Origin: a virus
DNA: 42,076 nucleotides
Virus record (IMG/VR): IMGVR_UViG_3300034190_002486
Span: 1 to 42,076 of that record
Reading direction: 5' to 3' (one strand)
Below, piece by piece: positions 1 to 42,076 of this stretch (position 1 is the stretch's first letter; each line of letters opens with the position of its first letter). The position numbers and the translations under genes were made by a program. The notes under the pieces were generated by a model. That model was not told the DNA's origin. It did not search any database and saw only the letters and a program-made list of their open reading frames with translations.

Positions 1-116
1 TGGTGTCTATTTTCGCGCATCTTGATAATCTCATCCTTGCGCGCTTTCTTTGCTGACTTATTCTTTCGGTCGCAATGGCTGCCCTTGCGCTTATTTGGTC
101 GCCCTATTCTTCCCAT
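1..116 (-). CDS. Small basic protein, 3' end outside window
   Basis: The first 38 codons of an ORF start at ATG 116 and run off the left edge without a stop. The visible part is strongly basic (many Lys and Arg, one Cys, one His) with no recognisable domain. It begins 2 nt after the stop of the 58-residue gene upstream, with a GAGGG ribosome site, so it looks like the last visible gene of the cassette transcribed from the CRP-type promoter at 619-660. It might bind nucleic acid or be a small virion or assembly protein. Function not recognised. Confidence 0.55.
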   Translation of the reverse strand, partial: MGRIGRPNKRKGSHCDRKNKSAKKARKDEIIKMRENRH

Positions 117-118
117 AC

Positions 119-295
119 CTAACCCTCAAATGGTTGTCCGTTAATGGTGACGTCGTCAGTCTGTGCTATCAAATCAATCATCTCAACCATAGCTTCAGGC
201 TCACCCTTAAATAACTCTTTGCCGAAGTCGTCCATCAGTAAGTAGTAGCCGAAGTCATATTCGTGATGGTGAATGTATTTTGTGTGTAGGTTCAT
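119..295 (-). CDS. Hypothetical small acidic protein (58 aa)
   Basis: A 58-residue ORF starts at ATG 295 with a good AGGAG site 6 nt upstream. That site overlaps the stop codon of the preceding gene (304-588). The stop at 119-121 lies 2 nt before the next start. The N-terminus is rich in His and Tyr and the rest is acidic. No known family recognised. Tight coupling and the strong ribosome site support it as real. It is the second gene of the cassette led by 304-588. Confidence 0.7.
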   Translation of the reverse strand: MNLHTKYIHHHEYDFGYYLLMDDFGKELFKGEPEAMVEMIDLIAQTDDVTINGQPFEG

Positions 296-303
296 GATTA
301 CTC

Positions 304-588
304 CTATAAGTCATCAATTCGAGTCATGCTGTTTGTTGTGGCTGTAAATTGAACCTGCCCAATATTCCAAACTCTCCACACCCAAGACTCTCCAGATAAA
401 TACATATTCCAGTTGAAATACTTATTTCTGCCTTTGCTAACTATCAATTCTGTACCATCACCGCAATCAACAACTTCAGCAACTCGCAAAACTATCTTGT
501 TTCCTTTATTTCTCTTTGTCTCGATGATGATTGCATCACCTTCTTTTGGTGGCTCTTGCTCTGTATTTAAGTGATTGAACATATCCAT
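304..588 (-). CDS. Hypothetical protein (94 aa), first gene of a CRP-type cassette
   Basis: A 94-residue soluble protein with a mixed charged N-terminal half and a Trp-rich middle (SWVWRVW). No family recognised. The start at 588 has a GAGGAA site and lies exactly 30 nt after the -10 (TATTGT, 619-624) of a CRP-type promoter. It heads a small operon with 119-295 and the ORF at the left edge, placed downstream of the head morphogenesis gene. By position it is an accessory (moron-like) cassette rather than a structural gene. That is inference from promoter and context only. Confidence 0.75.
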   Translation of the reverse strand: MDMFNHLNTEQEPPKEGDAIIIETKRNKGNKIVLRVAEVVDCGDGTELIVSKGRNKYFNWNMYLSGESWVWRVWNIGQVQFTATTNSMTRIDDL

Positions 589-618
589 GCTAATTCCTCA
601 TTAATTATCAACACCCCT

Positions 619-660
619 ACAATAAACGCACCACCGAACAATTTCAGTGATGCGCATCAC
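619..660 (-). promoter_or_regulatory. CRP-type class II promoter
   Basis: The operator GTGATGCGCATCAC (647-660, minus) is centred 41.5 nt upstream of the start implied by the -10 TATTGT (minus, 624-619). The -10 ends 30 nt before ATG 588. The operator overlaps a wobble-containing 9-bp stem-loop and lies at the 3' end of the head morphogenesis gene. Perfect half-sites and a helically exact spacing make it one of the clearest members of the family. Confidence 0.85.
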
Positions 661-662
661 AC

Positions 663-1763
663 TTACTTAATCTTCTTGAGGTAATCGGCTATCTGCTTAT
701 CTTTCGCTGCCATTTGGTCGATAGTCATAGGCTTATTCATGCGGTCAATCATCAGCGTTTTGAATTTATCGACTGACACACCAGAGTTTCGGAATATCTT
801 ACCCTTCGTTTTGCCTAGCACCTCATCTTGGAACTGTGTCGGTTGGTCAAATAGCCAGTCGTAATAGGTTTGTGTTGCGCTCACTTGCTTAGGGTCTTGT
901 TTTAATTCACCATCAACAAGCTTACCACCTCTAGATGAGCGCTTACCGTTTGGGTTTACTTCGTTATACCCCTTGACAATTCCAGCCGTACTCGAACGAC
1001 AAGAAAAATGTGCTGGCGGATAGTAAACTGGCTTATCATCAGCATAAATGTACTCATCGCCATCACGGTCGCGGCAGATATTACTTGTACGCTTATCAAG
1101 TGTGGATACCCATCTATGACCAATAACGACGCGATTGTTTTCTTTGTATACCTGCTTGCGTGCTTCATTGGCGTAATGATTGGTTGATGTTCTAACCAGA
1201 GTAACAGCGCTACGTCTATCGATATCCGCAATACCATCAGTAAACTTATTGGCGCGAGTACCTACGATGCTTTGAACCATTTGATTAGTTGGCACGCCGT
1301 TAGCGTATCCGATTTTAATCTCACCTTCGATACGCTGGCGTTGCTGTGTTGATACGTTAGTTAACCATTGCTCGAATTGAATAGCACCTGCACCAGTTTG
1401 AATTGGGTTAGCAATTGCAGCGGCGATAACTTGTGACGATGCAGGTACGGCAATATCTTGGTCAGTCACAGCGCCAATCATGCGCGCCTGAAAGTCTGTT
1501 TCGTATTCTGCAAACTCATCCAAGTCTAGTGTTAATTGATGTTGCCATTCCTCCATATTCGCAGTGATAACGCCGTCAACGTCTTTGATTAGCTTGTTGA
1601 ACTGTCGCTGCGTCATTGCGCTATCGTATCCGCCAAGCGCATTCTGGAGTAGTCGCAAGTAACCACCCCAGAACTCATTTAGTTTATTTACCTCTTGTGA
1701 TGCGAGTCTATTCACGTAAATACTGTGTGAAGATTCAGCCATCATCAGTGAATCAGCTGCCAT
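663..1763 (-). CDS. Head morphogenesis protein, SPP1 gp7/phage Mu F-like
   Basis: The 366-residue minor head protein matches the phage Mu protein F-like family. The signature is WVSTLDKRTSNIC (residues 218-230) followed by PPAHFSCRS (249-257). The conserved T-x-D-x-RT and PPxHxxCR blocks typify this family. An upstream VRTSTNHYANEAR segment (about 190-202) is also typical. Such proteins bind the portal and act in early capsid assembly or DNA entry. Gene order TerS-TerL-portal-this protein fits. The start at 1763 follows a terminator hairpin (1778-1801) and an extended -10 (TGATAAACT, 1802-1810), so it probably has its own late promoter. The ribosome site is modest (GGGTGA). Confidence 0.88.
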   Translation of the reverse strand: MAADSLMMAESSHSIYVNRLASQEVNKLNEFWGGYLRLLQNALGGYDSAMTQRQFNKLIKDVDGVITANMEEWQHQLTLDLDEFAEYETDFQARMIGAVTDQDIAVPASSQVIAAAIANPIQTGAGAIQFEQWLTNVSTQQRQRIEGEIKIGYANGVPTNQMVQSIVGTRANKFTDGIADIDRRSAVTLVRTSTNHYANEARKQVYKENNRVVIGHRWVSTLDKRTSNICRDRDGDEYIYADDKPVYYPPAHFSCRSSTAGIVKGYNEVNPNGKRSSRGGKLVDGELKQDPKQVSATQTYYDWLFDQPTQFQDEVLGKTKGKIFRNSGVSVDKFKTLMIDRMNKPMTIDQMAAKDKQIADYLKKIK

Positions 1764-1777
1764 TATATTTCACCCAT

Positions 1778-1801
1778 AAAAAAGCCCTCTAATTGAGGGC
1801 T
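1778..1801 (-). terminator. Intrinsic terminator ending the 1808-2575 cassette
   Basis: Perfect 7-bp stem AGCCCTC/GAGGGCT with a 5-nt loop, followed on the minus strand by six U. It separates the accessory cassette 1808-2575 from the head morphogenesis gene. Confidence 0.85.
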
Positions 1802-1810
1802 AGTTTATCA
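1802..1810 (-). promoter_or_regulatory. Putative late extended -10 promoter (head morphogenesis gene)
   Basis: TGATAAACT on the minus strand, directly before the terminator hairpin and overlapping the end of gene 1808-2116. Similar TGnTAAAAT elements precede six other structural genes. A transcript starting here begins inside the 5' arm of the hairpin and would not form the terminator. Confidence 0.5.
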
Positions 1811-2116
1811 TGAAGCTGTAATCATCATCGTGGCAATGAGGGCGACACATGCGGCGGTCATTGACCATGCGACCAACTTCCACTGTCGAGCCTCTTTCTT
1901 TGCCTTATCTTTTCTGTCATCGCTGTGAGATATGCATCTTAGTAAAGTGTGCTCGTAACTTGAATTGAAATCTCTCTGACTAAGCAGGTTAATGTATCGA
2001 ATCCAAAACCACTCAATAGACTCGCTTCTTGTTTCGCCTTTTACGTCCGCGTGAATCTTATCAAGCACATCACGCGCTTCAACTGTCATGATTGGTCGTA
2101 CTGTTTTGTTTGTCAT
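1808..2116 (-). CDS. Hypothetical tail-anchored membrane protein (102 aa)
   Basis: About 80 soluble, charged residues are followed by a basic stretch (KAKKEARQWK) and a single C-terminal hydrophobic segment of about 20 residues (VAWSMTAACVALIATMMIT). That topology suggests a cytoplasmic domain anchored at its C-terminus in the inner membrane. No family recognised. It is the last gene of the three-gene cassette 2575-1808, starts 2 nt after the preceding stop, and is followed at once by a terminator. A superinfection-exclusion or host-takeover role is possible but unsupported. Confidence 0.75.
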   Translation of the reverse strand: MTNKTVRPIMTVEARDVLDKIHADVKGETRSESIEWFWIRYINLLSQRDFNSSYEHTLLRCISHSDDRKDKAKKEARQWKLVAWSMTAACVALIATMMITAS

Positions 2117-2117
2117 A

Positions 2118-2297
2118 TCACTTGCTCGCTAATGTTCTGTTATGTACCGTACGAAGGCTGCCTGTTAAATCTCCGTTAATCGCTGCCATCATGTCGTCTA
2201 ATTGCTCTAGAAACTTGCGTCGCTCCTGTCGTGTTGCCAGTTGCGGTTTAGCTGCGTTGTCTTTCTTTCGTGCTTTGCTGCTTATTTGTGGGTTCAT
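2118..2297 (-). CDS. Hypothetical small basic protein (59 aa)
   Basis: A 59-residue ORF starts at ATG 2297, overlapping the stop of the DUF4406 gene (ATGA), and ends 2 nt before the start of the membrane-protein gene. The N-terminus is Lys/Arg-rich, followed by a probable helix (RRKFLEQLDDMMAAI). No domain recognised. Translational coupling on both sides supports it as real. Confidence 0.72.
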   Translation of the reverse strand: MNPQISSKARKKDNAAKPQLATRQERRKFLEQLDDMMAAINGDLTGSLRTVHNRTLASK

Positions 2298-2575
2298 TGC
2301 TCGATAATCTCCAGCTCTAGTTTTTCAGCATAAGCTAGCTCAGCCATTGCGCCCTTAGATTCTTCATATCCTTTCAGTAAGTAAATGGCATCAGCAGCGC
2401 GAATCATAGCAAAGCAAATATCCATGTACTGGCCTTGAGTTAAACCATCGGGCAATGTTGCTGGGTTTAGTGGTACAGCACCATTATTCAAGCAACAAGC
2501 AGCAGCGCTGTTGAAGCTATAGCGGTTAAAATTCTCATAACCAGTCATTGGCCCTGCGATGTAAATCTTCTCCAT
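2294..2575 (-). CDS. DUF4406 family protein (nucleoside deoxyribosyltransferase-like fold)
   Basis: The N-terminus KIYIAGPMTG and the later LLKGYEESKGAMAELAYAEKL are the two signature blocks of DUF4406, a phage and bacterial family related to nucleoside 2-deoxyribosyltransferases. The length (93 aa) is normal for the family. Its precise role in phages is unknown; nucleotide or base metabolism is the usual guess. It heads a cassette with a CRP-type promoter (2607-2667) and a GAGAGGAAG ribosome site. The -10 ends 31 nt before this start. The cassette sits between the portal and head morphogenesis genes. Confidence 0.85.
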   Translation of the reverse strand: MEKIYIAGPMTGYENFNRYSFNSAAACCLNNGAVPLNPATLPDGLTQGQYMDICFAMIRAADAIYLLKGYEESKGAMAELAYAEKLELEIIEQ

Positions 2576-2606
2576 GTAACTTCCTCTCTATTTAGTTGAC
2601 CCACAC

Positions 2607-2667
2607 ACAATAACCATACGACAGATAAAAGAAAAGCCCCATATAGAGGCTTTGTGAGTTGCGTCAC
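2607..2667 (-). promoter_or_regulatory. CRP-type promoter, operator near -60.5, with internal terminator
   Basis: Operator GTGAGTTGCGTCAC (2654-2667) starts just upstream of the portal stop. The -10 TATTGT (2612-2607) is 31 nt from ATG 2575, which places the operator centre at -60.5. Between operator and -10 lies a hairpin (2633-2653, AAAGCC/GGCTTT) followed by a U-rich run, which should terminate portal read-through. Confidence 0.78.
2624..2653 (-). terminator. Terminator after portal gene
   Basis: A 6-bp stem with a 9-nt loop and a U-rich tract interrupted by one C (minus strand). It lies inside the promoter module, between the CRP-type operator and the -10. Confidence 0.65.
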
Positions 2668-2670
2668 GTT

Positions 2671-4128
2671 TTAGATTGCGCTATCGAATCCAGTTACCAT
2701 TCCAGCATCAGATTTAGCCTCTGCAAGTTCGTTGTCTATGTCTTCATCTTTACGGTCTGAATCAATACGACCACCCTTTCGCATATCTCGTCGCAGGTCG
2801 GTTTCAGTGGCATGGCCGCGCATGATTAACTCTGACCATGCTCGCATATCCTCAGCGCTTAGTTTCTCACTAAAGAACTCTTGATTAAGCTTAACCAGGT
2901 TATCTTCTGGTTGATTAATCATTCGAGCCGCCATGTTTATTGACCACGTAAATGCCTGTCCGATGTTCTGTGCAATTTGACCTAACTGTGACAAGTTAGC
3001 GCCTTGGTCAATACGCGCCTCTGTTGCTGTCTTGTCTTGGTTGTTAGGCATGATTACCTGAGCGCCCTGAGCAATCGCAAGGGTCATTAGTCTTTCCATG
3101 ACTGAATTGATCATGGTAGCCTCAGCCGCTTGAACGTAATTCATAGCGCCATTAGGGCCTACATGAACCGCGCCAAAGTTAACATTAACGTTGGTTGAGC
3201 CGTTCATTTCCTCCCACTTGTATTCATCAAAGTCAGACTTAATAGTAAGCACACCACCAGACGCATTGTGAACGTTTAGCATTTCATCGGCAGAAACTTG
3301 GTACATCTTCAGTGCAAAGTCGCAGATGTTTTCAATTGGTGATGGATCTAATCCTGGCTCGTTACTGACCGCGCCGCAGAATGTGAATGGAATCTCTTTG
3401 CGCTCGGTGTAGGTTGTCTGTGTAACTTCCCACGAATCACCGTAGTTAACAATTCCAGAATAGTAATCATCAGCATAAAAAGCGCTAATAATCGCATCGC
3501 GTTCTTGCCCTTTATATAGGTCCTCATGTAATTTTCCATCCTCACCAATGTAAAGCACTCGATAGGTAGCAACAATCATTGTCTCGAACATGTCGGTAGG
3601 CTTTGGTACTTCACTAGCCTCAAGCAGTACAACCATTGACAGCTTGCCATTAGTCACGCGCCAGTTAATGATTTGTTCTTCATCGTAAATGTGAAGAGTA
3701 GGCATGAATGCGCCTTCGTTACTTTTGTTTACCTCGTTAGCAATCGGCATCTTGGTTAGAATGCCAAAGTTCCCAAGCGTCTCGCACTCATCAAGCGCAT
3801 AGCCAATCATTTGCTGTAGTGAAGTGTCGTGACCGTCTGCATCTTCGTATATATATTCAAGCGGTTTAATCAACTCGACATCATGCTCTTTGCGCTGAAC
3901 AAGGCCGCTAAAAGCTCGCACAGTACGCGCAGGAAGGTTGATAAAGTACGCCCCGCTAAGGTATGCAAGGTATCGTTTATCATCCGCACTGTTACACACA
4001 GGGTCAGGTAGGGGTAGGTAACGCGTTGTTTTACTTTTAACTCTATCCGTACCCGTCATGCAGTCTCGAATGCGACCGCGCAAATTCTTTCGAGCCTCGT
4101 AGAGTGGATGTTCATTATTTACAGACAT
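2671..4128 (-). CDS. Portal protein, DUF4055-like
   Basis: A 485-residue protein whose N-terminus (YLAYLSGAYFINLPARTVRAFSGLVQRK, about 52-79) matches DUF4055/SPP1-gp6-like portal proteins, which form the dodecameric DNA entry ring of the procapsid. Length and position (after TerL, before the head morphogenesis gene) agree. The C-terminal region about 330-410 is helical and Gln/Asn-rich (IMPNNQDKTATEARIDQGA), as usual for portals. The start at 4128 directly follows a terminator U-run. The only ribosome site is GAGG within the 3' arm of that hairpin, 7 nt from the ATG. A short CDS (4182-4481) separates it from TerL. Confidence 0.85.
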   Translation of the reverse strand: MSVNNEHPLYEARKNLRGRIRDCMTGTDRVKSKTTRYLPLPDPVCNSADDKRYLAYLSGAYFINLPARTVRAFSGLVQRKEHDVELIKPLEYIYEDADGHDTSLQQMIGYALDECETLGNFGILTKMPIANEVNKSNEGAFMPTLHIYDEEQIINWRVTNGKLSMVVLLEASEVPKPTDMFETMIVATYRVLYIGEDGKLHEDLYKGQERDAIISAFYADDYYSGIVNYGDSWEVTQTTYTERKEIPFTFCGAVSNEPGLDPSPIENICDFALKMYQVSADEMLNVHNASGGVLTIKSDFDEYKWEEMNGSTNVNVNFGAVHVGPNGAMNYVQAAEATMINSVMERLMTLAIAQGAQVIMPNNQDKTATEARIDQGANLSQLGQIAQNIGQAFTWSINMAARMINQPEDNLVKLNQEFFSEKLSAEDMRAWSELIMRGHATETDLRRDMRKGGRIDSDRKDEDIDNELAEAKSDAGMVTGFDSAI

Positions 4129-4157
4129 AAAAAAGCCTCATTGTCATTAATGAGGCT
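4129..4157 (-). terminator. Terminator before portal gene, carrying its ribosome site
   Basis: Perfect 9-bp stem AGCCTCATT/AATGAGGCT, 6-nt loop and six U, immediately followed by the portal ATG. On the minus strand the 3' arm includes GAGG, the only plausible Shine-Dalgarno sequence for portal. Confidence 0.85.
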
Positions 4158-4166
4158 ATTGTAGCA
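4158..4166 (-). promoter_or_regulatory. Putative late extended -10 promoter (portal)
   Basis: TGCTACAAT on the minus strand abuts the terminator hairpin. A start about 7 nt downstream falls in the 5' arm, which would leave the portal Shine-Dalgarno unpaired. No good -35 is visible. Confidence 0.5.
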
Positions 4167-4181
4167 AATATGGTGGATGGG

Positions 4182-4481
4182 TTATTTGTGCTTAGTTAGT
4201 AGCTCGTTAGCCTCTTCAACTATATCCGTGCATGCGTATTCGATACAGTCAGTGTCACAGCTATCGCCAATCTCGAAGCTAAATGTTTCAATTTCGCACG
4301 TTGCGACCTTGGCTAAAAAATCACGCAACTCCGCAATCTCATCAACCATGCGGTCGCGGTTTGCTTTTATATTTGTTACAGCGGTTAGTAGATTGTCAGC
4401 ATTTGAGTGTGATATTTCACCAACTCGCTCAAATTCAACCCATGCATTCTCTATAGAAACTTCAACTTCATTGCTATTCAT
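4182..4481 (-). CDS. Hypothetical acidic helical protein (99 aa)
   Basis: Soluble, acidic and mostly helical (IKANRDRMVDEIAELRDFL region), with four Cys in the second half (CEIE, CDTDC, YAC). No family recognised. It is a single-gene cassette between TerL and portal, with a CRP-type promoter upstream, a terminator downstream (4129-4157) and a GAGGAAAGG ribosome site. This gene-plus-promoter-plus-terminator layout is typical of a moron. Confidence 0.75.
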   Translation of the reverse strand: MNSNEVEVSIENAWVEFERVGEISHSNADNLLTAVTNIKANRDRMVDEIAELRDFLAKVATCEIETFSFEIGDSCDTDCIEYACTDIVEEANELLTKHK

Positions 4482-4499
4482 AAGCCTTTCCTCAATAAA

Positions 4500-4530
4500 A
4501 TAAAAACACGCAGCTATAGTAACTGCGTGT
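4500..4530 (-). terminator. Terminator after TerL with a -10 in its loop
   Basis: Perfect 8-bp stem ACACGCAG/CTGCGTGT with a 9-nt loop, followed by a U-rich tract on the minus strand. The loop carries most of the -10 hexamer TACTAT used by the downstream gene 4182-4481. Confidence 0.8.
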
Positions 4531-4557
4531 TGTTTTGTTGTCCGTGATGATTGTCAC
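4516..4557 (-). promoter_or_regulatory. CRP-type class II promoter
   Basis: Operator GTGATGATTGTCAC (4544-4557) lies just downstream of the TerL stop. It is centred at -41.5 relative to the -10 TACTAT (4521-4516), which lies in the terminator loop. The -10 is 34 nt from ATG 4481. Confidence 0.83.
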
Positions 4558-4558
4558 A

Positions 4559-5872
4559 TTACTGACGATTGAGCTTGAATCCTGCCGGTTTCTCTATCGG
4601 ATGCTCGAATGCAATCGGGTAGCCAAATGCGTCATTACCGTGGTCATTGCCGCTCTTCTTGTCTGGCTCACCTTTATCATTATAGATTTGCTGCTCAAGA
4701 CCTTCGACGGTTAGCGGGCATTTATCTTTATTGATAAACAGCCTACGCAAGCCCTCACCATTGCAAAGCATTGCATTGACAGCGTTAACCCTAGACTTGA
4801 CGCGAGGGTTTGAATCCTTAGCTTTAACCCTAAATCCTGCATCCTTTAATTGCTGGATATCTGACGAGTCAGCGCCAACAGTCTTACGGTTCTTACCAGA
4901 TGCATCAGGATAAATAGTGATGTCACGCTCGCGACCTGGATAGCGCATTTTTATATGTTCAATCATATCCCTTGTGTCGTAAAGCTCATCAAACTCATCT
5001 ACACAATGCAATTCACGCTTGCCGTTGCGGTAAACAAACACCCTAGCCGCCATGTGTTGCACGTTGAAGTCCATTCCGATTACTAACTTATCGTTACTCC
5101 TAACTAGCTCCTTGGAGTCATTGAGCGCCTTGTCATACTCAGTGTAAACAGTGCCGCCTTTAAGGTTTACAAACTCACCATCAACATAAGCGTCAACTAG
5201 GTTTGATGGGTAAGTGGCGTACAGTTTGGCAATGTAATCACTTGGTAGGTTAGCCTCGTTCTGCTTAGTGGACGCCTTAACCAGCTCGTAATATTCACGC
5301 TTTGATGGGTCTTCCTTGAGCTGCTTGACAAAGAAGTCGTACATCCAGTTAAACCCCTCTGGCGTGGTCGTGAAGTCCACCGTGTTGATTGGGTAGTCAT
5401 CACGAACCGACGACATACGAGCAACTATTTTCTTCCATGCAGCATCAGCTTTTTCTTTCTTCATGCAGTCAATTTCATCAACAAGTGCATGAGAGATATC
5501 AAATCCGACAATTGAGTAAGGCTGGTCCATAGACTTACACTTAACAGTACCAAGCACCTGACCATTAACAATCATCTTTACTGAGTGCTCAGACTTGTTA
5601 ATCTTCACCTCACACTTACATCCATAAGTCGCTGTAAATAAATCAGCTACTTCAGCTATTGTGTCGTAAAGGATATCCCTGATATGCGGATAAGTTGGAG
5701 CAAAATACCCCAACTTAATCCCATGATGACCAAGAGTAAGCATCCATAATCGCACGCAGCCTATGAATGTCTTGCCGCTACGATATCCACCAACAAAACC
5801 GCGAAACGGCTTTGTTGATTCTAGAAACTCTGATTGTGGAATGTTAACTTGAAGCGTACTAATCTTCGTCAT
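4559..5872 (-). CDS. terL: Terminase large subunit
   Basis: The packaging motor ATPase and nuclease, 437 aa, normal length. Walker A GGYRSGKT is at residues 28-35, Walker B ALVDEID at 129-135, and the coupling motif TTTPEG at 168-173. The RNase H-like nuclease begins with GMDFN (266-270), followed by DEFDE (292-296) and a later YPDASG. It cuts concatemers and drives DNA through the portal using ATP. Its start overlaps the TerS stop by 14 nt, and the pair is surely co-translated. The phage is probably a headful packager of the P22/SPP1 style. That is inferred from the TerS type and not visible directly. Confidence 0.95.
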   Translation of the reverse strand: MTKISTLQVNIPQSEFLESTKPFRGFVGGYRSGKTFIGCVRLWMLTLGHHGIKLGYFAPTYPHIRDILYDTIAEVADLFTATYGCKCEVKINKSEHSVKMIVNGQVLGTVKCKSMDQPYSIVGFDISHALVDEIDCMKKEKADAAWKKIVARMSSVRDDYPINTVDFTTTPEGFNWMYDFFVKQLKEDPSKREYYELVKASTKQNEANLPSDYIAKLYATYPSNLVDAYVDGEFVNLKGGTVYTEYDKALNDSKELVRSNDKLVIGMDFNVQHMAARVFVYRNGKRELHCVDEFDELYDTRDMIEHIKMRYPGRERDITIYPDASGKNRKTVGADSSDIQQLKDAGFRVKAKDSNPRVKSRVNAVNAMLCNGEGLRRLFINKDKCPLTVEGLEQQIYNDKGEPDKKSGNDHGNDAFGYPIAFEHPIEKPAGFKLNRQ

Positions 5873-6395
5873 TATCTTTATTCACCGAACAGTCACGGAC
5901 ACCAATGGTAATTGCGGTTGGAATTGGTTGAGCTTCTTCACTTTGCTCATCAATACCTAACCCAAGCTCACGGGCAACAATCATAGGGTTAAAGACACCA
6001 GCGGCCGCACCAGATAACTTTTGTTCGTAAACAATATTATCAATCACAGCGCACACAGATGAGAAGTCTTTGTCTTCCTTGTCATGCTTGCCGTTCTGGT
6101 AGTAACCATACGTGCAACGCTGAATACCAAGAAACAGGCACAGACCAACGTTAGACAGGTAGCGCGGCTTAGTTGTGTTGTAATACTCAATCACATCACT
6201 ATCGCCCGACTTCATTTTCATGGCTTTGTTTTCTTTCCATGGGGTATTCAGCGCCCACTCAAAATACTCACACGCCTCTCCCCAAAGCTGCTCTGGAGTC
6301 TCAAAGCGAAGATTGCCAGTGCCGCGCTTAGACTTCTTGCCAAACGGGTTAACCTCATTCCAGATTCTATCTTCTTTATTCTTTGGTCGCGTCAT
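5859..6395 (-). CDS. terS: Terminase small subunit, P22 gp3-type
   Basis: A 178-residue protein directly upstream of and overlapping TerL. Its middle and C-terminal blocks (FLGI..., FSSVCAVIDNIVYEQKLSGAAAGVFNPMIVARELGL, about 90-150) resemble the DNA-packaging gp3 family of small terminases, which recognise the pac site and load TerL. The N-terminus is basic and the tail very acidic (VNKDNDED). The start at 6395 lies inside the end of the holin-like gene, with a GAGGTG ribosome site. Confidence 0.8.
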   Translation of the reverse strand: MTRPKNKEDRIWNEVNPFGKKSKRGTGNLRFETPEQLWGEACEYFEWALNTPWKENKAMKMKSGDSDVIEYYNTTKPRYLSNVGLCLFLGIQRCTYGYYQNGKHDKEDKDFSSVCAVIDNIVYEQKLSGAAAGVFNPMIVARELGLGIDEQSEEAQPIPTAITIGVRDCSVNKDNDED

Positions 6396-6645
6396 TTAGC
6401 ACCTCTTCTTTAATCTTTGCTCGAAAATACTCTTCGTTCATTCGCTTCTTCATGTAGATATTCATCACACCGAAGAACACAAAAAAGAACACCGTAATCA
6501 CTGAGCACATAGCACCAATAGCCACCGCATTGCTCCCGAAATAGCTCAATACCAAAGTGCCAAAACTACTTCCTGCGGCGGCTTTGCCAGATAAGCTCCC
6601 GGCATTCTCCACAACTTGACTTAATAGCTCCGATTGCGTACTCAT
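6376..6645 (-). CDS. Putative holin
   Basis: An 89-residue protein with a polar N-terminus, a long hydrophobic centre that can make two helices (about 27-45 and 47-63, ending FFFVFFGVMNIYM) and a charged C-terminus (MKKRMNEEYFRAKIKEEV). This size and topology fit class II holins, which permeabilise the inner membrane at lysis. It lies directly upstream of TerS and overlaps the preceding membrane gene by 80 nt. A GGAGT site supports the start at 6645. The endolysin is over 30 kb away on the other strand. Identity rests on topology and not on a recognised family. Confidence 0.6.
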   Translation of the reverse strand: MSTQSELLSQVVENAGSLSGKAAAGSSFGTLVLSYFGSNAVAIGAMCSVITVFFFVFFGVMNIYMKKRMNEEYFRAKIKEEVLNDATKE

Positions 6646-6769
6646 CTAACTTCAACTCCTTAACTCTAATCCAATTCTGCCATACCCAAGAACCCGCCAT
6701 GACGATACCAATGCATATGTAAAAGACATGCTGCCTGTAATATAGCCAATCAAGAAAATCTGTAATCAT
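6566..6769 (-). CDS. Small single-pass membrane protein, overlaps holin gene
   Basis: A 67-residue protein with one hydrophobic helix (about 15-31, VFYICIGIVMAGSWVW) and a basic, Cys-containing C-terminus (CGECRELIWQSRRRK). It overlaps the downstream holin-like ORF by 80 nt in another frame, a size often seen in lysis cassettes with paired holin and antiholin or accessory genes. The ribosome site is weak (AGGCTTG). It follows a terminator at 6816-6845, and a TATCAT hexamer about 30 nt upstream could be its -10. A lysis role is inferred from context only. Confidence 0.55.
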   Translation of the reverse strand: MITDFLDWLYYRQHVFYICIGIVMAGSWVWQNWIRVKELKLDEYAIGAIKSSCGECRELIWQSRRRK

Positions 6770-6815
6770 TTCAAGCCTAGCCCGTTTTTTCTTTATGATA
6801 TCACTTTTAAAACAG

Positions 6816-6845
6816 GCAAAAGAAAGCCCCGCGATTTGCGAGGCT
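6816..6845 (-). terminator. Intrinsic terminator
   Basis: Stem AGCC-CGC/GCG-GGCT with one mismatch and a 5-nt loop, then a U-rich tract on the minus strand. It ends the 9.4-6.85 kb run of small minus genes before the lysis and terminase genes. Confidence 0.75.
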
Positions 6846-6851
6846 GTTTTG

Positions 6852-6914
6852 TTATTTAAACTTTGGTCCTACTTTCCTATTCCACCATCTGCGGTGTGGC
6901 ATTGATTTGCTCAT
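6852..6914 (-). CDS. Possible 20-residue basic microprotein
   Basis: A 20-codon ORF begins at ATG 6914, overlapping the stop of the preceding gene (ATGA), and ends just before a terminator. It is very basic, with two adjacent Trp (RRWWNRK). Coupling to the upstream stop and its position as last gene before a terminator favour translation. The short length means chance cannot be excluded. No family recognised. Confidence 0.35.
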   Translation of the reverse strand: MSKSMPHRRWWNRKVGPKFK

Positions 6915-7123
6915 TCTCCACCCTTTGCTTTTACTGGACAGTGGTTGATATCCTCTGATAACCTATCTAGTGCGTAATCAATAATACTCATCCCAAGCGG
7001 TAAATCTTCTGGCTTTCCTCGTTTCTGCATTGCTTCGTTTATGTCGCAAGCCTTCTCACACCATCGGGCATGTTCAGTCAGGCGCACTTCTTGAAGTGGA
7101 TTCACAAAAGTACCTTTAGTCAT
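6911..7123 (-). CDS. Hypothetical protein (70 aa)
   Basis: A soluble protein with a central helix pair and a Cys-containing HARWCEKACDIN segment. No family recognised. It starts at 7123 with a strong AGGAGAG site, 3 nt after the stop of the 208-residue gene, so it belongs to the operon starting at 8066. Confidence 0.72.
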   Translation of the reverse strand: MTKGTFVNPLQEVRLTEHARWCEKACDINEAMQKRGKPEDLPLGMSIIDYALDRLSEDINHCPVKAKGGE

Positions 7124-7126
7124 AAA

Positions 7127-7753
7127 TTAACTCTCCTTTCGGTATCCTGCATCGTAAATAATTTTAGATATAGTTTTTGGAAGTGTGCTGTTGTTGAAAT
7201 TGATTCTATCCTCTAGCAATCGCTCAATATTAGACCTTGACTCTTCACGCTCACGCTCAGCCCGTTCAGCTTCGGTTTCTGGTTTGCGGAACTTAACCAT
7301 GTCAACCTTGGCCGTGTAATGCTTTGACTTATTACTTAAATCACCGATGTACTCCATCCATACGTAATTATCGTGATAGCCAAGAATTAGAAACTTACCG
7401 TAGCCTTTGTGTTCATACTTAATAAATACAGCTTCACACTCAACACCAACAGCCGGTAAACCTGCTCCACCCCATTCAACCTTAGTAATTACAGGCTGAG
7501 AGGGCTCGCGCAGCTTGATTAGTTTAGAGTTAATGCCATCAAGCGCCTCTTTCTCTTCTGGTGTTTCTATGTTGGTTTGTGGGATTGGTTTTACAGGCTT
7601 TAATGTGTCGCACATATCCAGCGCTGGCACATTAGATGCAATCAATTTCCAGCACCCAAACCCACCACCAAACCACTCAATATATTTACCTTGCTCTCTA
7701 TACCCTGTCGCACCTTCTGGAATGTTGTGCTTTTCTGTTTCGAATGTTTTCAT
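7127..7753 (-). CDS. Phage accessory protein (208 aa), conserved type
   Basis: The protein has an N-terminal YIEWFGGGFGCW segment, a central LPAVGVECEAVFIKYEHKGYGKF block, and a C-terminal FRKPETEAERAERE coiled region. The LPxVGxxCE and FRxxxTxAER motifs recur in accessory proteins of many enterobacterial and Vibrio phages, whose function is unknown. Its start overlaps the stop of the preceding 55-residue gene (ATGA), with an AAGGAAC ribosome site. It is third in the CRP-type operon 8066-7917-7750-7127. Confidence 0.75.
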   Translation of the reverse strand: MKTFETEKHNIPEGATGYREQGKYIEWFGGGFGCWKLIASNVPALDMCDTLKPVKPIPQTNIETPEEKEALDGINSKLIKLREPSQPVITKVEWGGAGLPAVGVECEAVFIKYEHKGYGKFLILGYHDNYVWMEYIGDLSNKSKHYTAKVDMVKFRKPETEAERAEREREESRSNIERLLEDRINFNNSTLPKTISKIIYDAGYRKES

Positions 7754-7917
7754 ATTGATAGTTCCTTTTTGTTAATTGATTTAATTATATTGCCGCGCCA
7801 GTAACTAAAGCCGCGATGTTTATCGTTATCATCAACCGCCATTAGTCTAGCCGCTTCATCAATGGAGTTAGTTTGCTTTAGGAGCGCTTGGCATAGCTCA
7901 AGGTTGAACTTATGCAT
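7750..7917 (-). CDS. Hypothetical protein (55 aa)
   Basis: ATG 7917 overlaps the stop of the 49-residue membrane protein (TAATG), and the stop overlaps the next start by 3 nt. The sequence has a helical N-terminal half (LCQALLKQTNSIDEAARLMAV), possibly half of a helix-turn-helix, then an aromatic GFSYWRGN segment. No family recognised. Overlaps on both sides support it strongly. Confidence 0.7.
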   Translation of the reverse strand: MHKFNLELCQALLKQTNSIDEAARLMAVDDNDKHRGFSYWRGNIIKSINKKELSI

Positions 7918-8066
7918 TAGAAGCTACCCGCAATGGCATCAGCAACAACGACACAGATAACGATGATTGCGCAAAAGCAAACCTGTTTAATCTTGCGTTC
8001 GAATCGCGCTTGTTCACTCAGCTCTTTCTTCACTCTTTCTAAATCTCTATCGTATCTGTATTTCAT
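7917..8066 (-). CDS. Small membrane protein (49 aa)
   Basis: A 29-residue charged N-terminal helix (RDLERVKKELSEQARFERKIKQ) is followed by one hydrophobic segment (VCFCAIIVICVVVADAIAG) and the C-terminus. No family recognised. It is the first gene of the operon read from the CRP-type promoter at 8096-8137. The -10 ends 29 nt from this ATG, and a GAGGTG ribosome site is present. Possible inner-membrane exclusion or regulatory peptide, unproven. Confidence 0.75.
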   Translation of the reverse strand: MKYRYDRDLERVKKELSEQARFERKIKQVCFCAIIVICVVVADAIAGSF

Positions 8067-8088
8067 GTTATTCACCTCTAAATCAAAG

Positions 8089-8113
8089 AAGCCCAATCAT
8101 ATAGACAGGGCTT
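8089..8113 (-). terminator. Terminator-like hairpin with -10 in its loop
   Basis: AAGCCC/GGGCTT stem with a 13-nt loop that contains the -10 TATGAT of the downstream promoter. The U-run is short (CTTTGATTT on the minus strand), so termination may be weak. Confidence 0.6.
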
Positions 8114-8137
8114 GCGGTTGTCTGTGAGTTAGTTCAC
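8096..8137 (-). promoter_or_regulatory. CRP-type class II promoter
   Basis: Operator GTGAGTTAGTTCAC (8124-8137) overlaps the stop codon of gene 8129-8815 and is centred at -41.5 from the -10 TATGAT (8101-8096), which sits in a hairpin loop. The full 16-mer is TGTGA-N6-TCACA. Confidence 0.86.
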
Positions 8138-8815
8138 AGAATTTAACGAGGCGACAAGTTTGCACATATCGACAAACTCATCATCATTAAGATTAAATTC
8201 AAGAGGTCTGCCTTCGATCTCAATGGTAAATGAATCATCAAAGTCATCGCTCATCTCGCATGAGTTGTCAAGATAATCATAAAGCTCCTCTTTCCATGTC
8301 ATTGGGGTTTCGATTCGGCGGTATAGGTTGTTACATTTATATCTATCAAGCAGTTCATCAATACTATCCACAACAAGTTGCTCACTTGAACCCATCGTTG
8401 TAAAAATCACACCCTCGGAATAATCCCTCGCACACTCCCAAAAAGCACCTTCATTATAATTCCCATTGACCTTCAAATACTCAACCTTGGTGCGTGGTTT
8501 TTTCTCTTTCAATGCCGCGGCGCGTAGGACGTATCGGTCAATACCATCAATAATCTGAGATTCATCATTCCAGCCATTGATCAACCTACTACCGCTAATT
8601 ACTAAAAAGTTATCATTTTGACCCAAGCAGATATCCCCATCAACAAACTTATGACCATCAGCAAAAAACTTCTCAACTGTCATGCAGTAGTCGGAAGGGT
8701 TGCAGATGTCACTAGCTAGCGCCTCATAATTAAAGAAGCAAATTCCATTCACATGAAAGATTTCACACTCTGGATTAGCAATCTTAGCTTCTTGGTACGT
8801 GCTGTATGTGGTCAT
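8129..8815 (-). CDS. Acidic phage accessory protein (228 aa)
   Basis: The N-terminal part (about 1-100) is of unknown type. A C-terminal segment with NLYRRIETPMTWKEELYDYL (about 165-184) recurs at the ends of many unrelated phage accessory proteins. The end is strongly acidic (SDDFDDSFTIEIEGR). No catalytic motif seen. It is a single-gene unit with its own CRP-type promoter upstream (8846-8887) and the next operator overlapping its stop. Function unknown. Confidence 0.75.
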   Translation of the reverse strand: MTTYSTYQEAKIANPECEIFHVNGICFFNYEALASDICNPSDYCMTVEKFFADGHKFVDGDICLGQNDNFLVISGSRLINGWNDESQIIDGIDRYVLRAAALKEKKPRTKVEYLKVNGNYNEGAFWECARDYSEGVIFTTMGSSEQLVVDSIDELLDRYKCNNLYRRIETPMTWKEELYDYLDNSCEMSDDFDDSFTIEIEGRPLEFNLNDDEFVDMCKLVASLNSVN

Positions 8816-8838
8816 TTCTATTTCCTATCTAATTAATA

Positions 8839-8857
8839 CGCAGCCACTATAACTGCG
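8839..8857 (-). repeat. Inverted repeat enclosing a -10
   Basis: CGCAG/CTGCG arms with a 9-nt loop containing the -10 TATAGT on the minus strand. It is the same core as the hairpin at 4506-4530, but with shorter arms and no strong U-run. Confidence 0.6.
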
Positions 8858-8887
8858 CCATTGTTTAATTGCTGTGATGGTTGTCAC
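8846..8887 (-). promoter_or_regulatory. CRP-type class II promoter
   Basis: Operator GTGATGGTTGTCAC (8874-8887) is centred at -41.5 from the -10 TATAGT (8851-8846), and the -10 ends 30 nt before ATG 8815. The operator lies just beyond the stop of the 53-residue gene upstream. Confidence 0.87.
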
Positions 8888-8889
8888 GT

Positions 8890-9051
8890 TTAGCCAACAC
8901 AGTCAGATGGTTTTGATTTGCGGTTGATGTTAAGCGCATTCATGGCGTTATAAACCTCAGTAGGGCTAACGCCAATCATTGCAGAAATCGCGTATGCATT
9001 CACGCCAGGATTATTAATCACCGCCAACTTAACCTCATGCGAACTAACCAT
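8890..9051 (-). CDS. Small helix-turn-helix protein (53 aa)
   Basis: Residues about 14-41 (GVNAYAISAMIGVSPTEVYNAMNALNI) fit a helix-turn-helix, with AISAMIGVSPTEVYNAM as the likely turn and recognition helix. The tail is basic. It is probably a small DNA-binding regulator. Its start overlaps the end of gene 9044-9400, so the two are co-translated. Confidence 0.68.
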   Translation of the reverse strand: MVSSHEVKLAVINNPGVNAYAISAMIGVSPTEVYNAMNALNINRKSKPSDCVG

Positions 9052-9400
9052 GACAGCTATCCATCAAACAAAGCACCTTGCGCCATCTATCAAAAGGAAT
9101 ATCAGCCTCCTTGCGCTCCATCTTAGGTCGTTGATGCTTCATCTTGCGTGACTCACTCATCTTGCATTTAAGGCCGATTAGATTGTAAACCCATACGCCA
9201 TCAACCTTATAGCGCTCGATATTCACATACGACGAATCCTTAAACATATCGCTAAGATGTGCATTCGTTTTCTTTAAGTCCGTGCCAGCACTAGCAGCTA
9301 CATTAAAAGCCTTCATTGGACCCTTAGTCGCCAGGCACATTAGAATCTTGCCGCGCTCTTTGTCGGGTTGGTCGATTAGTTCAATTAGTTCTTTGTTCAT
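9044..9400 (-). CDS. Winged-helix DNA-binding protein (118 aa)
   Basis: ATG 9400 is chosen over a longer in-frame start because it overlaps the stop of the preceding gene (ATGA). Residues about 15-65 (ILMCLATKGPMKAFNVAASAGTDLKKTNAHLSDMF, then a strand pair ending GVWVYNL) fit a winged helix of the MarR/IclR type. The C-terminus is basic. It probably regulates transcription together with the adjacent 53-residue protein. The target is unknown. Confidence 0.7.
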   Translation of the reverse strand: MNKELIELIDQPDKERGKILMCLATKGPMKAFNVAASAGTDLKKTNAHLSDMFKDSSYVNIERYKVDGVWVYNLIGLKCKMSESRKMKHQRPKMERKEADIPFDRWRKVLCLMDSCHG

Positions 9401-9783
9401 TTCTCTGCATCCTTCATTTTTAGAAAGCAAATCCAAATAGCCCTTTGCACGCTGTCATTACTGTCAAAGTCCACTTGGTAATCTGTGCCTACCGGATTGT
9501 ATTTAGTGATAGTGCCAACACAACCGAGCTCATCATCTGGAAGTTCAATGCTAAATCCATACTCCACAGCGACAGGCATAACCCGACTCCAGTCATTAAC
9601 ACTAAAACTTTGCTCGCTGCCGAGGCTGGTTTTAAATTTAACAACGTCACTCTTGCCATTAAGCCCGACAACCTCAAGCAGGTCGTCAACTTCCTGCTCG
9701 TGATAGGTTATAAATTGACCTCGCATTTCTACCTTGCAAATCTCAAGGCCTAACTCCCAATCGCTCATATCTTCATAATTCAT
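9397..9783 (-). CDS. Hypothetical acidic protein (128 aa)
   Basis: An acidic protein rich in beta-strand-like segments, with a conserved-looking start (NYEDMSDWELGLEICKVEM). The phrase 'MSDWELG.. I...' resembles N-termini of many phage accessory proteins (MTDFEINKAV type), but no function is known. It is first in the operon 9783-9044-8890 under its own CRP-type promoter, with the -10 31 nt upstream and an AGGAAG ribosome site. Confidence 0.75.
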   Translation of the reverse strand: MNYEDMSDWELGLEICKVEMRGQFITYHEQEVDDLLEVVGLNGKSDVVKFKTSLGSEQSFSVNDWSRVMPVAVEYGFSIELPDDELGCVGTITKYNPVGTDYQVDFDSNDSVQRAIWICFLKMKDAEK

Positions 9784-9814
9784 GTTTCACTTCCTATTTA
9801 ATTAACCTACAAAA

Positions 9815-9856
9815 ACAATACCAGCCACAAACAACCATTACTGTGACTGGTGTCGC
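9815..9856 (-). promoter_or_regulatory. CRP-type class II promoter (one operator mismatch)
   Basis: Operator GTGACTGGTGTCGC (9843-9856) has one changed base in one half-site. It is centred at exactly -41.5 from the -10 TATTGT (9820-9815), 31 nt before ATG 9783. The operator also forms the 5' part of a hairpin ACCAG-CACA/TGTG-CTGGT on the minus strand. Confidence 0.8.
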
Positions 9857-9861
9857 ATTGC

Positions 9862-10074
9862 TTAATCCCAACTAAAGATGCTTGGCCTGCAAGAGCTCAT
9901 AATCTCATCAAGTTTTCTCTTATCTTCTGCATCCTTCATTTCAAGCATATGAATTAGCAACTTACTAAGCATCTGCTCTTTGCTAAACCCGTTCTTATAT
10001 CCAAAGTCGCAAGCTTGGCGAAATAGAATGCAATTCCAGTATCTCTCATGTTCAATATCAGTTAAATCGTACAT
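9862..10074 (-). CDS. Hypothetical protein (70 aa)
   Basis: The start ATG 10074 is preferred because it has a GAGGG site and lies just after the stop of the upstream gene (10082-10471); the longer reading would overlap that gene by about 100 nt. The protein is helical and acidic with MLSKLLIHMLEMKDAEDKRKLDEIM in the second half. The phrase MKDAE also ends the next gene's product. No family recognised. Confidence 0.7.
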   Translation of the reverse strand: MYDLTDIEHERYWNCILFRQACDFGYKNGFSKEQMLSKLLIHMLEMKDAEDKRKLDEIMSSCRPSIFSWD

Positions 10075-10081
10075 ATAACCC

Positions 10082-10471
10082 TCACTTAAAACGACTACTA
10101 ACTTTCTTTTTCTTATTCGCTTGCTGCCAACGCTTTCTAGCTCTCGGACTAACCAGGCAATAAAGGCAATGCTGCACCTCATGCTGAGTCAGTCCCAAAT
10201 CAATCGCGCAATCCCTAACCAGCACATAACGAGTTAGATTGAACTCCATCTCGCCCTCTATGTGCTCAAGGATGCCAGGATTAGCCTCAACCTTAGCCAG
10301 TATCCGCTTATGCCTAGCAAACGTACTCATGCGCTCTTTGCACTTACCATGAAAGATAACCTTGTAAGAATTAACACACGAGCTCTTCAATCCAGTCGCG
10401 TACATCAACTCTTTAGTGGTTGCCCCTTTCATCGCTGCAATGTGCGCTATCTGCCAATCTTCAGCTTGCAT
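10082..10471 (-). CDS. Putative helix-turn-helix protein (129 aa)
   Basis: Residues about 8-38 (IAHIAAMKGATTKELMYATGLKSSCVNSYKVIF) fit a helix-turn-helix, and a second similar unit may lie at about 87-110 (AIDLGLTQHEVQHCLYCLV). The C-terminus is very basic (ARKRWQQANKKKKVSSRFK). A GGGGG site precedes the start. The 127-nt upstream gap has two inverted repeats (10526-10541, 10550-10579) that could be operators. Probably a DNA-binding regulator. The target is unknown. Confidence 0.65.
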   Translation of the reverse strand: MQAEDWQIAHIAAMKGATTKELMYATGLKSSCVNSYKVIFHGKCKERMSTFARHKRILAKVEANPGILEHIEGEMEFNLTRYVLVRDCAIDLGLTQHEVQHCLYCLVSPRARKRWQQANKKKKVSSRFK

Positions 10472-10525
10472 GAAACCCCCGTAAAATGGACTTAGTAAAG
10501 TAAAAACTTTATTAAGATGTATGTT

Positions 10526-10579
10526 TTGAACGTTCGTTCAAGTTAAATTATGACGATTAGTCAGGAAATGAATCGTCAT
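10526..10579. promoter_or_regulatory. Two inverted repeats upstream of gene 10082-10471
   Basis: TTGAACG-TT-CGTTCAA (10526-10541) and ATGACGATT/AATCGTCAT with a 12-nt spacer (10550-10579) lie between the 10599-10934 stop and the ATG at 10471. Neither has a U-run, so they look like operators rather than terminators. A TAAAGT hexamer (minus, 10511-10506) may be the -10. Confidence 0.45.
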
Positions 10580-10598
10580 TTAACGATGGTTATCTACC

Positions 10599-10934
10599 CT
10601 ACAAATCAATCCAATTACCACCAAGAAAAGCGAGCGCCTTTGACTTCCATCTATCGTTTATGAATCCCTTTCCGTTAGGTCTTCCAGAATAAACAAGCCA
10701 TGACCAATCATCTGAGCTCTCACCAAACAGCCACTCATTTTCGTTACCGCCCATACAAGTAATAATCATGGATGAGTCGTTAACTCTAAACCTATCCCCA
10801 CTTTTTAAGTTGTGCTTACAAAGTACGATATCACCAGCACTAACTCCGAACGATTCAAGTTGCTCGTCAACAGCGTGAACTTCAGCAAAAAACAACTCAC
10901 CGCAAGGAATGTGCGCAGCATTAGCATCAAACAT
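10599..10934 (-). CDS. Hypothetical protein (111 aa)
   Basis: A beta-rich protein with VSAGDIVLCKHNLKSGDRFRVND in the middle and several Trp in the C-terminal half. The GD-I-V-L-C-K phrase recalls the beta-barrel of S24/LexA-like domains, but no Ser-Lys dyad can be assigned, so the resemblance may be superficial. It starts 8 nt after a TAGGG site. Upstream is a long-loop hairpin (10974-11010). Function unknown. Confidence 0.65.
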   Translation of the reverse strand: MFDANAAHIPCGELFFAEVHAVDEQLESFGVSAGDIVLCKHNLKSGDRFRVNDSSMIITCMGGNENEWLFGESSDDWSWLVYSGRPNGKGFINDRWKSKALAFLGGNWIDL

Positions 10935-10973
10935 AATAAAACCCTATATAAACAAACCTAGAAAGCCCGTAGC

Positions 10974-11010
10974 GAAGTCTTAACATCAAACTTGATAAAT
11001 CACACGGGCT
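10974..11010 (-). terminator. Long-loop hairpin, possible terminator
   Basis: AGCCCGT/ACGGGCT 7-bp stem with a 23-nt loop, then GGGCTTTCTAGG on the minus strand. The U-run is short. The loop carries ATCAA-AC-TTGAT, a second small palindrome. Confidence 0.45.
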
Positions 11011-11025
11011 ACATATTAAAACCGC

Positions 11026-11154
11026 TTACAATGCGATACGGACAATAATCCCTCTACCATCCTTCGACATGTTGCAGCACTTACCAAGCTCACATAACTC
11101 TTCATATCGACTACGCGCTTGGTTCTTGTTCCAGTATCTGAGCTCAATCATCAT
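11026..11154 (-). CDS. Small basic protein (42 aa)
   Basis: An ORF at ATG 11154 (or the adjacent ATG 11151) overlaps the end of gene 11144-11323. It is basic, with three Cys (LCELGKCCN) and an N-terminal YWNKNQARSRYEEL. No family recognised. Coupling to the upstream gene and the GAGGTGG site support it. Confidence 0.55.
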   Translation of the reverse strand: MMIELRYWNKNQARSRYEELCELGKCCNMSKDGRGIIVRIAL

Positions 11155-11323
11155 CCACCTCAAATGCAACGGTTGACCAGTAAAGAGGATTTAACGACAG
11201 AACCATTAAACCAACAACTGGCTTGTTCATCTCATTCCAGTCAATATCGCTATTTTCCCAGTAATGCCCATAAGCTAAAATTCCAGAAAGAATGTAAACG
11301 GATAGAAGTAATTTATTAATCAC
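11144..11323 (-). CDS. Small membrane protein (59 aa), GTG start
   Basis: Starts at GTG 11323 with a GGAG site 7 nt upstream, overlapping the stop of gene 11316-11540. Two hydrophobic stretches (LLLSVYILSGILAYGHYW and PVVGLMVLSLNPLYWSTVAF) flank a short acidic loop, giving a likely two-pass membrane protein. It ends in DDD. Function unknown. Confidence 0.62.
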   Translation of the reverse strand: MINKLLLSVYILSGILAYGHYWENSDIDWNEMNKPVVGLMVLSLNPLYWSTVAFEVDDD

Positions 11324-11540
11324 AATTAAACTCCAATTCAGCTTGGTCTTCTTCTCTATCTGAACGACCGTTTAACTCTTCAATCACATCAATGAACACA
11401 ATCAAACGCTCACCTGCCAGAATGTAATCACCCTCAACCGCAAACCTAAGCGCGTCATCCATAAGCTTATCTGCCAACTCATGTTCATCACACGACGGGC
11501 GACTATAGAAATCCGCAATCTTATCTGTGTAGTTTGTCAT
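11316..11540 (-). CDS. Hypothetical acidic protein (74 aa)
   Basis: Acidic and helical, with clustered Asp/Glu (SRPSCDEHELADKLMDDAL; SDREEDQAELEF). No family recognised. It starts at 11540 with a GAGG site, immediately after the stop of gene 11541-12014, in the operon led by that gene. Confidence 0.7.
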   Translation of the reverse strand: MTNYTDKIADFYSRPSCDEHELADKLMDDALRFAVEGDYILAGERLIVFIDVIEELNGRSDREEDQAELEFNCD

Positions 11541-12014
11541 TTAAACCTCGACTTCTATTTCGTGAATCAGCATTAAATCGCGCTTTCCGTAATGCATATC
11601 AACATAATCATTAAGTAACCCTTCACTAGCGAAGCTTTCGGGTGTCACATAGAAAACATTTCCAGCCCAAGGGAAAGTTGCAATCCAGCGCTTCTCTTTC
11701 TTTGGTTTGATTCTTGTCTGGTGACTGGATCTCATGAAGCCACAAGTAGTTGAGAACCATTTCTTATTCCAGCCTTCACATGAATTCCACTGCCCAAACT
11801 CACCGCCGTGTTCAGACTCCCCACCATTCAACCAATGCAAGCAAGCCTCTTTGTGTTGCGGTAGGCATAGGAAGTAATTTATACACTCACCAAAATCAGT
11901 TGTGCCTTGGTCATTCTGAACTAACCATGACCCATCCTTTTGATTCTGGCTGAGTACGACCAAGTTCATATCCGCAGCCTTAGCTACAATCAAATCGTAA
12001 TGCTTATGTTTCAT
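11541..12014 (-). CDS. Hypothetical protein (157 aa), first gene of CRP-type operon
   Basis: A Trp- and Cys-rich soluble protein (LHWLNGGESEHGGEFGQWNSCEGWNKKWFSTTCGF in the middle) with an acidic C-terminus. No family recognised. It starts at 12014 with an AGGAAA site 30 nt after a TATTAT -10. It heads an operon of small genes (11540, 11323, 11154, perhaps 10934). Confidence 0.72.
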   Translation of the reverse strand: MKHKHYDLIVAKAADMNLVVLSQNQKDGSWLVQNDQGTTDFGECINYFLCLPQHKEACLHWLNGGESEHGGEFGQWNSCEGWNKKWFSTTCGFMRSSHQTRIKPKKEKRWIATFPWAGNVFYVTPESFASEGLLNDYVDMHYGKRDLMLIHEIEVEV

Positions 12015-12044
12015 TTCGTTTTCCTATTTAGTTTCAATGCCCCA

Positions 12045-12104
12045 ATAATAAACCACCAAAACTAAACATCAATCAAGGTGGTTCAATTGTGTGATGGGTG
12101 TCAC
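12045..12104 (-). promoter_or_regulatory. CRP-type promoter, operator near -59.5
   Basis: Operator GTGATGGGTGTCAC (12091-12104) overlaps the stop codon of gene 12101-12502. The -10 TATTAT (12050-12045) is 30 nt from ATG 12014. A hairpin AACCACC/GGTGGTT (12051-12083) fills the extra 18 nt between operator and -10 compared with the -41.5 promoters. Confidence 0.78.
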
Positions 12105-12502
12105 TTAATTGTTTTGATGTACTCAGCGCCCTGACCAGTTAGAGATACAACGACGTCATTCTCTTTATCTGAATGCATCGAGACCTTGATGTAATCCATA
12201 TGCATAAGTTCGTTTATCGCGCTCCTAACCTTACCAACAATTAATCCTCGCTCATCATCAAAGATGCTAGTTAGCGCAACGCGTCTAGATATTACATTCT
12301 TCATCAGTCCAACCTGAGTCCCAAACCTACCTTTCATGTACTTTAGAACCTCATTCTTAACAACGCTGTTTTTGAACTCCTCCCTTTCCTGACACGAGTC
12401 AATAGTTGGAGCACCTTCCATAGCTTTAAACATCGAAGCAGCCTCTAACTCATCGTCAAACTTAATCGCGTACATCAGCTCATCAATCTTTGTAATCTTC
12501 AT
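12101..12502 (-). CDS. Winged-helix regulator candidate (133 aa)
   Basis: The C-terminal half (about 88-133: KVRSAINELMHMDYIKVSM...NDVVVSLTGQGAEYI) has the helix, wing and 'SLTxxG' pattern of MarR-like winged-helix proteins. The N-terminal half is an acidic helical region. It is transcribed leftwards away from the large intergenic region 12503-13086, opposite the early genes. That is a good place for a regulator of the early-to-late switch. The role is inferred from fold-like pattern and position. Confidence 0.65.
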   Translation of the reverse strand: MKITKIDELMYAIKFDDELEAASMFKAMEGAPTIDSCQEREEFKNSVVKNEVLKYMKGRFGTQVGLMKNVISRRVALTSIFDDERGLIVGKVRSAINELMHMDYIKVSMHSDKENDVVVSLTGQGAEYIKTIK

Positions 12503-12994
12503 GTTTATCTATCTCCTTTGTTGTTTTGTAAATAGTAACATGAATCGCATCTATAACATTCAACTTTCGCACATTATTTTTTGTTTTACGCTTTTACTCG
12601 CAGATTTGCGACCAATTTGCATGGGGGGTCGCAAATTCGCATACCTAGCACTGAAGCCTTATTCTATAAGGGATTACTATGTAATTATTACTTATTATTC
12701 TCTCTAAAATACACTTATGCGACCCCCTACTAGGGGTAACTCGCAAAACCGCCCGATTCCGCCCAAAACCGTCCTCCGCAGGGGGTGTATATTGCGTTTA
12801 CTCGCATAAAATCACTACTTTTGCACGTAAGCTACTGATTACATTGATAAATAAATCATTTCAACTCATGCAAATCCACTCGCATTTTAAAATGCAAAAA
12901 CGCAAATTCCCCGAAAACTTCATATAAATCAATGTCTTGTATAAATACGCAAATTTGCGACTTCATGCGAGTAAATACAACAAACAGATTTAAC
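12503..12994. other. Divergent intergenic region A: repeated TGCGA/TGCAC motifs and AT-rich box
   Basis: About 490 nt without an ORF, followed by the promoter at 12995. It holds many copies, on both strands, of a short motif (ACTCGCA, TTTGCGAC, ATGCGAC, TTGCAC). Notable units are a CGCAAATTTGCG palindrome near 12950, the composite TGCGACCCCCTACTAGGGG near 12718, and CCTTATTCTATAAGG (12657-12671). An AT-rich stretch lies at about 12671-12715. Region B at 33835-34165 carries the same motifs. It may be a replication origin, or an operator array controlling the divergent promoters. Confidence 0.6.
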
Positions 12995-13055
12995 GTGATG
13001 CATGTCACATAAACAAACAAACCAGATAGACGCACATCATTGGTCGGTGTTTAAT
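12995..13055 (+). promoter_or_regulatory. CRP-type promoter for early operon, operator near -60.5
   Basis: Operator GTGATGCATGTCAC (12995-13008) and -10 TTTAAT (13050-13055), which ends 31 nt before the GTG start at 13087. The operator centre is at -60.5. No terminator hairpin is present, matching the absence of an upstream plus-strand gene. Confidence 0.72.
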
Positions 13056-13086
13056 GGGTGCAACGAAAGCGAATGAGGATAGATAA

Positions 13087-13326
13087 GTGAAAAACGCAGA
13101 CATGCCAGCAATGCCAGTGATTACAGAAAAGCGAGTTGCCAACACTTCAATATCAACTTGCGAGCAATCAGGACTAACCAAGCGCGAGATGTTCGCTATG
13201 TATGCAATGCAAGCGATTCTTGCTAACGGCGCTAGCGAAGAGATTGGTTATACTGATTGGTCTAAACATTTGGCAAATCACGCAATTACAGCAGCAGACG
13301 CACTACTAAAAGAATTGGAGAAGTAA
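13087..13326 (+). CDS. Conserved phage protein of unknown function (79 aa), GTG start
   Basis: The central GLTKREMFAMYAMQAILANGA segment matches a very common small phage protein type (G-[LM]-T-x-R-[DE]-x-F-A-x-x-A-M-Q), usually found in early operons and of unknown function. It starts at GTG 13087 with GAGGAT upstream and is the first early gene after divergent region A. Confidence 0.78.
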   Translation: MKNADMPAMPVITEKRVANTSISTCEQSGLTKREMFAMYAMQAILANGASEEIGYTDWSKHLANHAITAADALLKELEK

Positions 13327-13327
13327 A

Positions 13328-13531
13328 ATGAACACACTAGAAAGCAAACTACGCATTGCACATCAGATTCAGGTTGCGGCGATTAAGAAAGGCCTATCAG
13401 TTAGCATTAGCGCAACACCCGATCATTTCTTAATTGCAGTTAACGTTGATGGCGAATTGATTGATATGGTTTGGAATAGCGATACGACAGAACAAGAACT
13501 ACTAGACTGGTGGGAAGCAATCGCAAAATAA
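13328..13531 (+). CDS. Hypothetical protein (67 aa)
   Basis: A small acidic protein with a probable alpha-beta-beta-alpha order and Trp residues at its C-terminal helix (LLDWWEAIAK). No family recognised. It begins 1 nt after the preceding stop, with a GGAG site. A terminator follows at 13551-13580. Confidence 0.72.
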   Translation: MNTLESKLRIAHQIQVAAIKKGLSVSISATPDHFLIAVNVDGELIDMVWNSDTTEQELLDWWEAIAK

Positions 13532-13535
13532 ACCA

Positions 13536-13564
13536 CTGACCAATTCAATTAAGGCGACTATAAT
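13536..13564 (+). promoter_or_regulatory. Promoter with consensus -10 in a terminator loop
   Basis: -35-like CTGACC (13536-13541), 17-nt spacer, perfect -10 TATAAT (13559-13564). The -10 occupies the loop of the terminator at 13551-13580, the same arrangement as in several CRP-type modules. Confidence 0.5.
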
Positions 13565-13580
13565 GGTTGCCTTTTCTTTT
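13551..13580 (+). terminator. Intrinsic terminator
   Basis: Stem AAGGCGAC/GTTGCCTT (8 bp, one G-U), 7-nt loop and a U-rich tract. It ends the first two early genes. Confidence 0.75.
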
Positions 13581-13582
13581 GA

Positions 13583-13611
13583 TTGACACATGCGCATGTT
13601 ATGCGTATATT
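13583..13611 (+). promoter_or_regulatory. Strong sigma70-type promoter with palindromic spacer
   Basis: TTGACA (13583-13588), exact 17-nt spacer, TATATT (13606-13611). The spacer contains a perfect 12-bp palindrome ACATGCGCATGT (13588-13599), likely a repressor operator. It drives the HTH gene at 13630 and the replication genes behind it. Confidence 0.82.
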
Positions 13612-13629
13612 AAACAAAAAGGAGTTCCA

Positions 13630-13830
13630 ATGAAGAAGCTAGAGATACTATTTACAGAAACGCAGCACTTGAGCATTGACGATTTAATGGACGTTACAGG
13701 CGCAAATAAATCGCAACTATCCAGAGCGGCCATGCAGCTTGGATTGATGCAAATAAAAGAGCTCGCAGCAAGAGACACGCAAGCAGCACAAGAACTCGTC
13801 GCAATGAATGACTTTAAATCAAAAAACTAG
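13630..13830 (+). CDS. Helix-turn-helix protein (66 aa)
   Basis: The start at 13630 has GGAG 8 nt upstream; a longer in-frame reading from 13567 would cross the promoter and terminator. Residues about 9-40 (TQHLSIDDLMDVTGANKSQLSRAAMQLGL) form a clear helix-turn-helix. It is probably a DNA-binding regulator, perhaps acting on the palindrome in its own promoter (13588-13599). It is followed at 8 nt by the helicase-loader gene. Confidence 0.72.
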   Translation: MKKLEILFTETQHLSIDDLMDVTGANKSQLSRAAMQLGLMQIKELAARDTQAAQELVAMNDFKSKN

Positions 13831-13838
13831 GAGGATTT

Positions 13839-14582
13839 ATGCAGTGGTTCAAACACAAATCTGATGCTAGAAACTCACTCAAACTACGCAAGGTTAGAAG
13901 AAAGTACGGAGCTGATGGTTATGCAATTTACTGGTTTTGCCTTGAAGCAATAGCCTATGAAGTTGATAAAGATAACTTAACCTTTGAACTTAAAGAAGAT
14001 GCAGAAACTATCGCTTTTGAACTTTGCATACAGGAAAAAAGAGTTGAAGAAATTATGCATTACATGGTTGATATTGGACTATTTGAATCTTCATCAAACA
14101 TGATTTCATGCATGAAATTGGCAGAAAGCATAGATAAATCAATGACTAACAGCCCAAAGATGAGAGCATGGTTAGAAACAAAAAGTGTCATGACATGTGC
14201 TGATGATGTCATGACACTACCTGACAGCGTCAAGACATGTGCTGAATTAGAAGTAGAAAAGAAAAGAAAAGAAAAGAAAGTAAGTAAAAAAGATTTAGAT
14301 TGGTCTGCTACGCAGATGAGTGAGTCAGAGATTCTTGAGATAAAAAGACTTCGACAAAAAGCCAAGGCAGACGTAACACAAAGAGTAATCAACCAACTGG
14401 CAAATCAGTTTGAACTATCCAGAAAGAGAGGTTACTCAAACGACGATATTCTTAATGAATGGTCACTAAAGGGCTGGAGAGCCTTTAAAGATGAATGGAT
14501 TAAGTCACCGCCATCAAACAAAGTAACGCATAACGCACCGCAGCCAAACCATGACCCACTAAAGGATTTTGACCTACTATGA
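13839..14582 (+). CDS. Replication initiator/helicase-loader-like protein, DUF4373 N-domain
   Basis: The N-terminus (WFKHKSDARNSLKLRKVRRKYGADGYAIYWFCLEAIA) is the Lin1244/Lin1753-type DUF4373 domain of phage replication proteins. The C-terminus (GYSNDDILNEWSLKGWRAFKDEW, about 203-227) resembles DnaT/helicase-loader tails. Between them is a linker with three heptad repeats (117-123, 124-130, 131-137, pattern V-[MK]-T-x-x-[DE]-x) and a basic run KKRKEKK. Those repeats are encoded by 21-bp iterons, suggesting that the origin lies in this gene. It has a perfect GGAGG site, overlaps the helicase gene (ATGA), and probably recruits that helicase. Confidence 0.82.
   Translation: MQWFKHKSDARNSLKLRKVRRKYGADGYAIYWFCLEAIAYEVDKDNLTFELKEDAETIAFELCIQEKRVEEIMHYMVDIGLFESSSNMISCMKLAESIDKSMTNSPKMRAWLETKSVMTCADDVMTLPDSVKTCAELEVEKKRKEKKVSKKDLDWSATQMSESEILEIKRLRQKAKADVTQRVINQLANQFELSRKRGYSNDDILNEWSLKGWRAFKDEWIKSPPSNKVTHNAPQPNHDPLKDFDLL
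14185..14280 (+). other. Origin-like iterons and purine-asymmetric run inside the initiator gene
   Basis: Three GTCAtGACA-centred copies start at 14187, 14208 and 14229, spaced exactly 21 bp. Copies 1 and 3 share the longer GACATGTGCTGA (14192-14203, 14234-14245). Copies 1 and 2 also form a perfect 13-bp inverted repeat (14184-14196/14206-14218). Directly after comes (GAAAA)4-GAAAG (14256-14280). Iterons plus an adjacent A-rich asymmetric tract within the initiator gene is the layout of the lambda O-gene origin. Confidence 0.65.
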
Positions 14583-15943
14583 TTAATGTTGCATACACTC
14601 CGCATTCACCAGAAGCTGAGATGGCCGTTATCAGCTCCATGGTGGAGGATTCGACGGTGATTAGCCGCGTTGAGTTTTTAAATGATGAAGATTTTTACAT
14701 GATGCCTCACAAGGTAATCTTCAATGTGATTATGGCTGAATACAAAAAGGGTAACGCTGTCGACATAAACCTAATCAGCGACAAGGTGCCGGACGAGGCT
14801 GGTGGGTTTGCTTACCTGGTTGATATCGTAAAAACAAAGTCAACTCCAAGAAACATTGTTTCGTACGCAAAGAAGATCGTTGAGTTATCAATCAGACGCT
14901 CGGCGATAGAATCTTATAATAACGCTGTGAATGGGCTCACAGACGTTTCAACAGAATATATGACCGAGATATCAACCGCGTCAGAAAAAGTCGACAGGAG
15001 CCTTTCTAGACTGTCTAACGGCGATATATTGACAGTTGACGAGTTGATAAACATGACCGCCGACGAAATGGAGAAGTCTTTACAGGATATTAGACTTGGA
15101 ATTGGTACGGGGATTCCTGAGATTGACGACAGGCTTGGTTATCAAAAACTAGCAACTGGTGAGATAACATACCTAGGCGCTCCATCAAAGAATGGCAAGA
15201 CGCTTTTTGCCAATACCATATCAGCAAGGTGCGATCTTCTTGACGATGAATGCGCACACATCTTCAGCATTGAAATGCCAGCCCTTGGGATGTTCAACGG
15301 CGTAGTGTCCGCACTTAGCGGTGTTCCTTCGAACTTCTATGCTAGACAGGCGTATTACAGCAAGGTTATGCCAGGTCGATATGACGAATGGATGGCGAAA
15401 TGGGGGTCAGCTGCTCACGAGCTAAAGAACAACGACAGAATAACTATTGATGGAAAGAAAGATGTAACCATGATGTATATTTGCAGTGAAATGAGAAAGC
15501 AGCACCAACTCATGGAAAACAAAGGTAAAAAGTTAAAGTTAGTCGTAATTGACCACTTACACAGAATCGCTTTTGATACATCAAAAAAACCGATGACATA
15601 CGCAATGGGTGATGATGTGAGAATGCTTAAAAACACTGCGTCAGACCTTGGAATTGCAGTGCTGTTACTGGGCCAGCTTAATGAAGCATGCAAGGACAGA
15701 GAGCCGACGGCATTCGACATTCTTGATACCTCAAGGGTTAGGCATGAAATTCAATGCTTCATCGGCACTAAGATTTTTAGGGAGAATGGAAATACATACT
15801 TTGGGATCTACTCAGACGCACACCGATACGCAGACCACGAAACACAATTTCATCCAGCATATGTGAGGCTGATTGCCGGCGTGGTTAGGTCGTTAGGTGA
15901 TAACGAAAAACACTGGACACCAAGTAAAACAAATGAACCATAA
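14579..15943 (+). CDS. dnaB: Replicative DNA helicase, DnaB-like
   Basis: A 454-residue ring helicase of the DnaB family. The DnaB-type N-terminal domain (about 8-110) begins HSPEAEMAVISSMVED. Walker A GAPSKNGKT is at 200-208, an IEMP motif (SIEMPALGM) near 230, and Walker B LVVIDH at 321-326. It unwinds the replication fork 5'-3'. Start overlap with the DUF4373 gene indicates a loader-helicase pair. Length and domain order are normal. Confidence 0.92.
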   Translation: MINVAYTPHSPEAEMAVISSMVEDSTVISRVEFLNDEDFYMMPHKVIFNVIMAEYKKGNAVDINLISDKVPDEAGGFAYLVDIVKTKSTPRNIVSYAKKIVELSIRRSAIESYNNAVNGLTDVSTEYMTEISTASEKVDRSLSRLSNGDILTVDELINMTADEMEKSLQDIRLGIGTGIPEIDDRLGYQKLATGEITYLGAPSKNGKTLFANTISARCDLLDDECAHIFSIEMPALGMFNGVVSALSGVPSNFYARQAYYSKVMPGRYDEWMAKWGSAAHELKNNDRITIDGKKDVTMMYICSEMRKQHQLMENKGKKLKLVVIDHLHRIAFDTSKKPMTYAMGDDVRMLKNTASDLGIAVLLLGQLNEACKDREPTAFDILDTSRVRHEIQCFIGTKIFRENGNTYFGIYSDAHRYADHETQFHPAYVRLIAGVVRSLGDNEKHWTPSKTNEP

Positions 15944-16430
15944 ACAAAAGGAATCACCATGGAAAAGGGTTAATGGTTTAAATATACTCGACATCCTATC
16001 CCACGGTGAAAATGCATTAATCCCGCTGCTAGACACAAATCAAAACGCGTGTGATTTCGTGATGATTGATGTTGATGGTAATTGGAAAACGACTGGCGGC
16101 AATAAATGCGTCCCTAGTGGCTTTTACAGCACGTTCGGCGATAGGGTAGGCAAACGGACATATATTGCAGTTAACGCTTACCACGCGGCACACGCTTCGA
16201 TATTCATGCAATGTCAGGTTGTTTGCTGTTATGAGGTTGAGAATATGGAATCTGTAGCTAATAACTTCGATGGCGAGGTCATGATTGTTGCTGCTGGTAT
16301 GGATGATGTCGAACAAGCAGACGCGTGTCGATTTGGCCAGTTAACATTCAACGCGCAAAATAAATCAGTTGGTCGCACTGTGTATGCACCGTTTGAGATA
16401 TCAGATAAAAGGAAAGAAAATGGAAAGTAA
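15933..16430 (+). CDS. Degenerate TOPRIM/primase-like protein
   Basis: ATG 15933 overlaps the end of the helicase gene; an upstream in-frame start lies deeper in that gene. The order LIPLLDTNQN (29-38), GNK...GFY, KRTYIAVNAYHAAHASI (74-90), CCYEVENMESVANNF and VMIVAAGMDD (116-125) parallels the Toprim_3 domain of phage primases. There the pattern is 'YIxEGYATAAS', then 'NLxxVA', then 'IxxAxDND'. The catalytic Glu is replaced by Asn81, and the Asp motif is altered to GMDD. It may be a non-catalytic primase partner or a regulatory remnant. No zinc-binding or helicase domain is attached. Confidence 0.6.
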   Translation: MNHKQKESPWKRVNGLNILDILSHGENALIPLLDTNQNACDFVMIDVDGNWKTTGGNKCVPSGFYSTFGDRVGKRTYIAVNAYHAAHASIFMQCQVVCCYEVENMESVANNFDGEVMIVAAGMDDVEQADACRFGQLTFNAQNKSVGRTVYAPFEISDKRKENGK

Positions 16431-16599
16431 AAAACTATCAAGATACGCAACTATGTTTTTGATTATGGCGTTAATCGCTATTTTCTGGAACTTCTTTGAT
16501 TACCAGTCAAGCACAACAGTTACCAGTATTGGCGCTTTGGTTTGCTCTACTGTTAACCACGTTGGTAGTCTTATCTTAAAGAAACTGGAAGATATGTAA
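16420..16599 (+). CDS. Small membrane protein (59 aa)
   Basis: ATG 16420 lies inside the end of the TOPRIM-like gene with a GGAAAG site. Basic N-terminus, one strong hydrophobic helix (ATMFLIMALIAIFWNFF), then a weaker hydrophobic part (VTSIGALVCSTVNHVGSLIL). One- or two-pass membrane protein, no family recognised. Confidence 0.65.
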   Translation: MESKKLSRYATMFLIMALIAIFWNFFDYQSSTTVTSIGALVCSTVNHVGSLILKKLEDM

Positions 16600-16608
16600 C
16601 ATCGAGGG

Positions 16609-16640
16609 CGCTTGACAAGCGTCACTCTTGTATCTATCAT
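16609..16640 (+). promoter_or_regulatory. Sigma70-type promoter with palindrome over the -35
   Basis: TTGACA (16612-16617), 17-nt spacer, TATCAT (16635-16640), then 31 nt to ATG 16672. The palindrome CGCTTG-A-CAAGCG (16609-16621) covers the -35 and could be a repressor site. Confidence 0.8.
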
Positions 16641-16671
16641 TGTAAGCGTAACCCAACAATAGGAATTAAAC

Positions 16672-16923
16672 ATGAACAAATATACATACCGCAACATGGT
16701 TTCCGCACCAAAGAAAGAAGAAATGAAGAAAGACAAAGTTTGCGCGCTTGGTAGTCAAGAAGGTGGCTTTGGTGTTTTCCATACTCACTTTGTTTGTATC
16801 GGTGAAATGGGAATTGAAGAGTTAAATAAAGAGGTTGCTCTAGTTGCTGCAATGCTTGGCAAGACTTCAGAGGAACTAATCGAAGAAATGTCAATTCTTA
16901 GAGAGGTGCTGGGGCATGAATAA
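16672..16923 (+). CDS. Hypothetical protein (83 aa)
   Basis: Lys-rich N-terminus, Gly/Phe/His-rich middle (GGFGVFHTHFVCIGEMG) and a helical acidic C-terminus. No family recognised. It heads an operon with its own TTGACA/TATCAT promoter and an AGGAAT ribosome site. The end overlaps the next start by 8 nt. Confidence 0.72.
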   Translation: MNKYTYRNMVSAPKKEEMKKDKVCALGSQEGGFGVFHTHFVCIGEMGIEELNKEVALVAAMLGKTSEELIEEMSILREVLGHE

Positions 16924-17707
16924 AACGCCATCTGACATGATCACCGGAACTGTTTTTAACTCAAATAAAAGCGGTAGATTTGTAATTATAAATTACATTA
17001 ATGGGCATAATGTGGAGGTTGAGTTCATTGATACGGGCTACAAGTTTGTTACTGGGTCTCAAGCTGTGAGAAAAGGAAATGTAAAAGACCCCATGGCAAA
17101 AGTAAGTCATGGAGTTGCATGTTTTGGAGCAGGCGAACACAAGGCAAGCGTAGGCGGGAAAACAACTATTGCCTACAACAAGTGGAACAACATGCTAGTT
17201 AGGTGCTATGACGAAGAGTATCTAGCCAATAAACCAACCTACCGAGGCTGTTCGGTGTGCAATGATTGGCTTAACTTTCAGAATTTTGCAGATTGGTTTT
17301 ATTATAACTATCCAGACGATGGTGATATTCACTGCATGGATAAGGATTTTAAGGTTATAGGAAATAAAGTTTACTCACCTGAGACATGCATGTTTGTACC
17401 AAACCTAATTAATTGCTTCCTTACCGATAATGGAGCAAGCAGGGGAGAATACATGATAGGAGTTACCTACCCTAAAGATAGCAATAAGTACAAGGCATAT
17501 TGCAGCAATCCATTCACTGGAGGTAGGGGCTACATTGGATATTCCGAAACAGAGCAGGGTGCTCATATGTTATGGAGAAAAAGGAAATCAGAGTTTGCAT
17601 CGAAGTTGACAACATTAGATATTGGCGATCATGTTAAGGATGGTCTGAATAACTACAAAGAAGCGCTTGATAACTTTAAAATATACAAAGATGGATACAG
17701 CTTATGA
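16916..17707 (+). CDS. HNH/AP2-like phage endonuclease-related protein
   Basis: The block YNKWNNMLVRCYDEEYLANKPTYRGCSVCNDWLNFQNFADWF (about 87-128), followed by KDFKVIGNKVYSPETCMFVP, is the signature of a large group of phage proteins annotated as HNH-like or AP2-like endonucleases. Cys and Asp spacing in GCSVCNDW is conserved. The C-terminal IGV...KYKAYCSNPFTGGRGYIGYSETEQGAHMLW resembles an AP2 DNA-binding domain. It is probably a mobile DNA-binding nuclease in the early operon. Catalysis is unproven. Confidence 0.72.
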   Translation: MNKTPSDMITGTVFNSNKSGRFVIINYINGHNVEVEFIDTGYKFVTGSQAVRKGNVKDPMAKVSHGVACFGAGEHKASVGGKTTIAYNKWNNMLVRCYDEEYLANKPTYRGCSVCNDWLNFQNFADWFYYNYPDDGDIHCMDKDFKVIGNKVYSPETCMFVPNLINCFLTDNGASRGEYMIGVTYPKDSNKYKAYCSNPFTGGRGYIGYSETEQGAHMLWRKRKSEFASKLTTLDIGDHVKDGLNNYKEALDNFKIYKDGYSL

Positions 17708-18180
17708 CAATTAAAAGTGACTGCATAGACAAAGCAAGCGAGCTAGGCATAGAGATAATCGGTGATGTAGATTTCCGCGAAAAGTGTAAAGCGGAGGATT
17801 CAGAGTTAGCGCAATTCTTCACGGATGTTCGATATAACTACCCAGAGTATTACGATTTGATATTCCACCCTGAGATGGAATTTAAACCTCAAGGTGGAAG
17901 TTCATACGCATATCACGCCAAGTCAAAAGCCAAGGGAAGGCTGGATAGCATCGCGGATATCGTTTGTTTGCCTATCTCACCAAGTGCACCCGCTTTCATT
18001 TGTGAGTTAAAACGTGTTGATTTCAGCCAGTCGGTTAAGTCATCAAAGGACAAAGAGCATTTTTTCAAACAATTAGCGAGACTTGAGTCACAGAAACGAC
18101 ACGGCGCGATAGCCTTCGTAGCCCTTGGTTGCAATAATGCATACAAGGAATGGGAAGGATACGTAAGGAAATACAAATGA
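17704..18180 (+). CDS. VRR-NUC-type nuclease
   Basis: A 158-residue PD-(D/E)XK nuclease of the VRR-NUC kind. Evidence is ELAQFFTDVRYNYPEYYDLIFHPEMEF near 34-60, then GRLDSIADIVCLP (catalytic Asp85) and ICELKR (Glu101, Lys103). Such phage enzymes act in replication or recombination, often as structure-specific nucleases. It overlaps its neighbours by ATGA at both ends. Confidence 0.78.
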   Translation: MTIKSDCIDKASELGIEIIGDVDFREKCKAEDSELAQFFTDVRYNYPEYYDLIFHPEMEFKPQGGSSYAYHAKSKAKGRLDSIADIVCLPISPSAPAFICELKRVDFSQSVKSSKDKEHFFKQLARLESQKRHGAIAFVALGCNNAYKEWEGYVRKYK

Positions 18181-18383
18181 ACAGCGAAGAGAAATTTGAG
18201 CAGATATGCTGCGAATTGGGTTTAAGCCCATCAAGCCCTGAAGCATCTGCGGCGGAAGCGGCATATAACATTGCAATAAAGGACGCTATTAATATTATAG
18301 AAAGATGCTCATCTGTAACAACTGATAAAACAGATTTCTTCTTAATGGTCCATACCAAAGTTGACCAGTTGGAGATTGTTTGA
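18177..18383 (+). CDS. Hypothetical helical protein (68 aa)
   Basis: ATG 18177 overlaps the stop of the nuclease gene. Acidic, helical and Ala-rich (SPEASAAEAAYNIAIKDAINI). No family recognised. Its stop overlaps the next start by 1 nt. Confidence 0.68.
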   Translation: MNSEEKFEQICCELGLSPSSPEASAAEAAYNIAIKDAINIIERCSSVTTDKTDFFLMVHTKVDQLEIV

Positions 18384-18571
18384 TGAATACGCAAGAGCGA
18401 GTAAGTGAACTAAAAATGGAAATCCATCGCCAGCTCATCGAGTTGGCAGGGATTGCAGACGCAGACGACAAAGTGTTGTTTGTTGATATTCAATGCGATT
18501 ACATGGTAGCCACTGGAAATATCGGCGCGAACATGATTTTAGAGTGTGAAATTAAGATTGAGGATAAGTAA
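18383..18571 (+). CDS. Hypothetical protein (62 aa)
   Basis: Start at ATG 18383, 1 nt overlap with the previous stop, GGAG upstream. N-terminal helix followed by beta strands (KVLFVDIQCDYMVATGNIGANMILECEIKIEDK). No family recognised. It directly precedes the RecE-like gene, with a 2-nt gap. Confidence 0.68.
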   Translation: MNTQERVSELKMEIHRQLIELAGIADADDKVLFVDIQCDYMVATGNIGANMILECEIKIEDK

Positions 18572-18573
18572 TC

Positions 18574-19443
18574 ATGGAATTAAAACCGATTGAATACGAA
18601 GAGGGAATGGTAATCGAAACCGGCAAGTATTACTTAAATATGCCGAATGAGACTTACCACGATCACAAGTCAATTTCTAAATCTGGCTTGGATAAGTTCG
18701 ACATTGACCCGTACAAGTTTTATAACGCCAAACCAATGAAGCAGACGCGAGCAATGCAAACAGGTAGCGCAATCCACGCGGCAGTATTAGAGCCAGAAGT
18801 ATTCGCAAAAGAATTTATGATGCTGCCAGAGATAAAAAACAGGCAGCAACCAGAATACAAGGCTGCGGTTAAATCCTTTGGTGTTGGTAATGTTTTTGCA
18901 GCAAAGGAATGTGAAAAGATTGAAGGCATGCAAAAAGCAGTCTGGGCGCACAATGAAGCGCGTCGATTGCTGAAAGCTAACGGTTACTGTGAGATATCAG
19001 GCTTTGCGCGTGACAATGAAACAGAAATAATCTGCCGACATCGCTTTGATAAGCTGGCTTATTTAGATGGCGATGAAGAAGGGTGGTGGGGTGTCGACCT
19101 TAAAAAAACTCAAGATGTGAGGGAGTTCAAGTTTTCTAGAACGATTTCAGATTATCGTTATCACGTACAAGATGCTTTCTATTCTGACCAATTCGAATGG
19201 ATTACTGGTGAGAAGTTAGCAGGGTTTAAGTTTATCGCTGTAGAGGAAGAATACCCGCACAAGGTCGCCGTATACGAGCTGTGCGACGTATCAAAGCAAA
19301 TAGGCGGTGAAGCGTACCGACATAATCTAAACATGTACGCGGAATACGAAAGCGGCGCAATTAAGGCGCATAACAACAGTGGCTCAGAAGTAATTTCGCT
19401 TCCTGAGTATGTACTAAGACAATTTGAACAGGAGATATTTTAA
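18574..19443 (+). CDS. RecE-like exonuclease (exodeoxyribonuclease VIII type)
   Basis: A 289-residue PD-(D/E)XK exonuclease matching the C-terminal nuclease of RecE. Evidence is NETYHDHKSISKSGLDKF (about 25-42), MQTGSAIHAAVLEP (61-74, with the active-site His), CRHRFDKLAYLDG (154-166) and the catalytic GVDLKKTQD (Asp175, Lys177). YHVQDAFYSDQF is also typical. It resects double-stranded ends 5'-3' for single-strand annealing. The overlapping downstream gene is the likely partner. Confidence 0.88.
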   Translation: MELKPIEYEEGMVIETGKYYLNMPNETYHDHKSISKSGLDKFDIDPYKFYNAKPMKQTRAMQTGSAIHAAVLEPEVFAKEFMMLPEIKNRQQPEYKAAVKSFGVGNVFAAKECEKIEGMQKAVWAHNEARRLLKANGYCEISGFARDNETEIICRHRFDKLAYLDGDEEGWWGVDLKKTQDVREFKFSRTISDYRYHVQDAFYSDQFEWITGEKLAGFKFIAVEEEYPHKVAVYELCDVSKQIGGEAYRHNLNMYAEYESGAIKAHNNSGSEVISLPEYVLRQFEQEIF

Positions 19444-20027
19444 TGGCTGACGTAAGCATGGCAATGCAGGCAAAAAGTGATCAACTAAATAGCGTGGACA
19501 TTATGGGTTGCGAGCCTGTAATCACAATTCGCGAGGTTAAAGTATTCCCAACAGCTCAAGCGCAAAAGGTTTGGATTTACTACCACGGAGACAATAACCG
19601 CCCATGGAAGCCTAGTGTTGGCATGACTCGCTTTATTGCGGCAAACTGGGGTACTGAATCGGACAACTGGATTGGTAAGTCTGTGAAGATTTTCATGGAG
19701 CCTACAGTTGTTTATGCAGGTAAAGAGGTTGGCGGTATTCATATCCGCGCAATGTCTGACATTAATGAGCGTGGATTTCGTGGAACATTAGTTATCAACC
19801 GTCAAAAACGCGTACCTTTCCATATCGAATACCTAGACATGAGCCGCCCTGAGTATCCAGAAGACAAGTTTAACGCGGGTTTTGATGCAATGGCTAAGGC
19901 TATGGAAAACAAGCAAATGTCACTACAGCAAGTAATCGGTCGATGCCAACAAACGGGCGACCTTACAGAATCACAAATGCAACGCTTAACAGAAGCTGCG
20001 CCAATTGAAATTGATGAGGAAGATTAA
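19443..20027 (+). CDS. RecE-associated conserved phage protein (194 aa)
   Basis: Contains ITIREVKVF, RPWKPSVGMTRFIAANWGTESDNWIGKSVKIF and GGIHIRAMSDI. These are motifs of a phage protein family that commonly follows exonuclease or recombinase genes and may adopt an OB-like single-strand-binding fold. The C-terminus is helical and acidic (EIDEED). It overlaps the RecE-like gene (TAATG), so a role as DNA annealing or binding partner is inferred from context. It does not match RecT, Bet or ERF signatures that I know. Confidence 0.62.
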   Translation: MADVSMAMQAKSDQLNSVDIMGCEPVITIREVKVFPTAQAQKVWIYYHGDNNRPWKPSVGMTRFIAANWGTESDNWIGKSVKIFMEPTVVYAGKEVGGIHIRAMSDINERGFRGTLVINRQKRVPFHIEYLDMSRPEYPEDKFNAGFDAMAKAMENKQMSLQQVIGRCQQTGDLTESQMQRLTEAAPIEIDEED

Positions 20028-20032
20028 AAACT

Positions 20033-20074
20033 GTGAACCTCGTCACTGAAACATGTGGCGAGTTAATTTATTAT
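20033..20074 (+). promoter_or_regulatory. CRP-type class II promoter
   Basis: Operator GTGAACCTCGTCAC (20033-20046) lies 5 nt after the stop of the previous gene, centred at -41.5 from the -10 TATTAT (20069-20074). The -10 ends 30 nt before ATG 20105. Confidence 0.87.
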
Positions 20075-20104
20075 TTATTCAACTTAAACGGAAAGGAAAT
20101 TTTT

Positions 20105-20386
20105 ATGAAAAAGGTAATTGTTGATTTTGGTTGGGACTGCGGTCGAATGGGTAGCGTTTCTTCAACATTTGTTTGCAACGAAGATGATTTAAATAGCGCT
20201 ATAGGCAGTGACATTTACTTTGGCGAGATTCTAGGCAAGCACTCAGAGGTTTATGGTACATTAGATCCCGAGGATGTAAAAATAGTATCAGACGACCAAG
20301 ATTTTATAATCAAGTTTGAAAAAGTAATGGGTGAAAACTGGTCATCAGGATACAACCCACTGCATTACATAAACGACGAAGAATAA
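20105..20386 (+). CDS. Hypothetical acidic protein (93 aa)
   Basis: The start at ATG 20105 is chosen because AAGGAAA lies upstream and the CRP-type -10 is exactly 30 nt away. A longer in-frame GTG reading from 20033 would place the operator inside the coding sequence. Acidic, beta-rich N-terminus (KKVIVDFGWDCGRMGSVSS). No family recognised. It is a single-gene unit between two strand-convergent regions, closed by a terminator. Confidence 0.72.
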   Translation: MKKVIVDFGWDCGRMGSVSSTFVCNEDDLNSAIGSDIYFGEILGKHSEVYGTLDPEDVKIVSDDQDFIIKFEKVMGENWSSGYNPLHYINDEE

Positions 20387-20417
20387 AAACAAAGCCCCGC
20401 ACTTGACGGGGCTTTTT
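20387..20417. terminator. Bidirectional terminator
   Basis: AAAGCCCCG/CGGGGCTTT perfect 9-bp stem with a 7-nt loop, T-run on the plus side and A-run on the other. It separates the early plus genes from the tail operon ending at 20420. Confidence 0.88.
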
Positions 20418-20419
20418 CT

Positions 20420-23176
20420 TTACTGCATTAAATTATCTTTCTGAAATACCTCTTCAGCGTAGTTAACTGCGGTGATGGAAATTTCCGCACCATTTAGCGA
20501 AACGCTTCGAACGGCGTAACTATCCGCATTCAAATCAGCATCACGCGCAACTCTAAAGTAACTGAAGTTCTCTTTTAGGTTGGTGTTGATGTAGAAGCTC
20601 GGAACAACATCTAACACCAATTCGTTAAGCGTCGCACCCTGAGTAACATCAAATGATTGTGTACCACCAAGCGGTGTTGACAACACCGCAACGTAATCAT
20701 TATGGTCCATCACGTTAACTTCTTGACTGGTGCGGATTCTTACACCACCGTCCCACGCTGATACGTAGCCATCCATAGACGTTCCAGAAATGTTGTTTAC
20801 AATGCCAATTCGTCGAGATGGAACAAGGTGTGTAGCCTCGATTCCTACGCCGCACTCGTAGCTGTAACGCTGATACTTGATGCGATACCACTCACGCCAC
20901 GCATGCATTTCTGCTTTTTTCTCGTTGCGGATGCCAACCAACTCTATGACTTTCGGGTTAGTACCTTGTGACGGAATAAAGATAGATTGCTGTGCGTCCA
21001 TCTTTTCAGGATTGCGCCATTTTATTTCCACACAGTCGTAATTCTTATCCTGCAAGTCGGTAAAGCTAACTTTCATCGACTGTTTGCCAATTGTCTTGTT
21101 TGCATGTGAGAAAATCATCGCGTCAAACTCTTGCAAGATGTCAGGGAAGAAACGAATATCACTACCCACCTGGTAAGCTTCACAAAACACAGACTTAGCA
21201 ACCTGGTTAATGAACTCCTCAAACGTTAAATCCTGCGAGTCAAATGTAAAGTCGAAGTAAGCGACCTCTTCACTGCCAAAGTACGCTACAAGCTCATCAC
21301 GGATGTCTCGTAGGTGCGAACGAAGCTTATCAGCCTGAGCCTGACTGCGACGGCCAAACCTTTCATTGATTGCCGCAAAGTAAACCGCATCATCAAAGTA
21401 ACGGCTTTTGAATCGACCTGAACCATCATTATATTGGCGCTCGGCCAACATGTTAATTCGTTGCGCTGTACCAACACTGAATGCTGACTGTTTACGTCTT
21501 GTTTGAACGGTTGTCTTATTGCCATACTCCGCGCCGCTTGGTTCGTTACGAATGAAATACAGCTCAGTCAGTTCGACAATATCAAACACAGCACCATTAA
21601 AATCAAAGTCTCGTGGCGTGTCGCGGTTAAACTCAACTTGGTAATTATCATATGGATGATTAACATAGAACGTATCGCCTGTCTGTTTGCGTCGGTTGCT
21701 TTGGTTTGAAGATACCGACCATGGTGAAGTAATGCCAATTCCAGTTGGTACGCCTGCATCATCCAACTCACGAACAGTAATTGAACCAGTTATGGTTAGG
21801 TCGGATGTTGCGTTCCCGCCTGCATCTTTGTAAATTCCATCACTCAATAGGTTGTACTGAATCGTACTAATGCCGCGCTGACCTGCGAATGGACCCAGTG
21901 TGCCAGCGTAAAGCTTTACAATCTTGCCATCTTCAGTAACCTCAGTTGCGTCAACAGAGTCATAAACTTCAACTCCAGGTTCTTTCATGTAATAACTATC
22001 ATTCACCGTCTCGGTAAAGTACGTGTCATATAAAGTATCGTACTCGTAAATAGTATTACTGATGGAGCGACCTTGCATTCTCTGCCATGCGTCATAAATA
22101 GCACCGCTAGAGTATGGAATTGTCACTTCAACATAATCAATACCGACGTCAGTCACCACGTACTCAATGGTTAGTCCGTTGTCGGTTGAGATATTTGTCT
22201 TCTCATTATTATTAATAACAACAGGTATCCAAACTGTAGGGTCGCCAGAGCCTGGAGGGTTCTCTTCGATGTACACAGTTTTAGATCCGATAACTCCAGT
22301 TCCAAACACATCAACCATTACAAGGTAATCGCCTATTGTGTAAACATCAGTAAGCGAGTACCCATCCGGTAGGTTGGTGGCGGTAACAAGACCAACCGTA
22401 CCATTTGCAGAAAGTGAGTACGCGGTATCAATGCTAAGGTCATTCGGCGGGTCAATCTCATCACGTACTGACTCATCGGACTGGAAAGCCGTTCTGATTG
22501 GTTCGTTAATCGACCCGCCAACCGTGAAGTAAGGTGTCGCGCCATTCATTGGCGTTTGATATGGTCGATAGGCATTTAGCGTCCAACCCGCCATTGCATC
22601 GCCCGGAGTATTGCCGTCGCGCACATCGCTAATTTCGTATTCACCCTCACCAATGCAGTAATAGCCGTATTCAACTTGTTCATTATTTTCAATAACAATG
22701 TATTCGTTAGCCATCTTTGCAGGGTACGATCGCAACTGACCGCAAATGTACTCGACACGTTGGCCTAGTCTCGCGTCATTGGTTGGTTTTTGGATTCGGT
22801 TGTTTGCAGACTCAGACGTTCGGTTAATGTTGTCCGGCGTCTTGATGTTCTTAGCTGCAACGAATGAGTAGATAGAAGCCGCAACAGAAACGGCAATTGC
22901 AGCCCACTGAATCCATACAGCAACAACGCCCTGCACACCCTCGCGAACGTAAACAGCGCAATCTTGCTGTCTATGCATCTGTTCAGTGTTTGCAATGATT
23001 TGGTGTTCTTCTGGGTCGCAGAATCCAGCCTTTACGGATTCAATGCCGGCCTCGCCAATGATAACGAGATTATTCCACATGTGAGATGGATAGAGACGCA
23101 AAGCGTCAATAGGCCGAGCAATGTCAACCCTTAGCTTTGGTTTGGATAGTGAATCTTCAATGATATAAGCAGCCAT
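20420..23176 (-). CDS. Tail tip / host-specificity protein, J-like
   Basis: A 918-residue tail protein. The N-terminus (1-80) carries short MoaD-like or adaptor sequence, then a hydrophobic segment (about 80-108, VQGVVAVWIQWAAIAVSVAASIYSF). A block LGQRVEYICGQLRSYPAKMANEYI follows (about 137-160), typical of central tail hub proteins of the lambda J type. The long remainder is beta-rich. It is the last gene of the tail operon after NlpC/P60-like and DUF1833 genes, the place of J in lambda. It probably forms the baseplate hub and contacts the host. An extended -10 (23206-23214) precedes it, with GAGGC as ribosome site. Confidence 0.78.
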   Translation of the reverse strand: MAAYIIEDSLSKPKLRVDIARPIDALRLYPSHMWNNLVIIGEAGIESVKAGFCDPEEHQIIANTEQMHRQQDCAVYVREGVQGVVAVWIQWAAIAVSVAASIYSFVAAKNIKTPDNINRTSESANNRIQKPTNDARLGQRVEYICGQLRSYPAKMANEYIVIENNEQVEYGYYCIGEGEYEISDVRDGNTPGDAMAGWTLNAYRPYQTPMNGATPYFTVGGSINEPIRTAFQSDESVRDEIDPPNDLSIDTAYSLSANGTVGLVTATNLPDGYSLTDVYTIGDYLVMVDVFGTGVIGSKTVYIEENPPGSGDPTVWIPVVINNNEKTNISTDNGLTIEYVVTDVGIDYVEVTIPYSSGAIYDAWQRMQGRSISNTIYEYDTLYDTYFTETVNDSYYMKEPGVEVYDSVDATEVTEDGKIVKLYAGTLGPFAGQRGISTIQYNLLSDGIYKDAGGNATSDLTITGSITVRELDDAGVPTGIGITSPWSVSSNQSNRRKQTGDTFYVNHPYDNYQVEFNRDTPRDFDFNGAVFDIVELTELYFIRNEPSGAEYGNKTTVQTRRKQSAFSVGTAQRINMLAERQYNDGSGRFKSRYFDDAVYFAAINERFGRRSQAQADKLRSHLRDIRDELVAYFGSEEVAYFDFTFDSQDLTFEEFINQVAKSVFCEAYQVGSDIRFFPDILQEFDAMIFSHANKTIGKQSMKVSFTDLQDKNYDCVEIKWRNPEKMDAQQSIFIPSQGTNPKVIELVGIRNEKKAEMHAWREWYRIKYQRYSYECGVGIEATHLVPSRRIGIVNNISGTSMDGYVSAWDGGVRIRTSQEVNVMDHNDYVAVLSTPLGGTQSFDVTQGATLNELVLDVVPSFYINTNLKENFSYFRVARDADLNADSYAVRSVSLNGAEISITAVNYAEEVFQKDNLMQ

Positions 23177-23203
23177 AATAAGCCTCGAATGGTTATTTGA
23201 CTG

Positions 23204-23578
23204 CTATTTTAACACCCAATGCGATATGTGATGCCACTCGCTTTTTACTGTCTCCCATCGTGATAATGAAACTTGTCCAAATGAATCTCGACCAAAGTTG
23301 TGCAATACATCATTACCAAGCTTTAGTGCTACGTGAGTAAGCCCGTGAGCGTCTTTAAGTATTAAAACGGTTAACTCCCTTGTAGGTTCCTTTAACCGTT
23401 TAAAATCACCCCTAGAGAGCTTTTTTAGTTGCCCCTCATTTTTACCAACACCAAAGATTGAGTTGGCATCATAACCAGTCAAGTCAGTAAAAGCCGCGCA
23501 CGCTAGGTGGCGGCAATTAAAGGACTCAAAGTTATAACGCTTGCCGATGTACTTACGGCAAACCTGAGTCCATTCCAT
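23204..23578 (-). CDS. NlpC/P60-like tail peptidase (lambda K-like)
   Basis: A 124-residue papain-fold protein. FESFNCRHLACAAF supplies the probable catalytic Cys22 and LTHVALKLGNDVLHNFG the His82/His93 region. Such tail-tip enzymes cleave peptidoglycan during DNA entry or help tail assembly. It lies between the DUF1833 gene and the J-like gene, matching lambda order L-K-J. It starts at 23578, sharing an end with the upstream gene. Confidence 0.75.
   Translation of the reverse strand: MEWTQVCRKYIGKRYNFESFNCRHLACAAFTDLTGYDANSIFGVGKNEGQLKKLSRGDFKRLKEPTRELTVLILKDAHGLTHVALKLGNDVLHNFGRDSFGQVSLSRWETVKSEWHHISHWVLK
23206..23214 (-). promoter_or_regulatory. Putative late extended -10 promoter (J-like gene)
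   Basis: TGTTAAAAT on the minus strand at the 3' end of the NlpC/P60 gene, ending 29 nt before ATG 23176. Confidence 0.5.
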
Positions 23579-24075
23579 TATATGAACGCCTCTAGCATTG
23601 GTACATCAGTCAGGTTGTAAGACTCGCCTGTTTGATTGTACTTGCTACGAGGTGGTACAGCTTCAAAGCCTGCAAACTGGCTGGACGCATCATGCACCAA
23701 CTCCATACCAAAGATACGCAATTGGTTATCTTCTAAAATGTAACTCGTATCGGTAGAGTTAAATTTCATACTTCGATAATCAATCCATTCCTGCTGCTCA
23801 AAGTCAGTATCATTAAACAGCTCAAGTGTTTCTTTGTTGTAACCTCCAAATTGACAATCAAAACCCGTATCTAGTGATGTTCCAATGTTCTTCTGTGTCT
23901 CTGAAAAAGGCGCAAACGGGTAAAAACCCGCAGCGCTTGATTCTGACACGGCCGTACCATTGGCATCATCTATCGCTATACGCAAAGGCTCAGCCCATGT
24001 TGGATGTGATAACTCCACACATCGCACCATTGGCTCAAGTTTCGGCTGCCTTGCCAGCCATTCTTCGTATGTCAT
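23578..24075 (-). CDS. DUF1833 tail protein (lambda L-like position)
   Basis: The start at 24075 (AAGGAT upstream) removes a spurious N-terminal extension. The VELSHPTWAEPLRIAIDDANGT segment (about 20-41), with a following FAPFSETQ region, is the DUF1833 pattern found in phage tail genes next to K/J-type genes. It is probably a baseplate component. 165 aa, normal length. Confidence 0.75.
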   Translation of the reverse strand: MTYEEWLARQPKLEPMVRCVELSHPTWAEPLRIAIDDANGTAVSESSAAGFYPFAPFSETQKNIGTSLDTGFDCQFGGYNKETLELFNDTDFEQQEWIDYRSMKFNSTDTSYILEDNQLRIFGMELVHDASSQFAGFEAVPPRSKYNQTGESYNLTDVPMLEAFI

Positions 24076-24160
24076 ATAAATCCTTGCAAAGTAAGATATT
24101 ATTAATTTTATAATATATAACACGGTGCAATTGTAAGGCGCGCTGTGTTAATGGTTAGAT

Positions 24161-26470
24161 TTAGTTTATTGTTAGCTCCTTTGTGGTAACTGTGTAAGTT
24201 ACTGGAGCCTCTACCAGTGGTAAATCCCATGCATCTATAGTTATAAACTCAATTGCACTGTAAACATCATCACCGTTTCCAGACACAAACGCATCATCAC
24301 CAGATGCGTTATCCAGGTCGAAACTAGCAAGGGCTCCCTCACTTGTTACAACTCTAACCCTTGTATCTATTGATGCCTCCCCCCTTACAAACATAGTTGC
24401 GCTATCGATATAAAAGTAAGTTAGGTAAGGTAAAGGAATTTTAGAATAAAGCTTGTCATCAGAAGCTGGCTTTATCTGAGAGAAAACAAAATCTCTAGTT
24501 CTGTAATTGGAGTCATGGAACTTAATTATAGACATAGGGAACGACATGTCTATATTGAACTTTCTGGTGATGTCGAAAGTGTTACAATTCGCGCCGTTTA
24601 ATTTCACGCCAACTATCATCTCTGAACCCGAAGGGTCTAAAACCGAAGTCCAGTTATTAGGAACCACTGTTGCTGGATCTCTAAGGTGCGTCATTGGTCC
24701 TATATCAATTCCATCGATGTAAGATCCCAACTTAATACCCCACGTGTCAAAAGCGTAATACCCGCCAATAGTGACACCCTTTAACCAGTTGAATTTAACA
24801 AGATCTTGATCTCGCACTGATAATGGCATTAAGGCTATTGCTGCCGCACCACGAAACTCAGTTAATGCAGCGTTAAAACCGCGCTCAGTATTAACTGAAT
24901 CAATTCTAGGGTTTGAGCAAGCAGCAACAACAAACCTAGCAACTCCGCGCTCAAATTCTAAATCTAAATTCTGGATGTGGAACGATGAAGAACCATAGAC
25001 ATAGCCTCGATACCTGTCTATTGAGTCGTACTCAGTACCACATGTCCCGATGTACTTATCAATCAGAGCGTCATTGTTGTTGTCGGTAAAAATATGACCG
25101 TCAGCACACTTTGAAGCCTCTAGGGTGCCCTTTACTCGGAGGAAATAGTTACTGATCCAATATCCTGCCGTCTGAAACCCCTCAACAGTCATATCCCCGC
25201 CGTCACCAAATCTGCGTCCGGTTCTAAGGCCATTCACTTGAATGCCAGTTGATTGAGTGTGAGCGCCAACTAGCTCGTCAGTACGAAGGTATAGTTTATC
25301 CCAACCAGAATTTCTATCTGGGCCGAAAACAGCAGAGCTATCGATGGTCGAAGGTGTGTAAGCCTGAACAGATCCGCTAGTGCTTCCTGTCACCGTTCCG
25401 GTTGTAGGCGCAACCTCTCCCTGACCGGAGGGTCTAAACCATTTAAAATAACAAACACCATTAGACTGGAATAAGACCTCACCGTAACCTTGTGATGGTG
25501 TAAACCTCAAAGCCTCACCAATTCTGAATTGTTGCGTGGTTTCAAAATAAGCAGGTCTTGAATCTGCTAACTCAGAACCAAAACGAACGACCGCAATGTC
25601 ATCAGGAACTCCGCCAACCATTGGCTTTTTATAGTAAAGATACGATCCAATACTGGTAACTAGCCTTGAGTTTTCAAGGTGAAACTCATCATCGAAATGA
25701 ACCTGAGTAGTAGCAGTGTTCGTTAGTTCGACGTTTATTATTTTATCGTTTGCATAATCACTTACCGGCTTTATTTTTTGAACTGTTGCGCCATTATCAA
25801 GCTTTATTCCTGCCTGCTGAATTCTTATCTGACTGTTTTCTATTTGAAGCTCAGCATACGAGCCATTGCCTAAATCTATGTCGATTGTTGGGTAAAGGGT
25901 TACACCTGCTTTAATTATGTATTTCGATTCGCCGCCATCGTTACCACTATAATAACCAAGCGTCGAAACGCTAGCGCCAATAGGAGCTTCGGTTGGGATT
26001 CCTGCAATTAAATTTGAGACAGATGCGAAAATTATGTCCGTGTACTTAGGTATCTCAGTAGGAATAGTAGACTCAACAATCGCTACCACTTGAGCTTCTG
26101 TGATTTCCTGATATGGCTGAACGTTCGCGTCGTCCGGCGCGACAGTAGGGTCTGAGCCTTGAGCCGTGTAAGGTAACTCAGTGGTGGTGCGTGGCTTGTA
26201 TGGAATTCCGTTATAAACAGCGTATTCGTTATATGAGTTAAACGTCGTAACACCTGAAGTCCAAGTGCCAATAGAAACACCTCCAGCACCCTGAATTGCT
26301 TCTAGATATTCTTGCTCTAGCGCAGGAAGAGTTTTACGCACCTGCCCAGTATAAGGAAGCGTAGACGTATCAATATCAGCACCCGACGGTGAACCGCCAA
26401 CTTTACCTGTGACAACTTCACCCAAATGGTTTATTTGTTCTTTCGTGTTACAAAAATTTATATCAGACAT
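24161..26470 (-). CDS. Tail spike / tail fibre protein
   Basis: The start at 26470 gives 769 residues. The N-terminal 150 residues are low-complexity head-binding sequence. The block ASVSNLIAGIPTEAPIGASVSTLGYYSGNDGGESKYII (about 155-192) is the common junction before a pectate-lyase-like beta-helix in phage tail spikes. The remainder is rich in Gly, Asn and short beta repeats. It likely binds or degrades surface polysaccharide. Position is odd: it sits between the M-like and L-like tail genes with its own terminator and extended -10, as if inserted as a module. Confidence 0.75.
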   Translation of the reverse strand: MSDINFCNTKEQINHLGEVVTGKVGGSPSGADIDTSTLPYTGQVRKTLPALEQEYLEAIQGAGGVSIGTWTSGVTTFNSYNEYAVYNGIPYKPRTTTELPYTAQGSDPTVAPDDANVQPYQEITEAQVVAIVESTIPTEIPKYTDIIFASVSNLIAGIPTEAPIGASVSTLGYYSGNDGGESKYIIKAGVTLYPTIDIDLGNGSYAELQIENSQIRIQQAGIKLDNGATVQKIKPVSDYANDKIINVELTNTATTQVHFDDEFHLENSRLVTSIGSYLYYKKPMVGGVPDDIAVVRFGSELADSRPAYFETTQQFRIGEALRFTPSQGYGEVLFQSNGVCYFKWFRPSGQGEVAPTTGTVTGSTSGSVQAYTPSTIDSSAVFGPDRNSGWDKLYLRTDELVGAHTQSTGIQVNGLRTGRRFGDGGDMTVEGFQTAGYWISNYFLRVKGTLEASKCADGHIFTDNNNDALIDKYIGTCGTEYDSIDRYRGYVYGSSSFHIQNLDLEFERGVARFVVAACSNPRIDSVNTERGFNAALTEFRGAAAIALMPLSVRDQDLVKFNWLKGVTIGGYYAFDTWGIKLGSYIDGIDIGPMTHLRDPATVVPNNWTSVLDPSGSEMIVGVKLNGANCNTFDITRKFNIDMSFPMSIIKFHDSNYRTRDFVFSQIKPASDDKLYSKIPLPYLTYFYIDSATMFVRGEASIDTRVRVVTSEGALASFDLDNASGDDAFVSGNGDDVYSAIEFITIDAWDLPLVEAPVTYTVTTKELTIN

Positions 26471-26500
26471 AAAAAAGCCCATCGTTTGTAGTGATGGGCT
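26471..26500 (-). terminator. Terminator directly before tail spike ATG
   Basis: AGCCCATC/GATGGGCT 8-bp stem, 9-nt loop, six U ending at the ATG. The only Shine-Dalgarno-like bases (GGG) lie in the 3' arm. Confidence 0.85.
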
Positions 26501-26501
26501 C

Positions 26502-26510
26502 ATTTTATCA
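26502..26510 (-). promoter_or_regulatory. Putative late extended -10 promoter (tail spike)
   Basis: TGATAAAAT on the minus strand, overlapping the stop of gene 26508-27053 and abutting the terminator hairpin. The -10 ends 31 nt before ATG 26470. Confidence 0.55.
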
Positions 26511-27053
26511 TGGATAGTAATTGATGGGGTTCATGTCAATTTCGGCCAATTGCTTGAACCCTTGCAGGTAAGGTTTGAACTCGTTAGCAGTGACACCGCA
26601 AGCAATAAATGCCTCGAACACTTCCTTTTTACACTCTGCATCATCACCAATAATCTCCGGCCTAACTTGAACAGCAAGCGTTAAAACCGCTGTCTTACCT
26701 TGATATGAGGTCTTTTTAAACTCTGGATTGGTGATTAAACAAAGGAAGTTACCAAACTGTCCACCTAACTCGCATTCAATAAAGCACGGCATCACACCGC
26801 TTTGAATGCCGCCGGTTGCTCCGTTGTAATCCATATCGTAAAAAGTCTGCCACGCAAACTGTTCATATTCGTTTTTCAATAGAATTTGAATTTGCGCAGT
26901 TTTCCATCCATTAAGGAATGAGGCTCGACTTCTACCTGGCGCGCCATTAAACTCAGTGAAAGTGAAATCATTGCTATTTGTGGTCGAGTAACCGGATGCT
27001 CTAACTTTAAAAGGCAATGCTGGATAGTCGTTATCTGTGTAATTTGTAATCAT
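26508..27053 (-). CDS. Minor tail protein (lambda M-like position)
   Basis: Start at 27053, overlapping the tape measure stop (TAATG). A 181-residue protein with an aromatic beta-rich N-terminal half (FTFTEFNGAPGRSRASFLNGWKTAQIQILLKNEYEQFAWQTFYDMDYNGATGG) typical of phage minor tail or distal tail proteins that follow tape measure genes. Identity with a named family is uncertain; context carries the call. Confidence 0.62.
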   Translation of the reverse strand: MITNYTDNDYPALPFKVRASGYSTTNSNDFTFTEFNGAPGRSRASFLNGWKTAQIQILLKNEYEQFAWQTFYDMDYNGATGGIQSGVMPCFIECELGGQFGNFLCLITNPEFKKTSYQGKTAVLTLAVQVRPEIIGDDAECKKEVFEAFIACGVTANEFKPYLQGFKQLAEIDMNPINYYP

Positions 27054-29110
27054 TAGCTGTAGTCCCATTGAGTTTTAGAGTTAACGCTCATCGCATTGCG
27101 ATATGGACTGGATGCGTTGTTAACTTCCCTGGCCATAATGCTTGGTGTCATCTCAATAATCATTTGACGAACGCCATTTTCATCAATTCCGCCATCAGTG
27201 ACAGATGCTGTTGACTCCTGACCATAGTTATTGATGCTAACTGCAACACCGCCACCTTGTCCAGATTGACCGCCTGAGCCGCTAGAAACTCGCGTCATCA
27301 TTCCGGCTTGTGAATCTATCAAGTAAGACTTACCACCGCTCTGATACATCTCTGGGTCGCCTGTGTGAGCACCACCGCCGACTTGATACGGTGTATCGCC
27401 CATCATGTAGCCGCCGGTTTGTCGTGATGGTTCAGAAATACTGTTGAACTGACTTAACAGGTTCGCACCCGCCGTAGCAACAAGCGCATAACTAGACATC
27501 TTTTGCACAACTGTAGCGTCGCCAGGTAGCGCGAGAGCCTGAGATGTAGCAAGGATAACGTTATTTGATGCTTGGAAGATTGCAGCACCTTGCACCAATG
27601 CGTTTAACTTAGCACTTCGACCTTCAGCAGCGTCGGCAAGTGAGTTCAAAGCATCTTGACCAGTGGAAAATGCTGCTAGCCGTTCATCTTGGGCCTTCTT
27701 GTCTTTGTCTAGGCTTTCTTTTCTGCGCTTGTCTTCTAACTTGGTGGACTCATCATCCCACTTAGCCCCGATATTATAAAGCGCCTCTTCGTATTGGTCT
27801 TTCTTGTCTTTGTTGAGTTCGTACCATTCCTCAAGCTGCGTTAATTGCGTATCACGCCATAGGTCAAGGTTTTGCTGCTCTGTGTTATTGAACTCTTCAG
27901 TCTGAGCAATCCATTGGTTCAGGTAATCTGAGCGGCGTTTTAGTTTATCTTCGTTTGCCTTATCTTCGTCTGGGTTGATTGAGCTCAATCCTGTTGATGA
28001 TGAACCTCCAGTATTAATACCAACACTTCCAGTGATTGCACCGCTAGTTCTATTTCTAGTAGCTTCAAGCAGCTCAAGCTCTTTGCGTAACTTCTCCAAA
28101 TCCTTAGTCATCGCACCAGTATCACCAGTGTCCGTACTAAATGGATTAAGAGCATCAAAAACACTTACTCCGCCGAACTCTTTTGCATTCTTGATTCGCT
28201 CAAATATCGAAGCCTCAAGCTTTGCAATCTCTTCCTGTTTGTTTGCAATCTTAGCGTCAACACCTAATTCAAATGTTTGCGATAGGCTTTGAAGTAAGAC
28301 ACCACTTAACTCAACAAGTTCTTTCATTGCTGGGGCTAAATCAGCAGCAATAGACTGGCCAAACACAGAAACCTGCCTGTCTAGTAACTCAAATTGACGG
28401 TTAAACTCGTTAGCATTGTCTACCTGGTCTTGACTGATAATCAGACCCATGTCACGAGCTTCGGCTGCTAGTTCGTTTAGCGCTCGACCGTTATCTTCTA
28501 GCAGGGGCTGAAGTAACACAGCGTCATTAGCAATAGCCTCAAGCACAAACGTAGCCTCTTGACCGTTAGCGCCTAAGTCTTCAAGCCCTTTATTAACAGC
28601 AACCAAAACCTCAGTGCTAGACATTTCCTTTAACTGGTCAATTGTCACACCCATAGGTTCGAGAACTTTCTCGAACACGTCGGCAAACTCACCGCCACCA
28701 GTGGCAACAAAATCACCTACCTTGTCGTTAACATCTTTAAGGATGTCACCAAACTTCTCTTGGGAAACACTGACACTATTGGCTGCATATGCGTAAGCTT
28801 GAAATGCTTGCGCGTTAATTCCTGCCATACGTGCGGATTTTTCCATTTCCTTTATAGCAAGGGTATTCTGGCGAGTGAACCCAACCAAAGCAGTAGCACC
28901 CGCAACCACAGCAGTGCCGACAGCAGTAATGCCAATGGCGGCACTTTTAGCAATTGGAATCATATTGGAAAGTGATTTATTAGCTTTCTTATTGCTATCA
29001 GAAAACACTTCCGCATTAACACCAGCCTCTTTAAGCGCCTTGTTAATTGCGTTTATTTCTTTTTGAGCTCCAGCCTTATCGACACGAACCTTTATTACTT
29101 TTTCAGCCAT
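27053..29110 (-). CDS. Tail tape measure protein
   Basis: 685 residues, the long helical protein setting tail length. Features: N-terminal coiled region (KAGAQKEINAINKALKEAG), hydrophobic stretch about 52-78 (PIAKSAAIGITAVGTAVVAGATALVGF), long coiled coils, and a Gly/Ser-rich C-terminal part (GGYMMGDTPYQVGGGAHTGDPE, then SGSGGQSGQGGG) usual in lambda H-type proteins. At this size a tail of roughly 100 nm would be expected by the usual ruler relation (inference). A terminator and an extended -10 precede it, with GTAGGTG as ribosome site. Confidence 0.88.
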   Translation of the reverse strand: MAEKVIKVRVDKAGAQKEINAINKALKEAGVNAEVFSDSNKKANKSLSNMIPIAKSAAIGITAVGTAVVAGATALVGFTRQNTLAIKEMEKSARMAGINAQAFQAYAYAANSVSVSQEKFGDILKDVNDKVGDFVATGGGEFADVFEKVLEPMGVTIDQLKEMSSTEVLVAVNKGLEDLGANGQEATFVLEAIANDAVLLQPLLEDNGRALNELAAEARDMGLIISQDQVDNANEFNRQFELLDRQVSVFGQSIAADLAPAMKELVELSGVLLQSLSQTFELGVDAKIANKQEEIAKLEASIFERIKNAKEFGGVSVFDALNPFSTDTGDTGAMTKDLEKLRKELELLEATRNRTSGAITGSVGINTGGSSSTGLSSINPDEDKANEDKLKRRSDYLNQWIAQTEEFNNTEQQNLDLWRDTQLTQLEEWYELNKDKKDQYEEALYNIGAKWDDESTKLEDKRRKESLDKDKKAQDERLAAFSTGQDALNSLADAAEGRSAKLNALVQGAAIFQASNNVILATSQALALPGDATVVQKMSSYALVATAGANLLSQFNSISEPSRQTGGYMMGDTPYQVGGGAHTGDPEMYQSGGKSYLIDSQAGMMTRVSSGSGGQSGQGGGVAVSINNYGQESTASVTDGGIDENGVRQMIIEMTPSIMAREVNNASSPYRNAMSVNSKTQWDYS

Positions 29111-29124
29111 TTTCTTTCACCTAC

Positions 29125-29146
29125 AAAAAAGCCCCATTAAGGGGCT
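29125..29146 (-). terminator. Terminator before tape measure gene
   Basis: AGCCCC/GGGGCT 6-bp GC-rich stem, 5-nt loop, six U on the minus strand. Confidence 0.85.
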
Positions 29147-29155
29147 ATTTTATCA
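29147..29155 (-). promoter_or_regulatory. Putative late extended -10 promoter (tape measure)
   Basis: TGATAAAATAGCCC (minus), the same junction of extended -10 and terminator hairpin as before the tail spike gene. Confidence 0.55.
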
Positions 29156-29156
29156 G

Positions 29157-29483
29157 CTAGGCGTCTATTAGTTTTGATGCGTCATTTGCTATGGCTTCTA
29201 GTGTTGTAACTCTCATTTCCATTGATAGGTTTTCATTTTCAGATATAGACCTAATGAGAGAGTACCAATTGCAACTAAAAGACTCTATCTTTGCTTGAGC
29301 TGCACGCTCTATCGCCAATATAAATTCAAGTTTATACTTGTTAGCATTGTAACTGCAATCGGGCACTGGATGACCGGCATTCTTTGTTAGCCTAACATGC
29401 TCTATAAATGTTTGAATATCAATTGATATATCTATAACTTTTCCAGCATTTGGTCTCTCTAGGAGGCTGAGTATACTAGGCAT
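29157..29483 (-). CDS. Hypothetical protein in tail operon (108 aa)
   Basis: A soluble helical protein with a conserved-looking NAGHPVPDCSYNANKYKLEFILAIERAAQ core. No family recognised. It lies between the chaperone and tape measure genes and is followed by a terminator. GGAG ribosome site. It might be an inserted accessory gene rather than a tail component. Confidence 0.7.
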   Translation of the reverse strand: MPSILSLLERPNAGKVIDISIDIQTFIEHVRLTKNAGHPVPDCSYNANKYKLEFILAIERAAQAKIESFSCNWYSLIRSISENENLSMEMRVTTLEAIANDASKLIDA

Positions 29484-29494
29484 CCTTAAGCTCC

Positions 29495-29644
29495 TTATTT
29501 TTTACCCGCAATTGCAACGCAGATTAAACCTAGCAATGGGGAGATAATTAAACTCACCATAAACCAAATAAAACCGCTTCGATTGAATGCGCTTGCTAGC
29601 ATTGCCACAAACGCGCTAAATGTTAACCATAGTATTAAAATCAT
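29495..29644 (-). CDS. Small two-pass membrane protein (49 aa)
   Basis: ATG 29644 overlaps the stop of the GT frame (ATGA), with GAGGAA upstream. Two hydrophobic helices (ILILWLTFSAFVAMLASAF and FIWFMVSLIISPLLGLICVAIAG) with a short NRSG turn and a KK end. No family recognised. An inner-membrane protein in a tail operon suggests an accessory role such as superinfection exclusion, which is not shown. Confidence 0.68.
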   Translation of the reverse strand: MILILWLTFSAFVAMLASAFNRSGFIWFMVSLIISPLLGLICVAIAGKK

Positions 29645-29967
29645 TTCTTATTCCTCAGTTGCATTTTAAGTTTAATGTCAAGGTTATCAGCCACTCTGAG
29701 CACCTTGTTTAGTGATTTTTTGTCTACTGGCGGGTTATATATCTCGATGTAATTAGCAATTGCCTCTATGCCAATCTGAGAAACCGCGCCCATGTCGCTG
29801 TATTTTCTATCCGCTGCAAGCTCGCTCATTGCGTTTAATGCCTCTCTTGCTAGTCGGTTGGTGTAAATACACTTTTCAAGTTGTTCGAGCTTCATCTCTT
29901 CTTCAATTAGATCAATGAGGCGAACCCCACCAATCTCATCGAAGGCTGTTTCATTCAATCCGCCCAT
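29641..29967 (-). CDS. Tail chaperone T extension, expressed by -1 frameshift (GT)
   Basis: This frame (108 codons from its first ATG) has no ribosome site of its own. It lies in the -1 frame of the upstream chaperone gene. A -1 slip at A-AAA-AAG (29991-29997) reads past the G stop through eight extra codons (VIELRHSH) into this frame, giving a 265-residue G-T fusion spanning 30437-29641. In lambda-like phages G and GT bind the tape measure protein during tail assembly. Position just before the tape measure region fits. The T part is helical, with no known domain. Confidence 0.72.
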   Translation of the reverse strand: MGGLNETAFDEIGGVRLIDLIEEEMKLEQLEKCIYTNRLAREALNAMSELAADRKYSDMGAVSQIGIEAIANYIEIYNPPVDKKSLNKVLRVADNLDIKLKMQLRNKK

Positions 29968-29987
29968 ATGCGAATGACGAAGCTCAA

Positions 29988-30437
29988 TTACTTTTTTACT
30001 TGTTCGATTGCCTCGTTAGTTTCTTTAATCCAGAATAACTCTTCACGGCTTGATATCTGGATTAGGTCATTAACTTGGTGCTTGTTTTCATCGGTAAGGA
30101 ATAACTTCTTCAACTCAGCAACACTAAATGGCACAACCTCGCCATCAGTATCATGAACATTCCAACCAGTCACGCATGTTTCAAGATAAGCTTCGAGCAT
30201 GGCTGATTCTGCTTGCTCTTGAAATAAAGCCAGCGTCTGCGCCCTTTCTTTAGCAGGTTGAGCCTTTGTTTTCTCACGCAATTCACCCTCGTCCATGCAA
30301 CCAGTTTTAACGGCGGTATTGATTAACAGTTGCTTTTTAAAGTTGCTGCGTAGTGTCGAGATGATATCAATAGTCATGTTATCACCAAGACCAACAGTGT
30401 AAGATTGCATGCCGACTGAGCGGTTAATTTTTATCAT
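29988..30437 (-). CDS. Tail assembly chaperone, G-like
   Basis: 149 residues between the tail tube and tape measure genes. Its last codons are GTA AAA AAG TAA, a classic slippery stop arrangement. Middle part VNTAVKTGCMDEGELREKTK-like helices and a C-terminal ISSREELFWIKETNEAIEQVKK. The chaperone role rests on location, length and the frameshift signal. Its start overlaps the Lar stop (ATGA), so it is coupled to the anti-restriction gene. Confidence 0.75.
   Translation of the reverse strand: MIKINRSVGMQSYTVGLGDNMTIDIISTLRSNFKKQLLINTAVKTGCMDEGELREKTKAQPAKERAQTLALFQEQAESAMLEAYLETCVTGWNVHDTDGEVVPFSVAELKKLFLTDENKHQVNDLIQISSREELFWIKETNEAIEQVKK
29991..29997 (-). other. Programmed -1 frameshift site A-AAA-AAG
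   Basis: Slippery heptamer in the correct phase immediately before the G stop codon (29988-29990). After the slip the next codons (GTA ATT GAG) lead without a stop into the frame of 29641-29967. This is the canonical E. coli-type -1 site used by tail chaperone genes. Confidence 0.85.
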
Positions 30438-30622
30438 ACTCTTTTGTTCCAGTTATCAATTGCTCTTAGTTTTTGCTTGAATATTTGGCACGACGTTTGT
30501 TCAAGAGTTATAGCCATAACCTCAGCGCCACAGCAAGAGCAAAAAACAGACCAGCCTTTTGCAACTCTAGCCATCTTTGCATCATGACCACAAAATGGAC
30601 ACGGTTTTAGTTTTTCACTCAT
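30434..30622 (-). CDS. Lar-like restriction alleviation protein
   Basis: 62 residues matching the Lar family: LKPCPFCG (Cys8, Cys11), CSCCGA (Cys28, Cys31) and AIDNWNKR at the end. The two CxxC pairs form a small zinc ribbon. Lar of the Rac prophage relieves type I restriction by modulating the host enzyme. ATG 30622 is chosen, not the longer reading from 30706. It has AGAGGAAA upstream and lies exactly 30 nt after the -10 of a CRP-type promoter that would otherwise be inside the gene. It is coupled to the tail chaperone gene. Confidence 0.85.
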   Translation of the reverse strand: MSEKLKPCPFCGHDAKMARVAKGWSVFCSCCGAEVMAITLEQTSCQIFKQKLRAIDNWNKRV

Positions 30623-30652
30623 CTTAATTTCCTCTATGTTTTCGATATGCAA

Positions 30653-30694
30653 ATCATAATAAATCCCGCGCCAAAGTAAAGCGACCGCCGTCAC
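30653..30694 (-). promoter_or_regulatory. CRP-type class II promoter for Lar (one operator mismatch)
   Basis: Operator GCGACCGCCGTCAC (30681-30694) is centred at -41.5 from the -10 TATGAT (30658-30653), 30 nt from ATG 30622. One half-site differs by one base. Confidence 0.8.
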
Positions 30695-30711
30695 ACTTTT
30701 GCACATGCAAT

Positions 30712-30734
30712 AAAAAAGGGACTCGAAAGCCCCC
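30712..30734 (-). terminator. Terminator after HNH gene, UUCG tetraloop
   Basis: On the minus strand GGGGCU-UUCG-AGUCCC forms six pairs (one G-U) closed by a UUCG loop, followed by six U. It separates the HNH gene from the Lar promoter. Confidence 0.8.
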
Positions 30735-30739
30735 TTGAT

Positions 30740-31285
30740 TTATCTTTTGCCGTGCGTCTCGCTAAAACGCCCATCAAATTCAACAGCTTTGACTCTTGCT
30801 TTAACGGCTTCGTCAAAATCAGAATATATACCAATATAGTTCCCGTTTATTTTTGCTATCCACTTCCTTTGATTTGTGTTCCAGTGAACTCCGGTAACGC
30901 CAGATTTGTTTGATTTCATTTTTCTTTTATTTCTGGCGTTATCTTGCCTGTTTGATTTTCTCAGGTTTTCTATGGAGTTATTCAAGCCATTACCATCAAT
31001 ATGATCAACTTCTTCTGGTAAAACGCCGTGATAATGGAGGAATGCAAGCCTATGAGCGCCGTAACTATAACCAAAGAAAGATATAAATAAGTAGTCTAGA
31101 CCTTCTGTTTTCTCGCTCTTTCTGACCCATCCAGCAATCTTGCCGGAATACTTGGTGTTCCAAGTCCTACATGCTCTTAAGGTTTTAAATGTTTCTAGAG
31201 GTCTTTCTTTCCATGTTAGATTGCCACTTTCTGGATCGTAATCCATGCACTTCTTTAAGTATTCTTGAGATGGGTATTTTTTCAT
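30740..31285 (-). CDS. HNH homing endonuclease with AP2 domain
   Basis: Start at 31285. 181 residues with HRLAFLHYHGVLPEEVDHIDGNGLNNSIENLRKSNRQDNARNKR (HNH core, about 71-115) and SGVTGVHWNTNQRKWIAKI...AVKAR (AP2 DNA-binding domain, about 121-165). Such free-standing phage endonucleases cut intron- or gene-less alleles and spread by recombination. It lies right after the tail tube gene. The ribosome site is weak and no dedicated promoter is clear, as is usual for selfish inserts. Confidence 0.85.
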   Translation of the reverse strand: MKKYPSQEYLKKCMDYDPESGNLTWKERPLETFKTLRACRTWNTKYSGKIAGWVRKSEKTEGLDYLFISFFGYSYGAHRLAFLHYHGVLPEEVDHIDGNGLNNSIENLRKSNRQDNARNKRKMKSNKSGVTGVHWNTNQRKWIAKINGNYIGIYSDFDEAVKARVKAVEFDGRFSETHGKR

Positions 31286-31405
31286 AACTATCACCGTAGT
31301 TGCACCGATTGAGGATTGCGGCAAGATGGTCGGTGAACCATCCGTTCGGGAGCTAACCTAGCCGCATTTATTTATTTTACTGCTTTTTAATGTGAACTTC
31401 CACCA

Positions 31406-32539
31406 CTAGAAATAGGTTAGTGATACCTGACCTACAAATTTTAGCCCTAGAGACGTAATCAAAGCACCGGACTCTGGAGGACTGTCCACTGTAGTGGCTT
31501 TGCACTTTCCGCTAACTACCATTCGTTTATCTTCGGTAACATCGTAAAGCACGTAGGCGAAGTCAAATAGAACCTGTGAATCCGCTAGCATATCAAACTC
31601 GTACGGGTCTGACTTCAGGTTATACAAAGAAGCAGAACCAGTAATAATTGGATCACCATAAGCAAGCGCACATGCACCTTCTTGGCCGATAGCCTTGTTC
31701 TCCGCGCCCTGATTATCAATCGAGAACTCAAGAGACTGCGCGAAACACTTACGCTTAGCACCATTGAACCAGATTGACTCAACACCTTTCACAGAGCCTA
31801 ATACCTCACTTAACGGGTAGTCAACATCAGGCTCTTGCGTTGGTTGGTCTGTACCTTCCTGTAGAGTCAAGCCTGTCATTGTGTAGGTTTCAGTTAAGAT
31901 TGACTCAGATGCAAGACTTTGCGTGTAACTGAACACTTCCACGCCTTCAAACGTGCGGTAATAAGTTTGCGGAGTATCACCTGCTTGGTTAGTACCTTCA
32001 GCGCGACGTTGCAGCATGAAGTTGATTTCATTGTCGGCAGTGGTGTGTTTCTCTGCGTTTAATTCCGTGCCAGTTTCATCTTGCGTTAGACCAGCAACGA
32101 GCAATTCCGTAGCAGTACCGTCAGCAGATGCAAACACCGTTACCGTGTCACCACTATTCAGAACAAAACCCGCATAGTCACCCGCTTTGATCGCCGTGTA
32201 ATCCGCACCAGACATGGTTGTCGTTGCATGCGTATAAACCAACGAGCCAGTGATAGCCACCGGTACTGGTGTGTAAGCCTGTAGCGCGCCCTGACGTAGT
32301 TTTTTGTAATGGTCTGACAATCGGATATTAGCCGACAAATCACCGCTTACAGACGTACCAGTGATTACAGAATCCTTTGATGAACGCTCACGAATCATCG
32401 TGTCGTCATCGGTGTACGTGCGGTTTAATTGAAAGTTACCACTAGAGCGCGGCAATTCATTGTAAGCGACTTGTGTAATATCAGTAGGCTGCTCACCAAT
32501 CCAAAAGGATACGTCGCGGCCATTTAAGTATCTAGACAT
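31406..32539 (-). CDS. Major tail tube protein
   Basis: 377 residues. N-terminus GRDVSFWIGEQ...YNELPRSSGNFQLNRTYTDDD, then a beta-rich body with a Gly/Thr/Asp-rich inserted middle and GSASLYNLKSDPYEFDMLADS near 305-325. This is typical of phage tail tube proteins of the N15/lambda V type. Order terminator protein-tube-chaperones-tape measure agrees. The strongest extended -10 of the window (TGGTATAAT, 32570-32578) precedes it at 30 nt with a CGGAG ribosome site, as expected for a highly expressed structural gene. Confidence 0.8.
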   Translation of the reverse strand: MSRYLNGRDVSFWIGEQPTDITQVAYNELPRSSGNFQLNRTYTDDDTMIRERSSKDSVITGTSVSGDLSANIRLSDHYKKLRQGALQAYTPVPVAITGSLVYTHATTTMSGADYTAIKAGDYAGFVLNSGDTVTVFASADGTATELLVAGLTQDETGTELNAEKHTTADNEINFMLQRRAEGTNQAGDTPQTYYRTFEGVEVFSYTQSLASESILTETYTMTGLTLQEGTDQPTQEPDVDYPLSEVLGSVKGVESIWFNGAKRKCFAQSLEFSIDNQGAENKAIGQEGACALAYGDPIITGSASLYNLKSDPYEFDMLADSQVLFDFAYVLYDVTEDKRMVVSGKCKATTVDSPPESGALITSLGLKFVGQVSLTYF

Positions 32540-32569
32540 TTTTTATCTCCGGAGTTGTCTTGTGGTGTG

Positions 32570-32578
32570 ATTATACCA
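32570..32578 (-). promoter_or_regulatory. Late extended -10 promoter (tail tube)
   Basis: TGGTATAAT on the minus strand is a perfect TGnTATAAT extended -10, ending 30 nt before ATG 32539. No CRP-type operator and no clear -35. Confidence 0.7.
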
Positions 32579-32984
32579 AATCGTAATCACAAATATAATC
32601 GATGCTCAATCTGGAAACATGAGTGCCATCATCGAAGTAACCAGCGTTTTGATTTACCTCTGTTACCCATGCTTTAACGCTGTTATATGCCAAGTTATTA
32701 AACAGTGGCAATGCAAGCCGTGTAAGCTCGTCAGCGACTAGATAAGCCCTATCATCTGGCACATGTATATCTAGCGTCATTAAACCTTGCTCAAGACGCC
32801 TCTTGCTTTCTGATAGTTCAACTTCTGTAGTGGTTGGTGCGCCATAAATGCGAATGTAACAACCCGCATACTGACCAGTAGAAGGGATGGTTGGTTGCGG
32901 CGCGTTAACATAAACAACCGGCGTTGCCGTCCAGTTCGCGCTCACGTATTCGCTAATCTCTTTAAGTGCGTTAATGTAACTCAT
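32571..32984 (-). CDS. Tail terminator / completion protein
   Basis: 137 residues, position between the HK97 gp10-like gene and the tube gene. VVYVNAPQPTIPSTGQYAGCYIRI and a later LDIHVPDDRAYLVADELTRLALPLF follow the pattern of lambda U-type and related tail terminators that cap the tube. Family assignment is by context and overall pattern. Confidence 0.65.
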   Translation of the reverse strand: MSYINALKEISEYVSANWTATPVVYVNAPQPTIPSTGQYAGCYIRIYGAPTTTEVELSESKRRLEQGLMTLDIHVPDDRAYLVADELTRLALPLFNNLAYNSVKAWVTEVNQNAGYFDDGTHVSRLSIDYICDYDLV

Positions 32985-33457
32985 CGACCTTTACTCCTTT
33001 CTAGTGCTGCTTTGATGCCTGGACGCGTAATGCCATTTGGCGCTTGCTTCGAGAATCCACCCTCTGATAGCTTTTCGTATATCGGAGTTATCGGGTTTGC
33101 TCTTGTGCCTGTCTCGTTGGTTCGACTGCCTACTTTTACAGGGTTTGGATAGAGTCCTGTATCGATAACGTTAGCATAATCAATGTTATTCTGAATTATG
33201 ATGTAGTCTATATCTGCGCCCTTCTTCAGCGCTCGCTTAATTACCGCCTGACCAAGTTTGTACGGGTCACTTGCAATCTCATCACGTGTCCTTGTTGTCT
33301 CCTTGTTAATTGTGACTAACCAGTTGTTGCGGAACCGACCAGTATCAACGGGACTTAGATTCACGAACTCAGATAAACAGTTCATGGCCAGTTCCTCAAC
33401 ATCATAATCAACCTCATCCTGTAGCCATTTCGCTGCACCATCAAATTGATTGCTCAT
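32981..33457 (-). CDS. HK97 gp10-like tail completion / connector protein
   Basis: 158 residues with LSPVDTGRFRNNW (about 34-46), the hallmark of HK97 gp10/minor tail Z proteins at the head-tail joint. C-terminal basic (KAALERSKGR). ATGA-type overlaps on both sides with connector and terminator genes. Confidence 0.8.
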   Translation of the reverse strand: MSNQFDGAAKWLQDEVDYDVEELAMNCLSEFVNLSPVDTGRFRNNWLVTINKETTRTRDEIASDPYKLGQAVIKRALKKGADIDYIIIQNNIDYANVIDTGLYPNPVKVGSRTNETGTRANPITPIYEKLSEGGFSKQAPNGITRPGIKAALERSKGR

Positions 33458-33819
33458 AACGGCCTCACGTGAATCATAGTGACGATGTACTTAGGCGGCC
33501 TATCTACGCCCTTAATTGACCAGTGTTGACCCAAATCATCTACAGCGGTTGTATTCTGGCTAAACGTGAAACCTTCGTACTCGTCATTCCTAACCAACAA
33601 AGAAGCATCCCCCGTTTGCACAGCACCTTGAACCTCTCGACTTGAAAAGTACCTAACCAGCGCTCGACCTTGCTTTGTTTCCTGTGTTGGATTGGGATTC
33701 GATGGCGACCAATCACCCGCCGGATTGCTAAAAGTGAAGTTTTCGCCCGGGTCTTGACCAATGTCAAACTCGTTAAATAGCTCGGTCAACTCCTCAAATT
33801 CTTGTCTTGTTTTGCTCAT
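33454..33819 (-). CDS. Head-tail connector protein
   Basis: 121 residues upstream of the gp10-like gene. Beta-rich with YFSSREVQGAVQTGDASLLVRNDEYEGFTF and a C-terminal YIVTMIHVRPL strand, as in head closure or stopper proteins. The specific family is not certain. A TATAAT -10 (33851-33856, minus) lies 31 nt upstream, at the edge of divergent region B. Confidence 0.6.
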   Translation of the reverse strand: MSKTRQEFEELTELFNEFDIGQDPGENFTFSNPAGDWSPSNPNPTQETKQGRALVRYFSSREVQGAVQTGDASLLVRNDEYEGFTFSQNTTAVDDLGQHWSIKGVDRPPKYIVTMIHVRPL

Positions 33820-33834
33820 ACTCTAAACCATCAG

Positions 33835-34165
33835 TTTTAACGTGTTATTCATTATACATTACGCGCAAGACGCAATTTGCGAGTGAATTTGCACCCCTAC
33901 TCGCATTTTAGTTTCTTATTAAAATCATGCACTTAGCTGAGTTTATGCACTTTTGCGACTTATGCACCCCCTAGGGCGTATGTACTTGCATTTTAGGTCG
34001 CGCAATCAGTAGGGTGTAAAAACCTGTATAGGTATATGTATATTTGTATTTTATAGTTATTTATTTAAGAGAGCCCTTACGTGGCAAGGGCTGCGAGCGT
34101 TTTGAGAAAATGCGACCCCTAGTGCAAATCACTCGCAAAAATGCAATTAAACACTGTTTTATTAG
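33835..34165. other. Divergent intergenic region B: same motifs as region A
   Basis: No ORF is visible. Many copies of TGCGA/TGCAC/ACTCGCA-type words occur on both strands, including TGCACCCCTACTCGCA (near 33891), TGCACCCCCTAGGG (near 33964) and TGCGACCCCTAGTGCA (near 34110). They share TGC-CCCCTA cores with region A. An AT-rich box lies at about 34030-34075 and a hairpin AGCCCTT/AAGGGCT (34076-34096) without a U-run. The -10 of the leftward connector operon (33851-33856) lies inside. Confidence 0.6.
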
Positions 34166-34169
34166 ATAT

Positions 34170-34211
34170 GTGAGATTCGTCACAGTAGTTTGGGTGGTAA
34201 GTGGTTAGAAT
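34170..34211 (+). promoter_or_regulatory. CRP-type class II promoter
   Basis: Operator GTGAGATTCGTCAC (34170-34183, full TGTGA-N6-TCACA) is centred at -41.5 from the -10 TAGAAT (34206-34211), which ends 30 nt before ATG 34242. No terminator hairpin is present, as no plus-strand gene lies upstream. Confidence 0.88.
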
Positions 34212-34241
34212 GGGTTCAACTTAAATGAAGAGGAAATAAAC

Positions 34242-34472
34242 ATGAAAAATTGGATTAGCGTGCACGACATTGAACCAAACGCGAACGAGCCCGTACTTTG
34301 TATTGGATGCAACGAAGAAGGTGAGTTTTTAGCGCCAGTGGTGGCAACCCTACATGATGATGGGAAGTTTATTATCGGATACAGATTTTATGGAGATCGA
34401 GCAATTGGGTTCTTCGTTGAAACTAACGTAACACACTGGATGCCGTTGCCTGAACTGCCAATTGAGGACTAA
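34242..34472 (+). CDS. DUF551 protein (76 aa)
   Basis: NWISVHDIEPNANEPVLCIG at the start and VTHWMPLPELP at the end are the two diagnostic blocks of DUF551, a small family common in phages of gram-negative bacteria and of unknown function. First gene of a five-gene accessory operon. GAGGAAA ribosome site. Confidence 0.88.
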   Translation: MKNWISVHDIEPNANEPVLCIGCNEEGEFLAPVVATLHDDGKFIIGYRFYGDRAIGFFVETNVTHWMPLPELPIED

Positions 34473-34474
34473 CC

Positions 34475-34654
34475 ATGCCAACACTATCAGTAAACACAAA
34501 AAGCGGCTTATACGCGCACATAGAGCTCATAGTTGAACGTTACGGCAATGATGCAAGGGTTATGCATGATAACCATCCACATTTGATTGTGAGCGCATCT
34601 AGAAGCAAAAAGCCGCACCATGTTGACATTAGCCTAAAGAGAATTGAACCATGA
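34475..34654 (+). CDS. Hypothetical protein (59 aa)
   Basis: ATG 34475, 2 nt after the DUF551 stop; the end overlaps the next start (ATGA). His-rich, basic C-terminus (HLIVSASRSKKPHHVDISLKRIEP). No family recognised. Confidence 0.65.
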   Translation: MPTLSVNTKSGLYAHIELIVERYGNDARVMHDNHPHLIVSASRSKKPHHVDISLKRIEP

Positions 34655-35037
34655 CCAAGGGCGACATTATAATCAGCTTCTTTCTTGAGCACGAGGGGGT
34701 TGAAGTTGAAATGTCAGAGGTTGTATCTGGTACAGGATTGCAACCACAACAGATAGCAACGACAATCTGGTGGCTTAATAACACTGGAAAGATAAATGGA
34801 CTTGTACGGCTGCGTAAGGGCGTCTATTGCTTTAAGCCCAAGTTCGATATTAAAAAACATAGAAGTCACGCTGAGATTGCGTATGAGGCGCTTAAAGAGA
34901 ATGATAGACTTAAGCCCGAACAGTTAGCGGAGATTGTTGATGTTCCAGAGTCTTATGTTTATCAGGTGATCAAACTGGTCAAGCAAAAGTACGGCGTTAA
35001 AATTAAACGACAAGTAACATACGAGGTGGTTAAATGA
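34651..35037 (+). CDS. Protein with two winged-helix-like units (128 aa)
   Basis: Two similar halves: about 3-60 (GDIIISFFLEHEGVEVEMSEVVSGTGLQPQQIATTIWWLNNTGKI...GVYCF) and about 70-120 (AEIAYEALKENDRLKPEQLAEIVDVPESYVYQVIKLV). Each has the helix-turn-helix plus wing pattern. It is probably a DNA-binding regulator of the accessory operon or of nearby region B. Coupled to both neighbours. Confidence 0.7.
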   Translation: MTKGDIIISFFLEHEGVEVEMSEVVSGTGLQPQQIATTIWWLNNTGKINGLVRLRKGVYCFKPKFDIKKHRSHAEIAYEALKENDRLKPEQLAEIVDVPESYVYQVIKLVKQKYGVKIKRQVTYEVVK

Positions 35038-35156
35038 GTGACGCGCGCAAGAATAGGGGAACTGGCAATGGCGGAGATGCCTACCGAAGCAGTTCATTTT
35101 GGGATTCAATCGAAAAGAAGAAAAAACAGCAACAGAAAGATAAGGATGGGAAGTGA
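35034..35156 (+). CDS. Small basic protein (40 aa)
   Basis: ATG 35034 overlaps the stop of the winged-helix gene (ATGA), and its stop overlaps the next start (TGATG). Gly/Ser-rich then Lys/Gln-rich (EKKKKQQQKDKDGK). No domain. Overlaps on both sides support it. Confidence 0.6.
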   Translation: MSDARKNRGTGNGGDAYRSSSFWDSIEKKKKQQQKDKDGK

Positions 35157-35470
35157 TGGGTAGAGTTCTACTTAAAAGTATAGACAGAAAAGAGCCAGAC
35201 GGGTGCTGGGATGATGGAGAAGTAACAGCCGTTATCAATGTAAAGGTTCCATTAAATAACTCAACATCACTAGACCAAGACATGACAGTGCAACGTGTCG
35301 GTGGCAAGTGGGTTGCAACGATTGAATTTGACTCATTCCCAAGCCAAGAAACACCAGAAGAAGCTGTTGATAAGTTGGGGCAATGGTTACTTGCGCTGTC
35401 AAAAGGCGTAGAGGGTAGAAATATAAAGCACCTAAAGCTAGGTGAGCTGTTTAAGGTTAAGAATATATAA
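35156..35470 (+). CDS. Hypothetical protein (104 aa)
   Basis: ATG 35156 preferred to an upstream GTG, as it shares a base with the preceding stop. Alternating beta strands then a helix (SQETPEEAVDKLGQWLLALSKGVEGRNIKHLKLGELF), an arrangement reminiscent of small antitoxin-like or HicB-like folds, but the match is too weak to name. Last gene before a terminator. Confidence 0.68.
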   Translation: MGRVLLKSIDRKEPDGCWDDGEVTAVINVKVPLNNSTSLDQDMTVQRVGGKWVATIEFDSFPSQETPEEAVDKLGQWLLALSKGVEGRNIKHLKLGELFKVKNI

Positions 35471-35474
35471 AACT

Positions 35475-35501
35475 AAGCCTCCAATCACGGAGGCTTTTTT
35501 T
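35475..35501 (+). terminator. Terminator between convergent genes
   Basis: AAGCCTCC/GGAGGCTT perfect 8-bp stem, 6-nt loop, seven T on the plus side. Ends the accessory operon 34242-35470. Confidence 0.88.
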
Positions 35502-36003
35502 ATAGCTTCTTGCAAGTAGTAAACCCGCCAGAGCTTCCACGCGTTAACAAGTCAAACAAATACAACTCAGCGATAGTATCGAAGACTTGGTTTTCTTGGT
35601 CTTCTGGTGATAATCCGCTTGTGTATTCAACCTCTTTGAACATTCCACTCACCAGAGATTTCTTTTCACTCTTAATCGTTGCTCCCGGTGATGTCGATAC
35701 AACGCCCCTAACAACGCCGCTAAGAATTTGAAACGCAATCTCATACGTTGAGTTAATGACTTCACTAGGAACGCTGTCAGACGCGTACAGGCGACCTGTG
35801 TGACTGCCGTATGCATTCTTTCGAGCCCATTCCAGCTCTTGATTGATATCAGCACGCTCACCAATCCATTGAGAGCGATATTTTGAGTCTAGTTTTTTAC
35901 TTGATAGTTCAAGGTTATACGTAATTTGCTCATCGGTATAAGTCGAATAGTCATACCCCGCAGCGTCGCAGTAAAGCTTAAAGTCGGTAATATTGCCGTA
36001 CAT
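35500..36003 (-). CDS. Head-tail adaptor, DnaT-like ssDNA-binding-domain family
   Basis: 167 residues beginning MYGNITDFKLYCDAAGYD, with SSKKLDSKYRSQWIGERADINQELEWARKNAY (about 33-64). This is the pattern of the 'putative DnaT-like ssDNA-binding protein' family found at the head-tail adaptor position in many phages. It is separated from the other connector genes (33819) by the plus-strand accessory operon. An extended -10 TGCTAAAAT lies 36 nt upstream. A CRP-type palindrome (36006-36019) lies 2 nt before the ATG, overlapping the ribosome site. Confidence 0.72.
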   Translation of the reverse strand: MYGNITDFKLYCDAAGYDYSTYTDEQITYNLELSSKKLDSKYRSQWIGERADINQELEWARKNAYGSHTGRLYASDSVPSEVINSTYEIAFQILSGVVRGVVSTSPGATIKSEKKSLVSGMFKEVEYTSGLSPEDQENQVFDTIAELYLFDLLTRGSSGGFTTCKKL

Positions 36004-36005
36004 TT

Positions 36006-36019
36006 GTGATGTTCCTCAC
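36006..36019. promoter_or_regulatory. CRP-type palindrome in leader of adaptor gene
   Basis: GTGATGTTCCTCAC, full match to the operator family, but with no -10 at the expected distance in either direction. On the minus strand it lies between the extended -10 (36040-36048) and ATG 36003, so it would repress rather than activate. Confidence 0.5.
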
Positions 36020-36039
36020 AGTTTTGATTGTCTAGCGGT

Positions 36040-36048
36040 ATTTTAGCA
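36040..36048 (-). promoter_or_regulatory. Putative late extended -10 promoter (adaptor gene)
   Basis: TGCTAAAAT on the minus strand, 36 nt before ATG 36003. Same consensus as the other structural-gene promoters. Confidence 0.5.
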
Positions 36049-36051
36049 CTA

Positions 36052-36291
36052 TTAACCGTTGACGTGATTTGCATCGGTGCTAATATCAATCCCGTAGAAG
36101 AGATGCAGCGAATGTTTCTCCCACCAGTTCCGCAAGCCAAGACGGGTCATCCTTGCCCCGAGTGCGTTCAGGTGCAATTCGTTAGCGCGATGTTTTCTTA
36201 GTTTACATTGCATGGAAAGGGTAGCCACTTTCGCGGTAAGGCTTGACACTCTGGAAGAGACAGAGATAACCACTAAGCACGTTGGTATCAT
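36052..36291 (-). CDS. Doubtful ORF (79 aa) of atypical composition
   Basis: An open frame from ATG 36291 to a stop at 36052. It has a short hydrophobic start, then a basic and Leu/Trp-rich region (GLRNWWEKHSLHLFYGIDI). No ribosome site at this start and none obvious at an internal ATG (36213). Codons such as CGG, GGG, CTC and CTG are commoner than in neighbouring genes. It could be a recently acquired gene, or non-coding RNA sequence upstream of the tRNAs. Confidence 0.3.
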   Translation of the reverse strand: MIPTCLVVISVSSRVSSLTAKVATLSMQCKLRKHRANELHLNALGARMTRLGLRNWWEKHSLHLFYGIDISTDANHVNG

Positions 36292-36339
36292 TAATTTAAG
36301 TATTTTTGTTACGTATAAGGCAGCGTGTTTAGTCGTTAT

Positions 36340-36427
36340 GGATAGTTGACTGAGTGGTTAAAGGTAGCCGGTTGCTAACTGGTCGAGTGGAAACGCTCCA
36401 AGGGTTCAAATCCCTTACTATCCGCCA
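36340..36427 (+). tRNA. tRNA-Ser (GCU)
   Basis: Acceptor arms GGATAGT/ACTATCC, encoded GCCA end, class II long variable arm, GGTTCAAATCC T-arm and anticodon loop TTGCTAA giving GCU (reads AGC/AGU). 88 nt. A weak TATAAG -10 lies about 20 nt upstream. Confidence 0.93.
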
Positions 36428-36433
36428 ATTTTT

Positions 36434-36510
36434 GCACCATTAGTTCAATTGGATAGAGCATCTAACTTCTAATTAGATTGTTGTAGGTTCAAGTCCTACA
36501 TGGTGCGCCA
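36434..36510 (+). tRNA. tRNA-Arg (UCU)
   Basis: Acceptor arms GCACCAT/ATGGTGC with encoded GCCA, T-arm GTAGGTTCAAGTCCTAC, anticodon stem TCTAA/TTAGA and loop CTTCTAA giving UCU (reads AGA/AGG). 77 nt, 6 nt after tRNA-Ser, so the two are co-transcribed. AGA/AGG and AGC codons are used in the phage genes. Confidence 0.94.
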
Positions 36511-36656
36511 AATTAACCCCGTCATAAAACTTACTTTAGTTTGACGTCACTAGATATTTCGTCTTGGCGGGGTTTACCAAACTTAGCAATTAACGTCGCA
36601 TTCCTTCTTGGTCGTTGTCATGCGTTTGTTCAATTCATTGTTGATTGCTAACTACT
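36511..36656 (+). ncRNA. Possible structured RNA downstream of the tRNAs
   Basis: No ORF. Nested pairings are visible: AACCCCG/CGGGGTT (about 36513-36577) around a TGACGTCA palindrome, then TTAGCAAT/ATTGCTAA (about 36584-36652). The segment ends in a terminator at 36657. It could be a small RNA processed from the tRNA transcript, or simply a long 3' trailer. Confidence 0.4.
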
Positions 36657-36679
36657 AACCACCTTTCGGGGTGGTTTTT
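36657..36679 (+). terminator. Terminator of the tRNA transcript
   Basis: AACCACC/GGTGGTT 7-bp stem, 6-nt TTTCGG loop and a T-run. Confidence 0.85.
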
Positions 36680-36698
36680 CTTTATCTAACGCGCACAA

Positions 36699-36736
36699 AA
36701 AAGGGCCCTCCAGTAGCGATAGAAAAGGACCCTCTT
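36699..36736 (-). terminator. Hairpin, possible minus-strand terminator
   Basis: On the minus strand AAGAGGGUCC pairs with GGGCCCUUUU (10 pairs including G-U), followed by U. No minus gene directly upstream is evident. Two more hairpins follow in this gene-free stretch: CTAAACC/GGTTTAG (about 36766-36786) and TAACAGATT/AATCTGTTA (about 36808-36831). Confidence 0.5.
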
Positions 36737-36915
36737 ACCTAACCAGCATCCCAAGCCAATCAGGACTAAACCGTATCAGGGTTTAGCAATGTCACTTCAC
36801 AGCGAGTAACAGATTTAACGCAATCTGTTAACGAGATGGATATCACCTCACCAATGAAACCTAGATTCAATATAGGCGTTATAATTAAAGCCTGTCAAGT
36901 TTAATGGTGGATAAA

Positions 36916-37344
36916 ATGCAAACGGTTAATTACGAAATTATCAAACAGTTCGAGGGTCTACGGCTTGAGGCTTACAAATGCCCTGCCGATGTATGGACAA
37001 TCGGCTACGGTCACACAAATAAGGTCAAACAAGGCGATGTAATCACAGAAGGAGAGGCTGATATTCTGCTTGCTCTCGATGTGCAAGAGGCCGAGCGCGC
37101 TGTTAGTTCTTATGTTGACGTGGATATCAATCAAAATCAATTCGACGCACTGGTGAGCTTTGTGTACAACTTAGGCGCGGGTAACTTTAAGTCGTCCACA
37201 TTACTAAAGAAGCTTAACCAAGGTGATTATCTTGGTGCGGCTAATGAGTTTCACCGATGGAACAAAGCAGGCGGTAAAGTGTTGCGCGGCCTAGTTCTCC
37301 GCCGTGAAGCTGAAGCAAATCTATTTATTGGAGTTAAAGCATGA
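36916..37344 (+). CDS. Endolysin, GH24 lysozyme
   Basis: 142 residues from ATG 36916. This start is preferred to ATG 36904: GGTGG lies 5 nt upstream, and a perfect TATAAT is exactly 30 nt upstream, the spacing seen throughout the window. Catalytic pattern E-8aa-(D/C)-5aa-T: Glu13 (QFEGLRLEAY), Cys22, Thr28 (WTIGYGHT). Later DALVSFVYNLGAGNF and LRGLVLRREAE blocks are typical of T4/P22-type lysozymes that cut peptidoglycan. No signal or SAR segment is visible, so a holin would be needed for release. Confidence 0.92.
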   Translation: MQTVNYEIIKQFEGLRLEAYKCPADVWTIGYGHTNKVKQGDVITEGEADILLALDVQEAERAVSSYVDVDINQNQFDALVSFVYNLGAGNFKSSTLLKKLNQGDYLGAANEFHRWNKAGGKVLRGLVLRREAEANLFIGVKA

Positions 37345-37562
37345 ACAAATTCGCATTAATCGCAAATGTAGTCGCAAAGATTGGACCTAAAGTTAAAGGT
37401 TGGATTTTCGCAGATGGTAAGTTTCAAAAGACTCGCGCCATTATTATGCTTGTTGGTTTTGGTTTGATCGCCTTGAGTGTTGAATACTTCGGTGCGGCCA
37501 ATACGCAAATCTCACTAGAGCTACTAGACGCACTAAGCGACATGATTGGTTATGTAGAGTGA
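37341..37562 (+). CDS. Small membrane protein next to endolysin (73 aa)
   Basis: Overlaps the endolysin stop (ATGA). A basic N-terminal amphipathic part (VAKIGPKVKGWIFADGKFQKTR), one hydrophobic helix (AIIMLVGFGLIALSVEYF) and an acidic C-terminus. Its place suggests a lysis function such as holin, antiholin or spanin component, but one membrane pass and no known motif leave it open. Confidence 0.65.
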   Translation: MNKFALIANVVAKIGPKVKGWIFADGKFQKTRAIIMLVGFGLIALSVEYFGAANTQISLELLDALSDMIGYVE

Positions 37563-37618
37563 TGCAAGTCACACTTTAGAATCAATCTAATTGTAATCCT
37601 CGTTGTAGTTGGTAAAGT
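37559..37618 (+). promoter_or_regulatory. CRP-type promoter, operator near -59.5
   Basis: Operator GTGATGCAAGTCAC (37559-37572) overlaps the stop codon of gene 37341-37562. The -10 TAAAGT (37613-37618) is 30 nt from ATG 37649. The -10 sits in the apical loop of the terminator hairpin 37595-37643. Confidence 0.8.
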
Positions 37619-37647
37619 TATTCCAACACAAACAGCGAGGATTTTTT
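37595..37647 (+). terminator. Long terminator hairpin with promoter in the loop and ribosome site in the arm
   Basis: Outer stem AATCCTCG/CGAGGATT (37595-37602/37636-37643), extended inward by TTGT-GTTGG/CCAAC-ACAA with small bulges, then six T. The loop holds the -10 TAAAGT and the 3' arm holds GAGGA, the Shine-Dalgarno of the MazG-like gene. Confidence 0.82.
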
Positions 37648-37648
37648 A

Positions 37649-38053
37649 ATGTGTGATTACCGAAAATCAATTAACCACCAATTCACTCAGCAGCACGTAA
37701 CTGATAGCGCTAACTACCTATCTGAGTTGTGTCACGGCCTAGCTAATGAGTCTGGTTGGTGGCAGGAAGGCGACAAGGAAAACCCTTTATCAATCCCATC
37801 CAAACTTGCTCTCGTTCATTCTGAAGTGTCTGAGGCGATGGAAGCGCACCGCAAAGATCTGCACGATGACCACTTGCCAAGTCGGAAAGGCTTTGAGGTT
37901 GAACTAGCAGACGCAGTAATTCGAATTATGGACTTGGCAGGGGCGTATGACTTAGACTTAGGCGGCGCAATTGCAGAGAAGTTAATTTACAACACGCAGC
38001 GTGAAGACCATAAACTTGAGAATCGCGCTAAACAAAACGGCAAAACTTACTAA
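37649..38053 (+). CDS. MazG-like nucleotide pyrophosphohydrolase
   Basis: 134 residues with the MazG fold pattern: SKLALVHSEVSEAMEAHRKDL (ExxE metal site), then FEVELADAVIRIMDLAGAYDLDL (ExxxD). These all-alpha enzymes hydrolyse NTP or dNTP to the monophosphate, and phage versions may act on modified nucleotides or on ppGpp-related signalling. First gene of the CRP-type operon 37649-39417. Confidence 0.85.
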   Translation: MCDYRKSINHQFTQQHVTDSANYLSELCHGLANESGWWQEGDKENPLSIPSKLALVHSEVSEAMEAHRKDLHDDHLPSRKGFEVELADAVIRIMDLAGAYDLDLGGAIAEKLIYNTQREDHKLENRAKQNGKTY

Positions 38054-38071
38054 CCAATAGGAAATATAAAA

Positions 38072-38377
38072 ATGGAATATCCAGAATACGAAGTCAGCAA
38101 CCAAACTCTAAAGGACATCATCAACAATATCCCAGAAGACAAATGGGACGCGGTAATGTTTGATTTAGGTGCAATGCTAAAGCAAGTATCAGGAACAATG
38201 AAAGTTATCAAAGCTACCGCTGAGGTTCTTAATGTAGACCCTACCGATGTCGTCCAGCTTGGCGATACAATGACTTGGGTTGATGACGGCAAGTGCGAAA
38301 ACTCAATCGCATTCACTAACGGCGAAGAAGAAGTCGCTGAAATGAAATTCACTGAATCTGGACTGGAGATTAAATAA
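38072..38377 (+). CDS. Hypothetical acidic protein (101 aa)
   Basis: Acidic protein with a helical N-terminal half and beta-rich C-terminal half (VQLGDTMTWVDDGKCENSIAFTNGEEEVAEMKF). No family recognised. Its stop overlaps the SSB start (TAATG), suggesting a function linked to SSB or simple coupling. Confidence 0.7.
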   Translation: MEYPEYEVSNQTLKDIINNIPEDKWDAVMFDLGAMLKQVSGTMKVIKATAEVLNVDPTDVVQLGDTMTWVDDGKCENSIAFTNGEEEVAEMKFTESGLEIK

Positions 38378-38868
38378 TGTCACATATCGTAAGCGGAAAA
38401 CTACGCAAAGCACCATTCATTAAAGAAGGTTGCGGCCCACAAGGTGATTCAACAATGTTCATTATTGAACTTTCTGAAATGAATAAGGACTGGCAAACAC
38501 AAGAGAAGTCATACACCAACTATAAAGCTATGTTCTTCGCTAAGACTGACGCGGCCAAGGGTTACTATCATAAGGCGTTCGCTGAAGGTTCATTCGTTGT
38601 GGTGCAGTCTGAGAAGCTTAAAGTGGATACATTCCAAACTGATAGCGGTGTTACCTATGTAACTCTAAATATGGAAAACGCACGACTAGAAGGCGCTATG
38701 ATTTTTGAGGATATGATTGAAGAGGTATCAAAAGTTGCAGCTCAAATGCCACAGCAACCGCAGCAACAGCAGCAAGGTTGGGGTCAACCTCAACAGCCGC
38801 AAGCTCAACAACAGCAACAACAGCAGCAACAGCCACCTATGGATTATTCGGACGATATTCCCTTTTAA
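38377..38868 (+). CDS. ssb: Single-stranded DNA-binding protein with Gln-rich linker
   Basis: 163 residues. About 1-120 fit an OB-fold-like core. A linker at about 125-155 is almost all Gln and Pro, and the end DYSDDIPF is the classic acidic SSB tip that recruits replication and repair proteins. It coats single-stranded DNA during replication and recombination. It is located far from the other replication genes, on the same strand. The Gln tract is coded by CAA/CAG repeats and may vary in length. Confidence 0.82.
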   Translation: MSHIVSGKLRKAPFIKEGCGPQGDSTMFIIELSEMNKDWQTQEKSYTNYKAMFFAKTDAAKGYYHKAFAEGSFVVVQSEKLKVDTFQTDSGVTYVTLNMENARLEGAMIFEDMIEEVSKVAAQMPQQPQQQQQGWGQPQQPQAQQQQQQQQQPPMDYSDDIPF

Positions 38869-38891
38869 ATCAATAACTTAACTAAACAATC

Positions 38892-38909
38892 TGGCGGCTT
38901 CGGTCGCCA
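38892..38909 (+). other. UUCG tetraloop hairpin
   Basis: TGGCGGC-TTCG-GTCGCCA, 7 pairs with one G-U, very stable, no T-run. It lies between ssb and the next gene, perhaps protecting or separating the messages. Confidence 0.6.
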
Positions 38910-38921
38910 TAAAGAGGAAAT

Positions 38922-39164
38922 ATGAAATCAGTATTATTTGGATTCTTTATTGGTGGTGTTGTTCTTCTTCTTCACGGAGTTGTTGAGACGGCAATTAATG
39001 ACCACCCAATCGAAGAGGCTGCGGAGTACGAGGTTTCGTGTGTTGATGATATATTGACTGGTAGATTTCTATTTATTGATGGTCAATACTTTAGACACGG
39101 TGCAACTAAGGCTACGTGGATTCCATTAAAGCAGTGTGGGCTTGAACCTGTGGAGGATAACTAA
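38922..39164 (+). CDS. Small N-anchored membrane protein (80 aa)
   Basis: N-terminal hydrophobic helix (VLFGFFIGGVVLLLHGVV, residues 4-21), then an acidic soluble domain of about 55 residues with two Cys (SCVDD, QCGLEP). GAGGAAA ribosome site. Probably anchored with its domain in the periplasm or cytoplasm. No family recognised. Confidence 0.7.
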   Translation: MKSVLFGFFIGGVVLLLHGVVETAINDHPIEEAAEYEVSCVDDILTGRFLFIDGQYFRHGATKATWIPLKQCGLEPVEDN

Positions 39165-39271
39165 TGCCAGATGAAACAATGGAACAATACTACGAAAGAA
39201 AGTGGATTGAGACAGGTGATTTGAATTACCTTGAACTGGCTAATAAGTTGAGAAGTAAGGAAGGTGATTGA
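39164..39271 (+). CDS. Small acidic protein (35 aa)
   Basis: ATG 39164 overlaps the preceding stop (TAATG) and its TGA overlaps the next ATG. Helical, acidic (YYERKWIETGDLNYLELANKL). Supported by overlaps only. Confidence 0.55.
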   Translation: MPDETMEQYYERKWIETGDLNYLELANKLRSKEGD

Positions 39272-39417
39272 TGGAGAATCCAACAAAGCAAGATTGCCAG
39301 TTGTGGATTAATGAACTTGCAGTACAACAAGCTGGAATGCTATGTGCGCACACTGGTATTAAGGATTTTGATTGGATTAGACAGCAAGTCTATTCATGGT
39401 GGAGAGTGATGGAGTAA
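39271..39417 (+). CDS. Small Trp-rich protein (48 aa)
   Basis: ATG 39271 overlaps the preceding stop (TGATG). Contains QLWINELAVQQAGMLCAHTGI and a C-terminal FDWIRQQVYSWWRV with three Trp. No family recognised. Last gene of the operon, before a bidirectional terminator. Confidence 0.6.
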   Translation: MENPTKQDCQLWINELAVQQAGMLCAHTGIKDFDWIRQQVYSWWRVME

Positions 39418-39420
39418 ATA

Positions 39421-39450
39421 AAACAAAGCCCCTAATTAAAGGGGCTTTTT
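39421..39450. terminator. Bidirectional terminator between convergent operons
   Basis: AAAGCCCCT/AGGGGCTTT perfect 9-bp stem, 6-nt loop, T-run on the plus side and A-run on the other. Confidence 0.88.
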
Positions 39451-39452
39451 GT

Positions 39453-39995
39453 TTATGAAGTGGCGTTAAGTTGCCAGTAGAATGTCAAGCCATCCACGAC
39501 ATTGCCATTATTTACGGTATCCGATGGCGCGGCAAGTGTTATCGCTCCAGCTCCAGAGTTATACATAGCCCATCTAATCGACTCCCCAGGGTTCCAAGTA
39601 TCAACGCCTGAAGATTTGGTTTGGCTATTGTCAGAGTTATTTGGCACTTCACTTGTTCGTAGTGAAAATGGATTTTCAGTAAATGACACACCATCATCAC
39701 TACTTCTTTCCGACCATAACTGTAAGTTTCCAGCACCGCCAGCACCTTGAACTATCTGATAGGTGGCTGTACCTTGCATTGAGAACGTCTTCGTTGATGT
39801 ATTCTTAACTAAACCCGTCGCAGCATCTAAAACAATAAAATCAGGTGAAGACGATGGAAATAGAGCAACGCCAGTCAAGTAGGTAGGCGAGTTAGGGTCT
39901 GTACTAACTGCAATTTGGTCTACAGTGTACGCGCCGAAGTGTAGATTTGCACCACCGCCGCCACCTTCATTGTAAAAATTAGTAACACAAGGCAT
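39453..39995 (-). CDS. Putative virion decoration or fibre protein
   Basis: 180 residues, rich in Gly, Ser, Thr and Asn and poor in charge, with a Gly5 run near the start and a beta-sandwich-like C-terminal half (WSERSSDDGVSFTENPFSLRT...WNPGESIRWAMYNSGAGAITL). Location downstream of the capsid gene suggests a head fibre or decoration protein. No family is certain. Confidence 0.6.
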   Translation of the reverse strand: MPCVTNFYNEGGGGGANLHFGAYTVDQIAVSTDPNSPTYLTGVALFPSSSPDFIVLDAATGLVKNTSTKTFSMQGTATYQIVQGAGGAGNLQLWSERSSDDGVSFTENPFSLRTSEVPNNSDNSQTKSSGVDTWNPGESIRWAMYNSGAGAITLAAPSDTVNNGNVVDGLTFYWQLNATS

Positions 39996-40003
39996 AAATC
40001 CCC

Positions 40004-40243
40004 CTAAGCAAAAACAACAACGTCAGCGCTGTCGGTGTAAATGCGGCCTAACAATGGAGTGTAAGGCTCCCACATAAACGGAGACGCGCCCAATACCATA
40101 GGCTCACCATCATTCAAGATAATCGTTGCGTCAACTGTGCCTTGGTTCTGGATGGCGATAATTGGCGCATTGTAAGTACCTTGAATCTCGACATTAGTTG
40201 CAGCTGTTAATGCATAACCTTTAATGTGCTGATTTGATTTCAT
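40004..40243 (-). CDS. Small beta-rich virion-associated protein candidate (79 aa)
   Basis: 79 residues of alternating beta pattern (TNVEIQGTYNAPIIAIQNQGTVDATIILNDG), without charge clusters. It lies between a coiled-coil protein and the putative decoration protein, with overlap upstream (ATGA). Probably part of the capsid decoration set, on context only. Confidence 0.62.
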   Translation of the reverse strand: MKSNQHIKGYALTAATNVEIQGTYNAPIIAIQNQGTVDATIILNDGEPMVLGASPFMWEPYTPLLGRIYTDSADVVVFA

Positions 40244-40467
40244 AACTTAGCGCCTTTTAACTTTGCAAGTGCAGCCTGTACAGTCTCAGCTTCAGACTTT
40301 ACGCCGACCTTTTCCATCATCTTGCGAATCTCAAAGTTTGACATTTGAGGATTTTCGATAAGTGATTTATTGTGCGCTTCTTGGAACTCAGCACGTGCAG
40401 ATTTTAGGTTTGCCTCTGCTTTTGCTAGGTTTTCTTGCGCGATTTCAAGTTCTGTTTTCTTTGCCAT
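40240..40467 (-). CDS. Coiled-coil protein (75 aa)
   Basis: Helical N-terminal 40 residues (ELEIAQENLAKAEANLKSARAEFQEAHN) form a clear coiled coil. The C-terminus has a helix-hairpin look (MSNFEIRKMMEKVGVKSEAETVQAALAKL). GGAG ribosome site. It might be a small capsid accessory protein near the capsid gene. Confidence 0.66.
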   Translation of the reverse strand: MAKKTELEIAQENLAKAEANLKSARAEFQEAHNKSLIENPQMSNFEIRKMMEKVGVKSEAETVQAALAKLKGAKL

Positions 40468-40481
40468 TTTTATCTACTCCG

Positions 40482-41231
40482 CTATTCTATGTGCCATTCT
40501 GGGAATGATTCTGACTTGAACCTTCTGCTTATAGCTGAAATTCCAACGTCAAACTTAAAGCTTATTTCTTCAAGTGTTTGAAACTTGCCCTTTGGGGTAT
40601 TATACACTCTCCTTTTCTTCTTGCCGAACACGGCTTCTTTATTGCTCCATCCCAAGTTTCTTATTCTGTTTTTTATATTCCAAGCTGACGTTCCAGACTC
40701 TTCAGCCCACTGGACAAGTGGCTTAATTTCTCCGTCAATCTCAATCATGACGGTATTTCTCTTATTCCTGGCGTTTTCTTTTTTTGTTGCCCATCTGCAA
40801 TTGTCTGGCTCGTAGTTTCCGTTTGTATCTATTCTATCTATCTCGTGCTTATTTGTTGGCCTAAGACCCATGTCCTTAATGAAGTTCTCAAATGAATCAA
40901 TCCACCTTTCGCAAACTGATATACCTCGACCTCCGTAGTTTTTGTATCCAGCGGAGCTATCTAGGTAGCACCTTCTTTTCATTGCTTGCCATATAGTGTA
41001 GTTCTCGTATCCCTCTTTGTTATTAGCCTTTCTTGACATCGAGCAACCGTGAGTTGAATGCTTTTCACTCCTTGACTTATTAGCGCACTTTCTACACCTA
41101 ACTGAATTTCCCCTGTCAATATTATTCTTGTCATATTCAGAAATATCACCGCAGTCACACTCCGCCATGCATCTAGATCTAGTTCCTCTACCGTCAGCTC
41201 TTTTAACTGTCCAAACCTTTATTATCTTCAT
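40482..41231 (-). CDS. Free-standing homing endonuclease (HNH-related)
   Basis: Start at 41231 directly after a terminator U-run. 249 residues. An N-terminal zinc-ribbon-like part (CDCGDISEYDKNN...CRKC). The signature IWQAMKRRCYLDSSAGYKNYGGRGISVCERWIDSFENFIKDMG follows, then IDRIDTNGNYEPDNCRWATKKENARNKR (about 85-170). Two C-terminal helix-turn-helix repeats (NUMOD-like) complete it. Such genes spread by cutting alleles that lack them. It sits just downstream of the major capsid gene. Confidence 0.85.
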   Translation of the reverse strand: MKIIKVWTVKRADGRGTRSRCMAECDCGDISEYDKNNIDRGNSVRCRKCANKSRSEKHSTHGCSMSRKANNKEGYENYTIWQAMKRRCYLDSSAGYKNYGGRGISVCERWIDSFENFIKDMGLRPTNKHEIDRIDTNGNYEPDNCRWATKKENARNKRNTVMIEIDGEIKPLVQWAEESGTSAWNIKNRIRNLGWSNKEAVFGKKKRRVYNTPKGKFQTLEEISFKFDVGISAISRRFKSESFPEWHIE

Positions 41232-41264
41232 AAAAAAATACCCCAATCAAATGACTGGGGTATT
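41232..41264 (-). terminator. Terminator after major capsid gene
   Basis: AATACCCC/GGGGTATT 8-bp stem, 12-nt loop, seven U, then at once the ATG of the homing endonuclease. A TATAAT (41262-41267, minus) overlaps the 5' arm and could start that gene. Its only Shine-Dalgarno (GGGG) is in the 3' arm. Confidence 0.85.
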
Positions 41265-41267
41265 ATA
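41262..41267 (-). promoter_or_regulatory. Possible -10 before homing endonuclease
   Basis: Perfect TATAAT on the minus strand overlapping the terminator's 5' arm; only a weak TTCAAC -35 is present. Confidence 0.4.
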
Positions 41268-41296
41268 ACGCAAATTATATTATAGTTGAAACACTA

Positions 41297-42076
41297 TCAA
41301 CCATTGGTTACCAAGAAGGACATTGCCACGTTCTTAGAATCCCAGATTTGCTCCCAGTTCGCCGCGCTTTGTAGCTCTGCGTAAGTAGCAAACTGACCAG
41401 CGATACCAGAACCTGGAGAGCCTTTGAAGCTGAAACCAACGGGCATGATGATGTCAGTGCGACGAGTGATCCAGAAATCTTGACCTGTACCGTTACCCGC
41501 TTTAGGGTCGCGGTCGAACTCAGTGTCTCGAATCGTTGGTGGATTACCCTCACCAGAACGCATTGCACCCGCACCAAACAGAATTGACGTGAATGTAGGG
41601 CGGTTCGTACCTTGAACAACTGGCAGGCCATCATCAACAATCACGCGCTTACCTTCAAACGTCTCGAAAGAAGTGTTTGAAACTGGATCGTGTTGTTCAA
41701 CTAGAGCTCGCATTTTACGCAGGCCGTAGTAAACAGTTGAGTGCATCGCGATTGCAGCGATATTGTCCATATCACCTTTTAGCTCAAGAGCCGCAAGGAA
41801 GTTAAGAGCAGATGCGCGCTCAGCGTCGGTGATAGCACCGGCAGCATCAGTGGCAACGTTCTTAATTAGGTCGCCAGTACCAGCAGCGTTAAGGTTGTAA
41901 ATACCTACCGCTGAGTTGATAAGACGCTTTTGGTTATCGGTAGCCCAATATGTACCAACTTGCGCAGATACACCTTTGAACGGGTCGTTGTATGCCATGG
42001 CTTGAGCTAGGTTCATTGCAGACCAACCAGCAGAACGTGTAGCACGACGCCACAAGTGAGTCTGGTTTTCGATTTT
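41297..42076 (-). CDS. Major capsid protein, N-terminus outside window
   Basis: The last 259 codons of a capsid gene; the frame is open through the right edge. The internal TTG at 42055 is not the start. Motifs are DMDNIAAIAMHSTVYYGLRKMRALVEQ, FETFEGKRVIVDDGLPV, FTSILFGAGAM, TEFDRDPKAG and IMPVGFSFKG. They fit a widespread siphovirus and podovirus major capsid family with an HK97-like fold. It is followed by a terminator, as expected for a very strongly expressed gene. Confidence 0.87.
   Translation of the reverse strand, partial: KIENQTHLWRRATRSAGWSAMNLAQAMAYNDPFKGVSAQVGTYWATDNQKRLINSAVGIYNLNAAGTGDLIKNVATDAAGAITDAERASALNFLAALELKGDMDNIAAIAMHSTVYYGLRKMRALVEQHDPVSNTSFETFEGKRVIVDDGLPVVQGTNRPTFTSILFGAGAMRSGEGNPPTIRDTEFDRDPKAGNGTGQDFWITRRTDIIMPVGFSFKGSPGSGIAGQFATYAELQSAANWEQIWDSKNVAMSFLVTNG

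Follow-up and report, generated by a model that had tools for sequence, protein, structure and literature searches.

Operators of the form GTGA-N6-TCAC spread through the genome of a Vibrio siphophage are very probably binding sites for host cAMP-CRP, forming mostly class II promoters that head exchangeable genes. This conclusion is drawn from sequence, without transcript or binding data. In our best reading, exchangeable accessory genes are each headed by a standard host-CRP promoter, with activation inferred rather than demonstrated. The window analyzed is the 42,076-nucleotide stretch of IMG/VR virus record IMGVR_UViG_3300034190_002486; this phage, known from a metagenome, is inferred to have a Vibrio host from relatives that infect V. 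cyclitrophicus and V. splendidus.

Operators are enriched and aligned with -10 elements

The window holds 12 exact GTGA-N6-TCAC matches against a mean of 0.77 expected from dinucleotide shuffles; the maximum among 100 shuffles was five, and 0/100 reached 12. An earlier note on this DNA had listed 12 operators and put the chance expectation near 0.6. All 12 were found, ten exact and two with one mismatch (9843 and 30681), and the enrichment it claimed is borne out. The exact total is 12 although only ten listed sites are exact, because matches at 14927 and 36006 were absent from that list. Of all 256 N6 palindromes, GTGA/TCAC ranks first in eight genomes, the window and seven close relatives. 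Across these genomes only the N6 spacing is enriched, other spacers between GTGA and TCAC giving 0-3 matches and no enrichment. Other palindromes and other spacer lengths were accordingly rejected as the enriched motif. The sites, their -10 elements and the genes behind them (the cargo of each slot) are as follows.

647-660, minus strand: class II operator (-41.5), slot 3' of the head-morphogenesis gene; -10 TATTGT at 619-624, cargo 304-588(-)
304-588, minus strand: cargo of slot 647, 94 aa, without Pfam or PHROG match; unrelated genes instead in 7/7 relatives
2654-2667, minus strand: near class I operator (-60.5); -10 TATTGT at 2607-2612, separated from the operator by terminator hairpin 2633-2653
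2294-2575, minus strand: cargo of slot 2654, DUF4406; family found in slot 647 of phage 1.197.A
4544-4557, minus strand: class II operator adjoining the terminase stop codon; -10 TACTAT at 4516-4521
4505-4531, minus strand: intrinsic terminator hairpin, -15.4 kcal/mol, T-rich tail; loop contains the -10 of slot 4544
4182-4481, minus strand: cargo of slot 4544, 99 aa
8124-8137, minus strand: class II operator; -10 TATGAT at 8096-8101 within hairpin 8089-8113, cargo 7917-8066(-)
8874-8887, minus strand: class II operator; -10 TATAGT at 8846-8851 within hairpin 8838-8858, cargo 8129-8815(-)
9843-9856, minus strand: class II operator with one mismatch (GCGA); -10 TATTGT at 9815-9820, cargo 9397-9783(-)
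12091-12104, minus strand: near class I operator (-59.5); -10 TATTAT at 12045-12050, cargo 11541-12014(-)
12995-13008, plus strand: near class I operator (-60.5); -10 TTTAAT at 13050-13055, heading the rightward early/replication operon from 13087
20033-20046, plus strand: class II operator; -10 TATTAT at 20069-20074, cargo 20105-20386(+)
30681-30694, minus strand: class II operator with one mismatch (TCGC); -10 TATGAT at 30653-30658, Lar-like cargo 30434-30622(-)
34170-34183, plus strand: class II operator; -10 TAGAAT at 34206-34211, DUF551 cargo 34242-34472(+)
36006-36019, minus strand: CRP match absent from the earlier list; top CRP score genome-wide
37559-37572, plus strand: near class I operator (-59.5); -10 TAAAGT at 37613-37618, MazG-like cargo 37649-38053(+)

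The -10 hexamer lies 29 nt from the operator center (-41.5) at 647, 4544, 8124, 8874, 9843, 20033, 30681 and 34170, 47 nt from it (-59.5) at 12091 and 37559, and 48 nt from it (-60.5) at 2654 and 12995. These spacings, as well as the 29-34 nt between -10 and start codon, reproduce those of the earlier note, and the -41.5 alignment is not attributable to chance (0/20,000 permutations).

Two matches stand apart. Site 14927 falls inside a DnaB-like helicase gene, outside any activation register, and we treat it as chance because that gene is missing from close relatives and chance alone would give one match. Site 36006 overlaps the ribosome-binding site that serves head-completion gene 35500-36003(-), and no -10 is present there at class II or class I spacing. 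In relatives, its half-sites show 0/56 differences and its spacer 9/42. The earlier note lacked this site, and also the arrangement in slots, the occurrence in other phages and the terminator overlap.

The operators match Vibrio CRP and are conserved in their half-sites

The earlier note had proposed a scan with a CRP weight matrix. Using a matrix built from 41 CRP sites mapped by ChIP-seq in V. cholerae (PMC6050953), we find that 13/14 sites take ranks 1-13 among 42,061 scanned windows, with 11 matches in the phage sequence versus 0.7 in simulations; enrichment and spacing also hold in relatives. Site 30681 is weak by this measure (score 9.1, rank 26). The TGTGA-N6-TCACA dyad of class II promoters, including a flanking T and A that were not selected for, fits host CRP specificity as captured by the ChIP-derived matrix. 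The CRP proteins of V. cholerae and E. coli share 96% identity, and murQP of V. cholerae requires CRP at -41.5 (PMC10328515).

Between relatives, the half-sites differ at 4/408 positions (1.0%), the N6 spacer at 60/306 (19.6%) and upstream sequence at 734/4386. At 12995, for example, the spacer is heavily changed (26/42) and the half-sites are intact (0/56). Judged from these alignments, purifying selection is restricted to the half-sites and the -10.

These promoters recur in diverse Vibrio phages

We found the same promoters in phiHSIC, P23, ValSw3-3, 2E1, BUCT_X002 and 1.106.O. In a pooled set of 188 non-redundant oriented sites from 25 phage genomes, with promoters filtered at 60% identity, a -10 lies at 29 nt (-41.5) in 44/188 sites, compared with a mean of 5.4 at other spacings. 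The class II position, centered at -41.5 from the start implied by the -10, is taken by 8/12 listed sites in the window and by 44 non-redundant promoters. Pooled promoters also carry a signature that was not selected for: T-49 (82%), A-34 (77%), G-33 (75%), G-14 (64%) and an A at +1 (59%) preceded by a pyrimidine (73%). An extended -10 is frequent, and the offset to the start codon peaks at 72 nt.

The earlier note had described both class II and near class I geometry. The class II part stands, with its peak in many phages, but the near class I part has little support beyond the clade. Class I promoters have their CRP site near -61.5, or further out on the same face of the helix, compared with -59.5 or -60.5 at the four loci of the window. 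The four near class I loci are strictly conserved within the clade (core 0/224 differences, -10 0/84) and would be promoters with a CRP site near -60, whereas the two spacings in distant phages (8 and 8 sites) hardly exceed the background of 5.4. Class I spacing as a general rule is thus unsupported outside the clade.

Chance, or a single ancestral promoter inherited or copied within one clade, has a negligible claim on these data. Sites of close relatives cannot be counted as independent, the aligned segments being ~80-89% identical, but enrichment, spacer specificity and geometry recur after the 60% identity filter in phages that share few or no head genes, and purifying selection limited to half-sites and -10 also argues against such descent.

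CRP could instead bind and chiefly repress or tune, keeping accessory genes low at high cAMP. We consider this improbable. cAMP-CRP does repress pir, dam and recE of phage T1 (PMC6737242), many of the promoters have a good extended -10, and site 36006 covers a ribosome-binding site. Against repression, activated promoters classically pair an exact -41.5 with a poor -35 (PMC10328515, PMC6050953), and 44 non-redundant promoters keep a single spacing to the -10, which repression would not require.

Some related Vibrio phages have few sites (1.182.O, 0; Seahorse, 1; 1.029.O, 3) and live on Vibrio without the system, which is therefore not obligatory. IMG/VR terminase relatives from other lineages mostly lack enrichment; one distant contig, with 50% terminase identity (L038), is enriched. 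When 84,980 bacterial species were searched for closely related prophages, only terminases of 42-47% identity were returned, and hence no evidence of lysogeny. Our literature search found no phage-wide CRP regulon and no CRP-driven morons; the ValSw3-3 paper predicts 97 promoters and leaves CRP unmentioned.

Promoters are retained while the genes behind them are exchanged

Among close relatives, the promoter is retained while the downstream gene is swapped in 53/73 comparisons, and conserved sequence continues through the -10 and ribosome-binding site up to the start codon. Cargo includes restriction-alleviation proteins, DNA methylases, a dUTPase and a superinfection-immunity family. Cargo families recur behind CRP-type promoters in phages with unrelated heads; the family of 8129-8815(-), for example, sits behind such promoters in 16 phages.

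The dyads do lie at borders between conserved and exchanged sequence, as would be expected of signals for recombination or packaging placed where exchange occurs, with promoter geometry incidental. This explanation is practically ruled out: conservation reaches the start codon by way of the -10 and ribosome-binding site, start-site nucleotides are enriched, and the spacer is free to vary.

Hairpins are present at several window promoters, and that of slot 37559 (37595-37643) has the SD within its 3' arm. A strong stem surrounds the -10 in 8/41 non-redundant class II promoters, five of them followed by a T-tract (1.2 and 0.17 in controls). Given this minority, we rejected a terminator at the -10 as a universal feature.

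Host CRP is the most likely activator

The earlier note had left a phage-encoded CRP-like protein as its alternative, and this finds no support. The PF00027 (cNMP-binding) profile matched in 0/23 phages and PF13545 (HTH_Crp_2) exceeded its cut-off in 0/23, four having weak sub-threshold matches; positive controls were detected with both. No single protein common to all operator-rich phages was found. Because no cAMP-binding or Crp-type HTH protein exceeds the cut-off in the 23 phages, host cAMP-CRP is most probably the activator. That proposal of the earlier note gains in silico support from all the tests applied to it, namely the Vibrio matrix, dyad conservation, -41.5 geometry and unselected signature, with CRP occupancy and CRP-dependent transcription remaining inferences.

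A phage-encoded transcription factor of another kind could read the dyad and activate as a middle-gene switch, a scheme we regard as very doubtful. Candidates are 12101-12502, the clade's first leftward early gene, annotated as a winged HTH in two relatives, and the TrmB-like HTH gene 34651-35037, which has weak HTH/TrmB matches; both are present in 7/7 close relatives. Neither, however, has a detectable homologue in distant phages with the same sites and geometry. Moreover, the dyad fits the bacterial CRP matrix better than nearly all other 16-mers of the genome, and the rightward early operon carries its own site at 12995.

Discussion

We propose that transcription from each promoter would rely on host RNA polymerase with CRP and involve no phage factor. 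The class II form would combine a center at -41.5, a poor -35 with G at -33, a frequent extended -10 and a start at the +1 A, followed by a leader of ~24 nt and the start codon. By sequence, each promoter forms a fixed head attached to the end of a conserved gene, with the gene behind it exchangeable. As such a promoter would require nothing beyond host RNA polymerase and CRP, cargo could function whichever slot, phage or Vibrio host it entered, and this would explain why cargo families recur in phages with unrelated heads. In the minority of promoters whose -10 sits inside an intrinsic-terminator loop, upstream read-through would stop at the hairpin, whereas transcripts begun at the promoter would lack the hairpin 5' arm and continue past the terminator. 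Such insulation is inferred, as is the timing of expression.

More broadly, and on balance somewhat favored by us, host CRP could be a universal host-supplied expression interface for accessory genes, adopted by many unrelated Vibrio phages. Shared cargo would be plug-compatible between slots, phages and host species, expression would be tied to host carbon state, and the interface may reach other lineages, such as low-GC phages of 64-90 kb. A standard expression head that depends only on a conserved host protein would give a concrete reason for the easy movement of accessory genes between unrelated phages. It also predicts that expression of accessory and counter-defence genes in marine vibrios, and perhaps infection outcome, follows host cAMP and hence sugar supply, an inferred dependence. 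Accessory genes of Vibrio phages would be findable by promoter alone. The genome paper of phiHSIC reportedly calls that phage pseudotemperate in its title; as phiHSIC carries the system, the influence of nutrients on its life cycle can now be tested.

Lambdoid morons are accessory genes inserted between core genes that bring a promoter and, in many cases, a terminator of their own. By sequence, the slots described here likewise place an accessory gene between core genes under a promoter of its own. In contrast to morons, the Vibrio phage promoter belongs to the conserved backbone, the gene alone is swapped, and one host activator would serve all slots. PeSLs, reportedly described by Arbiol et al. 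in 2010, are said to be mobile regulatory cassettes of T4-type phages in which a promoter and stem-loop repeat at the borders of shuffled accessory genes; their promoters are said to be T4 early sigma70 promoters without an activator. Borders and shuffling are alike, but the Vibrio phage unit includes an activator site and has a terminator around the -10 only in a minority.

Phage T1 offers a likeness in that host CRP acts directly on phage genes, tying phage expression to sugar status, and there CRP represses its targets in the lysogeny-lysis switch (PMC6737242). By contrast, the geometry in this apparently non-integrating phage predicts activation of scattered accessory genes. A further close parallel is with class II CRP promoters of E. 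coli and of V. cholerae murQP (PMC10328515), which share TGTGA-N6-TCACA at -41.5, a -10 and a weak -35, and the same host-type activator is present in Vibrio. Unlike those promoters, the ones in this phage and its distant relatives number ~12, spread genome-wide, each heading an exchangeable gene.

Operator number and geometry

GTGA-N6-TCAC occurs 12 times exactly in the window versus 0.77 expected, a count that none of 100 shuffles reached, and GTGA/TCAC ranks first among the 256 N6 palindromes in the window and in seven of seven close relatives (ZQ26, 1.060.A, 1.291.O, 1.284.A, 1.047.O, 1.113.A and 1.197.A), with 10-12 copies each. Spacer lengths other than N6 yield only 0-3 copies in these genomes. 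The earlier note had listed 12 sites, which we recover as 10 exact matches and two with one mismatch, and its geometry is exact: the -10 hexamer lies 29 nt from the operator centre (-41.5) at eight sites, 47 nt at two and 48 nt at two. None of 20,000 permutations reached the -41.5 alignment. Two further exact matches, at 14927 and 36006, were absent from that list.

Operators in the window, by start coordinate
647: class II (-41.5)
2654: near class I (-59.5 or -60.5)
4544: class II
8124: class II
8874: class II
9843: class II
12091: near class I
12995: near class I
14927-14940: within a DnaB-like helicase gene
20033: class II
30681: class II
34170: class II
36006-36019: at a head-completion gene
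37559: near class I

The helicase gene that holds 14927 is missing from close relatives, and this site is probably a chance match. Site 36006, the genome's best CRP match (rank 1), lies over the head-completion gene's Shine-Dalgarno; its half-sites (the GTGA and TCAC arms) are unchanged in the seven relatives, and its spacer differs in three. With no -10 in register, this site might serve repression or act as a roadblock.

Selection on the half-sites

The window, 42,076 bases long, is an entire virus record, and its kin are siphophages that infect Vibrio cyclitrophicus and V. splendidus, with ~80-89% identity over aligned segments. We see no sign of prophage life, because no close terminase relative was found among 84,980 bacterial species (best match 47%). 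Using upstream sequence alone to find orthologous promoters kept the operator from biasing their choice. In this set, half-sites differed at 4/408 positions and the N6 spacer at 60/306; the linker differed by 7.8%, key -10 positions by 2.6% and upstream sequence by 16.7%. A second method relied on the flanks at either side and let in a few non-orthologous alignments at 20033; it agrees locus by locus that half-sites are conserved over spacer. At 12995, the spacer has been replaced in five of seven relatives with the half-sites intact, and the four near class I loci show no differences in half-sites (0/224) or -10 (0/84). By this comparative evidence, the operator is selected as a dyad.

Exchange of genes behind the promoters

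Promoters share 74-100% identity between relatives at each locus, nearly always > 80%, and the gene directly behind is unrelated (self-score ratio < 0.15) in 53 of 73 comparisons. Each locus resembles a slot, a promoter at the end of a conserved gene, with exchangeable cargo behind it. Cargo also moves between slots: DUF4406 lies at 2654 in the window and at 647 in 1.197.A, and a DUF551-like gene (MKGWTSIHDSYPGK) occupies 30681 in 1.060.A, the window's DUF551 gene being at 34170. The cargo of the whole phage set falls into 89 families, the biggest behind CRP-type promoters in 16 genomes. Most cargo has no Pfam match; the names found include NinX, Lar, C5, N6/N4 and D12 DNA methylases, Nmad5, dUTPase, RecT, DUF4406 and a superinfection-immunity family. 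Several families at 8874, 9843 and 12091 keep their first 10-15 residues (MTTYNTYQEAKIANP, MNYEDMSDF, MKHKHYDKIVAKA) with the remainder diverged, as if recombination joins fell within the first codons.

Some promoters include a hairpin. At 4544, a strong hairpin with a T-tail holds the -10 (TACTAT) in its loop; 8874 and 8124 have weaker forms, and at 2654 and 37559 hairpins lie between operator and start codon. A strong stem surrounds the -10 in 8/41 non-redundant class II promoters (control 1.2), five of these eight having a T-tract (control 0.17, maximum 2). The terminator around the -10 is a real, minority feature, whose inferred role would be to halt read-through while sparing transcripts begun at the promoter.

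Distribution among Vibrio phages

Scanning IMG/VR with a class II pattern pointed to further operator-bearing Vibrio phages, whose hosts are V. alginolyticus, V. natriegens, V. anguillarum, V. crassostreae, V. lentus, V. sagamiensis and Listonella pelagia; the reversed-pattern control gave 0-2 sites.

Sites per phage
phiHSIC: 8
P23: 16
ValSw3-3: 12
VnaS-L3: 10
jenny: 12
1.144.O: 11
14E30.2: 15
2E1: 12
1.236.O: 11
1.106.O: 15
BUCT_X002: 16

Filtering pooled promoters at 60% identity leaves 188 oriented sites, of which 44 show the -10 at an offset of exactly 29 nt (mean 5.4 at other offsets); the start codon mostly falls 67-76 nt from the start of the site (peak 72). Alignment of these 44 class II promoters reveals unselected features: T-49, A-34, G-33 (third base of the -35), G-14 (extended -10) and a +1 A after pyrimidine. 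Three Vibrio phages whose helicase is related to that of the window, 1.182.O, Seahorse and 1.029.O, carry 0, 1 and 3 sites, offering a natural comparison for lack or loss of the promoter system.

Similar sites occur elsewhere. Three apparently unrelated phages of 64-90 kb (IMG/VR contigs G001, G012 and G013, of L131, L074 and L065; loci ~31-33% GC) have 8-9 GTGA-N6-TCAC each versus 0-1 in the control, often GTGATATATATCAC; some show a -10 at the class II distance and some TTGACA-like sequence downstream. Viral contigs L060, L075, L078, L091 and L114, one of which weakly matches a Pasteurella phage, share a conserved class II CRP-like promoter (GTGATC-N4-TCACTTTAAA...TATGAT or TATAAT) and a leader, ahead of different genes.

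Identity of the binding factor

The earlier note proposed host cAMP-CRP or, alternatively, a phage CRP-like protein. The latter finds no support in 23 phages: none encodes a cNMP-binding domain, and none a Crp-type HTH above cut-off (four weak sub-threshold matches). None of the window's proteins has a homologue in every operator-rich phage; BUCT_X002 and 1.106.O lack all of the window's head-morphogenesis, portal and tape-measure-sized tail genes. Two clade HTH candidates, 12101-12502 and 34651-35037, were rejected as the binder for want of detectable homologues in distant operator-bearing phages. These absences are explained most simply by a host factor. The one with a fitting matrix is CRP, its occupancy being inferred. 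Separately, a second repeated motif (ACTCGCA, CGCAAATTTGCGAC, GCGACCCC) clusters in both orientations in two large intergenic regions (12590-12972 and 33876-34145), possibly as origin iterons or as operators bound by a regulator specific to this clade (12101-12502 or 34651-35037, for example).

Site 8124-8137 (GTGAGTTAGTTCAC) is one base off the CRP site at E. coli lac (GTGAGTTAGCTCAC). Our CRP matrix comprises 41 V. cholerae ChIP-seq sites hand-picked at P < ~0.001 from a table whose second part is only partly covered (PMC6050953). With that restriction, 13 of the 14 sites take ranks 1-13 among all window positions (30681 ranks 26), and the matrix supports the proposal with 11 matches in the window versus 0.7 in simulations and 6-13 versus 0.2-1.2 in operator-rich phages; it finds no enrichment in Seahorse, 1.182.O or 1.029.O (1, 0 and 1 matches). 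The CRP proteins of V. cholerae and E. coli share 96% identity; the former has the consensus TGTGA-N6-TCACA and is proven to activate murQP from -41.5 (PMC10328515). Our promoters meet the sequence description of class II CRP promoters; their CRP dependence is inferred from sequence alone.

Relation to known systems

Beyond the established sequence, geometry, selection, distribution and cargo exchange, CRP occupancy, activation and physiology are inferred. Once the phage DNA is inside, every slot would be transcribed by host RNA polymerase and cAMP-CRP with no phage factor needed, and cargo expression would track host cAMP. Cargo would be portable because only conserved host machinery is needed. 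CRP acts directly on phage T1 genes as a repressor (PMC6737242); for the slots, activation is only predicted, from geometry. We found no report of a phage-wide CRP-promoter arrangement in the searchable literature, which excludes most subscription papers. The slots resemble morons and the PeSL cassettes of T4-type phages; a shared activator site and a promoter that resides in the backbone set them apart from both.
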